Assembly (NCBI GenBank): GCA_902765595.1
Contig: CACXAQ010000012.1
Location: 1 to 53,743, forward strand
Origin: Oscillospiraceae bacterium
Lineage (GTDB): Bacteria > Bacillota > Clostridia > Oscillospirales > Oscillospiraceae
DNA length: 53,743 nucleotides
Direction of reading: 5' to 3'
Of this stretch, positions 1 to 53,743 are shown one piece after another; the first letter of the stretch is position 1; every line of letters begins with the position of its first letter. The notes beneath the pieces were generated by a model. That model was not told where the DNA came from and did not search any database. It saw nothing but the letters and a program-made list of their open reading frames with translations. A program made the translations under genes and the position numbers.

Positions 1-1
1 T

Positions 2-385
2 CAGCTCAAGAAGATGCAGGAGGACGGCACCTTCGATATGCTGCCCAAGAAGGAAGTCATGAAGCACCTGGGCGAGATGGAGAAGCTGGAGAAGTACCTT
101 GGCGGCGTCAAGGAAATGAAGAAGCTCCCCGGCGCCATGTTCGTGGTTGACCCCCGCAAGGAGCACAACGCCATCGCCGAGGCCCGCAAGCTGCACATCC
201 CCATCGTCGCCATCGTGGACACCAACTGCGATCCCGACGAGGTCGATTACGTGATCCCCGCCAACGATGACGCCATCCGCGCCATCCGCCTGATCGCCGC
301 CACCATGGCCAACGCCGTGCAGGAAGGCAACCAGGGCGCCGACGCCCAGGTCGAGGAAGCTCCCGCCGAGACTGTCGAGGAATAA
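2..385 (+). CDS. rpsB: 30S ribosomal protein S2, 3' part
   Basis: This is the C-terminal part of ribosomal protein S2; the frame is open from the window edge, so the start lies outside. Typical S2 landmarks are visible: the [13 protein letters not shown] stretch, then [18 protein letters not shown], then [24 protein letters not shown], followed by an acidic low-complexity tail ending in VEE. S2 sits on the back of the 30S subunit and is needed for S1 binding and initiation. tsf follows in the same direction after a hairpin, the usual bacterial rpsB-tsf order. Identification is by family motifs and context; confidence is high. Confidence 0.97.
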
Positions 386-398
386 TCGTAAAAACCGT

Positions 399-428
399 CA
401 AGGGGCGCCATCCCGCGCCCCTTGTTTC
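399..428 (+). terminator. Hairpin between rpsB and tsf
   Basis: A perfect 9-bp stem, CAAGGGGCG (399-407) with CGCCCCTTG (416-424), is followed by only a short T run. It could act as a partial terminator or attenuator that sets the rpsB to tsf ratio, or as an RNA processing site. The weak tail argues against full termination. Confidence 0.55.
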
Positions 429-455
429 AAGTAAAATTACAGGAGGAATGTAAAA

Positions 456-1388
456 ATGGCTTTTACCGCTCAGGATGTCAAGACTCTGCGTGAGATGACC
501 AACGTCGGCATGATGGACTGCAAGAAGGCTCTCCAGGCTACCGATGGCGATATGGAAAAGGCAGTCGACTGGCTGCGTGAGAAGGGCCTGGCCAAGGCCG
601 CCAAGAAGGCCGGCCGCGTGGCCGCCGAAGGCATGGCTTATGCCAAGGTTTGCTCCCGCTGCGGCGTCGGCGCCGTGGTGGAGGTCAACTGCGAGACCGA
701 CTTCTGCGCCAAGAGCGAGGCTTTCCAGCAGTTCGTCAAGGACATCTGCAAGGTCGTCCTGAATGACAACCCCGCCGATGTGGACGCTCTGCTCCAGTGC
801 AAGTACCCCGAGCGCGACCTGACCGTGGCCGAGATCCTGCCCGAGAAGGTCATGTCCATCGGTGAGAACCTGCAGATCCGCCGCTTCGCCCGCTTTGCCA
901 ACCCCGTGAACGTGGCCTACGTCCACGCCGGCGGCACCCACGGCGTGCTGGTGAACCTGGCTGTCGAGGGCGACATCGACGCCACCGAGATCGGCAAGAA
1001 CGTTGCCATGCAGATCGCCGCCATGAACCCCAAGTACTGGGACAAGTCCCTGGTTCCCCAGGCCGACATCGACCACGAGCTGGAGGTTCAGGTCGCTCTC
1101 ATGAACAACGACCCCAAGATGGCCGCCAAGCCCCAGGCGATCAAGGAGAAGATCGCTTCCGGCAAGATCAACGCCTTCTACAAGGAAAACTGCCTGCTGC
1201 AGCAGGACTTCGTCCGCTCCGACCTGTTCCAGGGCTCCGTCGAGGGCTATATCGCCGACGCTGCCAAGAAGCTGGGCGGCTCCGTCAAGTTTGTTGACGC
1301 TGTCCACTTCGTCAAGGGCGAGGGCATCGAGAAGAAGGAAGAGGACTTCGCCGCCGAGGTCGCTGCCCAGATGAACATGGGCAAGTAA
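456..1388 (+). CDS. tsf: Elongation factor Ts
   Basis: EF-Ts is the nucleotide exchange factor that recycles EF-Tu-GDP to EF-Tu-GTP in the cytoplasm. The N-terminus (TLREMTNVGMMDCKKAL, about residues 9-25) is the classic UBA-like/EF-Tu contact segment. A later stretch, VVEVNCETDFCAKSEAF (about residues 73-89), is the conserved core signature. The length of 310 residues is normal for the family. The ATG is preceded by a strong AGGAGGAATG ribosome binding site. It follows rpsB in the standard operon and is closed by a strong terminator. Confidence 0.98.
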   Translation: MAFTAQDVKTLREMTNVGMMDCKKALQATDGDMEKAVDWLREKGLAKAAKKAGRVAAEGMAYAKVCSRCGVGAVVEVNCETDFCAKSEAFQQFVKDICKVVLNDNPADVDALLQCKYPERDLTVAEILPEKVMSIGENLQIRRFARFANPVNVAYVHAGGTHGVLVNLAVEGDIDATEIGKNVAMQIAAMNPKYWDKSLVPQADIDHELEVQVALMNNDPKMAAKPQAIKEKIASGKINAFYKENCLLQQDFVRSDLFQGSVEGYIADAAKKLGGSVKFVDAVHFVKGEGIEKKEEDFAAEVAAQMNMGK

Positions 1389-1413
1389 GCCTTCCCGATC
1401 ATTTGCTTTTCCG

Positions 1414-1442
1414 AAACACCCCGGGTCTCCCGGGGTGTTTTT
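1414..1442 (+). terminator. Intrinsic terminator after tsf
   Basis: A 12-bp perfect stem, AAACACCCCGGG with CCCGGGGTGTTT, has a 3-nt loop and ends in a T run. It closes the rpsB-tsf operon. Confidence 0.9.
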
Positions 1443-1449
1443 ACGCATC

Positions 1450-1505
1450 GTAGGGGCGACCTGCGGTCGCCCGCCTTTCAGACACGGATCACAGGCCGCC
1501 CCTAC
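1450..1505. repeat. Short palindromic intergenic repeat
   Basis: A 56-bp unit has imperfect terminal inverted repeats: GTAGGGGCGACCTGC at the left and the complement of GTAGGGGCGGCCTGT at the right (13 of 15 match). Related GTAGGGGC-type ends are seen at 4354-4376 and 12744-12807, so it looks like one member of a dispersed family. No coding potential. Confidence 0.6.
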
Positions 1506-1598
1506 AAAAAACAGCGCCTGCTGAGATATTTCCCTCCGGATCGATAGTATAGGGGTGAGAGGCGTGAGCGCTCCGCCTCGGGAAAGGATGTGACCGAT

Positions 1599-2153
1599 AT
1601 GGAAGACAAGCAGATCCTGGAGCTCTATTGGGCCCGCTCGGAGCAGGCCATTGCGGAGACCGGGCGCAAGTACGGCGCGCCGGTGCGCCGGGTGGCGCTG
1701 AACATCCTGCGGGACGAGCAGGACGCCGACGAGTGTGTGAACGACACCTGGCTGGGCGCATGGAACAGCATCCCGCCCCAGCGGCCGGACCCGCTGCTGA
1801 CCTATCTGTGCAAGATCGCCCGCAACGCCGCCCTGTCCCGCCGCCGGGCGAGCCTGGCGCAGAAGCGCAACAGCAGCTTTGACGTGGCCCTGGAAGAGCT
1901 GGAGGCCTGCCTTGCGGCGCCGGATTCCCCGGAAGGGGAGCTGGAGGCCCGGGATCTTGCCACCGCCATCAACGGCTTTTTGGCGGAACTGCCCTATGAG
2001 GACCGCTACGTCTTTCTCCGCCGCTATTGGTACGGCGACGAGCTGTCCCGGATCGCCGATCAAATGGGGGGCCACAGCCACCGTCTCTCCGTCCGCCTTT
2101 CCCGCACCCGAAAGAAACTGAAAAACTATCTGGAAAAGGAGGGCTTGCTATGA
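1599..2153 (+). CDS. ECF-type RNA polymerase sigma factor
   Basis: A sigma-70 family protein of about 184 residues. Region 2 is recognisable in the middle of the N-terminal half (residues DADECVNDTWLGAWNSIPP, then LLTYLCKIARNAALSRRR). Region 4 lies at the C-terminus (ELSRIADQMGG and SVRLSRTRKKLKNYL). The start was placed at ATG 1599 because GGAAAGGA at 1581-1588 sits at a normal distance; an upstream in-frame GTG at 1590 is too close to it. The stop codon overlaps the start of the next gene (ATGA), so the two are translationally coupled. This fits a sigma/anti-sigma pair. The stimulus is unknown. Confidence 0.85.
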   Translation: MEDKQILELYWARSEQAIAETGRKYGAPVRRVALNILRDEQDADECVNDTWLGAWNSIPPQRPDPLLTYLCKIARNAALSRRRASLAQKRNSSFDVALEELEACLAAPDSPEGELEARDLATAINGFLAELPYEDRYVFLRRYWYGDELSRIADQMGGHSHRLSVRLSRTRKKLKNYLEKEGLL

Positions 2154-3268
2154 ATCGGGATCAGATCCTGCAGATGCTGGAGAATATAGACGACCGTTTT
2201 GTGACCGAGGCCGCCCGCTTCGATCCCGTGGGCCGGCGAAGCCCGACGGAAAGGAGCAGACACATGAAAACGAAACGCATCGTCACCCTTGCCCTGGCGG
2301 CCGCCCTGCTGCTGGGCCTGGGAGCCGTGGCCTACGCCGTCGGCATGAGCATCTATCGGCAGCGGCAGGAGGAGCTTCGTCAGGAACTGCAGATCGACGA
2401 AAACAAGGTGGAGGATTATGTGGAATACCCCGTGGCACAGGAGCCGGAGGAGGTGTCAGGGTCTGGGGCTACGCTGCTGTCCACGATGAACGACGGGGAA
2501 TTCCAGCGGATCTGGGTGGTGCTCAACGGCATGACGCCGGAGATGATCCAGCAGCTGGAGCATACTGAGCAAGTGGATTGGGAAGGACGGAAACTCCCCG
2601 CAAACGGCCACCGATACTGCTGGATCCGGGCCACATTGGATGGAGAAAGCTTTTTTGATGCCATGTCCCTGAATTTTCAGGACGGCTATGATCCCGAGAG
2701 CCAGACCTTGACTACGGAATGTGCGATCCCTCTGGACGAACTGGAAGAAGGCCGAAAAGTGACGCTGACCTTTGTGATGATGGATACCATCGATTACGAG
2801 ATGGATCACAGCGAGGGAGAGCTGGTGTGCGAGCTCGGCAGCGTGGAGGCGGAGCGCACCGGGCAATCCATCCGCACCGTCTGGTTCCCGGAACCGGTGC
2901 CCTTTGAAAACGGCGCGTATGGCAAGGGCGTATTTCTGGGCGCGGAGATCTCCGCTGCCGGCGTGAACTGGATCCTGCGCCACGACGGCGTGAGCCAGAT
3001 GTATCGCCCCCGTTCCTTTGCCAATGAAGAGGAACGGCTTGCTTACAGCGAAATGGAACTGAGCTGGATCACGGTCATTGAGGAAGTGGAACGTACGGCA
3101 GTGCTGCATTTTGCCGACGGCACCAGCCGGGAAGTGGAACCCCCTCTGAGCAGCAGCGAGCCGGAGGGCGACACGGTCAAGGATGTCTGCCTCTTTGGCA
3201 GCGGCACGATCGACCCGGATCAGGTGATCGGCATTACCATCGGGGGAAAAACCTTTGATCTGGGATAA
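2150..3268 (+). CDS. Membrane-anchored anti-sigma-like protein
   Basis: A 372-residue protein with a short cytoplasmic N-terminus (about residues 1-42, starting MNRDQILQMLENIDDRF), one transmembrane helix (about residues 45-65, IVTLALAAALLLGLGAVAYAV), and a large extracytoplasmic C-terminal region with no motif I recognise. The position directly after an ECF sigma factor, with a 4-nt ATGA overlap, and the topology (cytoplasmic head, single helix, external sensor) are those of anti-sigma factors in Clostridia. I infer that the N-terminal segment holds the sigma factor and that the outer domain senses a signal. The role is context-based, not motif-based. Confidence 0.7.
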   Translation: MNRDQILQMLENIDDRFVTEAARFDPVGRRSPTERSRHMKTKRIVTLALAAALLLGLGAVAYAVGMSIYRQRQEELRQELQIDENKVEDYVEYPVAQEPEEVSGSGATLLSTMNDGEFQRIWVVLNGMTPEMIQQLEHTEQVDWEGRKLPANGHRYCWIRATLDGESFFDAMSLNFQDGYDPESQTLTTECAIPLDELEEGRKVTLTFVMMDTIDYEMDHSEGELVCELGSVEAERTGQSIRTVWFPEPVPFENGAYGKGVFLGAEISAAGVNWILRHDGVSQMYRPRSFANEEERLAYSEMELSWITVIEEVERTAVLHFADGTSREVEPPLSSSEPEGDTVKDVCLFGSGTIDPDQVIGITIGGKTFDLG

Positions 3269-3295
3269 GCAGCAGCAATAGACGAAAACAGCCTT

Positions 3296-3327
3296 GGCGG
3301 CGCGGGATTTCCCGCGCCGCCTATTTC
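3296..3327 (+). terminator. Intrinsic terminator after sigma/anti-sigma pair
   Basis: An 11-bp perfect GC-rich stem, GGCGGCGCGGG (3296-3306) with CCCGCGCCGCC (3311-3321), is followed by TATTTCTGTTT. Confidence 0.85.
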
Positions 3328-3330
3328 TGT

Positions 3331-3359
3331 TTGACGAACCGGGGGGAGAGGGCTATAAT
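3331..3359 (+). promoter_or_regulatory. Sigma-A type promoter for the lipoprotein gene
   Basis: TTGACG (3331-3336) and TATAAT (3354-3359) are separated by 17 bp, close to the housekeeping consensus. It lies 34 bp upstream of the lipoprotein start. Confidence 0.85.
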
Positions 3360-3392
3360 GGGGCGAACCCAGTAAAGAAACGGGAGAAGAAA

Positions 3393-4064
3393 ATGAAAAG
3401 ATTCCTTTGTATATGTCTGATCCTGGCCCTCTGCCTTTCCCTCTGCGCCTGCGGCAAGAAGAACACCGAGGCGCCGTCCACCCCGGAAGAAGTCCCCGCG
3501 GTGCCCACGCCCGAGCCCTGGACCGCGGCGCCGGAGAACACCCCGGAGCCCGTGACCGCGCCGGCCACCCCCGACACCCGCAGCTTCCACCGGGTGGACA
3601 TCACCGCCGACAACTGGAACACCTACTTCCAGCTCCGGGAGATCCCCCTCTATTCCATCACCAACTCCGGCGTCATCGCCCAGGTGTACCAGACCTACTG
3701 CGTGGTGCTGCGGGACGAGTACCTGGATCTGGCGAAGGGCGACGGGGACTACAGCGTGGACTTCTCCTTCAGCTTTGACCTCTACTACAACACCCTGAAG
3801 GTGGACACCAAGGACTATACCTACGGCCATACGGACGATCTGATGTTTGAGGTCAGCGCCACCAAGTCCGCCACCTACGACCGCTTTGCCCTGCGCTACA
3901 GCGCCTACGGCACGGATCACAGCCGCTACAGCGGCTACTCCAACGCATTCTTCACCGGCTGGGCCAACATCCACCCGGACTCCAAGGTCTGGTCCGGCTT
4001 CTATATCGACCTGAGCAAGGTGACGCTTGAGAGCGTCTCCGGCTATCTGGAGCTGGCAGACTGA
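3393..4064 (+). CDS. Secreted lipoprotein of unknown function
   Basis: A 223-residue protein with a lipoprotein signal peptide: MKR, a hydrophobic stretch, then the lipobox LSLCAC around residue 18-20. A proline/threonine/glutamate-rich spacer (about residues 24-65) links the lipidated cysteine to a folded domain. The start was set at ATG 3393, which has a GGGAGAAG ribosome binding site and begins the signal peptide; the frame is open further upstream without a better start. The mature domain is rich in aromatic residues and may bind a ligand at the cell surface, but I do not recognise a family. It is a single-gene unit with its own promoter. Confidence 0.75.
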   Translation: MKRFLCICLILALCLSLCACGKKNTEAPSTPEEVPAVPTPEPWTAAPENTPEPVTAPATPDTRSFHRVDITADNWNTYFQLREIPLYSITNSGVIAQVYQTYCVVLRDEYLDLAKGDGDYSVDFSFSFDLYYNTLKVDTKDYTYGHTDDLMFEVSATKSATYDRFALRYSAYGTDHSRYSGYSNAFFTGWANIHPDSKVWSGFYIDLSKVTLESVSGYLELAD

Positions 4065-4104
4065 TCTGCAGCCAAAGGCCAAGGGCCTTCGCCTGCAAAG
4101 GAGT

Positions 4105-4249
4105 TGCAGCCCGCTGCAGCGCACAAATTGGCCGCACGAGAGGCCAATTTGCACGTTTGCGGGCTGAGAGGTGTTTTTTCCGAGGCGCATGTCCTCGGGA
4201 AAAACAGATTGTACTGTTTTCGCGCCTGCGGGCGCGAACTCTGCGAGGC
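4105..4249 (+). repeat. About 145-bp structured repeat, copy 1
   Basis: This copy and the one at 11361-11504 share the same order of hairpins and most of their bases. Hairpin 1 is CAGCCCGC closing an inner CAAATTGGCC/GGCCAATTTG stem and ending GCGGGCTG. Hairpin 2 is CCGAGG/CCTCGG. Hairpin 3 is TTCGCGCC/GGGCGCGAA. One closing pair of hairpin 1 differs between the copies by a compensating change (C-G here, T-A in copy 2). This suggests selection for structure, so it may be an RNA or a DNA-folding mobile repeat. Confidence 0.75.
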
Positions 4250-4289
4250 TTGGAATCTCCGCTGGATAGGCCTTGTGCTTCAGACACAG

Positions 4290-4330
4290 CAGCAGCGCCC
4301 CGGCTTTTGCCGGGGCGCTGCTGTATCTTT
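4290..4330 (+). terminator. Intrinsic terminator
   Basis: A perfect 15-bp stem, CAGCAGCGCCCCGGC with GCCGGGGCGCTGCTG, has a TTTT loop and a TATCTTT tail. It lies downstream of the lipoprotein gene and repeat copy 1. Confidence 0.85.
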
Positions 4331-4353
4331 AACAGGAAAAGATTCGCGTTTCC

Positions 4354-4376
4354 GGGGGCGGTCACAGACCGCCCCT
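4354..4376. repeat. Short palindromic repeat
   Basis: GGGGCGGTC, ACA, GACCGCCCC followed by TACGGG. It resembles the ends of the repeat at 1450-1505. It sits just beyond the 3' end of fakA and may also help terminate that operon on the minus strand. Confidence 0.5.
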
Positions 4377-4381
4377 ACGGG

Positions 4382-6073
4382 TCACTCAACGGAGATCATG
4401 TAATAGTAGACCGGCTGGCCGCCTGCCACCACGCTCACTTCCGTGTCGGGGAAGTTGCCGGTGATGGTCTCGGCTGCGGCGTTGGCCTCAGCCTCGGTCA
4501 CGTCCTCGCCGTAGTAGACGGTGATGAACTCGGGGTGGTAGTCGTCAAAGGCCCAGCTCAGCTCCTTGAAGAGGGTCTTGATGTTGGTGTAGCTGCCGAT
4601 GAGGGCGCCGTCCAGCAGGGCCAGATACTCGCCCGCGTGGATGATGTGGCCGCCGAAGTCCGAATCCCGGGCGGCGTAGGTGATCATGGCGGTGTGGACC
4701 TTGCCCACGGCCTCGCCCATGGCGCCGACCAGGGATTCCTCCGGCTCGTCGGGGTTGAAGTTCAGCATGGCGGAGATGCCCTGGGGCACGGTCTTTGTGG
4801 GCATGACGATGACGTGCTTCGAAGTCAGGGGGATGCACTGCTCCGCCGCCATGATGATGTTCTTGTTGTTGGGGAACACAAACACCGTGGAGGCGGGGGT
4901 GGCCTTGACGGCCCGCAGGATATCGTCGGTGGAGGGATTCATGGTCTGGCCGCCGGTCACGACCTGATCCACGCCCAGATCCTTGAACAGACTCTCCAGC
5001 CCCGCGCCGGCGCAGACGGCCACCACGCCGTATTCCTTCTCGGGTTCGGCCTCCTCCGGCTCCGCGGGGGCGCTTTCGCACGCTTCCAATTCCTTTTCCA
5101 CCGCGTCCAGATCGTCTGTGCTCTTGGACTGGCGGCCCGCCAGCAGATCCAGAGCCTGCAGGCGCATATTCTCGATCTTGGCGATGTCCAGGTCGCCGTA
5201 CTTCTGGCTCTCGCTCAGGGCGTTGCCGGGAATGTCGGTGTGCACGTGGACCTTGAAGATCTCGTCGTCATCGGAGATGACCAGGGAGTCGCCGATACTG
5301 TCCAGATACATGCGCAGGGGCAGCAGGTTTACGTTGGGGTCCTTCTTGCGGACAACATACACCGTGTCGAAAATGTTCTTTTCCGGCACGTCCACCTGAC
5401 CCGCGGTCCAGGCGGCTTCCTGGGAGGCGTCCACGGTGACGGGCTTGCCGGAGACGATCTCGCCCCGCAGGGAGGCCAGGATCGCCTTCAGAATGACCAT
5501 ATAGCCCATGCCGCCCGCGTCCACCACGCCGGCCTTTTTCAGCACCGGGTTCTGGTTGACGGTGTCCTCCAGCGCCAGATCGCCGGACTCGATGGCGGCC
5601 TCCAGGGCCTTCTCCAGGTCGGCGCTGGCCTTGACGGCCTTCGCCGCGGCGGCGGAGGCCAGGCGGGAAACGGTCAGGATGGTGCCCTCGGCGGGCTTCA
5701 TCACGGCCTTGTAGGCGGCCTCCACGCCGTCGTTCAGCGCGCCGGTAAACTCGGCGGCGCCGGCGGTGTCCATGCCCTTGAGCCGCTTGGCGATGCCCCG
5801 GAAGAGCAGGGACAGGATCACGCCGGAGTTGCCCCGGGCGCCCCGGAGCATGGCCCCGGCCACGCAGTCCGCGGCGGCGGCCACGTTTTCAAACTCCCGC
5901 TTGCGAAGCTCGGCGGCGGCGTTGTTGATGGTCAGTCCCATGTTGGTGCCGGTGTCGCCGTCCGGCACGGGGAACACGTTCAGATCGTTGATGGCCTGAA
6001 TATTGGCCTGCAGGGCCGCGTCGGCGCAGAGGATCATCTCTTTGAACGCCGCGGCGTCGATATAGTCTCTCAT
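4382..6073 (-). CDS. fakA: Fatty acid kinase subunit A / DAK-phosphatase family (YloV)
   Basis: A 563-residue protein. The N-terminal DhaL/DAK-phosphatase domain has the nucleotide-binding signatures NDLNVFPVPDGDTGTNM (about residues 28-44) and RGARGNSGVILS (about 97-108). A middle domain and a C-terminal DegV-interacting domain follow, the full-length FakA/YloV layout. In Firmicutes FakA phosphorylates fatty acids presented by a DegV-family FakB. A DegV-family gene is present at 48304-49188, although it is unlinked. The gene follows the Asp23-family gene after 13 bp; yloU-yloV pairing is standard in Firmicutes. A glutamate/proline-rich linker interrupts the protein near residue 330. Confidence 0.9.
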   Translation of the reverse strand: MRDYIDAAAFKEMILCADAALQANIQAINDLNVFPVPDGDTGTNMGLTINNAAAELRKREFENVAAAADCVAGAMLRGARGNSGVILSLLFRGIAKRLKGMDTAGAAEFTGALNDGVEAAYKAVMKPAEGTILTVSRLASAAAAKAVKASADLEKALEAAIESGDLALEDTVNQNPVLKKAGVVDAGGMGYMVILKAILASLRGEIVSGKPVTVDASQEAAWTAGQVDVPEKNIFDTVYVVRKKDPNVNLLPLRMYLDSIGDSLVISDDDEIFKVHVHTDIPGNALSESQKYGDLDIAKIENMRLQALDLLAGRQSKSTDDLDAVEKELEACESAPAEPEEAEPEKEYGVVAVCAGAGLESLFKDLGVDQVVTGGQTMNPSTDDILRAVKATPASTVFVFPNNKNIIMAAEQCIPLTSKHVIVMPTKTVPQGISAMLNFNPDEPEESLVGAMGEAVGKVHTAMITYAARDSDFGGHIIHAGEYLALLDGALIGSYTNIKTLFKELSWAFDDYHPEFITVYYGEDVTEAEANAAAETITGNFPDTEVSVVAGGQPVYYYMISVE

Positions 6074-6086
6074 GTCTGTGATTCCT

Positions 6087-6437
6087 TCACCCGATAATAG
6101 AATCCACGTAGACGTCTACGCTTTTCACCGGCACCCCGGTGGATTTGGACAGCTTGTAGCTGACCTCCTTCATAATGCTGCGGGCCACGGCGGAGATGTT
6201 CACGCCCTGGTCCACGCCGATATGCAGCTCCAAAGAGACGCTCTCATCGTCATGGAAATGGACCTCCACGCCCTTGGACATGGATTCCCGGCGCAGAAGC
6301 TGGAAGGGGCCGCTGTCCTTGGCGCGGCCGACCATGCCTTTGACGCCGAAGCAGCTGGTGGCGGCGTCTCCGGCCAGATTGGTAAAGACCTCGTCGGCGA
6401 CGCAGATCCGGCCCTTGTTGTTCGTGATAGTCACCAT
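6087..6437 (-). CDS. Asp23/Gls24 family envelope-stress protein (YloU-like)
   Basis: A 116-residue Asp23/Gls24 (DUF322) protein: GRICVADEVFTNLAGDAATS near the N-terminus, GVKGM in the middle, and the family signature LELHIGVDQGVNISAVARSI towards the C-terminus. The chosen ATG at 6437 has an AAAGGAGC ribosome binding site; the frame is open upstream but without family sequence. Members are associated with the membrane or cell envelope. It is the first gene of the unit with fakA and has its own promoter. Confidence 0.88.
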   Translation of the reverse strand: MVTITNNKGRICVADEVFTNLAGDAATSCFGVKGMVGRAKDSGPFQLLRRESMSKGVEVHFHDDESVSLELHIGVDQGVNISAVARSIMKEVSYKLSKSTGVPVKSVDVYVDSIIG

Positions 6438-6503
6438 AGCTGGAAAAGCTCCTTTCCATAGGAAATACCCGGTTTTTGTCAGCTGACACAAAACCGATTA
6501 TAT

Positions 6504-6532
6504 ATTATAAATCAAAAGGAGAAAAAGCACAA
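6504..6532 (-). promoter_or_regulatory. Promoter of the Asp23-fakA unit
   Basis: On the minus strand TTGTGC (6532-6527) and TATAAT (6509-6504) are 17 bp apart. A second TATAAT overlaps just downstream (6502-6497). Confidence 0.7.
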
Positions 6533-6657
6533 GGGAAATTTCAAAGAGAACAGTCTCCCGGATGAAAAATCGCCGCTTTGCCGAAAACAGCGGAGATCCC
6601 CGCCCGGATACGGTCGGGAAATTTGTAAGACTTTCTTGTTGCCTTTTTGACAAATAA

Positions 6658-10233
<3,576 letters not shown>

Positions 10234-10266
10234 GCCGAAAGCCGAATCGAACAATCGCATAAACCC

Positions 10267-10306
10267 ACAAGCCCGCGGGAGCGATCCCGTGGGCTTGTTC
10301 TTTCTT
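10267..10306 (+). terminator. Intrinsic terminator after nifJ
   Basis: A 14-bp stem, ACAAGCCCGCGGGA with TCCCGTGGGCTTGT (one G-T pair), has loop GCGA and tail TCTTTCTT. Confidence 0.88.
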
Positions 10307-10333
10307 CCATGGGCCGGCTTGAAGATTTTGGAC

Positions 10334-10361
10334 TTGTTCTTTTGCAAAAAAGGTATATAAT
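10334..10361 (+). promoter_or_regulatory. Promoter for the 10394-11323 gene pair
   Basis: TTGTTC (10334-10339) and TATAAT (10356-10361) with a 16-bp spacer, 33 bp upstream of the ATG at 10394. Confidence 0.6.
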
Positions 10362-10393
10362 ATGTTCCCGACACCCATCAAGGAGGCGAGACG

Positions 10394-10807
10394 ATGCAGA
10401 TCGAACTGACAGAAAAGGAGTTCCGGCGGCTGCTGGACCTGGTGTATATCGGCAACTGGATCCTGAATTCCACCCGCGGGGACGACCGCTTCGAGGATTA
10501 TGACCTGCTGCAGGAGAAGCTCTTCGCCCTCTCCAGCGGCGCCGGTATGCCCTCGCTTGCCCAGCGCTGGCACGGCCACATCTTCCCCTCCAAGGCCTAT
10601 GAGGAGGGCGGCATCCACGAGGCCATCGCGGATTATGAAGACGCGGTGTTCTTCGACATCCTGGCCGAGGAGCTGGCCCGCCGGGATCTGGGCCTGGAGG
10701 ACCACGAGCCGGAGGATTACACCGAGCTCACCGCCCGGATGGATGAGTATCTGGACGAGTTCGACCGCAGCGGTCTGAGCGCGATCCATATGGATCTGGA
10801 TGAGTAA
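10394..10807 (+). CDS. Conserved-looking hypothetical protein
   Basis: A 137-residue, strongly acidic, soluble protein without signal peptide or membrane segment. It begins MQIELTEKEFRRLLDLVYIGNW and ends with two acidic helices. The ribosome binding site AAGGAGG is well placed before ATG 10394. It lies 12 bp upstream of a GreA-like gene in the same direction and behind a promoter, so the two are probably cotranscribed. I do not recognise the family. Confidence 0.75.
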   Translation: MQIELTEKEFRRLLDLVYIGNWILNSTRGDDRFEDYDLLQEKLFALSSGAGMPSLAQRWHGHIFPSKAYEEGGIHEAIADYEDAVFFDILAEELARRDLGLEDHEPEDYTELTARMDEYLDEFDRSGLSAIHMDLDE

Positions 10808-10819
10808 AGAGGAATTGCC

Positions 10820-11323
10820 ATGTACGACGAGCTGACAAGGGAAGATCTGCGCAAGATGCAGGAGGAGCTGGACTATCGGCGGCTGGAGCTGATGCCGGAG
10901 CTGATCGAAGAGGTCAAGCGCACCCGCGCCTTCGGGGATCTGAGCGAGAATTTTGAATACAAGGCCGCCAAGCAGGCCCAGAACAAGAACCGCAGCCGCA
11001 TCCGCTACCTGGAGGGCATGATCAAGACCGCCAAGGTCATCGAGGACCGGTCCTCCGCGGACAGCGTGGGCCTTTTCGACAAGGTGGAGATCTACATGCC
11101 CGAGGACGACGAGACGGAGATCATCCAGGTGGTGACCACCGTGCGCTGCGATCCCCGACAGGGTCTGATCAGCAAGGAGTCCCCCTTCGGAAAGACGGTG
11201 CTGGGCAAAAAGGTGGGGGACCGCTTCACCGTGCAGGTCAGCGAGAGCTATTCCTACGAGGCGGAGATCCGCGCCATCACCAAGGGCGAGGACGACGGCA
11301 GCGCCCCGCTGATGCAATACTAA
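10820..11323 (+). CDS. GreA/GreB-family transcription elongation factor
   Basis: A 167-residue protein of the Gre family. The N-terminal coiled coil contains the tip motif region RTRAFGDLSENFEYKAAKQAQ (residues about 34-54), whose acidic residues in GreA promote RNA cleavage by backtracked RNA polymerase. The C-terminal FKBP-like domain includes DSVGLFDKVEIYMPED and the late stretch SPFGKTVLGKKVGDRFTV, which is the typical GreA ending. It could be the main GreA or a paralogue; the slightly divergent middle makes me leave the symbol empty. Confidence 0.87.
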   Translation: MYDELTREDLRKMQEELDYRRLELMPELIEEVKRTRAFGDLSENFEYKAAKQAQNKNRSRIRYLEGMIKTAKVIEDRSSADSVGLFDKVEIYMPEDDETEIIQVVTTVRCDPRQGLISKESPFGKTVLGKKVGDRFTVQVSESYSYEAEIRAITKGEDDGSAPLMQY

Positions 11324-11360
11324 CTGGATTCAAAGGCAAAGCCTTTGAATCCAGAAAGGC

Positions 11361-11504
11361 TGCAGCCTGCTGCAGCGCACAAATTGGCCTCTTCCGAGGC
11401 CAATTTGCACGTTTGCAGGCTGAGAAGTGTTTTTTCCGAGGCACATGTCCCCGGAAAAAACGATCATACTTTTTTCGCGCCTGCGGGCGCGAACTCTGCG
11501 AGGC
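11361..11504 (+). repeat. About 145-bp structured repeat, copy 2
   Basis: Second copy of the element at 4105-4249. Hairpin 1 is closed by CAGCCTGC/GCAGGCTG instead of CAGCCCGC/GCGGGCTG, a compensating pair change. The inner CAAATTGGCC stem, the second hairpin (here extended to TTTTTTCCG/CGGAAAAAA) and the TTCGCGCC/GGGCGCGAA hairpin are retained. It lies between the GreA-like gene and the terminator before rpsF. Confidence 0.75.
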
Positions 11505-11514
11505 GATCGAGCAA

Positions 11515-11541
11515 AAAGACGGCCAAGGGCCGTCTTTTTTT
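11515..11541 (+). terminator. Intrinsic terminator upstream of rpsF
   Basis: AAAGACGGCC (11515-11524), loop AAG, GGCCGTCTTTTTT: a strong 10-bp stem with a T run. Confidence 0.9.
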
Positions 11542-11552
11542 GCAAAAAATCC

Positions 11553-11580
11553 TTGACAAAGCGGGAGAAACCGCTATAAT
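11553..11580 (+). promoter_or_regulatory. rpsF: Promoter of the rpsF-ssb-rpsR operon
   Basis: TTGACA (11553-11558) and TATAAT (11575-11580) with a 16-bp spacer. The roughly 70-nt leader that follows can form two small hairpins (GAGC/GCTC and CTCAT/ATGAG). It may hold an S6:S18 autoregulatory site, but I cannot establish that motif. Confidence 0.85.
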
Positions 11581-11659
11581 GATATGGCCTGCGCGAGCGG
11601 GTAAAAATCCTTGCTCTCATCTGTGAATGAGGGCCAATAGACCAGAAGGAGGTGCAACC

Positions 11660-11956
11660 ATGGCAAAAGCAAGCGAAAAGTACGAAGTAATGTACATCAT
11701 CAACCCCAACTTCTCCGAGGAGGAGACCGCGGCCGTTGTTGAGAAGTTCAAGGCACTTGTTGAGGCAAATGGTACCCTGGAAGAGTTGGAGGAAATGGGC
11801 AAGCGCAAGCTGGCTTATGAGATCAACTACATTTCCGAGGGCTACTATGTGCTGATGAAGTTCCAGAGCGGTCCCGAGTTCCCCGCTGAGCTGGACCGTA
11901 TCCTCGGTATCACCGATGGCATCCTGCGTCGCCTGATCACCCTGCGCGCTGAGTAA
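11660..11956 (+). CDS. rpsF: 30S ribosomal protein S6
   Basis: A 98-residue S6 protein of normal length. The family features are visible: KYEVMYIINPNFSEEE at the N-terminus, LEEMGKRKLAYEINYISEGYYVLMKF in the middle, and ELDRILGITDGILRRLIT near the end. The ATG at 11660 has an excellent AGAAGGAGGTG site; an in-frame ATG at 11627 is upstream of it and is not family sequence. S6 pairs with S18 in the platform of the 30S subunit. It is first in the rpsF-ssb-rpsR operon. Confidence 0.96.
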   Translation: MAKASEKYEVMYIINPNFSEEETAAVVEKFKALVEANGTLEELEEMGKRKLAYEINYISEGYYVLMKFQSGPEFPAELDRILGITDGILRRLITLRAE

Positions 11957-11967
11957 GGAGAGACAAG

Positions 11968-12429
11968 ATGCTCAATCACATTGTCATCATGGGCCGTCTG
12001 ACCCGGGACCCCGAGCTCAGATATACCCAGTCCAACACGCCCGTGGCGTCCTTCACCGTGGCGGTCGACCGTGACTTCGGCGGCCGTGACGGCGGCGAAA
12101 AGCAGACCGATTTCATCGACTGCTCCGCCTGGCGCCAGACCGGCGAGTTCGTGTCGAAGTACTTCCGGAAGGGCAGCATGATCGTTGTCTCCGGCCGCAT
12201 GCAGTCCCGCAAGTGGCAGGATCGCGACGGCAACAACCGCACCAGCTGGGAAGTCAGCGCGGACAATGTTTACTTTGGCGAGAGCCGCCGCCGCGACGAG
12301 GACAGCCGCGACAGCTACTCTCCCAGCAACTACGGCGGAAACGGCGCCGACAATAACCGCAGCGCTTCCGCTCCTGCCCCCTCCGCCTTCGCGGAGCTGG
12401 GCGACGACGACGGCGAACTGCCGTTCTAA
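11968..12429 (+). CDS. ssb: Single-stranded DNA-binding protein
   Basis: A 153-residue SSB. The OB fold begins LNHIVIMGRLTRDPELRYTQ and includes FIDCSAWRQTGEFVSKYFRKGSMIVVSGRM (residues about 50-79). A glycine/asparagine/serine-rich linker leads to the acidic tip DDDGELPF, the conserved tail that recruits repair proteins. It lies 11 bp after rpsF and 26 bp before rpsR, the usual Firmicutes order. Confidence 0.97.
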   Translation: MLNHIVIMGRLTRDPELRYTQSNTPVASFTVAVDRDFGGRDGGEKQTDFIDCSAWRQTGEFVSKYFRKGSMIVVSGRMQSRKWQDRDGNNRTSWEVSADNVYFGESRRRDEDSRDSYSPSNYGGNGADNNRSASAPAPSAFAELGDDDGELPF

Positions 12430-12455
12430 TGATACTATAAAAGGAGGATACCGCT

Positions 12456-12707
12456 TTGGCTTTCGATAAGACTAACCCCAAGAACCGCAAGCGCAGAAAA
12501 GTTTGCCAGTTCTGCGTGGACAAGGCGACTTATATCGATTATAAGGACACCGCCAAGCTCCGCCGCTACCTGTCCGAGCGCGGCAAGATCCTGCCCCGCC
12601 GCACCACCGGTACCTGCGCCATGCATCAGCGCGAGCTGACCGAGGCGATCAAGCGCTCCCGCCAGATCGCTCTCCTGCCTTTTTCGTCTGCCATTGCGAG
12701 CCGGTGA
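12456..12707 (+). CDS. rpsR: 30S ribosomal protein S18 (TTG start)
   Basis: An 83-residue S18. The core [42 protein letters not shown] is standard. The start is TTG at 12456, chosen because AAGGAGG (12441-12447) is at ideal distance and the encoded [14 protein letters not shown] matches the family. The last residues (about SSAIASR) and the stop codon come from the intergenic repeat that begins near 12690, so the C-terminus has been slightly rewritten by repeat sequence. Confidence 0.94.
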
Positions 12708-12812
12708 CCGATGTCACCGGCGTGGCAATCCGTTTTCCTTCGCAGGGGCGGGGCTTGCCCCGCCCGGGAACGCTGATCCCCCAACGGGCCGGGCAAGCCC
12801 GGCCCCTACGGG
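12690..12812. repeat. Two adjacent palindromic intergenic repeats
   Basis: Unit 1 (about 12691-12730) is an inverted repeat: TTGC, GAG, CCGGTGAC, CGAT, GTCACCGG, CGTG, GCAA, followed by TCCG. A relative lies at about 24687-24730. Unit 2 has 22-bp arms at 12744-12765 and 12786-12807 that are inverted copies with two mismatches (AGGGGCGGGGCTTGCCCC and complement). They separate rpsR from the convergent gene at 12826 and may terminate transcription. Confidence 0.65.
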
Positions 12813-12825
12813 GAGAATGGGCCTC

Positions 12826-14802
12826 TCACGGGCAAAACTCCTCCGGCAGGGGGACCGTTTCCGTCACCTCGTGGTAGTCCTCGCCGGCGAGATACGTCAC
12901 CGAGACGGCTTTGCCGTCTTCAGTGAACGCTGCGGACAGGAAAGGATCGACTATAGCGGCGCGCGCTTCGGAGAACGCATGAAGGACTGCGCCCGCGCCG
13001 GGGTGGAACAGGATACACAGCTCCAAGGTGCTGTTGCCCGGTTCCCGAACCAGGCGCTCCCCCTGCCGGGCGAGGACGCCATAGTATGCGGGGGAGAGCA
13101 GGCCCTCCTCCGAGGCATAATACACCGTCCAGCGGGTGCCGATCCCGGTGCCCGCCTGGACGCTCACCGACCAGAGGTCATCCTCCTCTTGCTTCACCTC
13201 CGGGCGGCGGTTTACCGGACCGTAGGCCCAGACCAGCGCCCCGGCACGGTCATAGAGATGCACGGCATAAACGCCGTCTTGTTCAAAAACCCCGTAGATC
13301 TCGTTGCCCTCGATCTGCTCGCCCGGCGATGTGGAGAGCACACCGTTCCGGGTCAGCACCTCCAGCAGCGCATCATAGGTCCCGGCGGGGAAGCGATACC
13401 AAGCATTGATGGACGCATAGGGATTGGGGGAAAACAGGGCATAAATACCATCAAAGTCATAGTAGACCCAAAAAGTCCCGAGATAAGAGTTGAAATCCGT
13501 TTCTTCGGGCATGCCGGAGGCTGGGATCACGCGGAAGGCCAGGCGAAGCCACGGCTTGGATTCCAACACCGGGATCGAGGGAGTCAAGATCTGCTCGTCC
13601 GGCTCCATGGCATCCAGGCAGATCCGATACAAGGCCTCGGCCGCCTTGCCCGGGATCCATGCGGCCTCTCCGCCGAACTCCACCTCGCATCCAAAGCCCT
13701 CCTTCTCCGCAACGTCCGGAGGAAGCATCAGCACGGGGCTCACCGTTGGCACGGTGGAGAGGCCGTGGAAGGCCTCGTCTGGCTCGAACACAGGTCCGCC
13801 TCCGCTTCCTCCGGCAGGGGGCAACACCATCGCCACCACGCCCGCCTTTGCCCGCTTGGTGAAGCTCAGATCGGTATAGTCTTCGCCGTTCACCGTGACG
13901 TCCGCCGTATACACGGTATAGGAGGAAGCCCCGCGTTCATCCGTCACCCACTCCACCAGCAGATCGCTGCCGCCCTGAACGCCGTAGGAATAGTAGACGT
14001 ACAGATCTTGCGTCTCCCGAGTGGTCCGGCTGAATATGGCTAGGTGGGAGCGGTGCATTCCGGAGCCCCAGGAATAGGTAAACAGCAGATCCGGGACTTC
14101 GTTGAGGCCAAAAGAATCAAAGGGGACTGCGCTGGTAAAACCGTAGCCACCAAAGCCGAACGCCAAGGCGAAGATCTCCTCCCCATCCAGCAGAAAGGCG
14201 TCGCCCTCATCGGGGTCCTTGAAAATCCGGCAATCCATGGCCGCGGCGACCTCTTCCGGGGTCACGTCCACCAGGGAAGAAAAGAAGATCTGGGGCAGAA
14301 GCCGATCCTGCTTGACAGAGGCCTCGCCGTGCAGGCCCGAAAAAACCGCCCAAAAGGAGTTGTCCCCCGGCTGGAGAAGGAACAGCAGCCTGGACCGATC
14401 CCCCGCGATGGCCTTCTGCTCTGCACCGTCCAGGGCAAAGAAGTCGGCGCCTGTACCGTCGTCCAGCCGAAGGGCAACCAGACCCTGCCCCAGGATCAGA
14501 CCGCTTTCCCCGTCGGCGGAGAAGTCTCCCATGATTTTCACAGGCACCGACGCGTCTGAGGGGTTGCGGATCGTCAGCTGACAGAGGAAATAAACGTAAT
14601 CATCCACCACGGCAAAGTCCGAGAAATAGGATTCCTTTTCCACCAGATAAGGCTGGGCGGCCTCCGCTGTCCGGGCTCCGCTCTCCGCGTCCGGCGCGGG
14701 CTTGGGTCGCGCAAACAGATACAGCGTCAGCAGCGCCGCCGGCAGCAAAAGGAGCAGCCCGGCCAAAAGGGCACCCTTGGAAACATTCTTTCGATTCTGC
14801 AT
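12826..14802 (-). CDS. Large membrane-anchored extracytoplasmic protein, unknown function
   Basis: A 658-residue protein. A short basic N-terminus (MQNRKNVSKG) precedes one hydrophobic helix (about residues 10-31), which can be an uncleaved signal anchor. The rest is extracytoplasmic and rich in beta-type, acidic sequence with a glycine-rich patch (GGSGGG, about residue 340). No catalytic motif is apparent. The ATG is preceded by AGGAGGCGT. It is a single gene, convergent with rpsR. Family unknown to me. Confidence 0.7.
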   Translation of the reverse strand: MQNRKNVSKGALLAGLLLLLPAALLTLYLFARPKPAPDAESGARTAEAAQPYLVEKESYFSDFAVVDDYVYFLCQLTIRNPSDASVPVKIMGDFSADGESGLILGQGLVALRLDDGTGADFFALDGAEQKAIAGDRSRLLFLLQPGDNSFWAVFSGLHGEASVKQDRLLPQIFFSSLVDVTPEEVAAAMDCRIFKDPDEGDAFLLDGEEIFALAFGFGGYGFTSAVPFDSFGLNEVPDLLFTYSWGSGMHRSHLAIFSRTTRETQDLYVYYSYGVQGGSDLLVEWVTDERGASSYTVYTADVTVNGEDYTDLSFTKRAKAGVVAMVLPPAGGSGGGPVFEPDEAFHGLSTVPTVSPVLMLPPDVAEKEGFGCEVEFGGEAAWIPGKAAEALYRICLDAMEPDEQILTPSIPVLESKPWLRLAFRVIPASGMPEETDFNSYLGTFWVYYDFDGIYALFSPNPYASINAWYRFPAGTYDALLEVLTRNGVLSTSPGEQIEGNEIYGVFEQDGVYAVHLYDRAGALVWAYGPVNRRPEVKQEEDDLWSVSVQAGTGIGTRWTVYYASEEGLLSPAYYGVLARQGERLVREPGNSTLELCILFHPGAGAVLHAFSEARAAIVDPFLSAAFTEDGKAVSVTYLAGEDYHEVTETVPLPEEFCP

Positions 14803-14861
14803 ACGACGCCTCCTTTCTCTCTGACCGTAGAACGGTTCACACGGCCAAAAGGTTTCAGAAA

Positions 14862-14895
14862 TCTAAAAAAATCCGTCAGGCTTTGCAAAAAGCCT
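14862..14895 (-). terminator. Terminator after the inositol-phosphatase-family gene
   Basis: On the minus strand AATCCGTTAGGCTTT pairs with AAGCCTGACGGATT and is followed by a seven-T run. It closes the metK-phosphatase unit. Confidence 0.88.
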
Positions 14896-14934
14896 AACGG
14901 ATTCAGCAGTTTTTGTCAAGAACGCTTGGTATTC

Positions 14935-15732
14935 TTATGAATTCGCCATTTCCAGGAAGGAGCAGCTGTTCTCCGGGCTTGCCGCCAGGATCGTGGGCTT
15001 GCTGCCGTCGAAGGGCAGGGGGCTGCCGTGGATATCCGTGACCCGTCCCCCGGCCTCCGAGACAATGAGCGCCCCGGCGGCGTAGTCCCAGAGGGAGACC
15101 TGCAGCTCGAAATAGGCCCCGGCCCGGCCGGCGGCCACGCTGCACAGGTCCAGGGCCGCGGAGCCCTGCCGGCGCACGTCCAGGCCCGCCCGGCAGGCCC
15201 GCTCCGCCAGGACGAAGGAGCGGCTCATCTTGCTCTCGTCGTAGGGCGCGGTGCCGAAGCAGATCACCGTCTCGCTGAGGGGCGCCGGGTCTACCCGGAT
15301 GGGGCGGCCGTTGAGGCAGGCCCCCTCCCCCCGCAAGGCGGAGAACATCTCGTCCACATAGGGGTTGTACACCGCCCCGGCCTCCGGAACGCCATAGTGG
15401 GTGTAGGCCACGGAGATGGCGCTGTGGTTCAGGTGGTGGACAAAATTCATGGTGCCGTCGATGGGGTCGATGATGAACAGGTGCTCCGCCCCCAAATCGT
15501 CGTTCCGGTCGCTCTCCTCGCAGAAGAAGCGGGCGCCGGGGACGGCGGCGGTGAGCCGCTCCATCAGCAGGGCCTGGACCCGCCGGTCATATTCCGTGAC
15601 CACGTTGCGGTGGTCGGTCTTGCTCTCGGCAAGGATCACCCGGGCGGCCAGCATCAGCTGGGCCGCCTCCCGCTGGGCGCGCTGGATGGCGGCCAGGATC
15701 TCCCGCGGGCTCAGACTGCTTTCCTCAGCCAC
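14935..15732 (-). CDS. Inositol monophosphatase family protein (GTG start)
   Basis: A 265-residue member of the lithium-sensitive phosphatase superfamily. Metal-binding motifs are present: EESD (about residue 68), [12 protein letters not shown] (about 85-96) and [15 protein letters not shown] (about 213-227). The start is GTG 15732, overlapping the metK stop by 8 nt with GGGAGG upstream; the longer open frame upstream is just the antisense-free overlap with metK. Members hydrolyse inositol phosphates or related sugar phosphates (or PAP); the substrate cannot be decided. Overlap with metK implies cotranscription under the SAM riboswitch, which would suit a role near sulfur/SAM metabolism. Confidence 0.87.
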
Positions 15733-16879
15733 GCTGGATCGCCTCCCGCAGGGCCTGGGCCCGGTCGGTGTCCTCCCAGCGGACGCCCAGGTCTTCCCGA
15801 CCCATGTGGCCGTAGGCGGCGAGCCGCCGATAGATGGGGCGGCGCAGGTCCAGATCCCGGATGATGGCGGCGGGACGGAAGTCGAAGACCCGGCGCACGG
15901 CCTCCGCCAGCTTGTCATCGGAGACCACGCCGGTGCCGAAGGTCTCCACCAGAACGCTCACAGGCTCCGCCACGCCGATGGCGTAGGCCAGCTGGATCTG
16001 GCAGCGTCTGGCAAGCCCCGCGGCAACCACGTTCTTGGCAGCCCAGCGGGCGGCGTAGGCGGCGGAACGGTCCACCTTGGTGGGGTCCTTGCCGGAGAAA
16101 GCGCCGCCGCCGTGGGGAGCGCTGCCGCCGTAGGTGTCCACGATGATCTTGCGGCCGGTGAGGCCGGAGTCCCCCTGGGGCCCGCCGATGACGAAGCGGC
16201 CGGTGGGGTTGATGAAGTATTTGGTGTTCCCGTCCAGGAGCTTTGCGGGCACGGTGGGCTTCACCACCAGCTCCAGCATATCCCGGCGGATCTGCTCCAG
16301 CGTGGCCTCGGGGGCGTGCTGGGTGGAAATGACGATGGCGTCGATGCGGACGGGGCGGCGGTCCTCGTCGTATTCCACGGTGACCTGGGTCTTGCCGTCG
16401 GGCCGCAGATAATTCACCAGGCCCTCCTTGCGGATGGCGGTCAGGCGCTTGGCCAGCTTGTGGCTGAGGGAGATGGCAAGGGGCATCAGCTCCTCGGTCT
16501 CGTCGCAGGCGTAGCCGAACATCATGCCCTGGTCGCCGGCGCCGCCCACTTCATCGTTGGTGCCCAGGGCGATGTCGGCGGACTGCTCGTCGATGCTGGT
16601 GATGATGCCGCAGGTGTCGCAGTCGAAGCCGTACTTGGCCCGGTCATAGCCGATGTCCCGGATCACGTCCCGGACGATCTTGGGGATGTCCACATAGCAC
16701 TCGGTGCTGATCTCGCCCATCACGTGGACAAGGCCGGTGCTCACCGTGGTCTCGCAGGCCACGCGGCCGTTGGGGTCGTTTTCCAGGATGGCGTCCAGCA
16801 CCGCATCGGAGATCTGGTCGCAGATCTTATCGGGATGTCCCTCGGTCACGGACTCGGATGTAAAGAAATAATGGCTCAT
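15725..16879 (-). CDS. metK: S-adenosylmethionine synthetase
   Basis: A 384-residue methionine adenosyltransferase, which makes SAM from methionine and ATP. Signatures include [20 protein letters not shown] at the N-terminus, [16 protein letters not shown] (about 112-127), and [16 protein letters not shown] (about 256-271, the phosphate loop). Length is normal. The ATG has an AAGGAGGACA site. The roughly 340-nt leader contains a SAM-I riboswitch and a terminator, so expression is expected to fall when SAM is plentiful. Confidence 0.97.
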
Positions 16880-17079
16880 AGTTTTTTGTCCTCCTTGAAT
16901 TTTTGAGTGACAGCACAGCAGGATCCGGCAAGAGCAGATCCCGAGAGAATTTGAGCTCTGATGAAGGCAGTTTTACGCAGGAATACTTTGTGTATTTCAA
17001 GTAAAAATGACAAAAACAGAGCGCAAATTATCCGGGAGATGCCGAGGACGGATCGTGCGGTGTTGTCATAAAGAGAAAA

Positions 17080-17107
17080 ACGCGCGCTGTCCCGGACAGT
17101 GCGCGTC
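17080..17107 (-). terminator. Riboswitch-controlled terminator upstream of metK
   Basis: On the minus strand ACGCGCACTGTCC pairs with GGACAGCGCGCGT and is followed by TTTTTC. It lies just downstream of the SAM-I aptamer and is the likely expression platform. Confidence 0.8.
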
Positions 17108-17123
17108 AAAGCTGCTTTTTGAA

Positions 17124-17219
17124 GCCTCATCTTTCGTCTCACCGCCGGATTTGGCACCTTGCGCCGACGCGCAGGTTGCCGGGTTTCACAGGGCCGTTCC
17201 CTCCACCACTCTTGATAAT
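17124..17219 (-). promoter_or_regulatory. SAM-I (S-box) riboswitch
   Basis: Read on the minus strand, the segment has the S-box landmarks in order: TTATCAAGAG, GGTGGAGGGA, CGGCCCTGTGAAACCCGGCA, ACC, then GCAAGGTGCCAAATCC, and the closing GAAAGATGAG. It lies in the metK leader, ahead of a terminator, so SAM binding should cause premature termination. Confidence 0.93.
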
Positions 17220-17228
17220 GGCTATATG

Positions 17229-17258
17229 ATGGTGAAACGCCGCAAGGCGTTTCACCAT
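17229..17258. repeat. Hairpin repeat upstream of the SAM riboswitch
   Basis: A perfect 13-bp stem, ATGGTGAAACGCC with GGCGTTTCACCAT, and loop GCAA. It is flanked by ATAATGGCTATATG, nearly the same as ATAATGATTATATG at 53042-53053, where a larger hairpin array begins with GATGGCGAAA. Probably the same repeat family. Confidence 0.6.
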
Positions 17259-17345
17259 ATATTCATTGCAAGGTGTTCAATTGTGGGACTGATTATAGCA
17301 GGCTTTCCCCGTTTGTCAAGGAAAAATGCAAAAAAACAGCGCAGA

Positions 17346-18206
17346 TCACGAAAGCTGCCGCAGCAGGGAGAGAAATTTCTCCGCCGCGGGGGAGCGGATC
17401 TCCTTCGGCGCGCAGGCCACGCCGATCTCTACCAGGCAGGGCGGGTCCAGAGGCAGGGCCACGGTGTTTCCCCGCCAGCTCTCCAGCAGCAGGGCGTTGA
17501 CCAGGGTGATCCCCAGGCCCACCTCCACCATGGACAGGGCCGCCAGCGTGTCGCCGCAGGAGAAGCGGCGCCGGGGGACAATGTTTTCCTGGAGGAAGAG
17601 CCGAGAGTTGTCCGTCTCCCGGTCCGGATGGATCTCGATAAAAGATTCCCCGGCAAAGCGTTCCAGGGGAAAAGCGGACTCTCCTGCCAGAGAATGTGAC
17701 GTCGGCAGGACCGCCATCAGCTGTTCCTGCTTCCAGCCGATCCATTCAAAGTCACCGCTGCGGCGGCTGATCAGGGCAAGGTCTGCCTGCCCGTCCGCCA
17801 CCGCGTCCCCCAGCTCCGAGCTGGTCCCCTCGAACAGCTCCACCCGGATCCCCGGCCACTGGCGGCTGAATTCCGACACCAGCCGGGCCAGCATGGGGAG
17901 ATAGCTTCCGTAGGAGCTTCCGATGCGCAGCCTCCCCCGGTCCAGCCCCAGCAGCGCCGCCAGCGCCTGGTCCGCCTGCTCCTGGGCGGCGAGCAGGCGG
18001 CGCCAGGAGGGCAGCATCTCTTCGCAGGCTGTCGTGGGCCGCACCCCGCGTCGCTCCCGGATCAGTAGGGTCAGGCCGGTCTCCTGCTCCAGAGACGCAA
18101 TGCTGCGGCTCAGGCCCGATGGTGTGTAGCCCAGCTTTTCCGCAGCGGCGGACAGGGTGCCCAATTCCAGCACCTGGAGCAGTACCCGGATCTTTTCCGT
18201 TTCCAT
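17346..18206 (-). CDS. LysR-family transcriptional regulator
   Basis: A 286-residue LysR-type regulator: N-terminal winged helix-turn-helix (about residues 1-60, LGTLSAAAEKLGYTPSGLSRSIASLEQETG) and a periplasmic-binding-like effector domain for the rest. ATG 18206 is used because AAAGGAGAAGCCT precedes it; a more upstream ATG lacks a site. It is divergent from an EamA transporter, separated by 97 bp that contain an inverted repeat. The usual arrangement is that the regulator controls the divergent transporter in response to a small effector, here unknown. Confidence 0.9.
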   Translation of the reverse strand: METEKIRVLLQVLELGTLSAAAEKLGYTPSGLSRSIASLEQETGLTLLIRERRGVRPTTACEEMLPSWRRLLAAQEQADQALAALLGLDRGRLRIGSSYGSYLPMLARLVSEFSRQWPGIRVELFEGTSSELGDAVADGQADLALISRRSGDFEWIGWKQEQLMAVLPTSHSLAGESAFPLERFAGESFIEIHPDRETDNSRLFLQENIVPRRRFSCGDTLAALSMVEVGLGITLVNALLLESWRGNTVALPLDPPCLVEIGVACAPKEIRSPAAEKFLSLLRQLS

Positions 18207-18246
18207 AGGCTTCTCCTTTGACAAATAGTCAAAATAATGATGATTT

Positions 18247-18283
18247 ATTTTCGTTTTACGAAATGATAAACCGGGCTTATACT
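18247..18283 (+). promoter_or_regulatory. Operator and promoter between lysR and the transporter
   Basis: TTTCG (18249-18253), five bases, CGAAA (18259-18263) forms an inverted repeat of the T-N11-A type that LysR proteins bind. It overlaps a candidate -35 TTTACG (18255-18260), 17 bp from a -10 TATACT (18278-18283). Overlap suggests control of the EamA gene. Confidence 0.6.
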
Positions 18284-18303
18284 CTTGTCAAGAGGTGAGG
18301 AGC

Positions 18304-19221
18304 ATGAAAACAAGACAGGCGGAAGGACTTTTAGCGGCGCTGATCGTGGCGCGTGCCAGTTCTCTGCTATTCAGCAAGCTGGTCATGCGCGGCATGGGAC
18401 CCTTTGAACTGATGGGGCTGCGGTTTTCGCTGGCCTTTCTGATCATGCTGCTGGTGTTTCGTCGGCGATTCCGCGGCATGTCCCGGGCGACTCTGGGGCG
18501 CGGCTTCCTGCTTGGGGCGGCATTTTTTGCGGTGATGGCCGCAGAGCTCTCCGGCCTGCGGCGGACAGATTCCTCTACCACTTCTTTTTTGGAGAATACC
18601 GCCATCGTCTGGGTCCCGCTGCTGGAGGCTGGGCTGAATCGGCGGCGGCCCGGGGGCCGCACCCTGCTGAGCGCGGGCATGACCCTGGGCGGAGTGGCCC
18701 TGCTGACCCTGGGCCGCAGCGGTTTCCGCCTCGGCGCGGGAGAACTGCTGTGCCTGCTGGCGGCGCTGCTCTATGCCGGGGCCATCCTCCTGACAGCGCG
18801 GCTCTCCCGCGAGGATGAGCCGCTGACCCTGGGCATTCTGCAAATCGGCTTCATTGGACTTTTCGGCTGGATCGTCGCCGCGCTGTTTGAGACGCCCACC
18901 CTGCCGCGGGACGGTGTAACCTGGGGCGCGATCGGTTACCTTGCGCTGGTGTGCAGCTGCTTCGGCTTCACCCTGCAGCCCATGGCCCAGCGCTATGTGA
19001 GCGCGGAGCGGGCCGGACTCTTCTGCGCCCTCAATCCTCTGACGGCGGCCCTGCTGGGCGCGCTGTTTCTGGGAGAACGGCTGGGTCTTGCCGGACTCTT
19101 GGGCGCAGGACTGATCCTGCTGGGCATCCTGGTACAGAGAGGAAAAGGCAGGTCCCGGGTCAGAAGACAAGAAATCGCGGTGCGCCCTTGGGCGCACTCA
19201 CATCGGGATACGGCAGCATAA
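18304..19221 (+). CDS. EamA/DMT-family exporter
   Basis: A 305-residue integral membrane protein with about ten hydrophobic segments arranged as two EamA halves, as in drug/metabolite transporters. The second half contains the typical AERAGLFCALNPLTAALLGALFLGERL pattern (about residues 235-260). The C-terminal 30 residues are basic and cytoplasmic. The ATG at 18304 is preceded by GAGGTGAGGAGC. Substrate unknown; divergent LysR regulation suggests an amino acid or metabolite exporter. Confidence 0.88.
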   Translation: MKTRQAEGLLAALIVARASSLLFSKLVMRGMGPFELMGLRFSLAFLIMLLVFRRRFRGMSRATLGRGFLLGAAFFAVMAAELSGLRRTDSSTTSFLENTAIVWVPLLEAGLNRRRPGGRTLLSAGMTLGGVALLTLGRSGFRLGAGELLCLLAALLYAGAILLTARLSREDEPLTLGILQIGFIGLFGWIVAALFETPTLPRDGVTWGAIGYLALVCSCFGFTLQPMAQRYVSAERAGLFCALNPLTAALLGALFLGERLGLAGLLGAGLILLGILVQRGKGRSRVRRQEIAVRPWAHSHRDTAA

Positions 19222-19301
19222 AACGATTGACAGCAGGGAGATAAGAGCATATTCTCATAGCAGAACGTGCAGAAAGCTGCGCCCATGAAAAGGAGCGTCC
19301 C

Positions 19302-20447
19302 ATGAGAAAACCGATTGCCATTTTGCTGTGTCTGGTGCTGCTGGCCTCGTTGCTGGGCGGCTGCTCCGCCGCGCCAACGACCGAAGCGACCGCCGCGCCG
19401 GAGCAGACAGAACCGCTCCCCACCGATGCCGAGCCGGTCACGGAGGAACCGGAGCCCGTGCCAACCGAGTCTGTACCGGGGGAACCGGAACCTGCGCCAG
19501 CCGAGCCGACCCCTGAGGAACCGGAGCCTACGCCGGTGCAGGGTCATTATACTTTCCAGCCCAAGGTCTGCTCGTCCTATATGAGGGAACTTTTCGGGGA
19601 GACCATGGTTGAGACCTGGTACAACCTGGTGGATGCGGTCATGGCCGGAGAGGATACCTTTGCCTGTCCGGATGCCCATACCTATGACTGGGTGATGGGC
19701 CAGTTTCCCGACAAGTGCTTCCCGGTGCTGGTGGAGCTGATCGACTACTGCTATGACCGGGGGAATCCCGTGACCGACGGCGTGGCGAGCTTTACCTATC
19801 TGGTGCCGCCGGAGGAGGCTGCCGCGCGGATCGCGGATTTTGCCGCCCTTGTGGAGGGGATCCTCAACGAGACCCTGGCGGACGACTACACCGATCTGGA
19901 GAAGGCGCTGGCGCTGTATATCTACTTTTCGCACCACTATATATACGATTACGAGGCGGCCAGACCGGACATTTACGTGGACTACCTCTCCGGCTACCGC
20001 GTGCTCACCACCGGGACCGGCATCTGCCAGGAATTCTCGGTGGCCTACTCCTATCTGCTGCTGCAGGCGGGGGTGGACGCCTCCACCATGAGCGGGCATC
20101 GAAGCTATGACCGGGCGCCGCACCAATGGAGCTATGTGAAGATCAACGGGCATGATTTCCACATCGATCCCACGTATGTGATCGGAGATTATGACTCCCT
20201 CAGCTACTTCATGATGACCGATGAGCAGCGCGAGGCGGCGGACAGCTATCCGCGCAGCGAGTATACCATTTGCTCCAATTACGCCCAGGATCACCCGCAC
20301 GCTGACTACTCGGCGGACGACGACAGCTTCCGCCCGATCTGGGCGGGCAGCTTCCGCGGCTTTGACCATGAGACCCGCACGCTGCTGTATGAAGTGTACG
20401 AGGATGGGGGCTCGACGATACAGAGCTTTGACTATTCGGGCTGGTGA
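19302..20447 (+). CDS. Transglutaminase-like lipoprotein
   Basis: A 381-residue surface lipoprotein. The lipobox LLGGC ends at about residue 21. It is followed by about 60 residues of proline/glutamate/threonine repeats (EPEPVPTE type), a wall-spanning spacer. The folded part ends in a transglutaminase/protease core with the triad C242 (GICQEFSVAY), H274 (HQWSYVKI) and D289 (HIDPTY). Family members act as peptidases or cross-linkers at the cell surface. ATG 19302 has an AAAGGAGCG site. It is the last intact host gene before spoVT. Confidence 0.88.
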   Translation: MRKPIAILLCLVLLASLLGGCSAAPTTEATAAPEQTEPLPTDAEPVTEEPEPVPTESVPGEPEPAPAEPTPEEPEPTPVQGHYTFQPKVCSSYMRELFGETMVETWYNLVDAVMAGEDTFACPDAHTYDWVMGQFPDKCFPVLVELIDYCYDRGNPVTDGVASFTYLVPPEEAAARIADFAALVEGILNETLADDYTDLEKALALYIYFSHHYIYDYEAARPDIYVDYLSGYRVLTTGTGICQEFSVAYSYLLLQAGVDASTMSGHRSYDRAPHQWSYVKINGHDFHIDPTYVIGDYDSLSYFMMTDEQREAADSYPRSEYTICSNYAQDHPHADYSADDDSFRPIWAGSFRGFDHETRTLLYEVYEDGGSTIQSFDYSGW

Positions 20448-20532
20448 ACACCGGCCTGAGGCAGGACGATCCCGGCGACTCTTTGAAGGCCCACGGCGTA
20501 TCGCAATGAAAAAGGTGAATAACGCAGTAATT

Positions 20533-20561
20533 GTATAAGAAAAATCCTCCTGCAAATACTA
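20533..20561 (+). promoter_or_regulatory. spoVT: Possible forespore-type (sigma-F/G-like) promoter of spoVT
   Basis: GTATA (20533-20537) and AATACTA (20555-20561) separated by 17 bp resemble forespore sigma promoters. They lie 39 bp ahead of the spoVT ATG, which has AGGAGG at 20585-20590. spoVT is a SigG-dependent gene in Bacillus subtilis. The match is suggestive, not decisive. Confidence 0.4.
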
Positions 20562-20599
20562 TCCGTGACAACAGATAGAAACACAGGAGGAATTTTCAT

Positions 20600-20776
20600 A
20601 TGAAAGCAACCGGAATCGTGCGGCGGATCGACGACCTGGGGCGTGTGGTGATCCCCAAGGAGATCCGCCGCACCATGCGCATCCGCGAGGGTGACCCGTC
20701 ACAGACGACATTGGAAAAATGGCAAAAATTCAGCTTTTCCATGTTGGATTTGGCCAAAAGGATGGGGATTGAGTAG
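20600..20776 (+). pseudogene. spoVT: spoVT 5' fragment (33 codons) joined to the recombinase tail
   Basis: The first 33 codons are the start of SpoVT, an AbrB-type forespore regulator: MKATGIVRRIDDLGRVVIPK, EIRRTMRIREGDP. At GGTGACCCG (codons 31-33) homology stops. The frame runs on for 25 codons (ending KRMGIE) to TAG 20774-20776. Those 25 codons would be the recombinase C-terminus in the circular element. The AbrB fold is cut between its two halves, so this 58-residue product should not be a working DNA-binding domain. A good ribosome binding site is present, so it may still be translated. Confidence 0.93.
20690..20714. other. attL: core repeat plus one attP arm
   Basis: Core GGTGACCCG (20690-20698). 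The element-side arm is CCGTCACAGACGACATTGG (20696-20714). Its complement, CCAATGTCGTCTGTGACGG, matches the arm at the other end (47784-47802) at 17 of 19 positions. Confidence 0.88.
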
Positions 20777-20828
20777 TACATATTGACGGAGAATGACTGT
20801 TCTACCATGCGCATCCAAGAGGGGTCAA
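20746..20828. repeat. Diverged 83-bp direct repeat, copy A
   Basis: Aligns without gaps to 23008-23090 at roughly two thirds identity, with best conservation in TTCTACC and CATCC...GAG.GGTCAA. It also contains ACCATGCGCATCC (20804-20816), identical to spoVT bases 20672-20684 just before the attachment core and in the same reading frame. It may be a decayed attachment-site relic or an old coding fragment. Confidence 0.6.
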
Positions 20829-20943
20829 AAAAGTTGCACAAAGGACCTAAAGCCTTGAAATGACTGATTTTTTGCCGTCATAACCTTTTTCAATGATTTC
20901 AGCAGCGGTAAATCAGACCCCGAAAAAAGTGCAGGATTACCAG

Positions 20944-20988
20944 AAAAATCCCCTGGGATCGGCTAAAACAGCCTTCCCTAGGGGATTG
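20944..20988 (-). terminator. Terminator after the DUF4325-type regulator
   Basis: On the minus strand AATCCCCTAGGGA pairs with TCCCAGGGGATT and is followed by TTTTTC. The rest of 20777-21019 shows no gene. Confidence 0.8.
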
Positions 20989-21019
20989 ATCTTTGTTGAC
21001 CCCCCGATAAAGGATCTCG

Positions 21020-22027
21020 CTATGATTGCATCACGTGGCGAATCATCTTTTCCACGTCCTCCGTCATCCCGATCGGCAGGAGACGGATATCCGGATGCTC
21101 GTTTTGGAACACGACAAACAGCTGATGGGCAAAGCCCTGCCCGATCCAGTCCAGCCCGGTGAAATCAAGCGTTACTTCTCTAAATCGGTCCAGACGGCTG
21201 CAAAGCCTCTTCGCCTGAGAGCGGGATACAGGACTCGACTCGAAGTATTGCTGAAGCGGGATCTGTGTTTTCGTGAACCCGCTGTCAGGATCGGCATATA
21301 GGTCAAACACGTCTTTTGCTTCTTTATTTGAAAAATTGGAGAGAGTCATTCGCACAATGGTTCCCTTGGCCGGGAGCTCATTGATGAGCTTGTCATTTTC
21401 AAAGCGGCTGTGCGTAAAGATCAGACCGGAGGAGAAGATCACGAATTCATCCGCAAGGCGGGAGGAAAAGAAGATGCCTTCGCCTGAATGATGGGCAGAG
21501 TCCGTGGTGATTTTTCCCTTGAAAAGCTCTCCAACCGCCTCTTCAAGTTCTGACAGGCCGAGATAGGCTCGAATCTTTTCAAAGATCCCGATCCCATCGT
21601 CTGCAATCTGGACACAGGTATTCAGATAATCCTGCGTTACCGTTATATCCAGATGCTCCGCCTGCGAGTGGTCGATCACATTGTTGATGATTTCTCCGCA
21701 CAGATAGTCCCAGATCCCGCGCACATTTGCAGGATAGCCCGCAAGGAGAGGACGCACAAATTGTCCGTAGATCGTGTCCTCGGAAGAAAAGATGGGATTG
21801 TTTCTTCCGAGACGTGTGTGCGCTGTCCTTGTTGTAAGAACATACTGATCCCGTTTTTGTTTTTGAATGATGCCGTCGTGTTCAAGCTGATCCAGATAAC
21901 GGTATACCGTCGCTGGTGTCACATCAAAGGTCTCGGCTGTTTTACGAACAACGGACGTTTGCTTTTGTGAGATCTTTTCCAGCAGATAGAGCCTGAGCTG
22001 CTCTGCTTTATTTGCACTTAAGCTCAT
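21020..22027 (-). CDS. HTH / GHKL-ATPase / DUF4325 (STAS-like) regulator
   Basis: A 335-residue three-part protein. Residues about 1-70 form a helix-turn-helix (SVVRKTAETFDVTPATVYRYLDQLEHDGII). The middle has a histidine-kinase-like ATPase signature: an N box (CGEIINNVIDHSQAEHLDI) and DDGIGIFEKI. The end has a STAS-like DUF4325 pattern with VTLDFTGLDWIGQGFAHQLFVVF (about residues 290-312). Start ATG 22027 has GAAGGAGATGATC. The upstream AAGTATA array suggests autoregulation. Such proteins probably combine nucleotide binding with DNA binding; the exact signal is unknown. It is the first gene inside the left end of the island. Confidence 0.82.
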   Translation of the reverse strand: MSLSANKAEQLRLYLLEKISQKQTSVVRKTAETFDVTPATVYRYLDQLEHDGIIQKQKRDQYVLTTRTAHTRLGRNNPIFSSEDTIYGQFVRPLLAGYPANVRGIWDYLCGEIINNVIDHSQAEHLDITVTQDYLNTCVQIADDGIGIFEKIRAYLGLSELEEAVGELFKGKITTDSAHHSGEGIFFSSRLADEFVIFSSGLIFTHSRFENDKLINELPAKGTIVRMTLSNFSNKEAKDVFDLYADPDSGFTKTQIPLQQYFESSPVSRSQAKRLCSRLDRFREVTLDFTGLDWIGQGFAHQLFVVFQNEHPDIRLLPIGMTEDVEKMIRHVMQS

Positions 22028-22048
22028 CAGATCATCTCCTTCAGCAAA

Positions 22049-22137
22049 AAGTATAGTTGAAACTCTACTTGATGTCAATAGATATTATACTTAACAGATC
22101 AAGAAAATATACTTTTGGCCGCACAAGTATATTTTCT
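22049..22137. promoter_or_regulatory. AAGTATA operator array
   Basis: Four AAGTATA half-sites: 22049-22055 (+), 22086-22092 (-), 22108-22114 (-), 22125-22131 (+). The last two lie in a perfect 13-bp inverted repeat, AGAAAATATACTT and AAGTATATTTTCT, with a 10-bp spacer. They sit directly upstream of the HTH/DUF4325 gene. Confidence 0.75.
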
Positions 22138-22209
22138 CAAATCGGTGAGGGCTGGTCATCTCGCTGTCATCGCTTACTCTTGCGGCAAAGAAAACCTTTG
22201 CGGTGTTTC

Positions 22210-22245
22210 AAAAAGGAGTGCCAATTCTAACGAATGGCACTCCTT
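22210..22245 (-). terminator. Terminator after the 22253-22950 gene
   Basis: On the minus strand GGAGTGCCATTCG pairs imperfectly with ATTGGCACTCC and is followed by TTTTTG. Its position just after the second-frame stop supports that frame as the true 3' end of the gene. Confidence 0.78.
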
Positions 22246-22252
22246 CCACGGT

Positions 22253-22950
22253 CTATTCCCATTCCCTCCATCCAGAGACGTTCAGCCATTCGGAGACAGG
22301 GGTTTTGCTTTCTCCGATGCATTGGTCGAAAGAGATATTTCTGTGCGGATTATAAAGGGTGTTTTGCTCACGCTTTTGTTTCTGCGTCAGGCTCTTTATG
22401 CTGTTAAATGCTTTCACTCTGGAAAAACGCCCAGTCTCATCCAATGCTTCATAGCAACACAGGATCATATCATGTAAGCCATCTTCGTCTGTCGTTTCAG
22501 ACAGCAGAGAGAAAACAAAAGCCCGAATCGTAGGCGGTAAGGATTCTATTTCCGCTGCAAACCTGTTTGGCTTTTTTGCTGGGTTGTAGGAGGGTTTTCG
22601 CTATGATCCCCTTGCCAGAAACCTAATTCTTTATTGTAACTGACTTCATATCTTGCAGGTAATGCAATTTTGTGGTCTTTGAGATGTTCTAACGCGGAGG
22701 GAAGTCGCTTGGATCCATTCTTGGGAAATCTGACCGCGTTCTCAGAAACGGACTCAATGATACAAAGATGTTTTGCATCCTCAGTAAACCTTATTTGAAC
22801 AGGTTTCCCGCTCAGCTCCGCTGCAAGTTTCCCGTTCATAATCAGTCTGCCATCTGTGTAAATGTTCACACGCAGGCTACTGATATATGAGTCGGGAGGA
22901 TCTACGATAAAAGTGAACTGCTCCAATGGTAGAAATTTGTTTGTTGCCAT
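22253..22950 (-). pseudogene. Hypothetical protein gene with a -1 frameshift at an A6 run
   Basis: Frame 1 runs from ATG 22950 (AAGGAGG site 8 bp before) to TAG at 22546, 134 residues (MATNKFLPLEQFTFIVDPPD start). Its last residues after QGDHSENPP look non-native. The -1 frame continues with protein-like sequence (KPNRFAAEIESLPPTIRAF, then CCYEALDETGRFSRVKAF) to TAG 22253, immediately before a terminator. The two frames overlap at A6 (minus strand, 22577-22572); one extra A would join them. Thus the gene is either broken by a one-base loss, read by slippage, or affected by a sequencing error. Family unknown. Confidence 0.7.
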
Positions 22951-23007
22951 TTTGGTGGCCTCCTTATATTTGATCTGCACATAGTGCAAAGCCAGTATAC
23001 AAGGCAA

Positions 23008-23090
23008 CCATTTGGCAAGCAAATATTTGCTGGAACAGTTCATGTCAACGGGGAACGGGTATTCTACCGTGGACATCCGAGAGCGGTCAA
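23008..23090. repeat. Diverged 83-bp direct repeat, copy B
   Basis: Partner of 20746-20828, 2262 bp downstream. It lies just upstream of the frameshifted gene at 22253-22950. All three forward frames are open here, so the coding frame, if any, is unclear. Confidence 0.55.
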
Positions 23091-23187
23091 TTCCTTATTT
23101 GATTGTTTTTACTATATCAGGCTAAAGACATATTCTTTACCCCGTGGAAAAATGTTATAGCGCCATGACTGTAGGCAAAGCCTGCAG

Positions 23188-23400
23188 TCATGGCGCTATA
23201 ATTGGCTGAAACTCTCCCAGCGGAATATCCCACGTCTCGCGCGTGTCTTCCGGCTCCTCGTAAAAGTCTTCGAAGTATTTCCGCCAGCGTGCATTTTCGC
23301 CTTCCTCTGACCCTCTGCGCAGGCCCACGATCAGCCCGCCGAGGCCGCATACCAGCGCAGCCGCGCCCAGCAGATAAAGCCCACTCCGATAAGCTTTCAT
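23188..23400 (-). CDS. Small single-pass membrane protein
   Basis: A 70-residue protein with one transmembrane helix near the N-terminus (about residues 5-28, SGLYLLGAAALVCGLGGLIVGLRRG) and an acidic C-terminal half (EEGENARWRKYFEDFYEEPED). The start at 23400 is preceded by a G-rich site. First of three small minus-strand genes counting from the 3' side; function unknown. Confidence 0.65.
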   Translation of the reverse strand: MKAYRSGLYLLGAAALVCGLGGLIVGLRRGSEEGENARWRKYFEDFYEEPEDTRETWDIPLGEFQPIIAP

Positions 23401-23419
23401 CGTTTCCCCCCTTTTTTCT

Positions 23420-23641
23420 TTATCTTTTCGCTTCTGTGCCGGTGAACAGCGGGCAATCGGCCTTGCAACCGGGCCAGTCGCCGCTGCACCCGTTCCAGCA
23501 CAGGCTGTGCGGGTTGTCCTCGTTCCCCCAGCATTCTGCAGAATGAACGTATTCGTCTCCCTGCTCATTCCGGTAACAGATCAGGAGTGCACCCCCGCCG
23601 TCCATGTCCGCGTCCACGGGCGTCCATATATGCTTTTCCAT
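23420..23641 (-). CDS. Small cysteine-rich hypothetical protein
   Basis: A 73-residue protein with five cysteines in its C-terminal half (AECWGNEDNPHSLCWNGCSG, then WPGCKADCP). The pattern could bind a metal or form disulfides. It ends 19 bp before the small membrane-protein gene and starts 10 bp after the next one, consistent with a three-gene unit. Its own ribosome binding site is weak. Function unknown. Confidence 0.6.
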   Translation of the reverse strand: MEKHIWTPVDADMDGGGALLICYRNEQGDEYVHSAECWGNEDNPHSLCWNGCSGDWPGCKADCPLFTGTEAKR

Positions 23642-23651
23642 AGCAAACGTC

Positions 23652-23816
23652 TCAAAACTCGTCGAAGTCCCAACCGGGATCCCGTTTTCGGCGAGAGCGA
23701 CGGAGCCTCTGTTCGAGCTGCAGCAGCAGCGCGCTAAGCAGCTTCAGCCACTCCGCCGCGGCCAGCGCAAGGATGCCGATCCCCAGCGAGCGGAGCCCAT
23801 TCTTATCAATCTGCAT
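23652..23816 (-). CDS. Small hydrophobic protein
   Basis: A 54-residue protein starting MQIDKNGLRSLGIG with one hydrophobic helix (about residues 10-33) followed by a basic stretch (RLRRSRRKRD). The ATG 23816 has GGAGGG at good spacing, which is why the upstream ATG was not used. First gene of the small three-gene unit. Function unknown. Confidence 0.6.
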   Translation of the reverse strand: MQIDKNGLRSLGIGILALAAAEWLKLLSALLLQLEQRLRRSRRKRDPGWDFDEF

Positions 23817-23880
23817 GATGGATCCCTCCCTCTGCGTCATTGTGGGAAGCCGCGTGAACGGCTTCCCACATTTCTTCTTG

Positions 23881-24579
23881 TCACCCCAGAGCGCCGAACA
23901 GCTTCTGGTTTACCCGGTTGGTGACCTCCAGGTAATAGGCCCACTCGGCGGTGGTATACTCGCTCTCGTCCAGGGCGTCCAGTTTTTTCCCAAACTCTGC
24001 GTAGCGTGCCATGAGCTGAGAATAGTCGTACAGCATCAGCGCCGCGCTGGCAGGATCCGCCTTGCTGTATTTTTCCATAAAGGCAACGTACTCGTCCATG
24101 AAATCCTCGTAGGAGTCCATGAACTCCTTAAACTCCGGGCGGATATCGGACTGAGCCAGAGGTGCCTCCGTGGGTTCCGGCGCTGAACTTGTTTCGGATT
24201 CTTCCTCCTCCGGGGCTTCAGTCGCTTCCGGCTTCTCGGTCGGCTTGGCGGTGGGCTTGGGCGTGGATCTGGGCGTCGTGGTCACTACGGGCTCGGAGCG
24301 CCCGGAGCTGCTTGTCCAGTCCGATCGTCCGCCCACTCGGTTCCACAGATTTATCGCGATCACCACAACCAGAACCCAGAACCACCAGCGCTTGTAGATC
24401 GGCCTCCGCTTGCACTTGGGCTTCTGTGTCGGATACTCCACGGGAACGGCCTGCCGCACCGGGATCTCCGGCGCTGGGACAGCTGCCCGCGCCGGGGCGT
24501 TTCCCGTTGGCTCGCCGCATTCGGAGCAAAACTTCTTGCCCTCCGGCAGCTCCGCCCCACAATTCCTGCAATATGGCAT
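23881..24579 (-). CDS. Zinc-ribbon membrane protein
   Basis: A 232-residue protein with an N-terminal zinc ribbon (CRNCGAELPEGKKFCSECG, residues about 4-22), a basic linker, one transmembrane helix (about residues 65-82, WWFWVLVVVIAINLW), a long threonine/proline/glutamate-rich spacer, and a helical extracytoplasmic domain (from about residue 145). This layout is common in gut Clostridia for surface-exposed proteins of unknown role. It has its own AGGAGG site. A hairpin (GTGGGAAGCCG/CGGCTTCCCAC, 23842-23869) follows the stop. Confidence 0.75.
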   Translation of the reverse strand: MPYCRNCGAELPEGKKFCSECGEPTGNAPARAAVPAPEIPVRQAVPVEYPTQKPKCKRRPIYKRWWFWVLVVVIAINLWNRVGGRSDWTSSSGRSEPVVTTTPRSTPKPTAKPTEKPEATEAPEEEESETSSAPEPTEAPLAQSDIRPEFKEFMDSYEDFMDEYVAFMEKYSKADPASAALMLYDYSQLMARYAEFGKKLDALDESEYTTAEWAYYLEVTNRVNQKLFGALG

Positions 24580-24634
24580 GATGCAAACCTCCTCGACGAT
24601 ATTTTTGCCTGCCGATTATAGCAGACAGAGAATC

Positions 24635-24735
24635 GTGCCGTTCCCACCGTTTTGGTGGGAACGGCACAGCTTCTCCCTTCTGAGCTTGTCCTTGCGAGCC
24701 AGCGACAGATGTCACTGGTGCGGCAATCCGTCCTC
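24635..24735. repeat. Perfect hairpin and a dispersed palindromic repeat
   Basis: A perfect 14-bp stem, GTGCCGTTCCCACC with GGTGGGAACGGCAC (24635-24667). Next to it is a TTGCGAGCCAGCGACAGATG-type repeat ending GCGGCAATCCG (about 24687-24730), related to the one at 12691 in the host block. The shared repeat shows the island has resided in, or came from, a similar genome. Confidence 0.6.
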
Positions 24736-24739
24736 GCCC

Positions 24740-25198
24740 TCACTCGTAGTCCCGCAGCATAGGCCGCTGCCCGTGCTGCTCCAGCAGCCGGTTGACCTCC
24801 TGCAGATCCCAGATCCCACTGCCCAAGGCAGCCAGCAGCACCGCGTCCCGAGGGAAGCGCCACCACAGCGGCGCCATGCCGTAGCGCAGCAGTGCCTCCT
24901 GTGTCTCATCCGGCTGGAACCGCGCCGCGAAGCAGAGCCGCAGGATCAGATCCCGCTGCCGGGTGCGCTTCTCCTCGGCGATCAGCTTGTAGCCGAAGTT
25001 TTCCGACAGATCTGCCGCCAGGAATACGTTTTGCTGCAGCAGGCCTTTCTCCCGGAGCTTCCGCCGCATGTACGCCGCAAAAGGCCGCGGCTCCGTAATC
25101 AACTCCAACCTATTCTGATCCAGAAACTCGCCCAGCGCCTCCACCCGCAGGCCGCCTGCTTCGTTCTCTTTTCCGCAAAGGATCGTTTCTTCGCTCAT
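24740..25198 (-). CDS. Hypothetical protein
   Basis: A 152-residue, mostly helical soluble protein starting MSEETILCGKENEAGG. ATG 25198 follows AAAGGGTGAACAAG. The stretch ENFGYKLIAEEKRTRQRDLILRLCFA (mid-protein) and the end NRLLEQHGQRPM suggest a compact helical fold like those of small regulators, but I see no proven helix-turn-helix. Single gene; function unknown. Confidence 0.65.
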   Translation of the reverse strand: MSEETILCGKENEAGGLRVEALGEFLDQNRLELITEPRPFAAYMRRKLREKGLLQQNVFLAADLSENFGYKLIAEEKRTRQRDLILRLCFAARFQPDETQEALLRYGMAPLWWRFPRDAVLLAALGSGIWDLQEVNRLLEQHGQRPMLRDYE

Positions 25199-25354
25199 CT
25201 TGTTCACCCTTTCATAGATGAACACCGGCCGGGATGGACCCGGCCGGTGTTCTATGATAAGGACTGAAATTTTTGCGAGGGGATATCGGAAAGAAGTCGC
25301 TTGACTCTTGGACGGATGCGGGCAGAAGGAGAGCCCGGCGGAGAAAGCTTGCGG

Positions 25355-26092
25355 CTACGCTCCTTCGTTCTCCACCTCCCTGGTTATGCGGAACAAGGTC
25401 GTGCATGCCTCCTCATAATCCCGGTAGCCCAGGATCAGCATCCGGTTTTCCAGCTCATGCATCACGTCTACGAATTCATCCAGGCGCTTTTGGGGGATCG
25501 AGCACATGATCAGCACATAGCGCGGCCAATCCTTGTGCGTAAAAGCATAGTTGACTTTCAGATCGTCAAACCCGCGCCGGGCAAGGAGGCGCATCCCCTC
25601 CTGCTCACAGCCGTCGATGAACGCGACGTCTTTCCAGAACAGGCTTTTCGGCAGATCCGTACGCTGGCCGGTGACATTGAAAAGCGCGTCCGGATAATAG
25701 TCCAGGGATTCCGGTTCCTCGCAGCGTTTTCCCGTTTGCTCCCGGGCTTCTTTTGCGGAAATGACGCCGTATTCCACCAGAGCTTTCAGGGCATAGTCTT
25801 GATAGTCCGGATAGCCCAGCTCCGGCATGTGCTCCGCCAGATCCTCCGTCGCCTGCCGAAAGGCGTCGCCCTCCCGGCTGCGAACCTTGTACATGCGCAG
25901 GAAGCAGTTCGTTCGATGATCCTTGACGCTGGCACACTCCCGCACCCCCGTCAGGCTGAGCCGGTCCAGTTCCCGCTGAAACTCCCCATTTCTGCCATCC
26001 ACCACGGTAAAGAAACGATTTCTCGGCTGCTTCTTCCCGCGAGCGTCGATGTGTTCCACCGCATTGCACGCGCTTGCAAACGTATTGTCCAT
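25355..26092 (-). CDS. Hypothetical protein
   Basis: A 245-residue soluble protein. ATG 26092 has GGAAAGGAG; the longer frame upstream lacks a site. Two short segments resemble each other (ELGYPDYQDYALKALVE near residue 100 and ILGYRDYEEACTTLF near residue 225), hinting at an internal duplication. The nearby sequence GAAATTTTTGCGAGGGG (25266-25282) is almost repeated on the other side (26159-26176), so the gene may have moved as a cassette. Family unknown. Confidence 0.65.
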   Translation of the reverse strand: MDNTFASACNAVEHIDARGKKQPRNRFFTVVDGRNGEFQRELDRLSLTGVRECASVKDHRTNCFLRMYKVRSREGDAFRQATEDLAEHMPELGYPDYQDYALKALVEYGVISAKEAREQTGKRCEEPESLDYYPDALFNVTGQRTDLPKSLFWKDVAFIDGCEQEGMRLLARRGFDDLKVNYAFTHKDWPRYVLIMCSIPQKRLDEFVDVMHELENRMLILGYRDYEEACTTLFRITREVENEGA

Positions 26093-26380
26093 ACAACTCT
26101 CCTTTCCCACCCGCTCCCGCGGGTGCGTCACATGGTTTCTCTCGGTCACAAGGAGGGCGGAAATATTTGCGAGGGGTTCCCGTATAGTGTGAGGTGCTCT
26201 TGTAAGTGTGAATATATAAATGAGTTCCCTTTCTAAAAATTCAAACAGATGATATAAGAAGAGTATCCTCTGCTATGGACAAGCCGTGCATAGCGTGGTA
26301 TTATTTGTTTGTCGAATTAATTACTATTTCGGCGAAAAGAGAAGAAAGTGATAAAAAAGTGATAATAGGAGGAGTGTAAC

Positions 26381-26464
26381 ATGAAAAAAGCCTTAAAAGT
26401 CATTCTCGGTATCATTCTTGTCGTTATCGGTATTCTCATTATTGTCAATGGAATGTTCTTTTAA
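26381..26464 (+). CDS. 27-residue hydrophobic peptide
   Basis: A very short open frame with a strong AGGAGGAGTG site at 26368-26377: MKKALKVILG, then a hydrophobic run rich in isoleucine/valine, ending NGMFF. It is a single membrane-spanning helix with a positive N-terminus. Such peptides can be type I toxin-like or small membrane regulators; no antisense RNA partner was identified. It begins the AT-rich part of the island. The region 26093-26380 otherwise shows no gene. Confidence 0.55.
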   Translation: MKKALKVILGIILVVIGILIIVNGMFF

Positions 26465-26693
26465 TCTTGCAACGCTAGGGTACATTTTTGGCTGATAATG
26501 CGCGAGAAAATAAAAAGGTATCGTCTAAAATAGGCGAAATACACGTTCAGAAAGTAATACGCTTATATTGTCGAGATTATTGCGTGGCATACATAAAAGA
26601 AGCTAAAAAGAATCGCATGGCATTCCCTATAGTTTACAGACGAAGAAAAACCACAGTTGGACAACCTTTGATAACTGATAGGATGGGGAGAAT

Positions 26694-27521
26694 ATGGGTG
26701 AATTCTTTAAGAAACTTATCTCTTTCTTCTTAGCATTGCTCATAATTGCGGGCATTTTTGTTGCTGGCTACTATTACGGCCCATCCATTGCTTCAAAGTT
26801 GTGGTTTCTTCGTAAGCCGCATACGGCAGAACAAATTCCTGATTCTAATCCGCACACTGCAGATGAAGTGGTAGAGGTAGAAGTGCTAGAGTCAATTGAC
26901 GCTTCTGGTGCTGGAGCGATTGAAATCAGTCAACAAAAGGTTCCGTACGTTGTTGAGGTGGACTTCACGCCGGTTCTGCTCGAAGAAGCTCACCTCGAGA
27001 AAAAGCTGGTCATTATGACTCAGAAAGCGACAGCTTCTGAAACGGCAAAAAAGGATGGGTTATTTAGTCTCGCCGTTTTTAAGCAAACAAAAGCTATAAT
27101 TTTTCACGGGGAAGGAACTTTCTATGTTGATTTGTCCTCTCTGTCAAGTAGTGATTTTGTGATTGACAATGACAAAAAAACGATAACCATATATATTCCT
27201 AAGCCTCAGTTGACAGTAAGACTTCTTCCCGAAGAAACAGAATTTTTTGACTCATCAAATGGAACATTACGATTCGGCGAATTTGAAATTTCCCCTGAAA
27301 TAATGACAACATTGCAAACTCAAGGGATCGAACGGATTAAAGAGATATTGGATTCGGACCAAAGCACATGGGAAACAGTTGAAAAATTTGCAAAATTATC
27401 CGTAAAGGAGATTTACGAACCTCTTGTTGCGGCACGAATTGAAGCTGCTCTTGAGAACGCAAATGATGAATATGCTGTTCCTCCGAGCTATACGATCATT
27501 GTGGAAATCAAAGGAAAATAG
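26694..27521 (+). CDS. DUF4230-like membrane-anchored protein
   Basis: A 275-residue protein with one N-terminal transmembrane helix (about residues 8-30) and an extracytoplasmic domain that fits DUF4230: VKQT-type core (SLAVFKQTKAIIFHGEGTFYVDLSSL), IDNDKKTITIYIPKPQL, then helical C-terminus with VAARIEAALENAN and PSYTIIVEIKG. Base composition is AT-rich compared with the host. It is followed by a very strong bidirectional terminator. Function of the family is unknown. Confidence 0.75.
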   Translation: MGEFFKKLISFFLALLIIAGIFVAGYYYGPSIASKLWFLRKPHTAEQIPDSNPHTADEVVEVEVLESIDASGAGAIEISQQKVPYVVEVDFTPVLLEEAHLEKKLVIMTQKATASETAKKDGLFSLAVFKQTKAIIFHGEGTFYVDLSSLSSSDFVIDNDKKTITIYIPKPQLTVRLLPEETEFFDSSNGTLRFGEFEISPEIMTTLQTQGIERIKEILDSDQSTWETVEKFAKLSVKEIYEPLVAARIEAALENANDEYAVPPSYTIIVEIKGK

Positions 27522-27541
27522 ACTTGCCTTATCTCTAGGGC

Positions 27542-27592
27542 AAAAAGAACACCAGCAGGGGGAAAAAGAAAAGCCCTGCTGGTGTTCTTTTT
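27542..27592. terminator. Strong bidirectional terminator
   Basis: AAAAAGAACACCAGCAGGG (27542-27560) pairs perfectly with CCCTGCTGGTGTTCTTTTT (27574-27592), a 19-bp stem with A and T runs on either side. It separates the convergent genes at 26694 (+) and 27611 (-). Confidence 0.93.
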
Positions 27593-27610
27593 GCTATATA
27601 ACAATTCGAA

Positions 27611-28468
27611 TTAATCCAAGAAGAATGCATCAACTTCTTCAAGAGAATTCAATACTTCCTCTTCCCTGACCCCTGCTGCGCGAGCAAGTGCTGCGGATTG
27701 AATCAGCCGCTCATGAAGACCGGGAGTAAACGCATCTTCGATCAGATGCCGGAATTGTTCTGACTGATTGTGGACTTCGTTACAATATTCTTCATATTGC
27801 TCCTGAAGTTGTTTGTCAAGCTCATGTTGATTCTCAAGATAGGCGCTCAGAATTGCCTGCTCTTTTTCGTAGAGCCGATATCTTCCGTATTCAAACGCCA
27901 ACTGCGAAACGGCCTGTGCCAGCTGCGAATACTCTTTGCCAATCAGCGAACTCAAAGAGGATGACAAAAGCTTAATCATGGCTTCTAACGACAACCATAA
28001 GCAATCATCAACATAATCGACCTCTGCTATTCTTCCCTTCTGCAGAAGCGCGGATTTGCTCCGTATTTCGGAAGAGATACTCTTTATGGAAGCAAGAGAT
28101 CCCTTTGAAACGATCTTGGATATTCCTTTCGCTGACAGGTCTATGTAATCAGCGTATAGACTGAAAATAAACTCACTGTAGCACTGGCCTTCTTCGAGAA
28201 CAGCATATTTTGAGACATTGCTTGCAATGTCTGTCCAGTCTTCCGCCTTTATTTCCTTGGCTTTTTTCCCCGCTGCCAATGTATCCACAAGGAATATTTG
28301 AAAGACAGTTCCCATTTTCAGGAGATTCAACTTCGCGCTGTCTTCGCTGGCTGCGAGTGCGCATAGGTTTTTCTGCACTGTTGCGATTGTTTTCATTGCT
28401 TGTTGTATCTTCTCTCCCGCGGAAGATGTGAGCAATTCTTCGATCGCGATTTCCTTTATGATATCCAT
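27611..28468 (-). CDS. Helical hypothetical protein, partner of the 28482 gene
   Basis: A 285-residue helical protein starting MDIIKEIAIEELLTSS. ATG 28468 has AGGGGAACTGC. No membrane helix is obvious; the second half is rich in coiled-coil-like sequence (KEQAILSAYLENQHELDKQL). It begins 13 bp after the stop of the 334-residue membrane-inserting protein, so the two form a pair. I infer a partner or regulator of that protein. Family unknown. Confidence 0.7.
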   Translation of the reverse strand: MDIIKEIAIEELLTSSAGEKIQQAMKTIATVQKNLCALAASEDSAKLNLLKMGTVFQIFLVDTLAAGKKAKEIKAEDWTDIASNVSKYAVLEEGQCYSEFIFSLYADYIDLSAKGISKIVSKGSLASIKSISSEIRSKSALLQKGRIAEVDYVDDCLWLSLEAMIKLLSSSLSSLIGKEYSQLAQAVSQLAFEYGRYRLYEKEQAILSAYLENQHELDKQLQEQYEEYCNEVHNQSEQFRHLIEDAFTPGLHERLIQSAALARAAGVREEEVLNSLEEVDAFFLD

Positions 28469-28481
28469 AGCAGTTCCCCTG

Positions 28482-29486
28482 TTAAGCAACCGTCTTCCCA
28501 AACAGCGCGGATAGTGCCTTTGTCTGATTGACCAGTGCACCAAGACTTTTCTTTTGCTCATCAGAGAAGGAAGTGTAATCCCCGTTAACCAATGCAAGGC
28601 AATTCAAATATGTTCCGCTTACACCCTCTCGGACAGCAACAGTTTCCTCCAGGATCTGCATGATCTCTGTATCCAGCTCTTTGATTTTCTCAGTATTCTT
28701 CTTTACCGCTTCAATCTCCTCATTTTTCTGCTTGTTGAGCTTTGCCTTTTTGCTCGTGAAGAGGAGTATCGAAGTCAGAAGAGTAGCGCCTGCAATCGTC
28801 CAGCCGATTGGTCCCGCCATGGCTAGAAGCGCATTCCCGGCAACAATCCCTCCGCCGCCTGCCGAAAGAGCACCGCCACCCAGCCACGCAAGCGCAGCAT
28901 TCGTTGCAGCCGCACCGGACAGTGCCGAGATTGCAGTTCCCGTTGACGCTGTCCCGAATGTGGTGGCAACCCACATTGCAGCAGTGGGAGCCATAAACGC
29001 AACAGACGCTCCTGCAGCGATACCAGCGCCTGCCCCGCCAGCCGCCTCACGTGCAGCTTGAAGTTCGCGCTGTCCAAAATCCTGGAGGCTTAAGAAGCTG
29101 TCTCTTTCAAGCCGGATTTCTTCAAACTCCGCGTCGAATGCTTTCGGGCGGTTAGCGATGCTGTTGACAAGACTCTCTACAAAACCGATCATATCAACGG
29201 CACGTGTTCTCTCAATGAAAAGCTGAACGCCTTTATCGCTCATCAAGGTATAAGCATCATTGTACTCCGTAACGGACGATTCCAGCATACGATCCAATTC
29301 TGTAAGTTTTTCCGCGATATCATCCTTCATTGCCATTGCGGAATCTCTGATTTCCACGGCCTTCCCACTGATAATCTCTCCGGCTTTTGCGGCCTTTTCT
29401 TTTGCCGCTTCAAGATCAATTGCCGAGGCGCTCTTAACGGCTGCATTTTTAATGGATTGAAGGCTGATCTTTTTCTTGTCTGTCAT
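28482..29486 (-). CDS. Helical protein with Gly/Ala-rich membrane-inserting segment
   Basis: A 334-residue protein. Residues about 1-160 are amphipathic helices. About 160-265 is an unusual glycine/alanine-rich hydrophobic stretch (AGGAGAGIAAGASVAFMAPT, later GGGALSAGGGGIVAGNALLA and AGPIGWTIAGATLLTSILLF) that could form one or two membrane hairpins. The remainder is a coiled coil (KLNKQKNEEIEAVKKNTEKI). This layout resembles helical pore-forming or membrane-remodelling proteins. The ATG 29486 has GGGGGAATTA. In a defence-rich island a membrane-damaging effector is a reasonable but unproven idea. Confidence 0.7.
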   Translation of the reverse strand: MTDKKKISLQSIKNAAVKSASAIDLEAAKEKAAKAGEIISGKAVEIRDSAMAMKDDIAEKLTELDRMLESSVTEYNDAYTLMSDKGVQLFIERTRAVDMIGFVESLVNSIANRPKAFDAEFEEIRLERDSFLSLQDFGQRELQAAREAAGGAGAGIAAGASVAFMAPTAAMWVATTFGTASTGTAISALSGAAATNAALAWLGGGALSAGGGGIVAGNALLAMAGPIGWTIAGATLLTSILLFTSKKAKLNKQKNEEIEAVKKNTEKIKELDTEIMQILEETVAVREGVSGTYLNCLALVNGDYTSFSDEQKKSLGALVNQTKALSALFGKTVA

Positions 29487-29625
29487 GATATAATTCCCCC
29501 ATGTTATATTTTCAAGACGATGGTTTTCGACGGAACTAGGGATACTCAGCTTCTTTTGATTACGCCTGGCGCGGAGATGATTCATTCGCAAATAAACCCA
29601 GCATTCAGCGGAAAAGAGGCTATCT

Positions 29626-30951
29626 TTACTCGCCCCCGATCATCGTCCCCATCGACCCTATCAGATACAGCGGGATCAGGCGAACTTCGCTTCCGCTGAC
29701 CTCGTCCAGCATGGAGGTTTTGACCGAAACGGGCGGCGCGTACTTCTTGCGATACTCGGCCAGAGAGCGCGCCTTCACGTTGCTCTCCGCTTTCACCTCG
29801 ATGGGAACGATGTGTGCGCCGCATTGAACGATGAAGTCGACCTCGGCGCTGTTGCCCGAAACCCAATAGTACGGCGTGGCGTCCACGTGCTTGACCAGCT
29901 CGCCAAGCACATAGTTCTCGGTCATGACGCCCTTGAACTCCGTGTAGATCCCGGAGGAATCCAGTACGACCTGGGCAGGCAGGCGAGCCAGGCGGCGCAG
30001 CAGGCCCACGTCACAGAGATAGAGCTTGAAGCTGGTGGCATCCGCATAGGAGGACAGCGGCATAAACGGCTTCTCCACCTTGCAGACCTGATACACCAGC
30101 CCGGCGCGGATCAGCCATTGCAGCGCGTCCTCCAGATCCTTGGAGCGCCAGCCCTTTTTCACGTGACTGAAAATGAACTTGCTGTTGGGCTTGGCCAGCT
30201 GCTGCGGCACGGACGCCCAGATCGCGGAGAGCTTGGGGAACTCGCTGGGCGGGGCATGCTTGGCGAAGTCCAACTCGTAGCTTGCGAGGATATCCTGCTG
30301 GATGGCCTCGACCTTTTCCAGATCCCCCGTCTCGCACCAGACAGAGACCGCTTCCGGCATCCCGCCGACCACATAGTACTGCTTCAGCGCCGTGCAGAGC
30401 TTGCCGCCGATCAGTTCCGAGACAGACGCACCCGGCTGGAAGCGGGTCAGATAGTCCGCCAGGGCCTCATTCCCCGTCGCCGAAAGGAACTCATAGAAGG
30501 ACATGGGGTACAGCGTGCGGATATCTACCTTGCCCACCGGGAAGGACTGGTTCTCATGGATGGCAAGTCCGAGCAGGGAGCCGGCGCAGGCCACGTGATA
30601 CTCCGGCGCGTTCTCGCAGAAATACTTCAGCGCCGTGATCGCCCGCGGGCACTCCTGGATCTCGTCCAGAATGATCAGCGTGTTGCCGGGCGCGATCGTC
30701 CTGCCCAGGTACAGCCCCAGCTCGAACAGGATACGCTTCACGTCATAGTCCTGCTCGAAGAGCGAACTCAGGGAGCGGGTTTCCTCGAAGTTGAAATAGG
30801 CGACGTCCGCATAATGCTCCCGCCCGAATTCCTTGAGGATATAGGTCTTCCCGCATTGGCGCACGCCCTTCAATACCAGCGGCTTGCGGTTCGGCTGCTC
30901 CTTCCAGGCGAGCAGCTCCTGTGTGATATCCCGTTTCATAGGACGCATCAT
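29626..30951 (-). CDS. AAA ATPase with DUF4143 domain
   Basis: A 441-residue protein. Walker A is GVRQCGKT (residues about 29-36), Walker B region LIILDEIQECP (about 92-102). The C-terminal DUF4143 part ends with a nuclease-like pattern, AEVDFIVQCGAHIVPIEVKAE (about residues 375-396). The family is widespread in anaerobes and its function is not established. Several ATGs are clustered at the start; the fourth, at 30939, also fits GAGAGGG. Single gene, with a hairpin terminator between it and the next gene upstream. Confidence 0.88.
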   Translation of the reverse strand: MMRPMKRDITQELLAWKEQPNRKPLVLKGVRQCGKTYILKEFGREHYADVAYFNFEETRSLSSLFEQDYDVKRILFELGLYLGRTIAPGNTLIILDEIQECPRAITALKYFCENAPEYHVACAGSLLGLAIHENQSFPVGKVDIRTLYPMSFYEFLSATGNEALADYLTRFQPGASVSELIGGKLCTALKQYYVVGGMPEAVSVWCETGDLEKVEAIQQDILASYELDFAKHAPPSEFPKLSAIWASVPQQLAKPNSKFIFSHVKKGWRSKDLEDALQWLIRAGLVYQVCKVEKPFMPLSSYADATSFKLYLCDVGLLRRLARLPAQVVLDSSGIYTEFKGVMTENYVLGELVKHVDATPYYWVSGNSAEVDFIVQCGAHIVPIEVKAESNVKARSLAEYRKKYAPPVSVKTSMLDEVSGSEVRLIPLYLIGSMGTMIGGE

Positions 30952-31024
30952 CCCTCTCGATCACAGTGTCATGTGAGACTATCATAACCATATCTGACGA
31001 AAAAGTCAATGCCGTTGCGTTATT

Positions 31025-31061
31025 AAATGTCGAAAAGCGTGATTCAATCACGCTTTTCGGC
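31025..31061 (-). terminator. Terminator after the Sel1/HIRAN/J-domain cluster
   Basis: An imperfect 19-bp stem, AAATGTCGAAAAGCGTGATT with AATCACGCTTTTCGGCATTT (one mismatch), lies at the 3' end of the Sel1 gene and ahead of the DUF4143 gene. It is AT-rich on both sides and may work in both directions. Confidence 0.75.
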
Positions 31062-31063
31062 AT

Positions 31064-31774
31064 TTATATCTTTGTTATCTCTCTATCCTTCAGTATCTGA
31101 ACGCTTTCCTCGTCACCCTTCTCCGCTGCTCTCCTGAGCCATTCGTATCCTTTTTCTACATCTTTTGGGATGTCGTCCTCTTCAATCAGCATTTGCCCAA
31201 GAAAGCGCATCGCCTGAAGATCGGCTGCTTCGGCAGCCTTCGTCATCCATTCCAACGCCAGAAGCGGGTTCCTTTCAACCCCATCACCATTGATGAGCAA
31301 AACCCCGAGACTGCGTTGAGCTTGTGCATTCCCTTTATTGGCAGCCTCCAAATAGAGAGCGTAGGCTTTCTCATAATCCTTTGAGACAAAGAGCCCTTCC
31401 TGATACATGTACCCCAGAGCCGTTGTAGCGTCTGCGTACCCTTGCTCATGGGCTTTTGTGAACCACCAGCAGGCCTTTTTGTAGTCCATGGGGACCTTAA
31501 GGCCATTGAAATAATCGGAGCCCCAATTGTACTGCCCAGCGGGATCATTCGGCTCGATAGCTGCGAGAAGGATCTCAACCGCATCCGAAGGCCGTCCCTC
31601 GGAAAGGGCTGTGTGTGCCAATTCATAGGCTGTGACTGCGCGAGCACAATTGGTTATTTCGTTCTCACGAAGCGTGTTCTCAAGCTCTTTCAGAACCTCC
31701 CGTGCTTGCTCAAATGCTGCTTTTTCATCCCTCACGGCTGCAACCTCCGATATGCGTCTCGCTGCTTTTTTCAA
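31064..31774 (-). CDS. Sel1-repeat protein (TTG start)
   Basis: A 236-residue helical-repeat protein. At least four Sel1-type repeats are visible from residue about 80 on (AGQYNWGSDYFNG, ATTALGYMYQEGLFVSKDYEKA, AQRSLGVLLINGDGVERNP, AMRFLGQMLIEEDDIPKDVEKGYEWL). Sel1 repeats bind proteins. Start is TTG 31774, with AAGGA located in the end of the HIRAN gene, so translation is coupled. Last gene of the J-domain/HIRAN/Sel1 set. Confidence 0.85.
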   Translation of the reverse strand: MKKAARRISEVAAVRDEKAAFEQAREVLKELENTLRENEITNCARAVTAYELAHTALSEGRPSDAVEILLAAIEPNDPAGQYNWGSDYFNGLKVPMDYKKACWWFTKAHEQGYADATTALGYMYQEGLFVSKDYEKAYALYLEAANKGNAQAQRSLGVLLINGDGVERNPLLALEWMTKAAEAADLQAMRFLGQMLIEEDDIPKDVEKGYEWLRRAAEKGDEESVQILKDREITKI

Positions 31775-31775
31775 T

Positions 31776-32228
31776 TCAGTCCTTTAGAATGATCCGGATG
31801 AGGATTTTGTAGTACATGTCGTTGACGAGCTCCTTTTCCCGTACTCTTCCGTAGACCAGCTTTCCGGCATCCATCAAACGGGCGATGATCTTGTTGTTCG
31901 CACGGGAAATGTAGCCAAGTTTTCGATCTTCCGGTGCAGCAAGGGCCGGTGTTCCGCAATACCCCAGCAGCTCCGCGTCTGTAGTTTCGACGCGGATGGC
32001 GTACTCGTCATAGGGATTGTCCGGCTCCCGCACAAGACGGAGCAGATCATCCACTTCCAGCGATTCGAACAGCTTGGCGATGTTTTCTACATAGCTCGTT
32101 CCCACAACTACCATAGAAATCAGGTAAATCTCGCGCTCAAAGGGTAGGGGCAGGGGTTCGGATCCGTCCGGGCGGTTGATTGCCCGGAGCAGGTCTCGTT
32201 TATCCGGCCGCAGAATCAATTCTCCCAT
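31776..32228 (-). CDS. HIRAN-domain protein
   Basis: A 150-residue protein made largely of a HIRAN domain: SMVVVGTSYVENIAKLF (about residues 38-54), LVREPDNPYDEYAIRVE (about 64-80) and LGYISRANNKIIARLMDAGK (about 102-121). HIRAN domains in eukaryotic HLTF bind free 3' ends of DNA, and stand-alone versions occur in bacterial conflict loci. It overlaps the J-domain gene by 13 bp at its start and is only 1 bp from the Sel1 gene, showing a tightly coupled cluster. Confidence 0.87.
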   Translation of the reverse strand: MGELILRPDKRDLLRAINRPDGSEPLPLPFEREIYLISMVVVGTSYVENIAKLFESLEVDDLLRLVREPDNPYDEYAIRVETTDAELLGYCGTPALAAPEDRKLGYISRANNKIIARLMDAGKLVYGRVREKELVNDMYYKILIRIILKD

Positions 32229-33502
32229 GTTGCGTTCTCCATTCTTTCGATGCGGAGGCGATAGTCCTCCGCGGCCAGCTTCAGTTGCTCCAGCCGCTCC
32301 CGAAGGGCAGTCTTTTCCTGCTCAAGGCGGACCGGATCCTCCAGGATGTCCTTTTTCGTGTATGGATAACGGTTCTTGACGGTCCGGATCTCGGCCCGGA
32401 CGTTTCGGATCATGGTCAGAAGCCGCAGCTTTTCTTTTCGAAGCTCTTCCAGGCGGTATTCCGCGGTGATTCGACCATCGGGCCCCAGCGCGCCGGAAAT
32501 CTCGTTGAGCGTCTTGATGTCGCCCTCCTCGTAGGCTAAGTTCGCACGCTTGAACAAGTCCTTCGTCTGTTCGTCCTGATCCGGATGAAGATCGGGGTGC
32601 ATGGCCCGCACGATGGCGCGGTACAGCTTTTTCAGCTGCTTTTCCCGGTCGTCAGCTTCCTTCGCCTTCTGCGCAGCTTCCGGTGAATGGCCCGAGCACT
32701 GCTTCTGCGCGGAACGCTGACTCTTCGTCTCGTTCACCTTGCGGACAAAGTCCTCGAAGGCGTTTTTGAATTCCTCAAATTCGGCCTCCAAAGTCGCCTC
32801 AACCACCTCGGGGGCGGCCTTTCTGCTGCGATTGGCCTCGGCCTGCAGCAATTCCAATCGGCGGCGCAGATAGCGCAGCTCGCCGTCCGCCTGGTAGATC
32901 TCCGCCTCCAGCGATCCGAATTCGCTCAGATAAGCGGCTTCGAGTTCCTTGCAGACCACAAACACCAGATGGTCCCGCTCCATGACCAGCGAGGTGAGCG
33001 CCTCGCGCAAGGCTGTGATCTCTGCCCGGAGTGATTCTTCGTCTTCCTTTTCCGACTCTGAACACTGTCCCTCCAATGCAAGATCGGCGGTCGGAGAGAT
33101 CAAGGGAACGAGCGACCATGATTCGTGGGCTTCTTCCACTGGTGCCGATTCAGGCAACCCGATCAAATTGGAGATGAACGAAGCATGCTTGAACGAGGCA
33201 TGGAGATGAGCCTTGATCTCTTCCGCACTTTGCCATTCCTGTACCTGAAGAAGGTGGTCAACGATCTGCCGGAGAGCAGACGCCAATTCGCGCCACAAAA
33301 GGAGTGTTCTTTGATCCGCCACTGAGTCGATCTCATCCGCTGCAGCCAGAGATGTCAGCGCTGTTTCCGCACAGCAGAATGCGATCTGCTGGGTCTGATC
33401 CGCATTGAGTTCGTCTTTTACTTGAAGGAAAGCATTCATCTTGCGAATTGCGTCCACGATGTGGGAAACGCGCGCCTTCAGGGAATCGTCAATTTCCATC
33501 AT
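32216..33502 (-). CDS. Coiled-coil protein with J-domain-like segment
   Basis: A 428-residue protein. The N-terminal 160 residues are helical. The middle (about 150-250) is a coiled coil. A J-domain-like segment at about residues 290-340 has LKKLYRAIVRAMHPDLHPDQ with the HPD tripeptide, followed by FKRANLAYEEGDIKTL. A second coiled coil ends the protein. The HPD motif stimulates Hsp70 ATPase in DnaJ proteins. It overlaps the HIRAN gene by 13 bp. A chaperone-linked role in the cluster is inferred. Confidence 0.8.
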   Translation of the reverse strand: MMEIDDSLKARVSHIVDAIRKMNAFLQVKDELNADQTQQIAFCCAETALTSLAAADEIDSVADQRTLLLWRELASALRQIVDHLLQVQEWQSAEEIKAHLHASFKHASFISNLIGLPESAPVEEAHESWSLVPLISPTADLALEGQCSESEKEDEESLRAEITALREALTSLVMERDHLVFVVCKELEAAYLSEFGSLEAEIYQADGELRYLRRRLELLQAEANRSRKAAPEVVEATLEAEFEEFKNAFEDFVRKVNETKSQRSAQKQCSGHSPEAAQKAKEADDREKQLKKLYRAIVRAMHPDLHPDQDEQTKDLFKRANLAYEEGDIKTLNEISGALGPDGRITAEYRLEELRKEKLRLLTMIRNVRAEIRTVKNRYPYTKKDILEDPVRLEQEKTALRERLEQLKLAAEDYRLRIERMENATWEN

Positions 33503-33664
33503 TCATGCCGCCTTTTTTCAAAGAAACGTAAAGCCCTTCTCGAATGGAGCACAAGACAACTAGAAAGGCCATACCCCCCGATGAAAACAACTAGTATTCC
33601 TTCGTTGTATGCCTGCATTAATCCTTTTAGGAGGGGCGGAGTTTTAAGATTATATTGTCCTTCG

Positions 33665-35758
33665 TTACTCCGCTCCCAAGGCTTTAAACACGGCGTCTTC
33701 TGCGCTGCTGTAGAAAATCAGGTTGAAGCAGCCGATCAGATCCGACGGCACGGTTCCCAGGTCTGCGGCAGAGGTGATCGGGAGCAGCACCTTCTTCGCT
33801 CCGCTGTCGAGACAGACCTGCAGGGCGTTTGCGAGCTCGTCCACCTTGAGCATAGTGCCGCTGATGCTGATCTCACCGAGGACTGCCATGGAGCTGAGGA
33901 CAGGCTTGCTGAGCGCAATAGAGCACAGCGCGATAAGCGTTGGCAGGGCGAGTGTTCCCGTTATGCCGATGCCCTGGAGATCCTGGTAGTTGATGATGTA
34001 GTCCTTGGCTGTCGTGCTGATGGAGCCGCTGATGCGCTTTCCGTTGGCCTTCAGGAAGTTGAACGCCGTGTTGGTGGCTTCGCGTGCATCCCGATCCGTT
34101 CCGATTCCCGTCCGCTCGAACTTGCCGCTGCCGGGGAGCATTTGGCTTTCCAGACGGAACACGCCGATCATCCCGGCTTTCCCCCGGCTCACGGTGTAGA
34201 CTTGCCCTGGATTGCACATCCCTTCAGGAATGAGCTTCCCGCCGCCCTGCTCCGGCACGGACACGTAGTGCTCCTCGAAGGTCTCGTTGTCAATGTAGGA
34301 GAAGTTCACGTCATAGAACTCCATGCCGCCCAATTTCTTGAGCTGTTCCTTGACCCTGCGCCGCATCTCCAGCGCGATCTTCAGGATCTCTTCAAGGTCC
34401 TCCTTGGTGAAGTCCCCATCCGGGTAGATCAGCTTCACCAGACCGCCGACCATCTTTCTGACAGCGATGGTGTCCCGCTGGTTCAGGTTCTTCCCGAGCT
34501 TATAAAAGCGATCCAGCGCGTCTCCGTACTGCTCCTTCCGCAGCTCGCGCAGGAACTCCGCCAAGTAGTCGGTGATAAATCCATAGTCATCGGTAAAATG
34601 CTCCGGACGGAACTTGGGGACCTCCCAGCCTGGGATATAGCAGTGCATGCGGTCGAGGAAAGCGGTATCAGTCCCCATCTCCGGCGGGAAGGGGTCAAAC
34701 AGAGAGGCCGTCTTCAGCAGCACATCCACGCTCTGGTTAATGTTGCCGACGAAGGCCATAGACGCGTTAGCAGCCTTCTCCTCCTTGCCGCGGGCAAAGG
34801 AGCCGGAAGCCATATAGTCCTTCATGATCTGGATGCCGTCTTTGTCCTTGAACTTGATGCCGGCGACTTCGTCGAAGGCAACGCAGTCCCACAGACCCAC
34901 CAGGCCCATGGTGTGCTTGCCCATGTTGTAAAACAGGTTCGCCACCGTCGTCTGTCCGCCGGAGACCAGGATGCTGTTGGGCGAGATCTCTTTGAACAGG
35001 TGGGACTTGCCGGTACTGCGCGGTCCCAGCTCGCAGAGATTGAAGTTGTTTTCGACCAACGGGGTCATGCGCAGCAGGAGCAGCCACTTCTCCCGATAGG
35101 AAAGCTCGTCCGGTTCCATACCGATAGAGCGCAGCAGAATGTCGATCCACTCATCCTTCGTAAATGCCTTGCGCCCGGCTTTCAGATCCGCAAGATCCAC
35201 ATGCGGCATCTGGATCGGGGTAAGTTTCCGGATACTAATGAGAGATTCATTCTTCTTTCGGGGCTTTTTCTCCACGAGGGAGGCGTCGGAGTCCTGATCA
35301 CTGGTGTACTCTAGCTGGATGATGCACCAGATGCCGCCACAGAGGAGCCTATCATACTTCTCCGGGTACTCTTCGGAGATAGGAATACTTCCCAGGCCGA
35401 GGTTTGAGAACCGCGCTTCATACTGGTCGTATTTCAGGTTCAGCTCCACGTTAACCTGATCGATAATCGTCATGGCGCCGCGCTGCCGCAGGCGGGATAG
35501 CACCTTTTCCGACTCATCGGGGCGCACATAGTTGTCCGCGAGGATCCGCTTGACATTCTCCACGCCCCTTGCCACGATCTCGTCATCGTCAGAGCTGCAA
35601 TACTGCCCGAGTAGGAACTCCAGGACATAGGTCGGGACATTCGCCCCCTCCTTGATCTTCTTGGTCAGATCCTTGCGCACGATCTTGCCGTCAAAATGCT
35701 CGCGCAGTTTGGCTTTCAGCGTCTCTCTCGCACTGTTCATCATATCGGTCTGATCCAT
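33665..35758 (-). CDS. brxL: BREX protein BrxL (Lon-like AAA protein)
   Basis: A 697-residue BrxL. The N-terminal domain is followed by an AAA core with GPRSTGKSHLFKE as Walker A (about residue 245) and the BrxL-typical ISPNSILVSGGQTTVANLF and DCVAFDEVAGI. The C-terminal Lon-like domain contains GEISISGTMLKVDELANAL and KKVLLPITSAADL (about 650). I do not see a classic Lon GPSAG serine motif. BrxL is the last gene of BREX type 1 systems and acts with PglZ and others to block phage replication. It is full length. A 162-bp gap with no recognised gene separates it from the J-domain gene. Confidence 0.92.
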   Translation of the reverse strand: MDQTDMMNSARETLKAKLREHFDGKIVRKDLTKKIKEGANVPTYVLEFLLGQYCSSDDDEIVARGVENVKRILADNYVRPDESEKVLSRLRQRGAMTIIDQVNVELNLKYDQYEARFSNLGLGSIPISEEYPEKYDRLLCGGIWCIIQLEYTSDQDSDASLVEKKPRKKNESLISIRKLTPIQMPHVDLADLKAGRKAFTKDEWIDILLRSIGMEPDELSYREKWLLLLRMTPLVENNFNLCELGPRSTGKSHLFKEISPNSILVSGGQTTVANLFYNMGKHTMGLVGLWDCVAFDEVAGIKFKDKDGIQIMKDYMASGSFARGKEEKAANASMAFVGNINQSVDVLLKTASLFDPFPPEMGTDTAFLDRMHCYIPGWEVPKFRPEHFTDDYGFITDYLAEFLRELRKEQYGDALDRFYKLGKNLNQRDTIAVRKMVGGLVKLIYPDGDFTKEDLEEILKIALEMRRRVKEQLKKLGGMEFYDVNFSYIDNETFEEHYVSVPEQGGGKLIPEGMCNPGQVYTVSRGKAGMIGVFRLESQMLPGSGKFERTGIGTDRDAREATNTAFNFLKANGKRISGSISTTAKDYIINYQDLQGIGITGTLALPTLIALCSIALSKPVLSSMAVLGEISISGTMLKVDELANALQVCLDSGAKKVLLPITSAADLGTVPSDLIGCFNLIFYSSAEDAVFKALGAE

Positions 35759-35778
35759 TTTGAGCCTCCTTCAGTGCT

Positions 35779-37536
35779 TTATAACTCGAAAATGCTCAAT
35801 TGCTCTTGGATTTGTTTTTTCCGCGGCCGCTTTTTCCGGCGACTGCATTTGGGACAATTTCGCCCGGATGAGCGGGAAGCAATCGTAGCGTCCCATTGGT
35901 TCCCACATTTTGAACAGATCCATGCGACCTTCTTCCCGCTGTGCTCAGCAAGAGTAGTGGGATCAAGGTCATTTTTTTGATAATCCCATTCAAGGAGAAG
36001 GTCGGGTCGTAGTGTCGCGAAGTCGTTCTTTCCCGGAATAACGGCTTTATGTGAGCAATAAGGGCAACCTCTTCCGGATACCCTGTGACTGATAGTGCTC
36101 GGCCATTCGTATCCACAAGTTTCACATTTCCAGAAGACTTTGACCCCGCTGCCGCAGGTTATTGTCTCAGGAGACACAGTTGTGTTCTTCTGATAATCCC
36201 ACTCCTTGAGTAGTTCCGGATGCAAGGATGCGAGACTGCCTTTAGATTTGACAACTGTCTGGACACGCTTTTTGGATCCTCGTATCGCGGCGCATGCCGG
36301 GCAGCCGTTTTTTTCCTCTCTTGTGCGATCGCCAATCGCCGCATACCATTTGTTCCCGCACACCTTGCACGCCCAAGCGACCCGTTCGTTTGAATGTGGC
36401 GGGAAGTTTTCTGGAATCAGCGGGCTGTTCGCATCGTAATCCCATTCTTCCGCAACTCCTGGAAATTCTGAGGCTAATGATGTTTTTCGGATATTTAAGT
36501 AATCGAGGATCTGCTTCCTGTCTCGCCGGACATCCGGAATGACGATCTTTCCCAAATGGTACAGAAGATTGTTAATCGCCCAGTTGAGGTATTTGTCACT
36601 TGCGTCCGGGATCTCGATTTTTCGGTCTGATAAAAGGATCGGAGAGTATCGGCTCATCTCTCTTACACGGATCAAGAAGATACCATGTTCTTTGCAGATG
36701 GCATACTTCCGGGCGTCTCGAAGTTGGTTCATTTGAGATGAGTGATAGAGACGTCCGTCATACTCGATTCCAACATTCAAAGAAGGGATAAAAATATCCA
36801 GTTCCATCGAGGAATCAAAGATATCTTTATATGAGCTGATAGCATCCGGAAATTCTTGCTTGACGTAGTAATAGATTGCTTGCTCCGGGAAGGAAGTTCG
36901 AAGCATATCTGAGCATTTGGGGCATCCGCTTCCAGCCTTTCTTGCGCAAACTTGAGCCTGATACTCATGTCCATAAGAGCAGATCCACCAGACCTTTTCC
37001 CCGCTTGCAGGGGTAACGTCCTCTGCGCTCAATTCGCCGTTCTTGCTTGGGTGCCATTCTTTCGCAAGTTCGGGATTGATCGTAGCAAGGTCGTTGAAGC
37101 CTTTCAGAACCTTTTTGTTCGCGCAGTACGGGCAGCCGACCCCGGAGACACGAGAACCGATGACCGCCTCCCACTCATGGCCTTTTGCGCAGACCCACCA
37201 GGCCTTTTTGTGCGTTCTCGGCATTACTTCCGTGGGAGAGACCTTGTTTTTGGTCGGATGCCACTCTTTGGCCAATTCCGGGTACTGCGAGGCAAGATCT
37301 GTCTCTCCCGGGATCGGGAGCTGGTGAGAGCAGTATGGACACCCGCGGTTATGCTTGACGCGATTGGAGATCATGGCGTCCCATGAATGGCCGTTTTCGC
37401 ATCTCCACCATACTTTCGTATGACTTGCTTCACCCAGCGTGTTTGGATCAAAGCCGAGTGTGCTGTTCTTTTCAACGTCCCATTCACGCATCAACTCTAG
37501 ATGCTCAGCGACAACATGTTTCGGCTTTTTTCCCAT
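35779..37536 (-). CDS. Zinc-ribbon array flanking a Vsr/PD-(D/E)XK-like nuclease core
   Basis: A 585-residue protein with six related zinc-ribbon units (DUF4379 type). Three precede and three follow a central domain. Each unit has a WW/AW.C..GH or C..CG..W pattern, then GCPYC or GCPKC. The central domain (about residues 215-320) has a restriction-nuclease look: ELDIFIPSLNVGIEYDGRLYH, then DARKYAICKEHGIFLIRVRE, as in very-short-patch repair and related endonucleases. It lies between pglZ and brxL with short gaps (41 and 20 bp), so it is part of that operon. I infer a DNA-binding, possibly DNA-cutting accessory of the BREX locus. Confidence 0.85.
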   Translation of the reverse strand: MGKKPKHVVAEHLELMREWDVEKNSTLGFDPNTLGEASHTKVWWRCENGHSWDAMISNRVKHNRGCPYCSHQLPIPGETDLASQYPELAKEWHPTKNKVSPTEVMPRTHKKAWWVCAKGHEWEAVIGSRVSGVGCPYCANKKVLKGFNDLATINPELAKEWHPSKNGELSAEDVTPASGEKVWWICSYGHEYQAQVCARKAGSGCPKCSDMLRTSFPEQAIYYYVKQEFPDAISSYKDIFDSSMELDIFIPSLNVGIEYDGRLYHSSQMNQLRDARKYAICKEHGIFLIRVREMSRYSPILLSDRKIEIPDASDKYLNWAINNLLYHLGKIVIPDVRRDRKQILDYLNIRKTSLASEFPGVAEEWDYDANSPLIPENFPPHSNERVAWACKVCGNKWYAAIGDRTREEKNGCPACAAIRGSKKRVQTVVKSKGSLASLHPELLKEWDYQKNTTVSPETITCGSGVKVFWKCETCGYEWPSTISHRVSGRGCPYCSHKAVIPGKNDFATLRPDLLLEWDYQKNDLDPTTLAEHSGKKVAWICSKCGNQWDATIASRSSGRNCPKCSRRKKRPRKKQIQEQLSIFEL

Positions 37537-37577
37537 TCCTATTACCTGTATATTTGCTTAGCTTTTCCCTACTTCTG

Positions 37578-40181
37578 TCACACAGAGAAATCAAACTCAT
37601 CAAAGGCAAACGCGATGTCGATTTGGAATTCCTCTTTCACCGGTGCCTGCAGACCGCTCTCATCCGCGATCACCAGAAAATACGGCTTTCGATCGCTGTA
37701 GCTCTGGGAGCGCAGATTGAAGTTGCAGCGGAAGGTCCGCTTCTGAGGGTCGTCGCTGGTCTTGTCGGCAATAATCTTATTCGTGTCGCTAATCTTCTGC
37801 CCGTTTTCATCCGTGAAGTAGAGCAGATACGTTGCCTTTTCGCGGTTCCCGCCGACGGCCTCCTTCTGGTGGAAGCTCAGCGAGAAGATCATGTTGCTGA
37901 TCTTACGGCTTGCGGAGACCAGGCTGATGGTGACGGGCTTGGTGTCGATCTTGTCCCTGTTCATCTGATACTGCTTGGTCGAGCTTCGCAGGAACTGGAA
38001 CTCCAGAACCGGAACGACCATCTCCTGCAGGCTGATGCCGCCGTGTACGAAGTTCAGGCCGCCGCCCTTTTTTTTAATCCGGACGTTCTCCCGGGGCGTA
38101 AAGGCATCGTAGGGCGCAGTTCCGTCGAAGAGCCGCACCGGCATCAGATACTCCGGCACCGCACCCTTCCTGGTGATCAGGTAGCGGCGGTCGACCTCCA
38201 CGTCCATATCGCCGGGTGTGGTCTTGTCGACCTTGCTGTCTTCATTCAGCGGGCTGTATGTATAAAGAAAGCCATGGTCAGCGGTGACAATGACATTTGT
38301 CCCCCCGAATTCATTTACAATGATCCGGATGAGATTCTTGATCTCGTCGATGGCGTCTTCACAGGCCTGGAAAACGCCGCTGTCGGACGTGTGGCTGACC
38401 TCGTCGATCTTGTCGTGATAGATGTAGACGACCTCGCTGCCTTTCACAAGCGCCGCTCTCTCGGCTCTCTTGAGCCCGATGATGCTGTCATAGCGCAGGG
38501 CGATGCCGCTGGGTTCCATGGCCTTCAGGACCTTCTCCCGCATCCCCGCGTCGGTGGACATGCCATCGGCTTGTACCGCGAGCGTGCCGTTGCCTTTTTC
38601 GACGATCTCCAGCTTTCGATGCGGGAGCAGCGCCGCCATACCGTACTTCGTCGCCGTGGGGAAGATGCTCTCGCAGCTGTCCAGCTTCACCTTACACTGC
38701 ATTTCCCGCTGGAGTTGTTCAGAGAGGGAAACTGCGACCTCGTAGCGGAGCGCGTCGGAGATGATGACGAAGATCCGGTTGGATCTGTATTTTATGCGGC
38801 TTAGATAGAAGTCCTTTTGTTGGGGGAGATCCTGGATCGACCCCAATTGGGCAAGATCGTCCACGCAGGCGTCGGACCAGTTCTCGCCCAAAAGGCTGAG
38901 GAACCAGTGAGCATACAGGCCTTCCACCTTGTCCGCCACATGCTTGAACAGGTCGTCCAGAAGGGGCTCAGAGCGCTTCAGGCTACGCTGGAAGCACAGA
39001 TGGAACTGCCGATAGAATGTGTCCATCTGATAGTAATCCGTCGTGTAGGCCTTCCAGATGCGCTGTGGCTCCACCAGGTGAAAGCCCGCGGAGTGCTCCA
39101 GGAAGAAGGCCTGCATATTGGCCACCTGGAGGAGCCCGTCGTAATAGCAGGCGACCTTGTCGTACCAGGCCATGGCGCGCCGCTTCTGGACGCAGGCCTT
39201 GATGCTGTCCACCTGGATGATATGGTCGCTGATCTCCTTCATCAGGGCCACCAGGATGCACTCATTGATGCAGGGGAAGCATTCGGTATCCGCCAGATCC
39301 CCAACGGCGAGCTGCGAGAAACGCTGCCGGAGACGCGCAGCATGTTCCACATAGCGTGCGATCTCAAAGAAGCGGGAGTTATCCTCGCTGTGCAGCTGAT
39401 CAGACACAAAGTCATAACACCAGGCCTGATGGGGCGTGGAGAGGTAGGGCTCCAACCCGGCAAGAAGGTCCGGATGCATTGTCCGCGTGGCGGCTGTCAG
39501 CAGCAGATGCGCGGCGAAGCGGCCCAAACTCGGCTCCTCACCCGTCTGATACCCGGTGGCCTGGGAAACCATGACCCAGAAGGGCTTGTCCGCCCCATAA
39601 GTCACGAAGCTCTGGTACACCTTATTCTTTTCCAGATCTAAGCCTGCTTCCAGCACAGCCTTAACGATGGCGGCAGGGCGAAGACTACCGCAGCCGCAGA
39701 GCGCGGCCATTACCGCCAAATGCATCTGCGAAGCGGTGGAGATGCCACTGCCCAGCTTCTTTACAGCGTCCCGGCGCTCTTTCGCCCGGAAGAACTTCCG
39801 GTAGCGCTTTACCTGGTTGCGGAGGATGGGCGTGGCGTCCAGGCCCATCTCGACCATCCAGATAGAATTCAGGTCTGCGCGGAACTCTTCGCTGTAGAGC
39901 CGCACATTGATGAGCCAATCGTCATCGTCCCGTGTGATGCTGCGCGGATCGTAGACCAGGAAGTTGGAGCGCAAATCGTCCTCGCACAGCAGCTTTTTCA
40001 CGGCGAAGGTGTTGCTGCCGGTCAGTGCGACGATCCTGACGCCGTCCAGTTCAATGCTGTCCAGCTGATCCTCAAATTCTCGCTCCTCATCGTACCAGAA
40101 GATGATCCTCCTCTGATAAAACTCCGGCAGTGGCGCGGCAAAGCGGCGCTCCAGTTCCTGTGTGATCTTTTCGGCATCCAT
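37578..40181 (-). CDS. pglZ: BREX phosphatase-like protein PglZ
   Basis: An 867-residue PglZ. The N-terminal part begins EKITQELERRFAAPLPEFYQ and has RRIIFWYDEEREFEDQL. The alkaline-phosphatase-superfamily core shows IFVIISDALRYEVAVSLS (about residue 470), HDKIDEVSHTSD, and VTADHGFLYTYSPL (about 632). PglZ is the signature protein of BREX systems. Full length. It is preceded by an AGGAGGC site and by a 226-bp gap rich in palindromes. Confidence 0.92.
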   Translation of the reverse strand: MDAEKITQELERRFAAPLPEFYQRRIIFWYDEEREFEDQLDSIELDGVRIVALTGSNTFAVKKLLCEDDLRSNFLVYDPRSITRDDDDWLINVRLYSEEFRADLNSIWMVEMGLDATPILRNQVKRYRKFFRAKERRDAVKKLGSGISTASQMHLAVMAALCGCGSLRPAAIVKAVLEAGLDLEKNKVYQSFVTYGADKPFWVMVSQATGYQTGEEPSLGRFAAHLLLTAATRTMHPDLLAGLEPYLSTPHQAWCYDFVSDQLHSEDNSRFFEIARYVEHAARLRQRFSQLAVGDLADTECFPCINECILVALMKEISDHIIQVDSIKACVQKRRAMAWYDKVACYYDGLLQVANMQAFFLEHSAGFHLVEPQRIWKAYTTDYYQMDTFYRQFHLCFQRSLKRSEPLLDDLFKHVADKVEGLYAHWFLSLLGENWSDACVDDLAQLGSIQDLPQQKDFYLSRIKYRSNRIFVIISDALRYEVAVSLSEQLQREMQCKVKLDSCESIFPTATKYGMAALLPHRKLEIVEKGNGTLAVQADGMSTDAGMREKVLKAMEPSGIALRYDSIIGLKRAERAALVKGSEVVYIYHDKIDEVSHTSDSGVFQACEDAIDEIKNLIRIIVNEFGGTNVIVTADHGFLYTYSPLNEDSKVDKTTPGDMDVEVDRRYLITRKGAVPEYLMPVRLFDGTAPYDAFTPRENVRIKKKGGGLNFVHGGISLQEMVVPVLEFQFLRSSTKQYQMNRDKIDTKPVTISLVSASRKISNMIFSLSFHQKEAVGGNREKATYLLYFTDENGQKISDTNKIIADKTSDDPQKRTFRCNFNLRSQSYSDRKPYFLVIADESGLQAPVKEEFQIDIAFAFDEFDFSV

Positions 40182-40239
40182 AAGCGTGCCTCCTGTATGT
40201 TTTGCTTAGGCCTTAAGGGATCTTATCTCGGATGGTGAT

Positions 40240-40315
40240 TCGGAACGCGGTGCGTTCCGATTTGTATGATCAGATCAGAACACGAACGCATGCGTTCGCA
40301 ATTCACCGCGCGGTG
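40240..40315. repeat. Cluster of palindromes in the pglZ leader
   Basis: Three perfect inverted repeats in 76 bp: TCGGAACGC/GCGTTCCGA with a 3-bp loop (40240-40260), CGAACGCATGCGTTCG (40283-40298), and CACCGCGCGGTG (40304-40315). They share a GAACGC/GCGTTC word. They fill the only large gap inside the BREX-like operon (40182-40407), which has no other visible gene. Confidence 0.75.
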
Positions 40316-40407
40316 CGGGGCCTTGGGGAAGCTATGGCCTCTTCAAAGCCGGAACACGCATTCCAAATCTGAATGATGGTTGTTATTCGTCTGGGTTGAC
40401 TGTCCAA

Positions 40408-41664
40408 TCAGTGAATGGGCGGCTCCTGAAGCCAACTCTTTTCCGGAAGTTTGTCCGCAAGCGAGAGTTCGCCAATACCTCTGTACTGCTCGTATAGGTG
40501 CCAAGCTTTGATTTCATTTGCCTTCGACCATCCATCAGCAAAATACTCATCTGGACACAGCCCTTGGGTTAGTCCTTTTTCCTTCAAAGCCTTTTCGTAC
40601 TCCTGTTGAGTAGAACGCAGGTTCTCTAAGACGAACTTGTCAAATCGTTTTTTGTCGGTGTCGTTGTGAAACACAAGAAATGCTACCCCCGGCAACTTGT
40701 TCCATCTTTCCCCATACCAATGGTTATCCGAATATGATAAGCAGAGAAACAGCTTGCCTAATATGGTTTCAGTATTGAAATAGACATACGTCAAAGACGC
40801 TCCCCTTGTTAGGCTCCTACCCGACGGAACAGTATCTGATTGAGGGAATGGGATCAAAAGGCGAGCCCCATCAAGATAAAGGACCTTACACCTGAACAAA
40901 ACAGTTGAATGGTATGAAATGACTGCCTCGCTGACAGTATACGATGGATCAAATTGGTTTTCTGCGATGTTTTTCATGATGAGGTTATCGGAAAACCGTT
41001 TCTGATCCTCAATATCCCGAATCCTTATCTGGAATTCTGGAAACAATTTATGATACATGGCTTGCCCATTGTTAAAATCTCCAAGCCAATCCTCCGGGTG
41101 ATCCAAGAGCCGAGACAATTTCTCAGTAATGGACAAGTCAATTCCAAATCTTTTTCTCCATAAGTACTCTATCTTGTCTAGGTCAGCTATGGAATCTATT
41201 GGTGTGTTGGTGTCGCCGATCCTCGTATAGATGTAACCTGCTCTGACTTCTCTATCGCGATCTCTCTCCTTCTCCAAAAGGAAGAATGGGGTTTTAGAAG
41301 AATTTGGAATAACAATAACGTCAACTTTCTGGTCGACCTCTTTTTCATCAGGAATCTTGATCGTCTCAAGATATATTGTTGGACGCAATCCGCCTGCGAA
41401 TTTCTTGCCTCGCAAGAAACTAATGAGTTTTTGTTGGTCTCGTCTGTTCTCTTCCGGAACACCTTTGACCTTTACGCCATCAGGGCTCTTGCTGTCACTG
41501 ACTCCAATGATAATGTACGCATCTTTTCCGACTTGATTGTTGGCCATGCAAATGATGTCATGAAGAAGATCTGCTTTGTTACTGTGCCACTTTTCTTTGA
41601 AGTCCCAGTAGTCTCCCTCAGTTTTGAGTTCAATCAGGCTCTTTATTGTATCAACCAAATCCAT
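40408..41664 (-). CDS. AlbA_2/Schlafen-type putative DNA-binding protein
   Basis: A 418-residue protein. The N-terminal AlbA_2 (Schlafen AAA_4) domain is recognised by EGDYWDFKEKWH (about residues 16-27), LLHDIICMANNQVGKDAYIIIGVSD (about 35-59) and later YIYTRIGDTNTPID (about 145-158). The C-terminal two thirds is unassigned. Such proteins are frequent in defence islands, including BREX loci. ATG 41664 has GAGGAGGAA; it begins 11 bp after the truncated pglX stop, in the same operon. Confidence 0.85.
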   Translation of the reverse strand: MDLVDTIKSLIELKTEGDYWDFKEKWHSNKADLLHDIICMANNQVGKDAYIIIGVSDSKSPDGVKVKGVPEENRRDQQKLISFLRGKKFAGGLRPTIYLETIKIPDEKEVDQKVDVIVIPNSSKTPFFLLEKERDRDREVRAGYIYTRIGDTNTPIDSIADLDKIEYLWRKRFGIDLSITEKLSRLLDHPEDWLGDFNNGQAMYHKLFPEFQIRIRDIEDQKRFSDNLIMKNIAENQFDPSYTVSEAVISYHSTVLFRCKVLYLDGARLLIPFPQSDTVPSGRSLTRGASLTYVYFNTETILGKLFLCLSYSDNHWYGERWNKLPGVAFLVFHNDTDKKRFDKFVLENLRSTQQEYEKALKEKGLTQGLCPDEYFADGWSKANEIKAWHLYEQYRGIGELSLADKLPEKSWLQEPPIH

Positions 41665-41675
41665 AAGTTTCCTCC

Positions 41676-42455
41676 TCACTTGATCTTGGCCAACACGTCC
41701 TCAAACTTTGCGTAGTTGACCTTGACGCCGTCGTCCAGGTCGATGGGGATCATCTGGTCGGCGAGGTGGTGGATCTTTTCCTCGTAGACGCGGAGCTCTT
41801 CGGCCTGGTCTCGGAGCTTCTGGAGCTGCTTTGACAGCTTCACTCGCTCGGCGGTGGAGGCGGCGGCCATGCGGGCCTCCAGGTCGGCGATGGCGGTGCG
41901 GTAGCGGCTCTGCTGCTCGTGGACATAGTCCGTGCGGATGCGGGCGATGGTGTCCGGCTGGTAGCGGTGCATGTAGATCAGGCACTTGAAGCCGTTCTTC
42001 TTGCCGCTGTCGAAAAGCCAATAGATCGGGCGCTTCTGATACATCTTCAGGTGATCGGGATAGAAGTCGTTGAGGAAGTAGCTGCGGATCACATCCCGGG
42101 GCGAGCCTTTGCCGCCCAGGGCGTCGGCGATGAAGCGCAGGTTTTGTTCGAGCGTTTCTTCCCCGTAGACCTCTTCAATGAACCGTACGAAGCGACCCAC
42201 GATGTCATCTTTGAAGTACTCATCATCGCATATGGGAATAATGTTATCCGCGTCCGGCTCAAGCATCTCATGAAAGATGACCCCGTTTGTCCGATATTCC
42301 GGTTCCAGCTGCTCTTGACTGATCACCCCAGGCTGGTCATTTAGTTTATCCACGAAAGACTTCAAGGAATACGGTTCTCCGGCAAAGAGCAGGCCTGGTT
42401 TGTAGATGCTGTAGCGGCCGAACATGCAGCCCACGGCGTAGGAGATCAGAGATCG
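41676..42455 (-). pseudogene. pglX: pglX 3' remnant (BREX adenine methyltransferase, C-terminus only)
   Basis: About 260 codons at the C-terminus of PglX. The remnant starts at RSLISYAVGCMFGRYS, which in full PglX lies near residue 900, and continues through GRFVRFIEEVYGEETLEQNL, FYPDHLKMYQKRPIYWLFDS and a coiled coil ending LAKIK. The methyltransferase domain (NPPY motif) is missing. The only in-frame starts are GTG 42434 and ATG 42425, without a ribosome binding site. Homology begins at about 42446-42455, exactly where an unrelated 117-residue gene stops, so a recombination or deletion junction lies there. The product cannot methylate DNA. Confidence 0.9.
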
Positions 42456-42799
42456 GATATAACGTTGCCGTCACGGATGCCATACTCTAGTTGGATCGTA
42501 AGCCTTGGTTGTAAAGAAGAAAACAGATTCGAAAGCTCTTTTCCATTCTGCTCTGATGTTTCGAGAATCTTCCTCGCTGCAGGAATAGTAATCATTTTAT
42601 AGTTTGCTGCATGAACATCAGAAAGATATATGATAGCTGTATTGATATAGCTGTGTATTTCTTGCCTTAGAAATCTTGCCTGAAACAGATCAGATGCCCA
42701 CTCTTCAACACTGAGAGTGGCATCATCCTTTGAAAACAGGACTTTATCATCCAATGTAGCCAGTATAGATTTTCCAACAATGATAACAAATTGCTCCAT
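42446..42799 (-). CDS. Hypothetical protein at the pglX deletion junction
   Basis: A 117-residue protein starting MEQFVIIVGKSILATLDDKV. It has no motif I recognise and is not part of PglX. The AT-rich composition contrasts with the pglX remnant right after it. Its stop overlaps the first codons of pglX homology. A TATAAT (minus strand, 42842-42836 region) and the palindrome at 42884-42900 may control it. It may have lost its own 3' end at the junction. Confidence 0.6.
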   Translation of the reverse strand: MEQFVIIVGKSILATLDDKVLFSKDDATLSVEEWASDLFQARFLRQEIHSYINTAIIYLSDVHAANYKMITIPAARKILETSEQNGKELSNLFSSLQPRLTIQLEYGIRDGNVISDL

Positions 42800-42883
42800 T
42801 GACGTTCCCTTTCAACAGATACTGACAAATCGTTTATTATATCAATAATCTGCCCATACGATCTGCTGTGCAGCGTGGCGGTT

Positions 42884-42900
42884 TCTCTTATCATAAGAGA
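42884..42900. promoter_or_regulatory. 17-bp palindrome upstream of the 42446 gene
   Basis: TCTCTTAT C ATAAGAGA, a perfect 8-bp inverted repeat. It could be an operator for the minus-strand genes. The rest of 42901-43142 shows no convincing gene. Confidence 0.5.
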
Positions 42901-43142
42901 GATATTGCTTTACATGATTATCATAGCATATTACACGCCTTTTTTACAGGCTTATTCTCCGCTTTCTCAAGTGGTATAGTCATTGTTGGACAACATAGCG
43001 TCCTAAGAAGTACGGTCATAGGCTCCTATGTTTCATTTTTTTCGAAATCTGATTTTCCTTTTCCACGTCAAGATGCTATATCTCTGTGGCGATATAGTCG
43101 GCTCAAACCGGGAGCATACTTGGAGCAAGTCAAGAAAACAAC

Positions 43143-43177
43143 AATCTCCTTGGGACTTCATTTATCCCAAGGAGATT
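43143..43177 (-). terminator. Terminator after fic
   Basis: AATCTCCTTGGGA pairs perfectly with TCCCAAGGAGATT and is followed on the minus strand by GTTGTTTTC. Confidence 0.82.
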
Positions 43178-43193
43178 ATCATTTATGAGAGCC

Positions 43194-44279
43194 TTACGAA
43201 ATATCAACCAGCACTACCCAATGGCCGTTGCGTTTTCCGTTGGCGCGGCGGAGGTAGCCTTTTTCTTGAAGTGCAACCGTGCGTGTTTTAACCGTGCGCT
43301 CCGATCTGCCGATCATTGCGGCAAGATCTTTCTGTGTGATCGTCGGGTTTGCTGCAATTATGCTAAGCACAGCCAGCTCTTCCAAAGTGCAAGAATTGCA
43401 CTTTGAAACATCGACGATGGCACTTTGGGGCGGAGCATCATCGGCTTTGTAATTCACATGGAGATAACGGTTTTTCAATTCATGCTGCGCGCCGAGCAGG
43501 AGGTTTTCAAAAAACTTTTCTAGGAACTCGCTCGTGGCATGGATTCCTTTTTGCAGATTGTTGTAGTTGGCGCGCACAAGAGCATTGCGGAAATACCAGG
43601 AGTTGGCTGCGAACACATCGTTGTTCACCGCGAAGCCGAAGGACTTCAAATACTTCACGATGAAAACCGCAGTAGCGCGTGTGTTGCCCTCGCAGAAGGG
43701 GTGGATCTGCCAAATCCCCGACGCATATTTCGCCATGTGTTTGATCGAGTCGGGAACGGAAAGCGTGTCATAGGAGAACTGCTTTTCCTGTGAGAAATCG
43801 TAATCCAGCGTATCTCGGATGCTCTCCCAAGACGAATACACGACGGTATCGCCGCCGAGCACCCACTCGTTTTTTGTGATGTTGTAGGTGCGGAATTGGC
43901 CCGCGTGATCGAAGACACCGTTGAACAAACGCCTGTGAATGCTCTGCAGCTCGGCGGGAGAAAACTGAAAAGTTTTCTCTCCCAGCAGTTCGGTGATGCG
44001 TGCGGAAACGATGTCCGCTTCCATTGTGCCGGCTTCGACTGCCTGACGATTCTTCTGTTCCTTGTAGTAGCTTTGAATGCGGCGCTGCGCTCCGGCAATA
44101 TCGATATTGCCTTCGATGTGTTCTTTTGCAGTCTCCAACAAGTACGAAGAAGTTTTCAGTCCATCCACCGCCTGGAGACCGATGGCCGTTTGCCAGGCCG
44201 CACTTTTTTCGACGCGCTCCGGCTCGCCCTGACGGATGTATTCACTTAATTCAAGCTGCCATCTGTCCTGCTCAGGCAT
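43194..44279 (-). CDS. Fic-domain protein with C-terminal winged helix
   Basis: A 361-residue Fic protein. The catalytic motif HPFCEGNTR lies at about residues 192-200, preceded by the FNGVFDHAGQFRTYNITKNEWVLGG flap region. The C-terminus is a helix-turn-helix (ITQKDLAAMIGRSERTVKTRTVALQEKG). Fic enzymes AMPylate proteins; this N-terminal-extension, HTH-containing form is usually autoregulated, and an inhibitory helix may sit near TAKEHIEGN (about residues 50-58). ATG 44279 has AAAGGAG. It has its own terminator and stands at the place where the brxA-C genes would be expected. Confidence 0.88.
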   Translation of the reverse strand: MPEQDRWQLELSEYIRQGEPERVEKSAAWQTAIGLQAVDGLKTSSYLLETAKEHIEGNIDIAGAQRRIQSYYKEQKNRQAVEAGTMEADIVSARITELLGEKTFQFSPAELQSIHRRLFNGVFDHAGQFRTYNITKNEWVLGGDTVVYSSWESIRDTLDYDFSQEKQFSYDTLSVPDSIKHMAKYASGIWQIHPFCEGNTRATAVFIVKYLKSFGFAVNNDVFAANSWYFRNALVRANYNNLQKGIHATSEFLEKFFENLLLGAQHELKNRYLHVNYKADDAPPQSAIVDVSKCNSCTLEELAVLSIIAANPTITQKDLAAMIGRSERTVKTRTVALQEKGYLRRANGKRNGHWVVLVDIS

Positions 44280-44607
44280 GGATTTCAACTCCTTTGCGCT
44301 GCGATGCTCTGTAGATATTTTACCACATAGCCGGAACTAATACAAACGAAAAACTGCAAAAGGCACTATGTATAATTGCATCCTTCTTCCCGAAGGGTGC
44401 GTTTCTATATGGATCGGTTTCGGCTGATCCGGTTGCTTTTACTTTAGGGCTGATCAAGCATTTCCTTTTTGATTGGCAAATCAAAAACCGTGACTGCCGC
44501 AGGCAGGAACCGCGGCGAAAGACGCAAAGTGGATCGAGGGATTGGGGAGCGAAATCCCCAACAAGTGCCGTAGGAAAAAACACGAAATTCATTTTTGTCT
44601 GTCAAGG

Positions 44608-44733
44608 CGAAACTTGCTCTCAGCAAGTTTTGGCATGCGAAGCAAAAGGCAAAAACGAATAAGTGTGGCACGGCGCGAAACTTGCTCTGGCAAGTGGCGC
44701 CGCATAAGTGTAATACGGCGCGAAACTTGCTCT
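44608..44733. repeat. Direct repeats with AACTTGCT hairpins
   Basis: CGAAACTTGCTCT occurs at 44608-44620, 44676-44688 and 44721-44733. The last two are inside a 30-bp repeat (44659-44688 and 44704-44733, 45-bp period) of the form ATAAGTGT, three variable bases, ACGGCGCGAAACTTGCTCT. The first copy forms AACTTGCT/AGCAAGTT and the second ACTTGC/GCAAGT hairpins. Such arrays can be oriT, replication or recombinase sites. It lies in the 650-bp gap between fic and the 44992 gene. Confidence 0.7.
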
Positions 44734-44834
44734 CAAATTGTTCGCGGTCCAAAATCATTTTCTTTTATAAAATCGAAGCGAAATCTGAGAGATTTTTTGA
44801 AAATCGATTCTCAATGTCATAAAATAGCCATTCC

Positions 44835-44939
44835 CACTGCCTCGTAAGTAGAGGCAGTAATTTGTTTTTTGCGGGGGACGAACAATTTTTGCAGAAGGTT
44901 GTAAAAACGCCTTTATCACTGCCTCGTAAGTAGAGGGAG
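44835..44939. repeat. Two copies of a 23-bp hairpin repeat
   Basis: CACTGCCTCGTAAGTAGAGG(C/G)AG occurs at 44835-44857 and 44917-44939 (82-bp period). The first copy is a hairpin, ACTGCCTC/GAGGCAGT. They lie directly upstream of a small integrative-element-type gene. Confidence 0.75.
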
Positions 44940-44991
44940 GTTTGTATATGAAAAAGAAAAACCTGGAAAACTATGATAGGAGGTGAGCTGA

Positions 44992-45276
44992 ATGGAAATT
45001 GAAGTCAAAGACGAGGAAAAACAGGTGAATATCTGGCTCACCCGTGCGGAGAGCCAGGACCAGGCGCTGCTGGAATCCCTGAAACCGATCTATAAGAAGT
45101 ACAAGGATAAGAAGTATCTGGTCGCGGTGTTTCATTCCGGAAAAGGAAACATGAAAGAATCGATCCGGGATCTTCTGATCTACAACAAAACTCGGCTGCG
45201 GGAGTTGGAGATGGAACGGGAGAAGCAGCCCGTTGAACAAAAACAGCGGGTGGTCAAGCGGGAAATGGCGCGATAA
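44992..45276 (+). CDS. Small protein typical of integrative elements
   Basis: A 94-residue charged protein starting MEIEVKDEEKQVNIWLTRAE and continuing with KYLVAVFHSGKGNMKESI and a coiled-coil end. Small genes of this sort occur in Firmicutes integrative elements near the recombinase; this is a recollection of context, not a defined family. The ATG has an AGGAGGTGAGC site. It may be a remnant of the transfer module of the island. Function unknown. Confidence 0.65.
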   Translation: MEIEVKDEEKQVNIWLTRAESQDQALLESLKPIYKKYKDKKYLVAVFHSGKGNMKESIRDLLIYNKTRLRELEMEREKQPVEQKQRVVKREMAR

Positions 45277-45323
45277 TGCGCGCGCCATCTCCTTATGTCA
45301 GCACATATGACTTTTTGCCTTGG

Positions 45324-45671
45324 TTATTCCACTTCTGGACAATAATCAAACCGTTTTTCGTGGAACACGAAGACGTTTTTCCCGGCATACTTCTTGTAAA
45401 TGTTGTAGATCGTTTTAAACTCTTCGATCGTGATGGCATGATCTCCGATCGGCAAAGCAAGGCAAACGCCCGGCATTCCGTAAGCGAATTGCTTTCGGGT
45501 AATGTTAACGTGAGCCCACCAACAGCCGTAGTTTCCGTGATAGCCGCCGAAGGTAAAGCCTTCATCACGAAGCCACGAATAGAATGGCGCATCGCATCGT
45601 TCCAGCGACTTGTCACAAACGAGAAAGGCCTCAGTTTTCCCGCCTCCGATCCGCAGAGGTTTTTCTTCCAT
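45324..45671 (-). CDS. Hypothetical protein downstream of a riboswitch-like leader
   Basis: A 115-residue soluble protein with many aromatic residues and four cysteines (AFLVCDKSLERCDAPFYSWL, GNYGCWWAHVNITRKQF, FDYCPEVE). ATG 45671 has AAAGGAGAAATAAC. Its roughly 160-nt leader carries a SAM-I/IV-variant-like aptamer and a terminator, so it may be switched by SAM or a related compound. Family unknown. It is oriented opposite to the recombinase. Confidence 0.7.
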   Translation of the reverse strand: MEEKPLRIGGGKTEAFLVCDKSLERCDAPFYSWLRDEGFTFGGYHGNYGCWWAHVNITRKQFAYGMPGVCLALPIGDHAITIEEFKTIYNIYKKYAGKNVFVFHEKRFDYCPEVE

Positions 45672-45703
45672 TGTTATTTCTCCTTTTCCTTTATTCCATA
45701 AAG

Positions 45704-45730
45704 AAAAGACCCATCGTCAGATGGGCCTTA
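45704..45730 (-). terminator. Leader terminator of the 45324 gene
   Basis: On the minus strand GGCCCATCTGACGATGGGTC forms a hairpin followed by TTTTC. Its right arm GATGGGTC repeats the end of the upstream aptamer (GATGGGTCG), as expected for competing structures. Confidence 0.72.
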
Positions 45731-45741
45731 AGAAGCATATT

Positions 45742-45830
45742 CGACCCATCGTTCAAGCCTTGGCACCTTGCCGCAAAGCGGTAGGTTGTCGTGCGGTCAA
45801 CGAGCTTGTCTCTCGCGCACTCTTTATGGT
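45742..45830 (-). promoter_or_regulatory. SAM-I/IV-variant-like riboswitch candidate
   Basis: Read on the minus strand: AAAGAGTGCGCGAGAGACAA, GCTCGTTGACCGCAC, GACAACCTACCG, then GGCAAGGTGCCAA and GAACGATGGG. The GAGTGCG...CGCAC stem with an internal CGAG/CTCG helix, the ACAACC segment and the AAGGTGCCAA strand match the SAM-clan core, but the first helix differs from the S-box found before metK. A terminator that competes with its 3' end follows. It lies in the leader of the 115-residue gene. Confidence 0.65.
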
Positions 45831-45981
45831 GAATGTATCATATCATAAGCAGAGGAAGAAAACAAGCGATTTCAGACGGAAAGACTGTTTCACGGTCGAA
45901 TGAATCAGCCGGCACAAAGAATACTAGTCAGAAAAGGATACGGTATTTCTGTTGAAGTGGCTTTCTGCAAAAAACTTTTTC

Positions 45982-46009
45982 TTGCATTCCCGACAAAATG
46001 TGTTACAAT
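45982..46009 (+). promoter_or_regulatory. Promoter of the recombinase gene
   Basis: TTGCAT (45982-45987) and TACAAT (46004-46009) with a 16-bp spacer, about 25 bp before the recombinase start. Confidence 0.6.
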
Positions 46010-46033
46010 ACTATCAACGAGTAAAAACGAAAG

Positions 46034-48253
46034 TTGGTGATTATTGTGATAGAGACCTTCGATATTGCGGGGTACTGCCGGATCTCCGTCGATGAGGAGC
46101 TGGACCGGGACAACACGTCCATCGAAAACCAGAAGGCGATCATCGAGGATTTTGTCAAGGAAAAGTTCCCCGGCAGCAGCCTGACCTTTTTCGAAGACCG
46201 CGACCGCAGCGGCTACACCTTTGAGCAGCGCGAGGGCTACCAGCGCATGCGCAGGGGGCTTTTGAACCACACATACGACATTCTGGTGGTCAAGGATTTC
46301 TCCCGTTTCTCGCGCCGCAACAGCCGTGGCCTGGTGGAGCTGGAGGATCTGCGCGATGCCGGGGTGCGCATCATCTCCATCGGAGACGGGATCGACTTTC
46401 CCAACGATGACGACTGGCTGAAGATCCAGTTCCAGTTTCTGATCAACGAGATGCCCGTCACAGATGCGTCAAAAAAAGTGCGCGCCGTTGTCAAGCGTCG
46501 TCAGAAAGACGGCCAATGGATCTGCGCCGCGCCCTACGGCTACAAGATCAACGCCCGGCAGGAATTCGAGATCGTACCCACCGAGGCCGAAGTCGTCCGC
46601 AAGATCTTCGAGCTCTATATCGACGGCTGGGGCTACAAGCGGATCGCCAACTGGCTGTCCGATGAGGGCATCCCCACGCCGCGTATGTCCGAGCGGGAGC
46701 GGAAAGAAGCCGAGGGCAAAGAGTACAAACGGCCGGTCAAATCGGTGTGGGCCATCGTCTCCGTGCAGGGGATCCTGGACAACGACTTTTACATCGGCAC
46801 CATGCGCCAGAGCAAATACACCCGCAAGAAGATCAATGGGGCGGATATCAAAAAAGACGTGAGCGAGCAGATCGTCATCGAGAACCACCACCAGGCGATC
46901 ATCAGCTACCGCGACTTCCGGATCGCCCAGGAGCTGCGGCAGTCCCGATCCAAGAGCGACTACCGGGGCGTAAAAAAATACGAGAACACCTATACCGGTT
47001 TTCTCGTATGCGGGGACTGCGGCAGTCCCATGTTCTCCATGAGCCGCCCGGATCTGCGGGACGCCTACCGCTGCGGCACCTATCATCGCCAGGGCTTGAA
47101 GGGCTGCACCAGCCATTATATCCGGGTGGACACGCTGGACAAGCTGCTGAAGGAATACCTCCGAAAAGTGCGGGAAACCTCGGCAAATATGATCGAAATC
47201 CTACAAAATGACATTCAAAAGCAGGATGAGGACCTGGCCGAGAAAGAGACCGCTGCTGACAACATGGAAGCGGTTCTCGAGGAGCTTCAGGAGGAGCTTC
47301 AAATCGCAAAACGGCAGCGCGTGCGCGATCTTCTGAAGCGCCCGCAAAACGAATCCATCATCAACCGCACCTACGACGAGATGGAGGCGGATATCGAAAA
47401 TCGAATTTCCAGCCTGGAAAAACAGATAGAATTGACCAAAAATCGCGAAAATACGATCATTCGGGTCAACAGAGCCGCGAAAACCGCCATCGAGGTCTTC
47501 GACGAGATTTTGGAGAAGGACAAGCTCGATCCGAAGGATCTGCACCTGATCATCGACAAAATTTACGTCTTTGAAGACCACATCGCTATCAAGCTCAAGG
47601 ACGACATCGACAGCATCCTCCGCTGCGGGACGCTCCCGGATGACCCGGTGGAAACACCAGAAGATGAAACTGATACCGAAATGTTCGAAAAGAGCGCCGA
47701 AACTTTTATTTCCGGCACGAAAGATAGCTTAAATGTCACAATAGTCCAGGAAACTGAGAAGCGCCCGGACAAGGTTTTTCGTGCCAATGTTATCTGTGAC
47801 GGTGACCCGCTGGAGATCTTCACCGATAAGGACGGGGAGCTGATCTTTAAAAAGTATTCCCCCGTCGGGGAGCTTTCGGATTTTGCCGCCCAGATCTGCG
47901 ACAGCCTGCGCAAGTCCACCGACGGCATCGCCGCCGTCTGCGACCGGGACGCGGTCATCGCCATCGCGGGCGGCGCACGGCGGGAGCTGCTGAACAAGCC
48001 TGTCAGCGCCCAGCTCCACGAGATCATGGAGGGGCGGCGGACCTACCGCCATCAGAGCGGCGGCAGCAGCGTGCCGGTGTCCTCGGAGGACGAGGGCTTT
48101 TGCCTGTCCGTGGCGGCCCCGATCCTGGCGGAGGGCGACGTGATGGGCTGCGTGCTGTTCGTGACGCCCCGGGGCAGCGTCCCGGGCACCGAGGTGGAGT
48201 ACAAGCTGGCCCAGACCGTAGCGCTGTTTTTGGGAAAACAGATGGAGAGCTGA
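46034..48253 (+). CDS. Large serine recombinase, fused in frame to the SpoVT C-terminal part
   Basis: A 739-residue fusion. Residues about 10-150 are the resolvase domain; the catalytic serine is in GYCRIS (about residue 18), with DFSRFSRRNSRGL later. The recombinase domain (about 165-310) is followed by a zinc ribbon (CGDCGSPM...RCGTYHRQGLKGC, about 325-360) and a long coiled coil (about 385-500). From GDP at codon 590 onwards the protein is SpoVT (LEIFTDKDGELIFKKYSPVG and its GAF domain). In the circular element the same gene should end after codon 592 with 25 other codons, giving 617 residues. The start is TTG 46034 or GTG 46046; neither has a strong site. Confidence 0.93.
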   Translation: MVIIVIETFDIAGYCRISVDEELDRDNTSIENQKAIIEDFVKEKFPGSSLTFFEDRDRSGYTFEQREGYQRMRRGLLNHTYDILVVKDFSRFSRRNSRGLVELEDLRDAGVRIISIGDGIDFPNDDDWLKIQFQFLINEMPVTDASKKVRAVVKRRQKDGQWICAAPYGYKINARQEFEIVPTEAEVVRKIFELYIDGWGYKRIANWLSDEGIPTPRMSERERKEAEGKEYKRPVKSVWAIVSVQGILDNDFYIGTMRQSKYTRKKINGADIKKDVSEQIVIENHHQAIISYRDFRIAQELRQSRSKSDYRGVKKYENTYTGFLVCGDCGSPMFSMSRPDLRDAYRCGTYHRQGLKGCTSHYIRVDTLDKLLKEYLRKVRETSANMIEILQNDIQKQDEDLAEKETAADNMEAVLEELQEELQIAKRQRVRDLLKRPQNESIINRTYDEMEADIENRISSLEKQIELTKNRENTIIRVNRAAKTAIEVFDEILEKDKLDPKDLHLIIDKIYVFEDHIAIKLKDDIDSILRCGTLPDDPVETPEDETDTEMFEKSAETFISGTKDSLNVTIVQETEKRPDKVFRANVICDGDPLEIFTDKDGELIFKKYSPVGELSDFAAQICDSLRKSTDGIAAVCDRDAVIAIAGGARRELLNKPVSAQLHEIMEGRRTYRHQSGGSSVPVSSEDEGFCLSVAAPILAEGDVMGCVLFVTPRGSVPGTEVEYKLAQTVALFLGKQMES
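47784..47809. other. attR: core repeat plus the other attP arm
   Basis: The element-side arm is CCAATGTTATCTGTGACGG (47784-47802) and the core GGTGACCCG is 47801-47809. Together with attL it defines a 42-bp attP with TGAC in the centre. The arm is coding sequence of the recombinase (residues ANVICD). Confidence 0.88.
47810..48253 (+). pseudogene. spoVT: spoVT 3' fragment (147 codons)
   Basis: Codons 34-180 of the original spoVT: the second half of the AbrB hairpin (LEIFTDKDGELIFKKYSP) and the GAF-like domain (AAQICDSLRKSTDGIAAVCD, AIAGGARRELLNKP, ending AQTVALFLGKQMES). It has no start of its own and is read only as the C-terminus of the recombinase. SpoVT normally tunes forespore SigG genes; the present split would prevent this unless the island leaves. 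It is followed by a strong terminator. Confidence 0.93.
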
Positions 48254-48287
48254 AAAAGCTGGTGTTGGATCGCCAACACCAGCTTTT
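48254..48287. terminator. Bidirectional terminator after spoVT
   Basis: AAAAGCTGGTGTTGG pairs perfectly with CCAACACCAGCTTTT, a 15-bp stem between spoVT and the convergent degV-type gene. Confidence 0.92.
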
Positions 48288-48303
48288 GAACTGTCGCTTT
48301 GCC

Positions 48304-49188
48304 TTACAGCGGCGTGCGCCCGTTGCAGAGATAGAAGATGGTCAGCAGACCGGGGCCGCAGTGGGCGCCGATGACCACGCCCAGGCCCGTGATGGTGATC
48401 TCGCCCACCTGTGGATAGGCGGCCTTGATGGCGTCCCGCAGGATCTCCGCGTCGCCCCGGCAGTCGGCCTGGAGGATGTGGATCTTGAGCCCGGTGGGGT
48501 CGATGCGGCTCAGGTCGCCCAGCACGCCGTCCAGAATGGTCTGGATGGCGGCCTTGCGGCCCCGCACCTTTTTGGCCACGTCCAGGGTGCCGCCGTCGGG
48601 CACGTACAAAACGGGCTTGATGTTCAGCATGGAGCCCACCAGCGCCGAGGCGTTGGACACGCGGCCGCCCGCCTTCAGGTAATTCAGGTCGTCCACGGTG
48701 AAGCGGTGGGCGATCTTCAGCTTGTTCTCCTCGCCCCAGGCAATGACCTGGTCAAAGCTCTGGCCGGCCTCCATGCGCTCCACCATCTGCTCCACCAGCA
48801 GGCCCAGGCCGCCGGAGATGCAGAGGGTGTCCATCACATAGAGCTTCCGCTCCGGGAACTCTTCCCGGATCTGCTGAGCGGCCTTATTGGCGTTGACGAA
48901 GGAGACGGACATTTTCTGGGACATGTCCAGGAAGATCACGTCCCTGCCGGTCTCCAGCAGACTCTTGAAGAAATCGTAGTATACGAATTCGTTGATCATG
49001 GAGGTCTTCAGCCGGTCGCCTTTGCGCATGCCGGCGTAGACCGCGTCCCGGCTCTCCTCCCGGCAGTCGTCCTCAAAAAGCTTGTCTCCCACGGTGTAGG
49101 TGTAGGGGATGAAGGGGATCTTGTGGGCGTCCAGCCAGGTGCGGGGCAGATCGGAGGTGGAAGAGGTGGCGATGATGTAGTCAGCCAT
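48304..49188 (-). CDS. DegV family fatty-acid-binding protein
   Basis: A 294-residue DegV protein: ADYIIATSSTSDLPRTWLD at the N-terminus, RLKTSMINEFVYYDFF (about 66-81), DVIFLDMSQKMSVSFVNAN, and HRFTVDDLNYLKAGGRVSNA (about 175-194) are family signatures. DegV/FakB proteins hold a fatty acid and hand it to FakA; fakA is at 4382-6073. ATG 49188 follows AAGAAGGAT; the long open frame upstream of it is not family sequence. Confidence 0.92.
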   Translation of the reverse strand: MADYIIATSSTSDLPRTWLDAHKIPFIPYTYTVGDKLFEDDCREESRDAVYAGMRKGDRLKTSMINEFVYYDFFKSLLETGRDVIFLDMSQKMSVSFVNANKAAQQIREEFPERKLYVMDTLCISGGLGLLVEQMVERMEAGQSFDQVIAWGEENKLKIAHRFTVDDLNYLKAGGRVSNASALVGSMLNIKPVLYVPDGGTLDVAKKVRGRKAAIQTILDGVLGDLSRIDPTGLKIHILQADCRGDAEILRDAIKAAYPQVGEITITGLGVVIGAHCGPGLLTIFYLCNGRTPL

Positions 49189-49291
49189 AACGATCCTTCT
49201 TTCTGTTCTATCATTTTTCGTCAAACAGAATAGCACAGGCGGGGTCGATTTGCAAGAAAATTGCTCCCTGTGCAACAGGGAGCAGTTTCGT

Positions 49292-49861
49292 TCACCGCAG
49301 GATGGGCTGGAGCTGCCGACCCTCCAGGGCGGCCTCCACCGTCTCCCCCAGGAGGGAGAAGTCCGCCTGGAGAGAGCGGGGTTTTTGATCCGGGTCATCC
49401 TGCCCGAAGGGGACGAAATATACATTCTTCCGGTTCAGCAGTTTCCCGATGTTCTCCGCCGAGCCGGAGAGCCCGTCGTTGGTGGAGAAGGCCAGCACCA
49501 GAGGGCGCCCGTTTCGCAGATGGGCCTTGGCCGCCATGGTGACGCTGCTGTCGGTGATGCTGTGGGCAAGCTTTGCCAGGGTGTTGCCCGTGCAGGGGGC
49601 GATAAGCAGCGCGTCCAGCGGCAGCTTGGGCCCCAGGGGCTCCGCTTCGGCAATGGTGGTGATGACGTGCTTCCCGCACAGCTCCATCAGGCGCCGGATG
49701 TGCTGAGCGGCGGTCCCGAAGCGGGTGTCCGTCTCGGCGGCGGTGTCGCTCATGATGGGGACCAGATCATAGCACCTTAACAGTGCCGGGACGGCGGCAA
49801 ACACCTTTTCATACGTACAGTAGGAGCCGCAGAGCGCCAGCCCCAGGCGTTTTCGTTCCAT
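49292..49861 (-). CDS. dpaB: Dipicolinate synthase subunit B
   Basis: A 189-residue flavoprotein-like subunit (SpoVFB). LGLALCGSYCTYEKVF at the N-terminus, PIMSDTAAETDTRFG, DALLIAPCTGNTLAKLAHSITDSSVTMAAKAHLRN, and KNVYFVPFGQDDPDQKPRSL are diagnostic. With DpaA it makes dipicolinic acid in the mother cell during sporulation. ATG 49861 was preferred because AGGAGG in the dpaA end is 10 bp upstream; an ATG at 49870 overlaps that site. It nearly abuts dpaA. Confidence 0.95.
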   Translation of the reverse strand: MERKRLGLALCGSYCTYEKVFAAVPALLRCYDLVPIMSDTAAETDTRFGTAAQHIRRLMELCGKHVITTIAEAEPLGPKLPLDALLIAPCTGNTLAKLAHSITDSSVTMAAKAHLRNGRPLVLAFSTNDGLSGSAENIGKLLNRKNVYFVPFGQDDPDQKPRSLQADFSLLGETVEAALEGRQLQPILR

Positions 49862-49866
49862 TTCGC

Positions 49867-50727
49867 TCATTCCTCCTGTTCCTCAATGGCGGCGTACACC
49901 GCCTTTTGCAGCAGCCGCGCCGCAGACTCCGGCGCGGTCTCTCCCGGCAGGCCCAGCGCCGCCATGGCGTGCAGGCCGATGTTTGCGGCAAGGCTTTTGT
50001 CAAAGCCCCCGGGGGGCGACGCCAGCTCCAGCAGCAGGGCCTCCGGCTGGATGAGGCACAGCATCCCCTCCGTCAGCACCCGGGCGGGCACGGTGTTCAC
50101 GATGAAATCAAAGCCCCCCAGTACCGGCTCCAGCCCGCTGTAGTCCAGGGCGTCCAGGCCCAGCGCCCGGGCCATGGCCCGGTCCGCCTTGCCCCGGGCC
50201 GCCGCCGTCACCCGGGCGCCCAGAGCATGCAGACGCAGGGCCAGGATGCGCCCGATCCGGCCCCAGCCCAGCACAAGCACCCGGCTGTCCCAGAGCGCGC
50301 GCTCGCTTTCCGCAATCATCCTGCCGATGGCGCCCTCGGCGGTCAGGGCCGCGTTCCCCACCGCCAGCTCCGGCCGCCGCAGGATGTCGGCCACCTGCAG
50401 CTGCGCGCGCAGGGCCCGGGTCACCGTCAGGTCGCTGAAGCGCCCGCCCACCAGCAGCTGCCCCGGCCACAGGGCCTCGATCAGGGCGGGCATGGGCAGT
50501 TCCTCTGCCGAGAGGGGCGCGTTGAGATAGCCGCCCTTTTCCGCCGGCATGGGCAACAGCACGCAGTCCGCCGCGTACACGCAGCTCTGCAGGCAGCTGT
50601 CCCGGGGGATCTCCGCGGGCAGCGCCGCCTTCTCCAGGGCGAAGCTATGTACCTTGTGCCCGTCGCGCAGCAGCAGCTCCGCCAGCTTCGCCGCCCGCCG
50701 GTCTCCGCCCACCACAGCAAATCTCAC
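49867..50727 (-). CDS. dpaA: Dipicolinate synthase subunit A
   Basis: A 286-residue SpoVFA: FAVVGGDRRAAKLAELLLRDGH at the N-terminus, and a Rossmann NAD(P)-binding site RVLVLGWGRIGRILALRLHALGA (about residues 149-171), then NTVPARVLTEGML. It performs the reductive step to dipicolinate with DpaB. Its last codons carry the dpaB ribosome binding site. These genes show that the host lineage is a sporeformer. Confidence 0.95.
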   Translation of the reverse strand: MRFAVVGGDRRAAKLAELLLRDGHKVHSFALEKAALPAEIPRDSCLQSCVYAADCVLLPMPAEKGGYLNAPLSAEELPMPALIEALWPGQLLVGGRFSDLTVTRALRAQLQVADILRRPELAVGNAALTAEGAIGRMIAESERALWDSRVLVLGWGRIGRILALRLHALGARVTAAARGKADRAMARALGLDALDYSGLEPVLGGFDFIVNTVPARVLTEGMLCLIQPEALLLELASPPGGFDKSLAANIGLHAMAALGLPGETAPESAARLLQKAVYAAIEEQEE

Positions 50728-50757
50728 ATTTCCTCACCTCCGGCTCATACTATTCTG

Positions 50758-50787
50758 TTGGACAAGGCGGAGTTCCTATGGTAGAAT
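50758..50787 (+). promoter_or_regulatory. Promoter of thyA-folA
   Basis: TTGGAC (50758-50763) and TAGAAT (50782-50787) with an 18-bp spacer. Confidence 0.6.
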
Positions 50788-50822
50788 AGCGGCAAAGATA
50801 AAAGAAGTCGGAGGGCAGCGAC

Positions 50823-51653
50823 ATGAGCAGAGCAGACGAGATCTTCATTCAAAACTGCAAGGACATTCTGGAAAACGGCGTCTGGGACACGGACCAGCAG
50901 GTACGCCCCCGCTGGGAGGACGGCAGCCCGGCCCACACGGTGAAGAAATTCGGCATCGTAAACCGCTATGACCTGTCGGAGGAGTTCCCCATCCTGACCA
51001 TCCGGCGGACCTACTGGAAATCCGCCATCGACGAGCTGCTGTGGATCTGGCAGCAAAAGAGCAACAACGTCCACGACCTGCGCACCCGGGTGTGGGACGC
51101 CTGGGCAGACGAGAACGGCTCTATCGGCAAGGCATACGGCTACCAACTGGGAGTCAAGCACCACTATCCCGAGGGGGACATGGACCAGGTGGATAAAGTC
51201 CTCTGGGACCTGAAGCACAACCCCGCCTCCCGGCGCATCATGACCAACATCTACACCTTTGCCGACCTTTCCGAGATGGCGCTCTACCCCTGCGCCTACT
51301 CCATGACCTTCAACGTCTCCGGCAACAAGCTCAACGCCATTTTGAACCAGCGCAGCCAGGACATGCTGGCCGCCAACAACTGGAACGTGGTGCAGTATTC
51401 CGTGCTGACCATGATGATGGCCCAGGTCTCCGGCCTGGAGCCGGGCGAGTTCGTGCACGTGATCGCCGACGCCCACATCTATGACCGGCATGTGCCCGTC
51501 ATCGAGGAACTCATCCGGAACGTGCCCAAGCCCGCGCCCAGGTTCCTCATCGACCCGGAGGTGAAGGATTTCTACGCCTTTACCCGGGACAGCTTCAAGG
51601 TGGAGGACTATGAATACAGCGAGTTCACCGGGAAGATCCCGGTGGCGGTGTGA
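50823..51653 (+). CDS. thyA: Thymidylate synthase
   Basis: A 276-residue ThyA, which methylates dUMP with methylene-tetrahydrofolate. RRTYWKSAIDELLWIWQ, WDAWADENGSIGKAYGYQLG, the catalytic cysteine C157 in LYPCAYSMTF, and QRSQDMLAANNWNVVQY are standard; HVIADAHIYDRHV follows. The ATG has a CGGAGGGCAG site. It is cotranscribed with folA, which regenerates the folate used here. Confidence 0.97.
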   Translation: MSRADEIFIQNCKDILENGVWDTDQQVRPRWEDGSPAHTVKKFGIVNRYDLSEEFPILTIRRTYWKSAIDELLWIWQQKSNNVHDLRTRVWDAWADENGSIGKAYGYQLGVKHHYPEGDMDQVDKVLWDLKHNPASRRIMTNIYTFADLSEMALYPCAYSMTFNVSGNKLNAILNQRSQDMLAANNWNVVQYSVLTMMMAQVSGLEPGEFVHVIADAHIYDRHVPVIEELIRNVPKPAPRFLIDPEVKDFYAFTRDSFKVEDYEYSEFTGKIPVAV

Positions 51654-51664
51654 GGAGGCGCGCC

Positions 51665-52165
51665 ATGGCCTTGGAAGCGATCGTGGCGGTCTACGCGGAC
51701 TGGGGCATCGGCCTGAAGGGCACCCAGCCGGTGGTGCTGAAGGCAGACCGAAAGCATTTCCGGGAGGTCACCGGCGGAGACGCGGTGATCGTCGGGCGCC
51801 GGACCATGGAGGATTTCCCCGGCGGCAAGCCCCTGAAGGGCCGGCACAACATCGTAGTGACCCGGCAGCCCCTGGCGATCGAAGGGGCCCAGGTGGTCCA
51901 CAGCACGGAGGAGGCCCTTGACGCCGCGGCCGAGCAGGGCCGCTGCCTGGTCATCGGCGGGGCCAGCGTGTATGAGCAGTTTTTCCCCTGGCTGGAGAAG
52001 ATCCACATCACGAAGATCGACCTGACGCCTGAGTCGGACCGCTGGTTCCCCGACCTGGACGCGGAAGCGGACTGGGTCTGCACCCAGCAGGGTCCCTGGC
52101 AGGAGGAGGGCGGGATCCGCTACTGCTTCTGCACTTACGAGCGGCAAAAGAAAACGGCAGAATAA
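51665..52165 (+). CDS. folA: Dihydrofolate reductase
   Basis: A 166-residue DHFR: AIVAVYADWGIGLKGTQP (the usual GIG substrate loop), DRKHFREVTGGDAVIVGRRTMEDFP (residues about 28-52), LVIGGASVYEQFFPW (about 97-111) with the GG NADPH motif. Start ATG 51665 has GAGGAGGCG. It follows thyA by 11 bp; the pair is a folate/thymidylate unit. Confidence 0.96.
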   Translation: MALEAIVAVYADWGIGLKGTQPVVLKADRKHFREVTGGDAVIVGRRTMEDFPGGKPLKGRHNIVVTRQPLAIEGAQVVHSTEEALDAAAEQGRCLVIGGASVYEQFFPWLEKIHITKIDLTPESDRWFPDLDAEADWVCTQQGPWQEEGGIRYCFCTYERQKKTAE

Positions 52166-52197
52166 AAGAGGGAGGCTAAGCCTCCCTCTTTTATTCT
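52159..52197 (+). terminator. Terminator after folA
   Basis: AGAATAAAAGAGGGAGGC pairs perfectly with GCCTCCCTCTTTTATTCT around a TAA loop; usable in both directions. Confidence 0.93.
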
Positions 52198-52202
52198 GCC
52201 TC

Positions 52203-52997
52203 TCACTGGTAGATCGCCATGATCTTTCCGTCGTTCCAAAGCCCTTCCATGATCTCCGCGATTTCCCGGTACATGGGGCAGCCCTTGAAGAAGTCCAGCA
52301 TTTCATGGGCCTGCCGGTCGATGGCCGCCTGTTCCTGCGCATTTGCCTCTTCTCTGCGCATCCACAGCATGCAGATCAGCTTGTCGATGCACAGGTCCTC
52401 GGCCTTCCCGATCTCTTCCATCCGCGCCGGGCCGCTTTTAATGGCCGCCGCGATCTCATAGTACATAAAGTGCAGCGCCGGGATCTTTTTCAGATAGGAT
52501 TCCGCCATGGCCTGCTCGCCCTGGTTGTGATAGGTCTCCGCCAGGATCCGCAGCACGTCGATCTTCAGTTCATCGTCCCTGGTGCAGGCAAGGATCTGTT
52601 CGCCGATCTCCAGGATCTCGGCGTTGCGGGACCGGTCGGCGTTCTGCTCCTGCATGTCTTCCAGGATGCAGGTCAGCAGCAGGTCGTTGTTGGGGTATTT
52701 TTCAAGGGCCTTGCGCAGGAAGGCCTCGGATCTGGCGGGATCCTTTCCGCCTCTTCCGCTTTCCTCGATCAGAGCCTCGACGGCCGCGTCCACCCGGCTC
52801 TGGTCGAAGTCCAGCAGATGATCCAGAGAAGTCCCGAAAAAGATCGCCAGCTTCGGCAGCATGTCGATGTCCGGGCTGGACGCGCCCGTCTCCCATTTGC
52901 TGACCGCCTGGGAGGAGATGTGCAGATACTCTGCCAGCTCCTCCTGGGTCACCCGTTTTTCCTTTCGCAGGTTTTTAATTTTACTTCCAATATCCAT
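52203..52997 (-). CDS. XRE-family regulator with helical C-terminal domain
   Basis: A 264-residue protein. The N-terminal Cro/CI-type HTH (about residues 3-60) reads KIKNLRKEKRVTQEELAEYL, then ISSQAVSKWETGASSPDIDMLPKLAIFF. The rest is a helical, TPR-like region (KALEKYPNNDLLLTCILEDM; AETYHNQGEQAMAESYLKKI). Such regulators often respond to peptides or metabolites. ATG 52997 has AAGGAGC. A hairpin array with a 10-bp outer inverted repeat lies upstream. Confidence 0.87.
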   Translation of the reverse strand: MDIGSKIKNLRKEKRVTQEELAEYLHISSQAVSKWETGASSPDIDMLPKLAIFFGTSLDHLLDFDQSRVDAAVEALIEESGRGGKDPARSEAFLRKALEKYPNNDLLLTCILEDMQEQNADRSRNAEILEIGEQILACTRDDELKIDVLRILAETYHNQGEQAMAESYLKKIPALHFMYYEIAAAIKSGPARMEEIGKAEDLCIDKLICMLWMRREEANAQEQAAIDRQAHEMLDFFKGCPMYREIAEIMEGLWNDGKIMAIYQ

Positions 52998-53052
52998 CTT
53001 TTTGCTCCTTGTTGTTCTTGGAACCGGTTCGATGCCAGTATAATGATTATAT

Positions 53053-53186
53053 GATGGCGAAAAGCAAAAAAGCTTTTCGCCGCGCAGCTTTGCTGCGCGG
53101 CAAAACAGCACGGTTGAGAATCATTCGCTGCCAAACCTGTCGTTTGGCAGCGAAATCAATCGAATTCTCGATTGATTTCGCCATCC
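53053..53186. repeat. Composite palindromic repeat (four hairpins, outer inverted repeat)
   Basis: Outer arms are GATGGCGAAA (53053-53062) and TTTCGCCATC (53177-53186). Inside lie GGCGAAAAGC/GCTTTTCGCC, CCGCGCAGC/GCTGCGCGG, GCTGCCAAAC/GTTTGGCAGC and GAAATCAATCGA/TCGATTGATTTC. A shorter relative is at 17229-17258. No gene inside; it resembles a small non-autonomous repeat element. Confidence 0.75.
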
Positions 53187-53274
53187 GATGGTCATTATAA
53201 AAGAAGTCGGAGAAAAACACCATACCCAATCCATTGGAGAACTTTCAACCAAAGGTTGGGAAACGACAAAAAAT

Positions 53275-53310
53275 CAGCCCCGGCACGTCTCGTGCCGGGG
53301 CTGAATCGTG
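53275..53310 (-). terminator. Terminator after the 53321 gene
   Basis: TCAGCCCCGGCACG pairs perfectly with CGTGCCGGGGCTGA; on the minus strand it is followed by TTTTTT. Confidence 0.92.
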
Positions 53311-53320
53311 TTTCGCTTCT

Positions 53321-53533
53321 TTACAGGATCTTGTTGATCTCGGCCTCGATGCTGCGGGCGGCGTCCTCAGGGACGATCTTTTTGCTGACGACCAGGTCGA
53401 AGATCTCGCCGCAGGACTTCTTGTTGAAGAGCTTCACGGGGTACTTGGTCAGATTGGGAGCGTATTTCTTGATGATCTCCACGCACTTGGGATTGGCGAA
53501 GCAATCCTTCACTGTCAGACTTCTGAAATCCAT
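53321..53533 (-). CDS. Small hypothetical protein
   Basis: A 70-residue helical protein starting MDFRSLTVKDCFANPKCVEI and ending EAEINKIL. ATG 53533 has AAGGAGAACG; the frame is open further upstream but without a site. It contains three cysteines (two in DCFANPKC, one in KKSC). A strong terminator follows. Family unknown. Confidence 0.7.
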   Translation of the reverse strand: MDFRSLTVKDCFANPKCVEIIKKYAPNLTKYPVKLFNKKSCGEIFDLVVSKKIVPEDAARSIEAEINKIL

Positions 53534-53602
53534 ATTCGTTCTCCTTTTCAAGCAGTTTCCGTTTCCGCGGTCATTTTATTGTATCACAGCGCCGGGGAAC
53601 CG

Positions 53603-53743
53603 TCAATCGCTGTCCCGCAGTACGGCCTCGGCGCAGCGCATCCCGTCCGCGGCGGGGAGGCCGCCCCGGGCACGGCCGTACTGGGTCCGGTCGATGTCCG
53701 CCTGCCGGTGCTCGATGCGCACGCCCATGGAAAAGGCCTTGGG
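53603..53743 (-). CDS. 3' end of a probable FAD-dependent dehydrogenase (partial)
   Basis: The last 47 codons of a minus-strand gene that starts outside the window. It reads KAFSMGVRIEHRQADIDRTQ followed by YGRARGG. The SMGVRIEH...ID..QYG pattern is typical of uncharacterised NAD(FAD)-dependent dehydrogenases. The last 18 codons (about AADGMRCAEAVLRDSD) do not look like the family and may reflect truncation or a frameshift. Identification is tentative. Confidence 0.45.
   Translation of the reverse strand, partial: PKAFSMGVRIEHRQADIDRTQYGRARGGLPAADGMRCAEAVLRDSD

Follow-up and report, generated by a model that had tools for sequence, protein, structure and literature searches.

Integrative elements that split spoVT in Oscillospiraceae-type Clostridia, with a recombinase gene that probably exchanges its 3' end with the target gene

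The closest described counterparts of the locus analyzed here are skin in sigK, SPbeta in spsM and gin in gerE, elements that bring their own recombinase and, bounded by a short direct repeat, interrupt a sporulation gene that is restored when its parts are rejoined. In skin-like systems, the interrupted gene is one of the mother cell, where loss of the element is harmless; a gene of the forespore, as spoVT is in C. difficile, would not fit this scheme. Within the window, that is, the whole 53,743-nucleotide stretch of DNA that was analyzed, a 9-bp core (GGTGACCCG) bounds a predicted unit of 27,111 bp that cuts spoVT precisely, such that rejoining is in frame. As here, gin has a 9-bp core, a similar size (28.6 kb) and restriction-modification cargo, according to the available text of PMC5595907. 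Unlike skin, SPbeta and gin, the present element targets a forespore regulator, has a recombinase gene that ends within the target gene, and is known from sequence alone. In the open-access literature, a scope outside which most subscription journals and preprints lie, we found no paper on elements in spoVT.

The first 33 codons of the split gene, which encode the N-terminal part of an AbrB-type domain (positions 20600..20698, + strand), retain their own start codon, with GGAGG upstream of it, and end with the left copy of the core (attL; 20690..20698, +). The island between the two cores (20699..47800), with its predicted 27,111-bp circle, is followed by the right copy (attR; 47801..47809, +) and by codons 34-180 and the stop, encoding the SpoVT_C domain (47810..48253, +). 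Joining the cores in silico yields a single open SpoVT of 180 aa that contains MRIREGDPLEIFTDKDG; the coordinates, core and frame were thus given correctly in the earlier note. The core sequence occurs in the window twice on the + strand (20690 and 47801) and once on the - strand (50417), and a 9-bp match by itself is weak evidence within 54 kb. The source genome has a single SpoVT_C match and a single close SpoVT N-terminus, the other match being a 55% AbrB-type paralogue. The empty spoVT that the earlier note proposed to look for in related genomes exists: same-genus genomes contain intact genes, about 180-190 aa long, that show the predicted junction, and both junction kinds were seen again in many relatives. 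With regard to synteny, a DegV gene adjoins spoVT of the window and is located about 3 kb from intact spoVT in two of the nine larger regions fetched for intact genes, as well as beside the fused spoVT of one same-genus genome (G006), whereas left-flank neighbors were absent from all nine; among 43 small loci, DegV was found in two, one being the same fused G006 locus, and a left-flank gene in none. Synteny around spoVT is therefore supported for the right side alone.

The window is a contig from an 84%-complete assembly, which could raise the suspicion of an assembly or binning artefact behind the split gene. This explanation is extremely improbable and, in effect, already refuted, since the same junctions recur across numerous independent assemblies, some of them from records without a metagenomic label, such as Oscillibacter valericigenes An411, Flavonifractor sp. 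An100 and Butyricicoccus pullicaecorum DSM 23266.

The right end of the island is occupied by the gene for a large serine recombinase (46046..47809, +; the probable start is GTG at 46046, as judged by comparison of upstream sequences, with the frame open from TTG at 46034), with the Resolvase, Recombinase and zinc ribbon domains in one protein that are expected of this class. The gene has no stop codon of its own and reads through the junction into SpoVT codons 34-180, so that the open reading frame 46034-48253 (739 aa) combines the Pfam domains Resolvase, Recombinase, Zn_ribbon_recom and SpoVT_C. In the predicted structure of this fusion (mean pLDDT 66.8, pTM 0.40), the domains are separate, and solved structures match the two halves only (SpoVT, 2w1t; YokA, 9dxh). 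At the left end of the island, SpoVT codons 1-33 continue into 25 codons and a stop (20699..20776, +) which encode SQTTLEKWQKFSFSMLDLAKRMGIE, the apparent native C-terminal tail of the recombinase, and together they form a 58-aa open reading frame. The end of this tail has, by eye, nothing obviously ssrA-like. Read across the predicted circle junction, the recombinase is completed by the SQTTLEKWQKFSFSMLDLAKRMGIE codons.

Given that the tail is found at the left end and the recombinase is stopless at the right end, we infer that attP lies inside the recombinase gene and that integration swaps 3' ends. Under this scheme, attP would be located about 25 codons ahead of the true stop of the recombinase, which would use the core to insert the circle into spoVT and could, under some condition, reverse the reaction, the same enzyme presumably catalyzing both directions. 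On integration, the recombinase would trade its tail for SpoVT codons 34-180, and SpoVT codons 1-33 would acquire that tail; both genes would be exactly reconstituted if excision took place at the core. The arrangement resembles the integration-dependent immunity of mycobacteriophage BPs, in which attP similarly lies within a coding gene and integration alters the C-terminus of the product; according to the accessible part of PMC4557955, the BPs repressor is shortened and loses a degradation tag, whereas here the recombinase gains 147 host residues. The available portions of the literature on skin, SPbeta and gin describe no recombinase that exchanges the end of its own gene with the target gene. 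The interpretation in the earlier note, a recombinase-borne island that splits spoVT and implies a precise empty site, holds in this respect, and relatives have that site, but the recombinase-SpoVT_C fusion, the tail swap and the breadth of the family had been missed.

The rebuilt attP is an inverted repeat, its left half-site CCAATGTTATCTGTGACG (47784..47801, +) agreeing with the right half-site CCAATGTCGTCTGTGACG (20697..20714, +) at 16 of 18 positions; the attP arms of 23 other elements pair at 9-17 of 18 positions. A short inverted-repeat attP around a core common to attB is the configuration expected of large serine recombinases. Inside the island, at +112 from the core, the left attB arm is partly duplicated (20802..20823, +; 18 of 22 positions identical). 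The best match to this arm falls at +111/112 in 17 of 41 elements (9 of 18 from the genus and 8 of 23 from the order) and at +89 in G105. Because the order-level scores (13-16 of 22) are within reach of shuffled sequences (maximum 16), it is the constant position that argues for this copy.

Matches to the recombinase at E <= 1e-60 were detected in 17 of 102 same-genus genomes, 16 of which encode a close relative, with G074 having only a distant one; in the sixteenth close relative, G096, the contig stops inside the recombinase. All 15 readable junctions in these genomes are fused in frame with SpoVT_C, and each of the 15 carriers has only one SpoVT_C match. Scanning named genomes yielded 587 pattern matches and 473 relatives; among the best 80 of the latter, 76 are fused, three are cut at a contig end and one (L177), where the recombinase is located at a different site, is not fused. 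The two samples overlap, nine of the named loci (L106-L108 and L110-L115; eight fused, L115 cut) being records already in the genus set. All 74 complete fused SpoVT_C copies among the best 80 are open (143-151 codons), and the carriers include, by record name, Oscillibacter valericigenes, Flavonifractor, Pseudoflavonifractor, Flintibacter muris and Butyricicoccus pullicaecorum. The left junction, SpoVT-N with the tail, is also present in 26 of 30 carriers chosen from the best 80, and in G078.

Several copies deviate from this pattern. Some elements may be dead, as suggested by a deletion within the tail in G105 and a broken recombinase frame in G111. In G090 and G118, some left junctions are located upstream of an intact spoVT, for which the simple scheme gives no account; the intact G118 gene with its attL copy lies in a 2,289-bp repeat with 99.96% identity, possibly an assembly effect. 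Of ten loci on viral contigs, four are close relatives (54-61% identity), and we considered these as a potential free form, which was dismissed given that L185 is fused, as are L186 and L188 up to the contig limit, and L187 stops at the junction. We consider it highly probable that these loci represent widespread integrative elements of Oscillospiraceae-type Clostridia that use a dedicated large serine recombinase to insert at spoVT codons 31-33 and carry attP within the recombinase gene.

These elements, which have att sites at their two ends, a recombinase at one of them and variable cargo, resemble integrative mobilizable elements and serine-recombinase defense islands. The cargo of the window island, all on the - strand, includes BrxL (33665..35758), PglZ (37578..40181) and, as identified by PADLOC, the candidate defense genes PDC-M09B, PDC-M09A and PDC-S01 (27611..30951), a Schlafen AlbA_2 protein (candidate PDC-S50; 40408..41679) and a Fic protein (candidate PDC-S72; 43194..44288). 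A BREX system includes the PglX methyltransferase and BrxC along with PglZ; here, BrxL and PglZ are present, and neither PglX nor BrxC was found among the 25 island ORFs searched with Pfam and the 10 searched with PADLOC. Unlike mobilizable elements, the window island has no relaxase or conjugation family detectable by Pfam among the 25 ORFs searched besides the recombinase; a related element, G066, does encode a Mob_Pre relaxase, together with transport and sugar-kinase genes. Among the chosen large ORFs scanned in ten other elements, G066 included, we identified DruE (G084), Mza genes (G121), a methyltransferase and RhuM (G127), SspC- and PbeA-like genes (G142), a type ISP enzyme (G138), a caspase-domain protein (G105), and HlyD and SLH proteins (G145), with no match for the two ORFs of G140 and the one of G146. 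Thus, the cargo varies, and defense genes are common, not universal.

The tail evolves as a protein. For 23 of the 26 order-level loci, pN/pS of the tail in the recombinase frame is 0.42 (95% codon bootstrap interval 0.29-0.56), compared to 1.06 in each of the other frames, and falls to 0.33 (0.20-0.49) when the attP arm is left out; of the three unread loci, two have GDQ for GDP with a similar tail, and the third is L195. The tails from 15 of the 18 genus junctions (leaving out G105, with its deletion, G016 and G092) give 0.39, or 0.30 outside the attP arm, and 0.80-1.98 in the other frames. Set against the values of 0.42 and 0.39, the other frames span 0.88-1.50. In the order-level set, R21 and G23 are kept in 23 of 23 tails, M15 in 22, and W8, C12 and L18 in 21. 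Being conserved as a protein, the tail has some use, and selection could act via the recombinase made from the circle, via the SpoVT-N/tail peptide, or via both; on the circle, the tail would be expected to matter to the recombinase.

This conservation bears on the possibility that the fusion is a by-product, such that frame and tail come from one ancestor, and neither the gain of SpoVT_C nor the loss of the tail changes the recombinase. One ancestral frame would yield all the fusions, an in-frame origin being a one-in-three chance, and additions of 79 aa to 147 aa frequently leave enzymes active. The use of the tail speaks against this explanation, as do engineered fusions of large serine integrases to their directionality factors, in which, according to the accessible sections of PMC5737554, a C-terminal addition can change the direction of the reaction, although swapped, non-cognate partners have little or no effect. 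Those fusions are man-made and contain a cognate directionality factor, and SpoVT_C is not known as one. We give the by-product explanation slightly less than even chances.

Upstream of the recombinase, we noticed by eye a vegetative-type promoter-like element (45982..46009, +), TTGCAT-16-TACAAT with TG before the second box; a generic promoter scan of the window found no promoter. The motif TA[CT][AT]AT[AG].?TATC is present in 37 of 67 regions of 300 nt upstream of recombinases, compared to 0.08 in single-base shuffles, in most of the cases shown with a TTG-type box about 17 nt ahead of it, and resembles a vegetative promoter running into the attP half-site. A half-site match at 11 or more of 14 positions occurs in 27 of the 67 regions, against 0.5 in shuffles, part of this match being due to the -10 box itself; the right-arm consensus reaches 11 or more in only 6 of 67, much less than the half-site. 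Autoregulation of the recombinase would be a guess from these patterns. At other loci, the recombinase closely follows another reading frame. Control of the recombinase by a sporulation sigma factor was set aside in view of the vegetative-type element, though this is present in 37 of 67 regions only.

The recombinase moves horizontally. Among 51 fused genes (1275 pairs), the synonymous divergence of the recombinase is below that of the adjoining SpoVT_C in 55 of the 60 pairs whose recombinases are closest, which implies that the junction is a border between element and host and that fusions arise repeatedly. In the genus, the median dN/dS of SpoVT_C is 0.232 for fused copies (70 pairs) and 0.236 for intact ones (279 pairs from 28 loci, with some genomes probably represented twice), and this equal constraint fits reversible insertion and, equally, recent insertion.

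These data can be viewed from the standpoint of a plain selfish island, whose carriers sporulate poorly or not at all and which rarely leaves, persisting by horizontal transfer and defense cargo; SpoVT_C would then seem intact merely as a result of recent insertion. The low divergence of the recombinase relative to the host gene and the defense genes in several elements agree with this, as does the failure to find free attP with up to 2 mismatches in 394 order-level genomes or with up to 3 in 102 genus genomes, the search pattern being a consensus that a diverged attP would escape. The uniformly open SpoVT_C copies and the retention of spoIVA in 12 of the 15 genus carriers (the assemblies of the remaining three are 64-75% complete) speak against it, neither being decisive if insertions are young. 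This explanation is a serious possibility, somewhat short of probable.

The spoVT gene of C. difficile is dependent on sigma-F and sigma-G, and a mutant in this gene forms no heat-resistant spores (PMC3789822, in its available text); therefore, a carrier that sporulates should have to excise the element. Excision in some cells would let spores form, and a developmental switch akin to skin can be envisaged, with the element staying during growth and leaving upon sporulation, restoring spoVT in the forespore. The split gene should, judging by this account of C. difficile, block spores, yet most carriers keep spoIVA and the fused SpoVT_C is as constrained as the intact one; furthermore, in skinCd the recombinase is constitutive and the directionality factor is regulated separately, as described in the accessible part of PMC5025042. 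Nevertheless, the excised form was not found in assemblies, a directionality factor was not identified on the element, and excision in the forespore would cost the spore the island unless the circle is kept. Such a switch is possible but doubtful. The argument of the earlier note from the forespore role of spoVT is sound in principle, judging by the same partial source on C. difficile, but the note had missed that the conserved element ahead of the recombinase looks vegetative in type and not specific to sporulation.

The same arrangement in many relatives suggests that the recombinase may be able to distinguish an integrated island from one outside the chromosome. On the circle, a native-tailed recombinase would integrate; in the chromosome, it would bear SpoVT_C instead, and the only coding sequence for the tail would then follow SpoVT codons 1-33 and be driven by the spoVT promoter, so that the 58-aa peptide would be made just when the forespore switches spoVT on. 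If this peptide acted in trans like a directionality factor, expression of the split gene would set off excision. That the tail swap thus reports the integration state, and that the peptide triggers excision and mends spoVT, is, taken jointly, rather improbable.

The elements with attP inside the recombinase gene are a real and widespread variant of serine-recombinase gene-intervening elements, distinguished by an exchange of ends between the recombinase gene and its target. spoVT is a recurrent landing site for islands, some of them defense islands, in gut Clostridia, which raises the puzzle of an element living in a gene on which the forespore probably depends. If the exchange controls the direction of recombination, it would constitute a compact recombination switch and a natural parallel to the engineered integrase fusions.

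A GTACATA-type motif lies at positions 20774-20788 of the window, at the end of the 25-codon apparent native recombinase tail that follows SpoVT codons 1-33, and recurs at the equivalent place in relatives, often with TGACG coming after it. In many elements, this motif overlaps the stop codon of the recombinase tail or lies just past it.

The only recombinase lacking the SpoVT_C fusion among the 80 best loci of the named-genome scan, that of locus L177 (around position 1919), terminates 9 codons past the attP arm, the half-site of the rebuilt circle attachment site within the recombinase gene. Inspected by eye, the DNA past the end of this gene looked like the 3' end of lepA, on the opposite strand.

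The G096 assembly (contigs C159, which is locus L101, and C13) contains a recombinase fragment of the spoVT-element family that stops at a contig edge and also holds an intact spoVT with a 206-aa frame, a co-occurrence that could reflect either contamination or a population in which some cells carry the element in spoVT and others have the site empty. In contig C29 of G118 (L093, L225), a 2,289-bp repeat with 99.96% identity terminates at the core, one copy running into the tail and the other into an intact spoVT; this repeat may represent a recent duplication or an assembly effect.

The spoVT gene of L028 (G034, contig C14) is missing approximately 40 bp starting directly 3' of the core, which shifts the frame, and this deletion is possibly a scar of faulty excision. 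Two diverged SpoVT-N/tail junctions, spaced by about 2.3-2.6 kb, are present on a single contig in each of L094 (G090) and L095 (G098), with an intact spoVT downstream of the pair in G090; these paired junctions look like relics of earlier insertions. Searching with the SpoVT-N/tail query yielded 7 matches in a single genome, G125 (the record of L118), several of them tail-only pieces, and these matches would represent many relic element ends.
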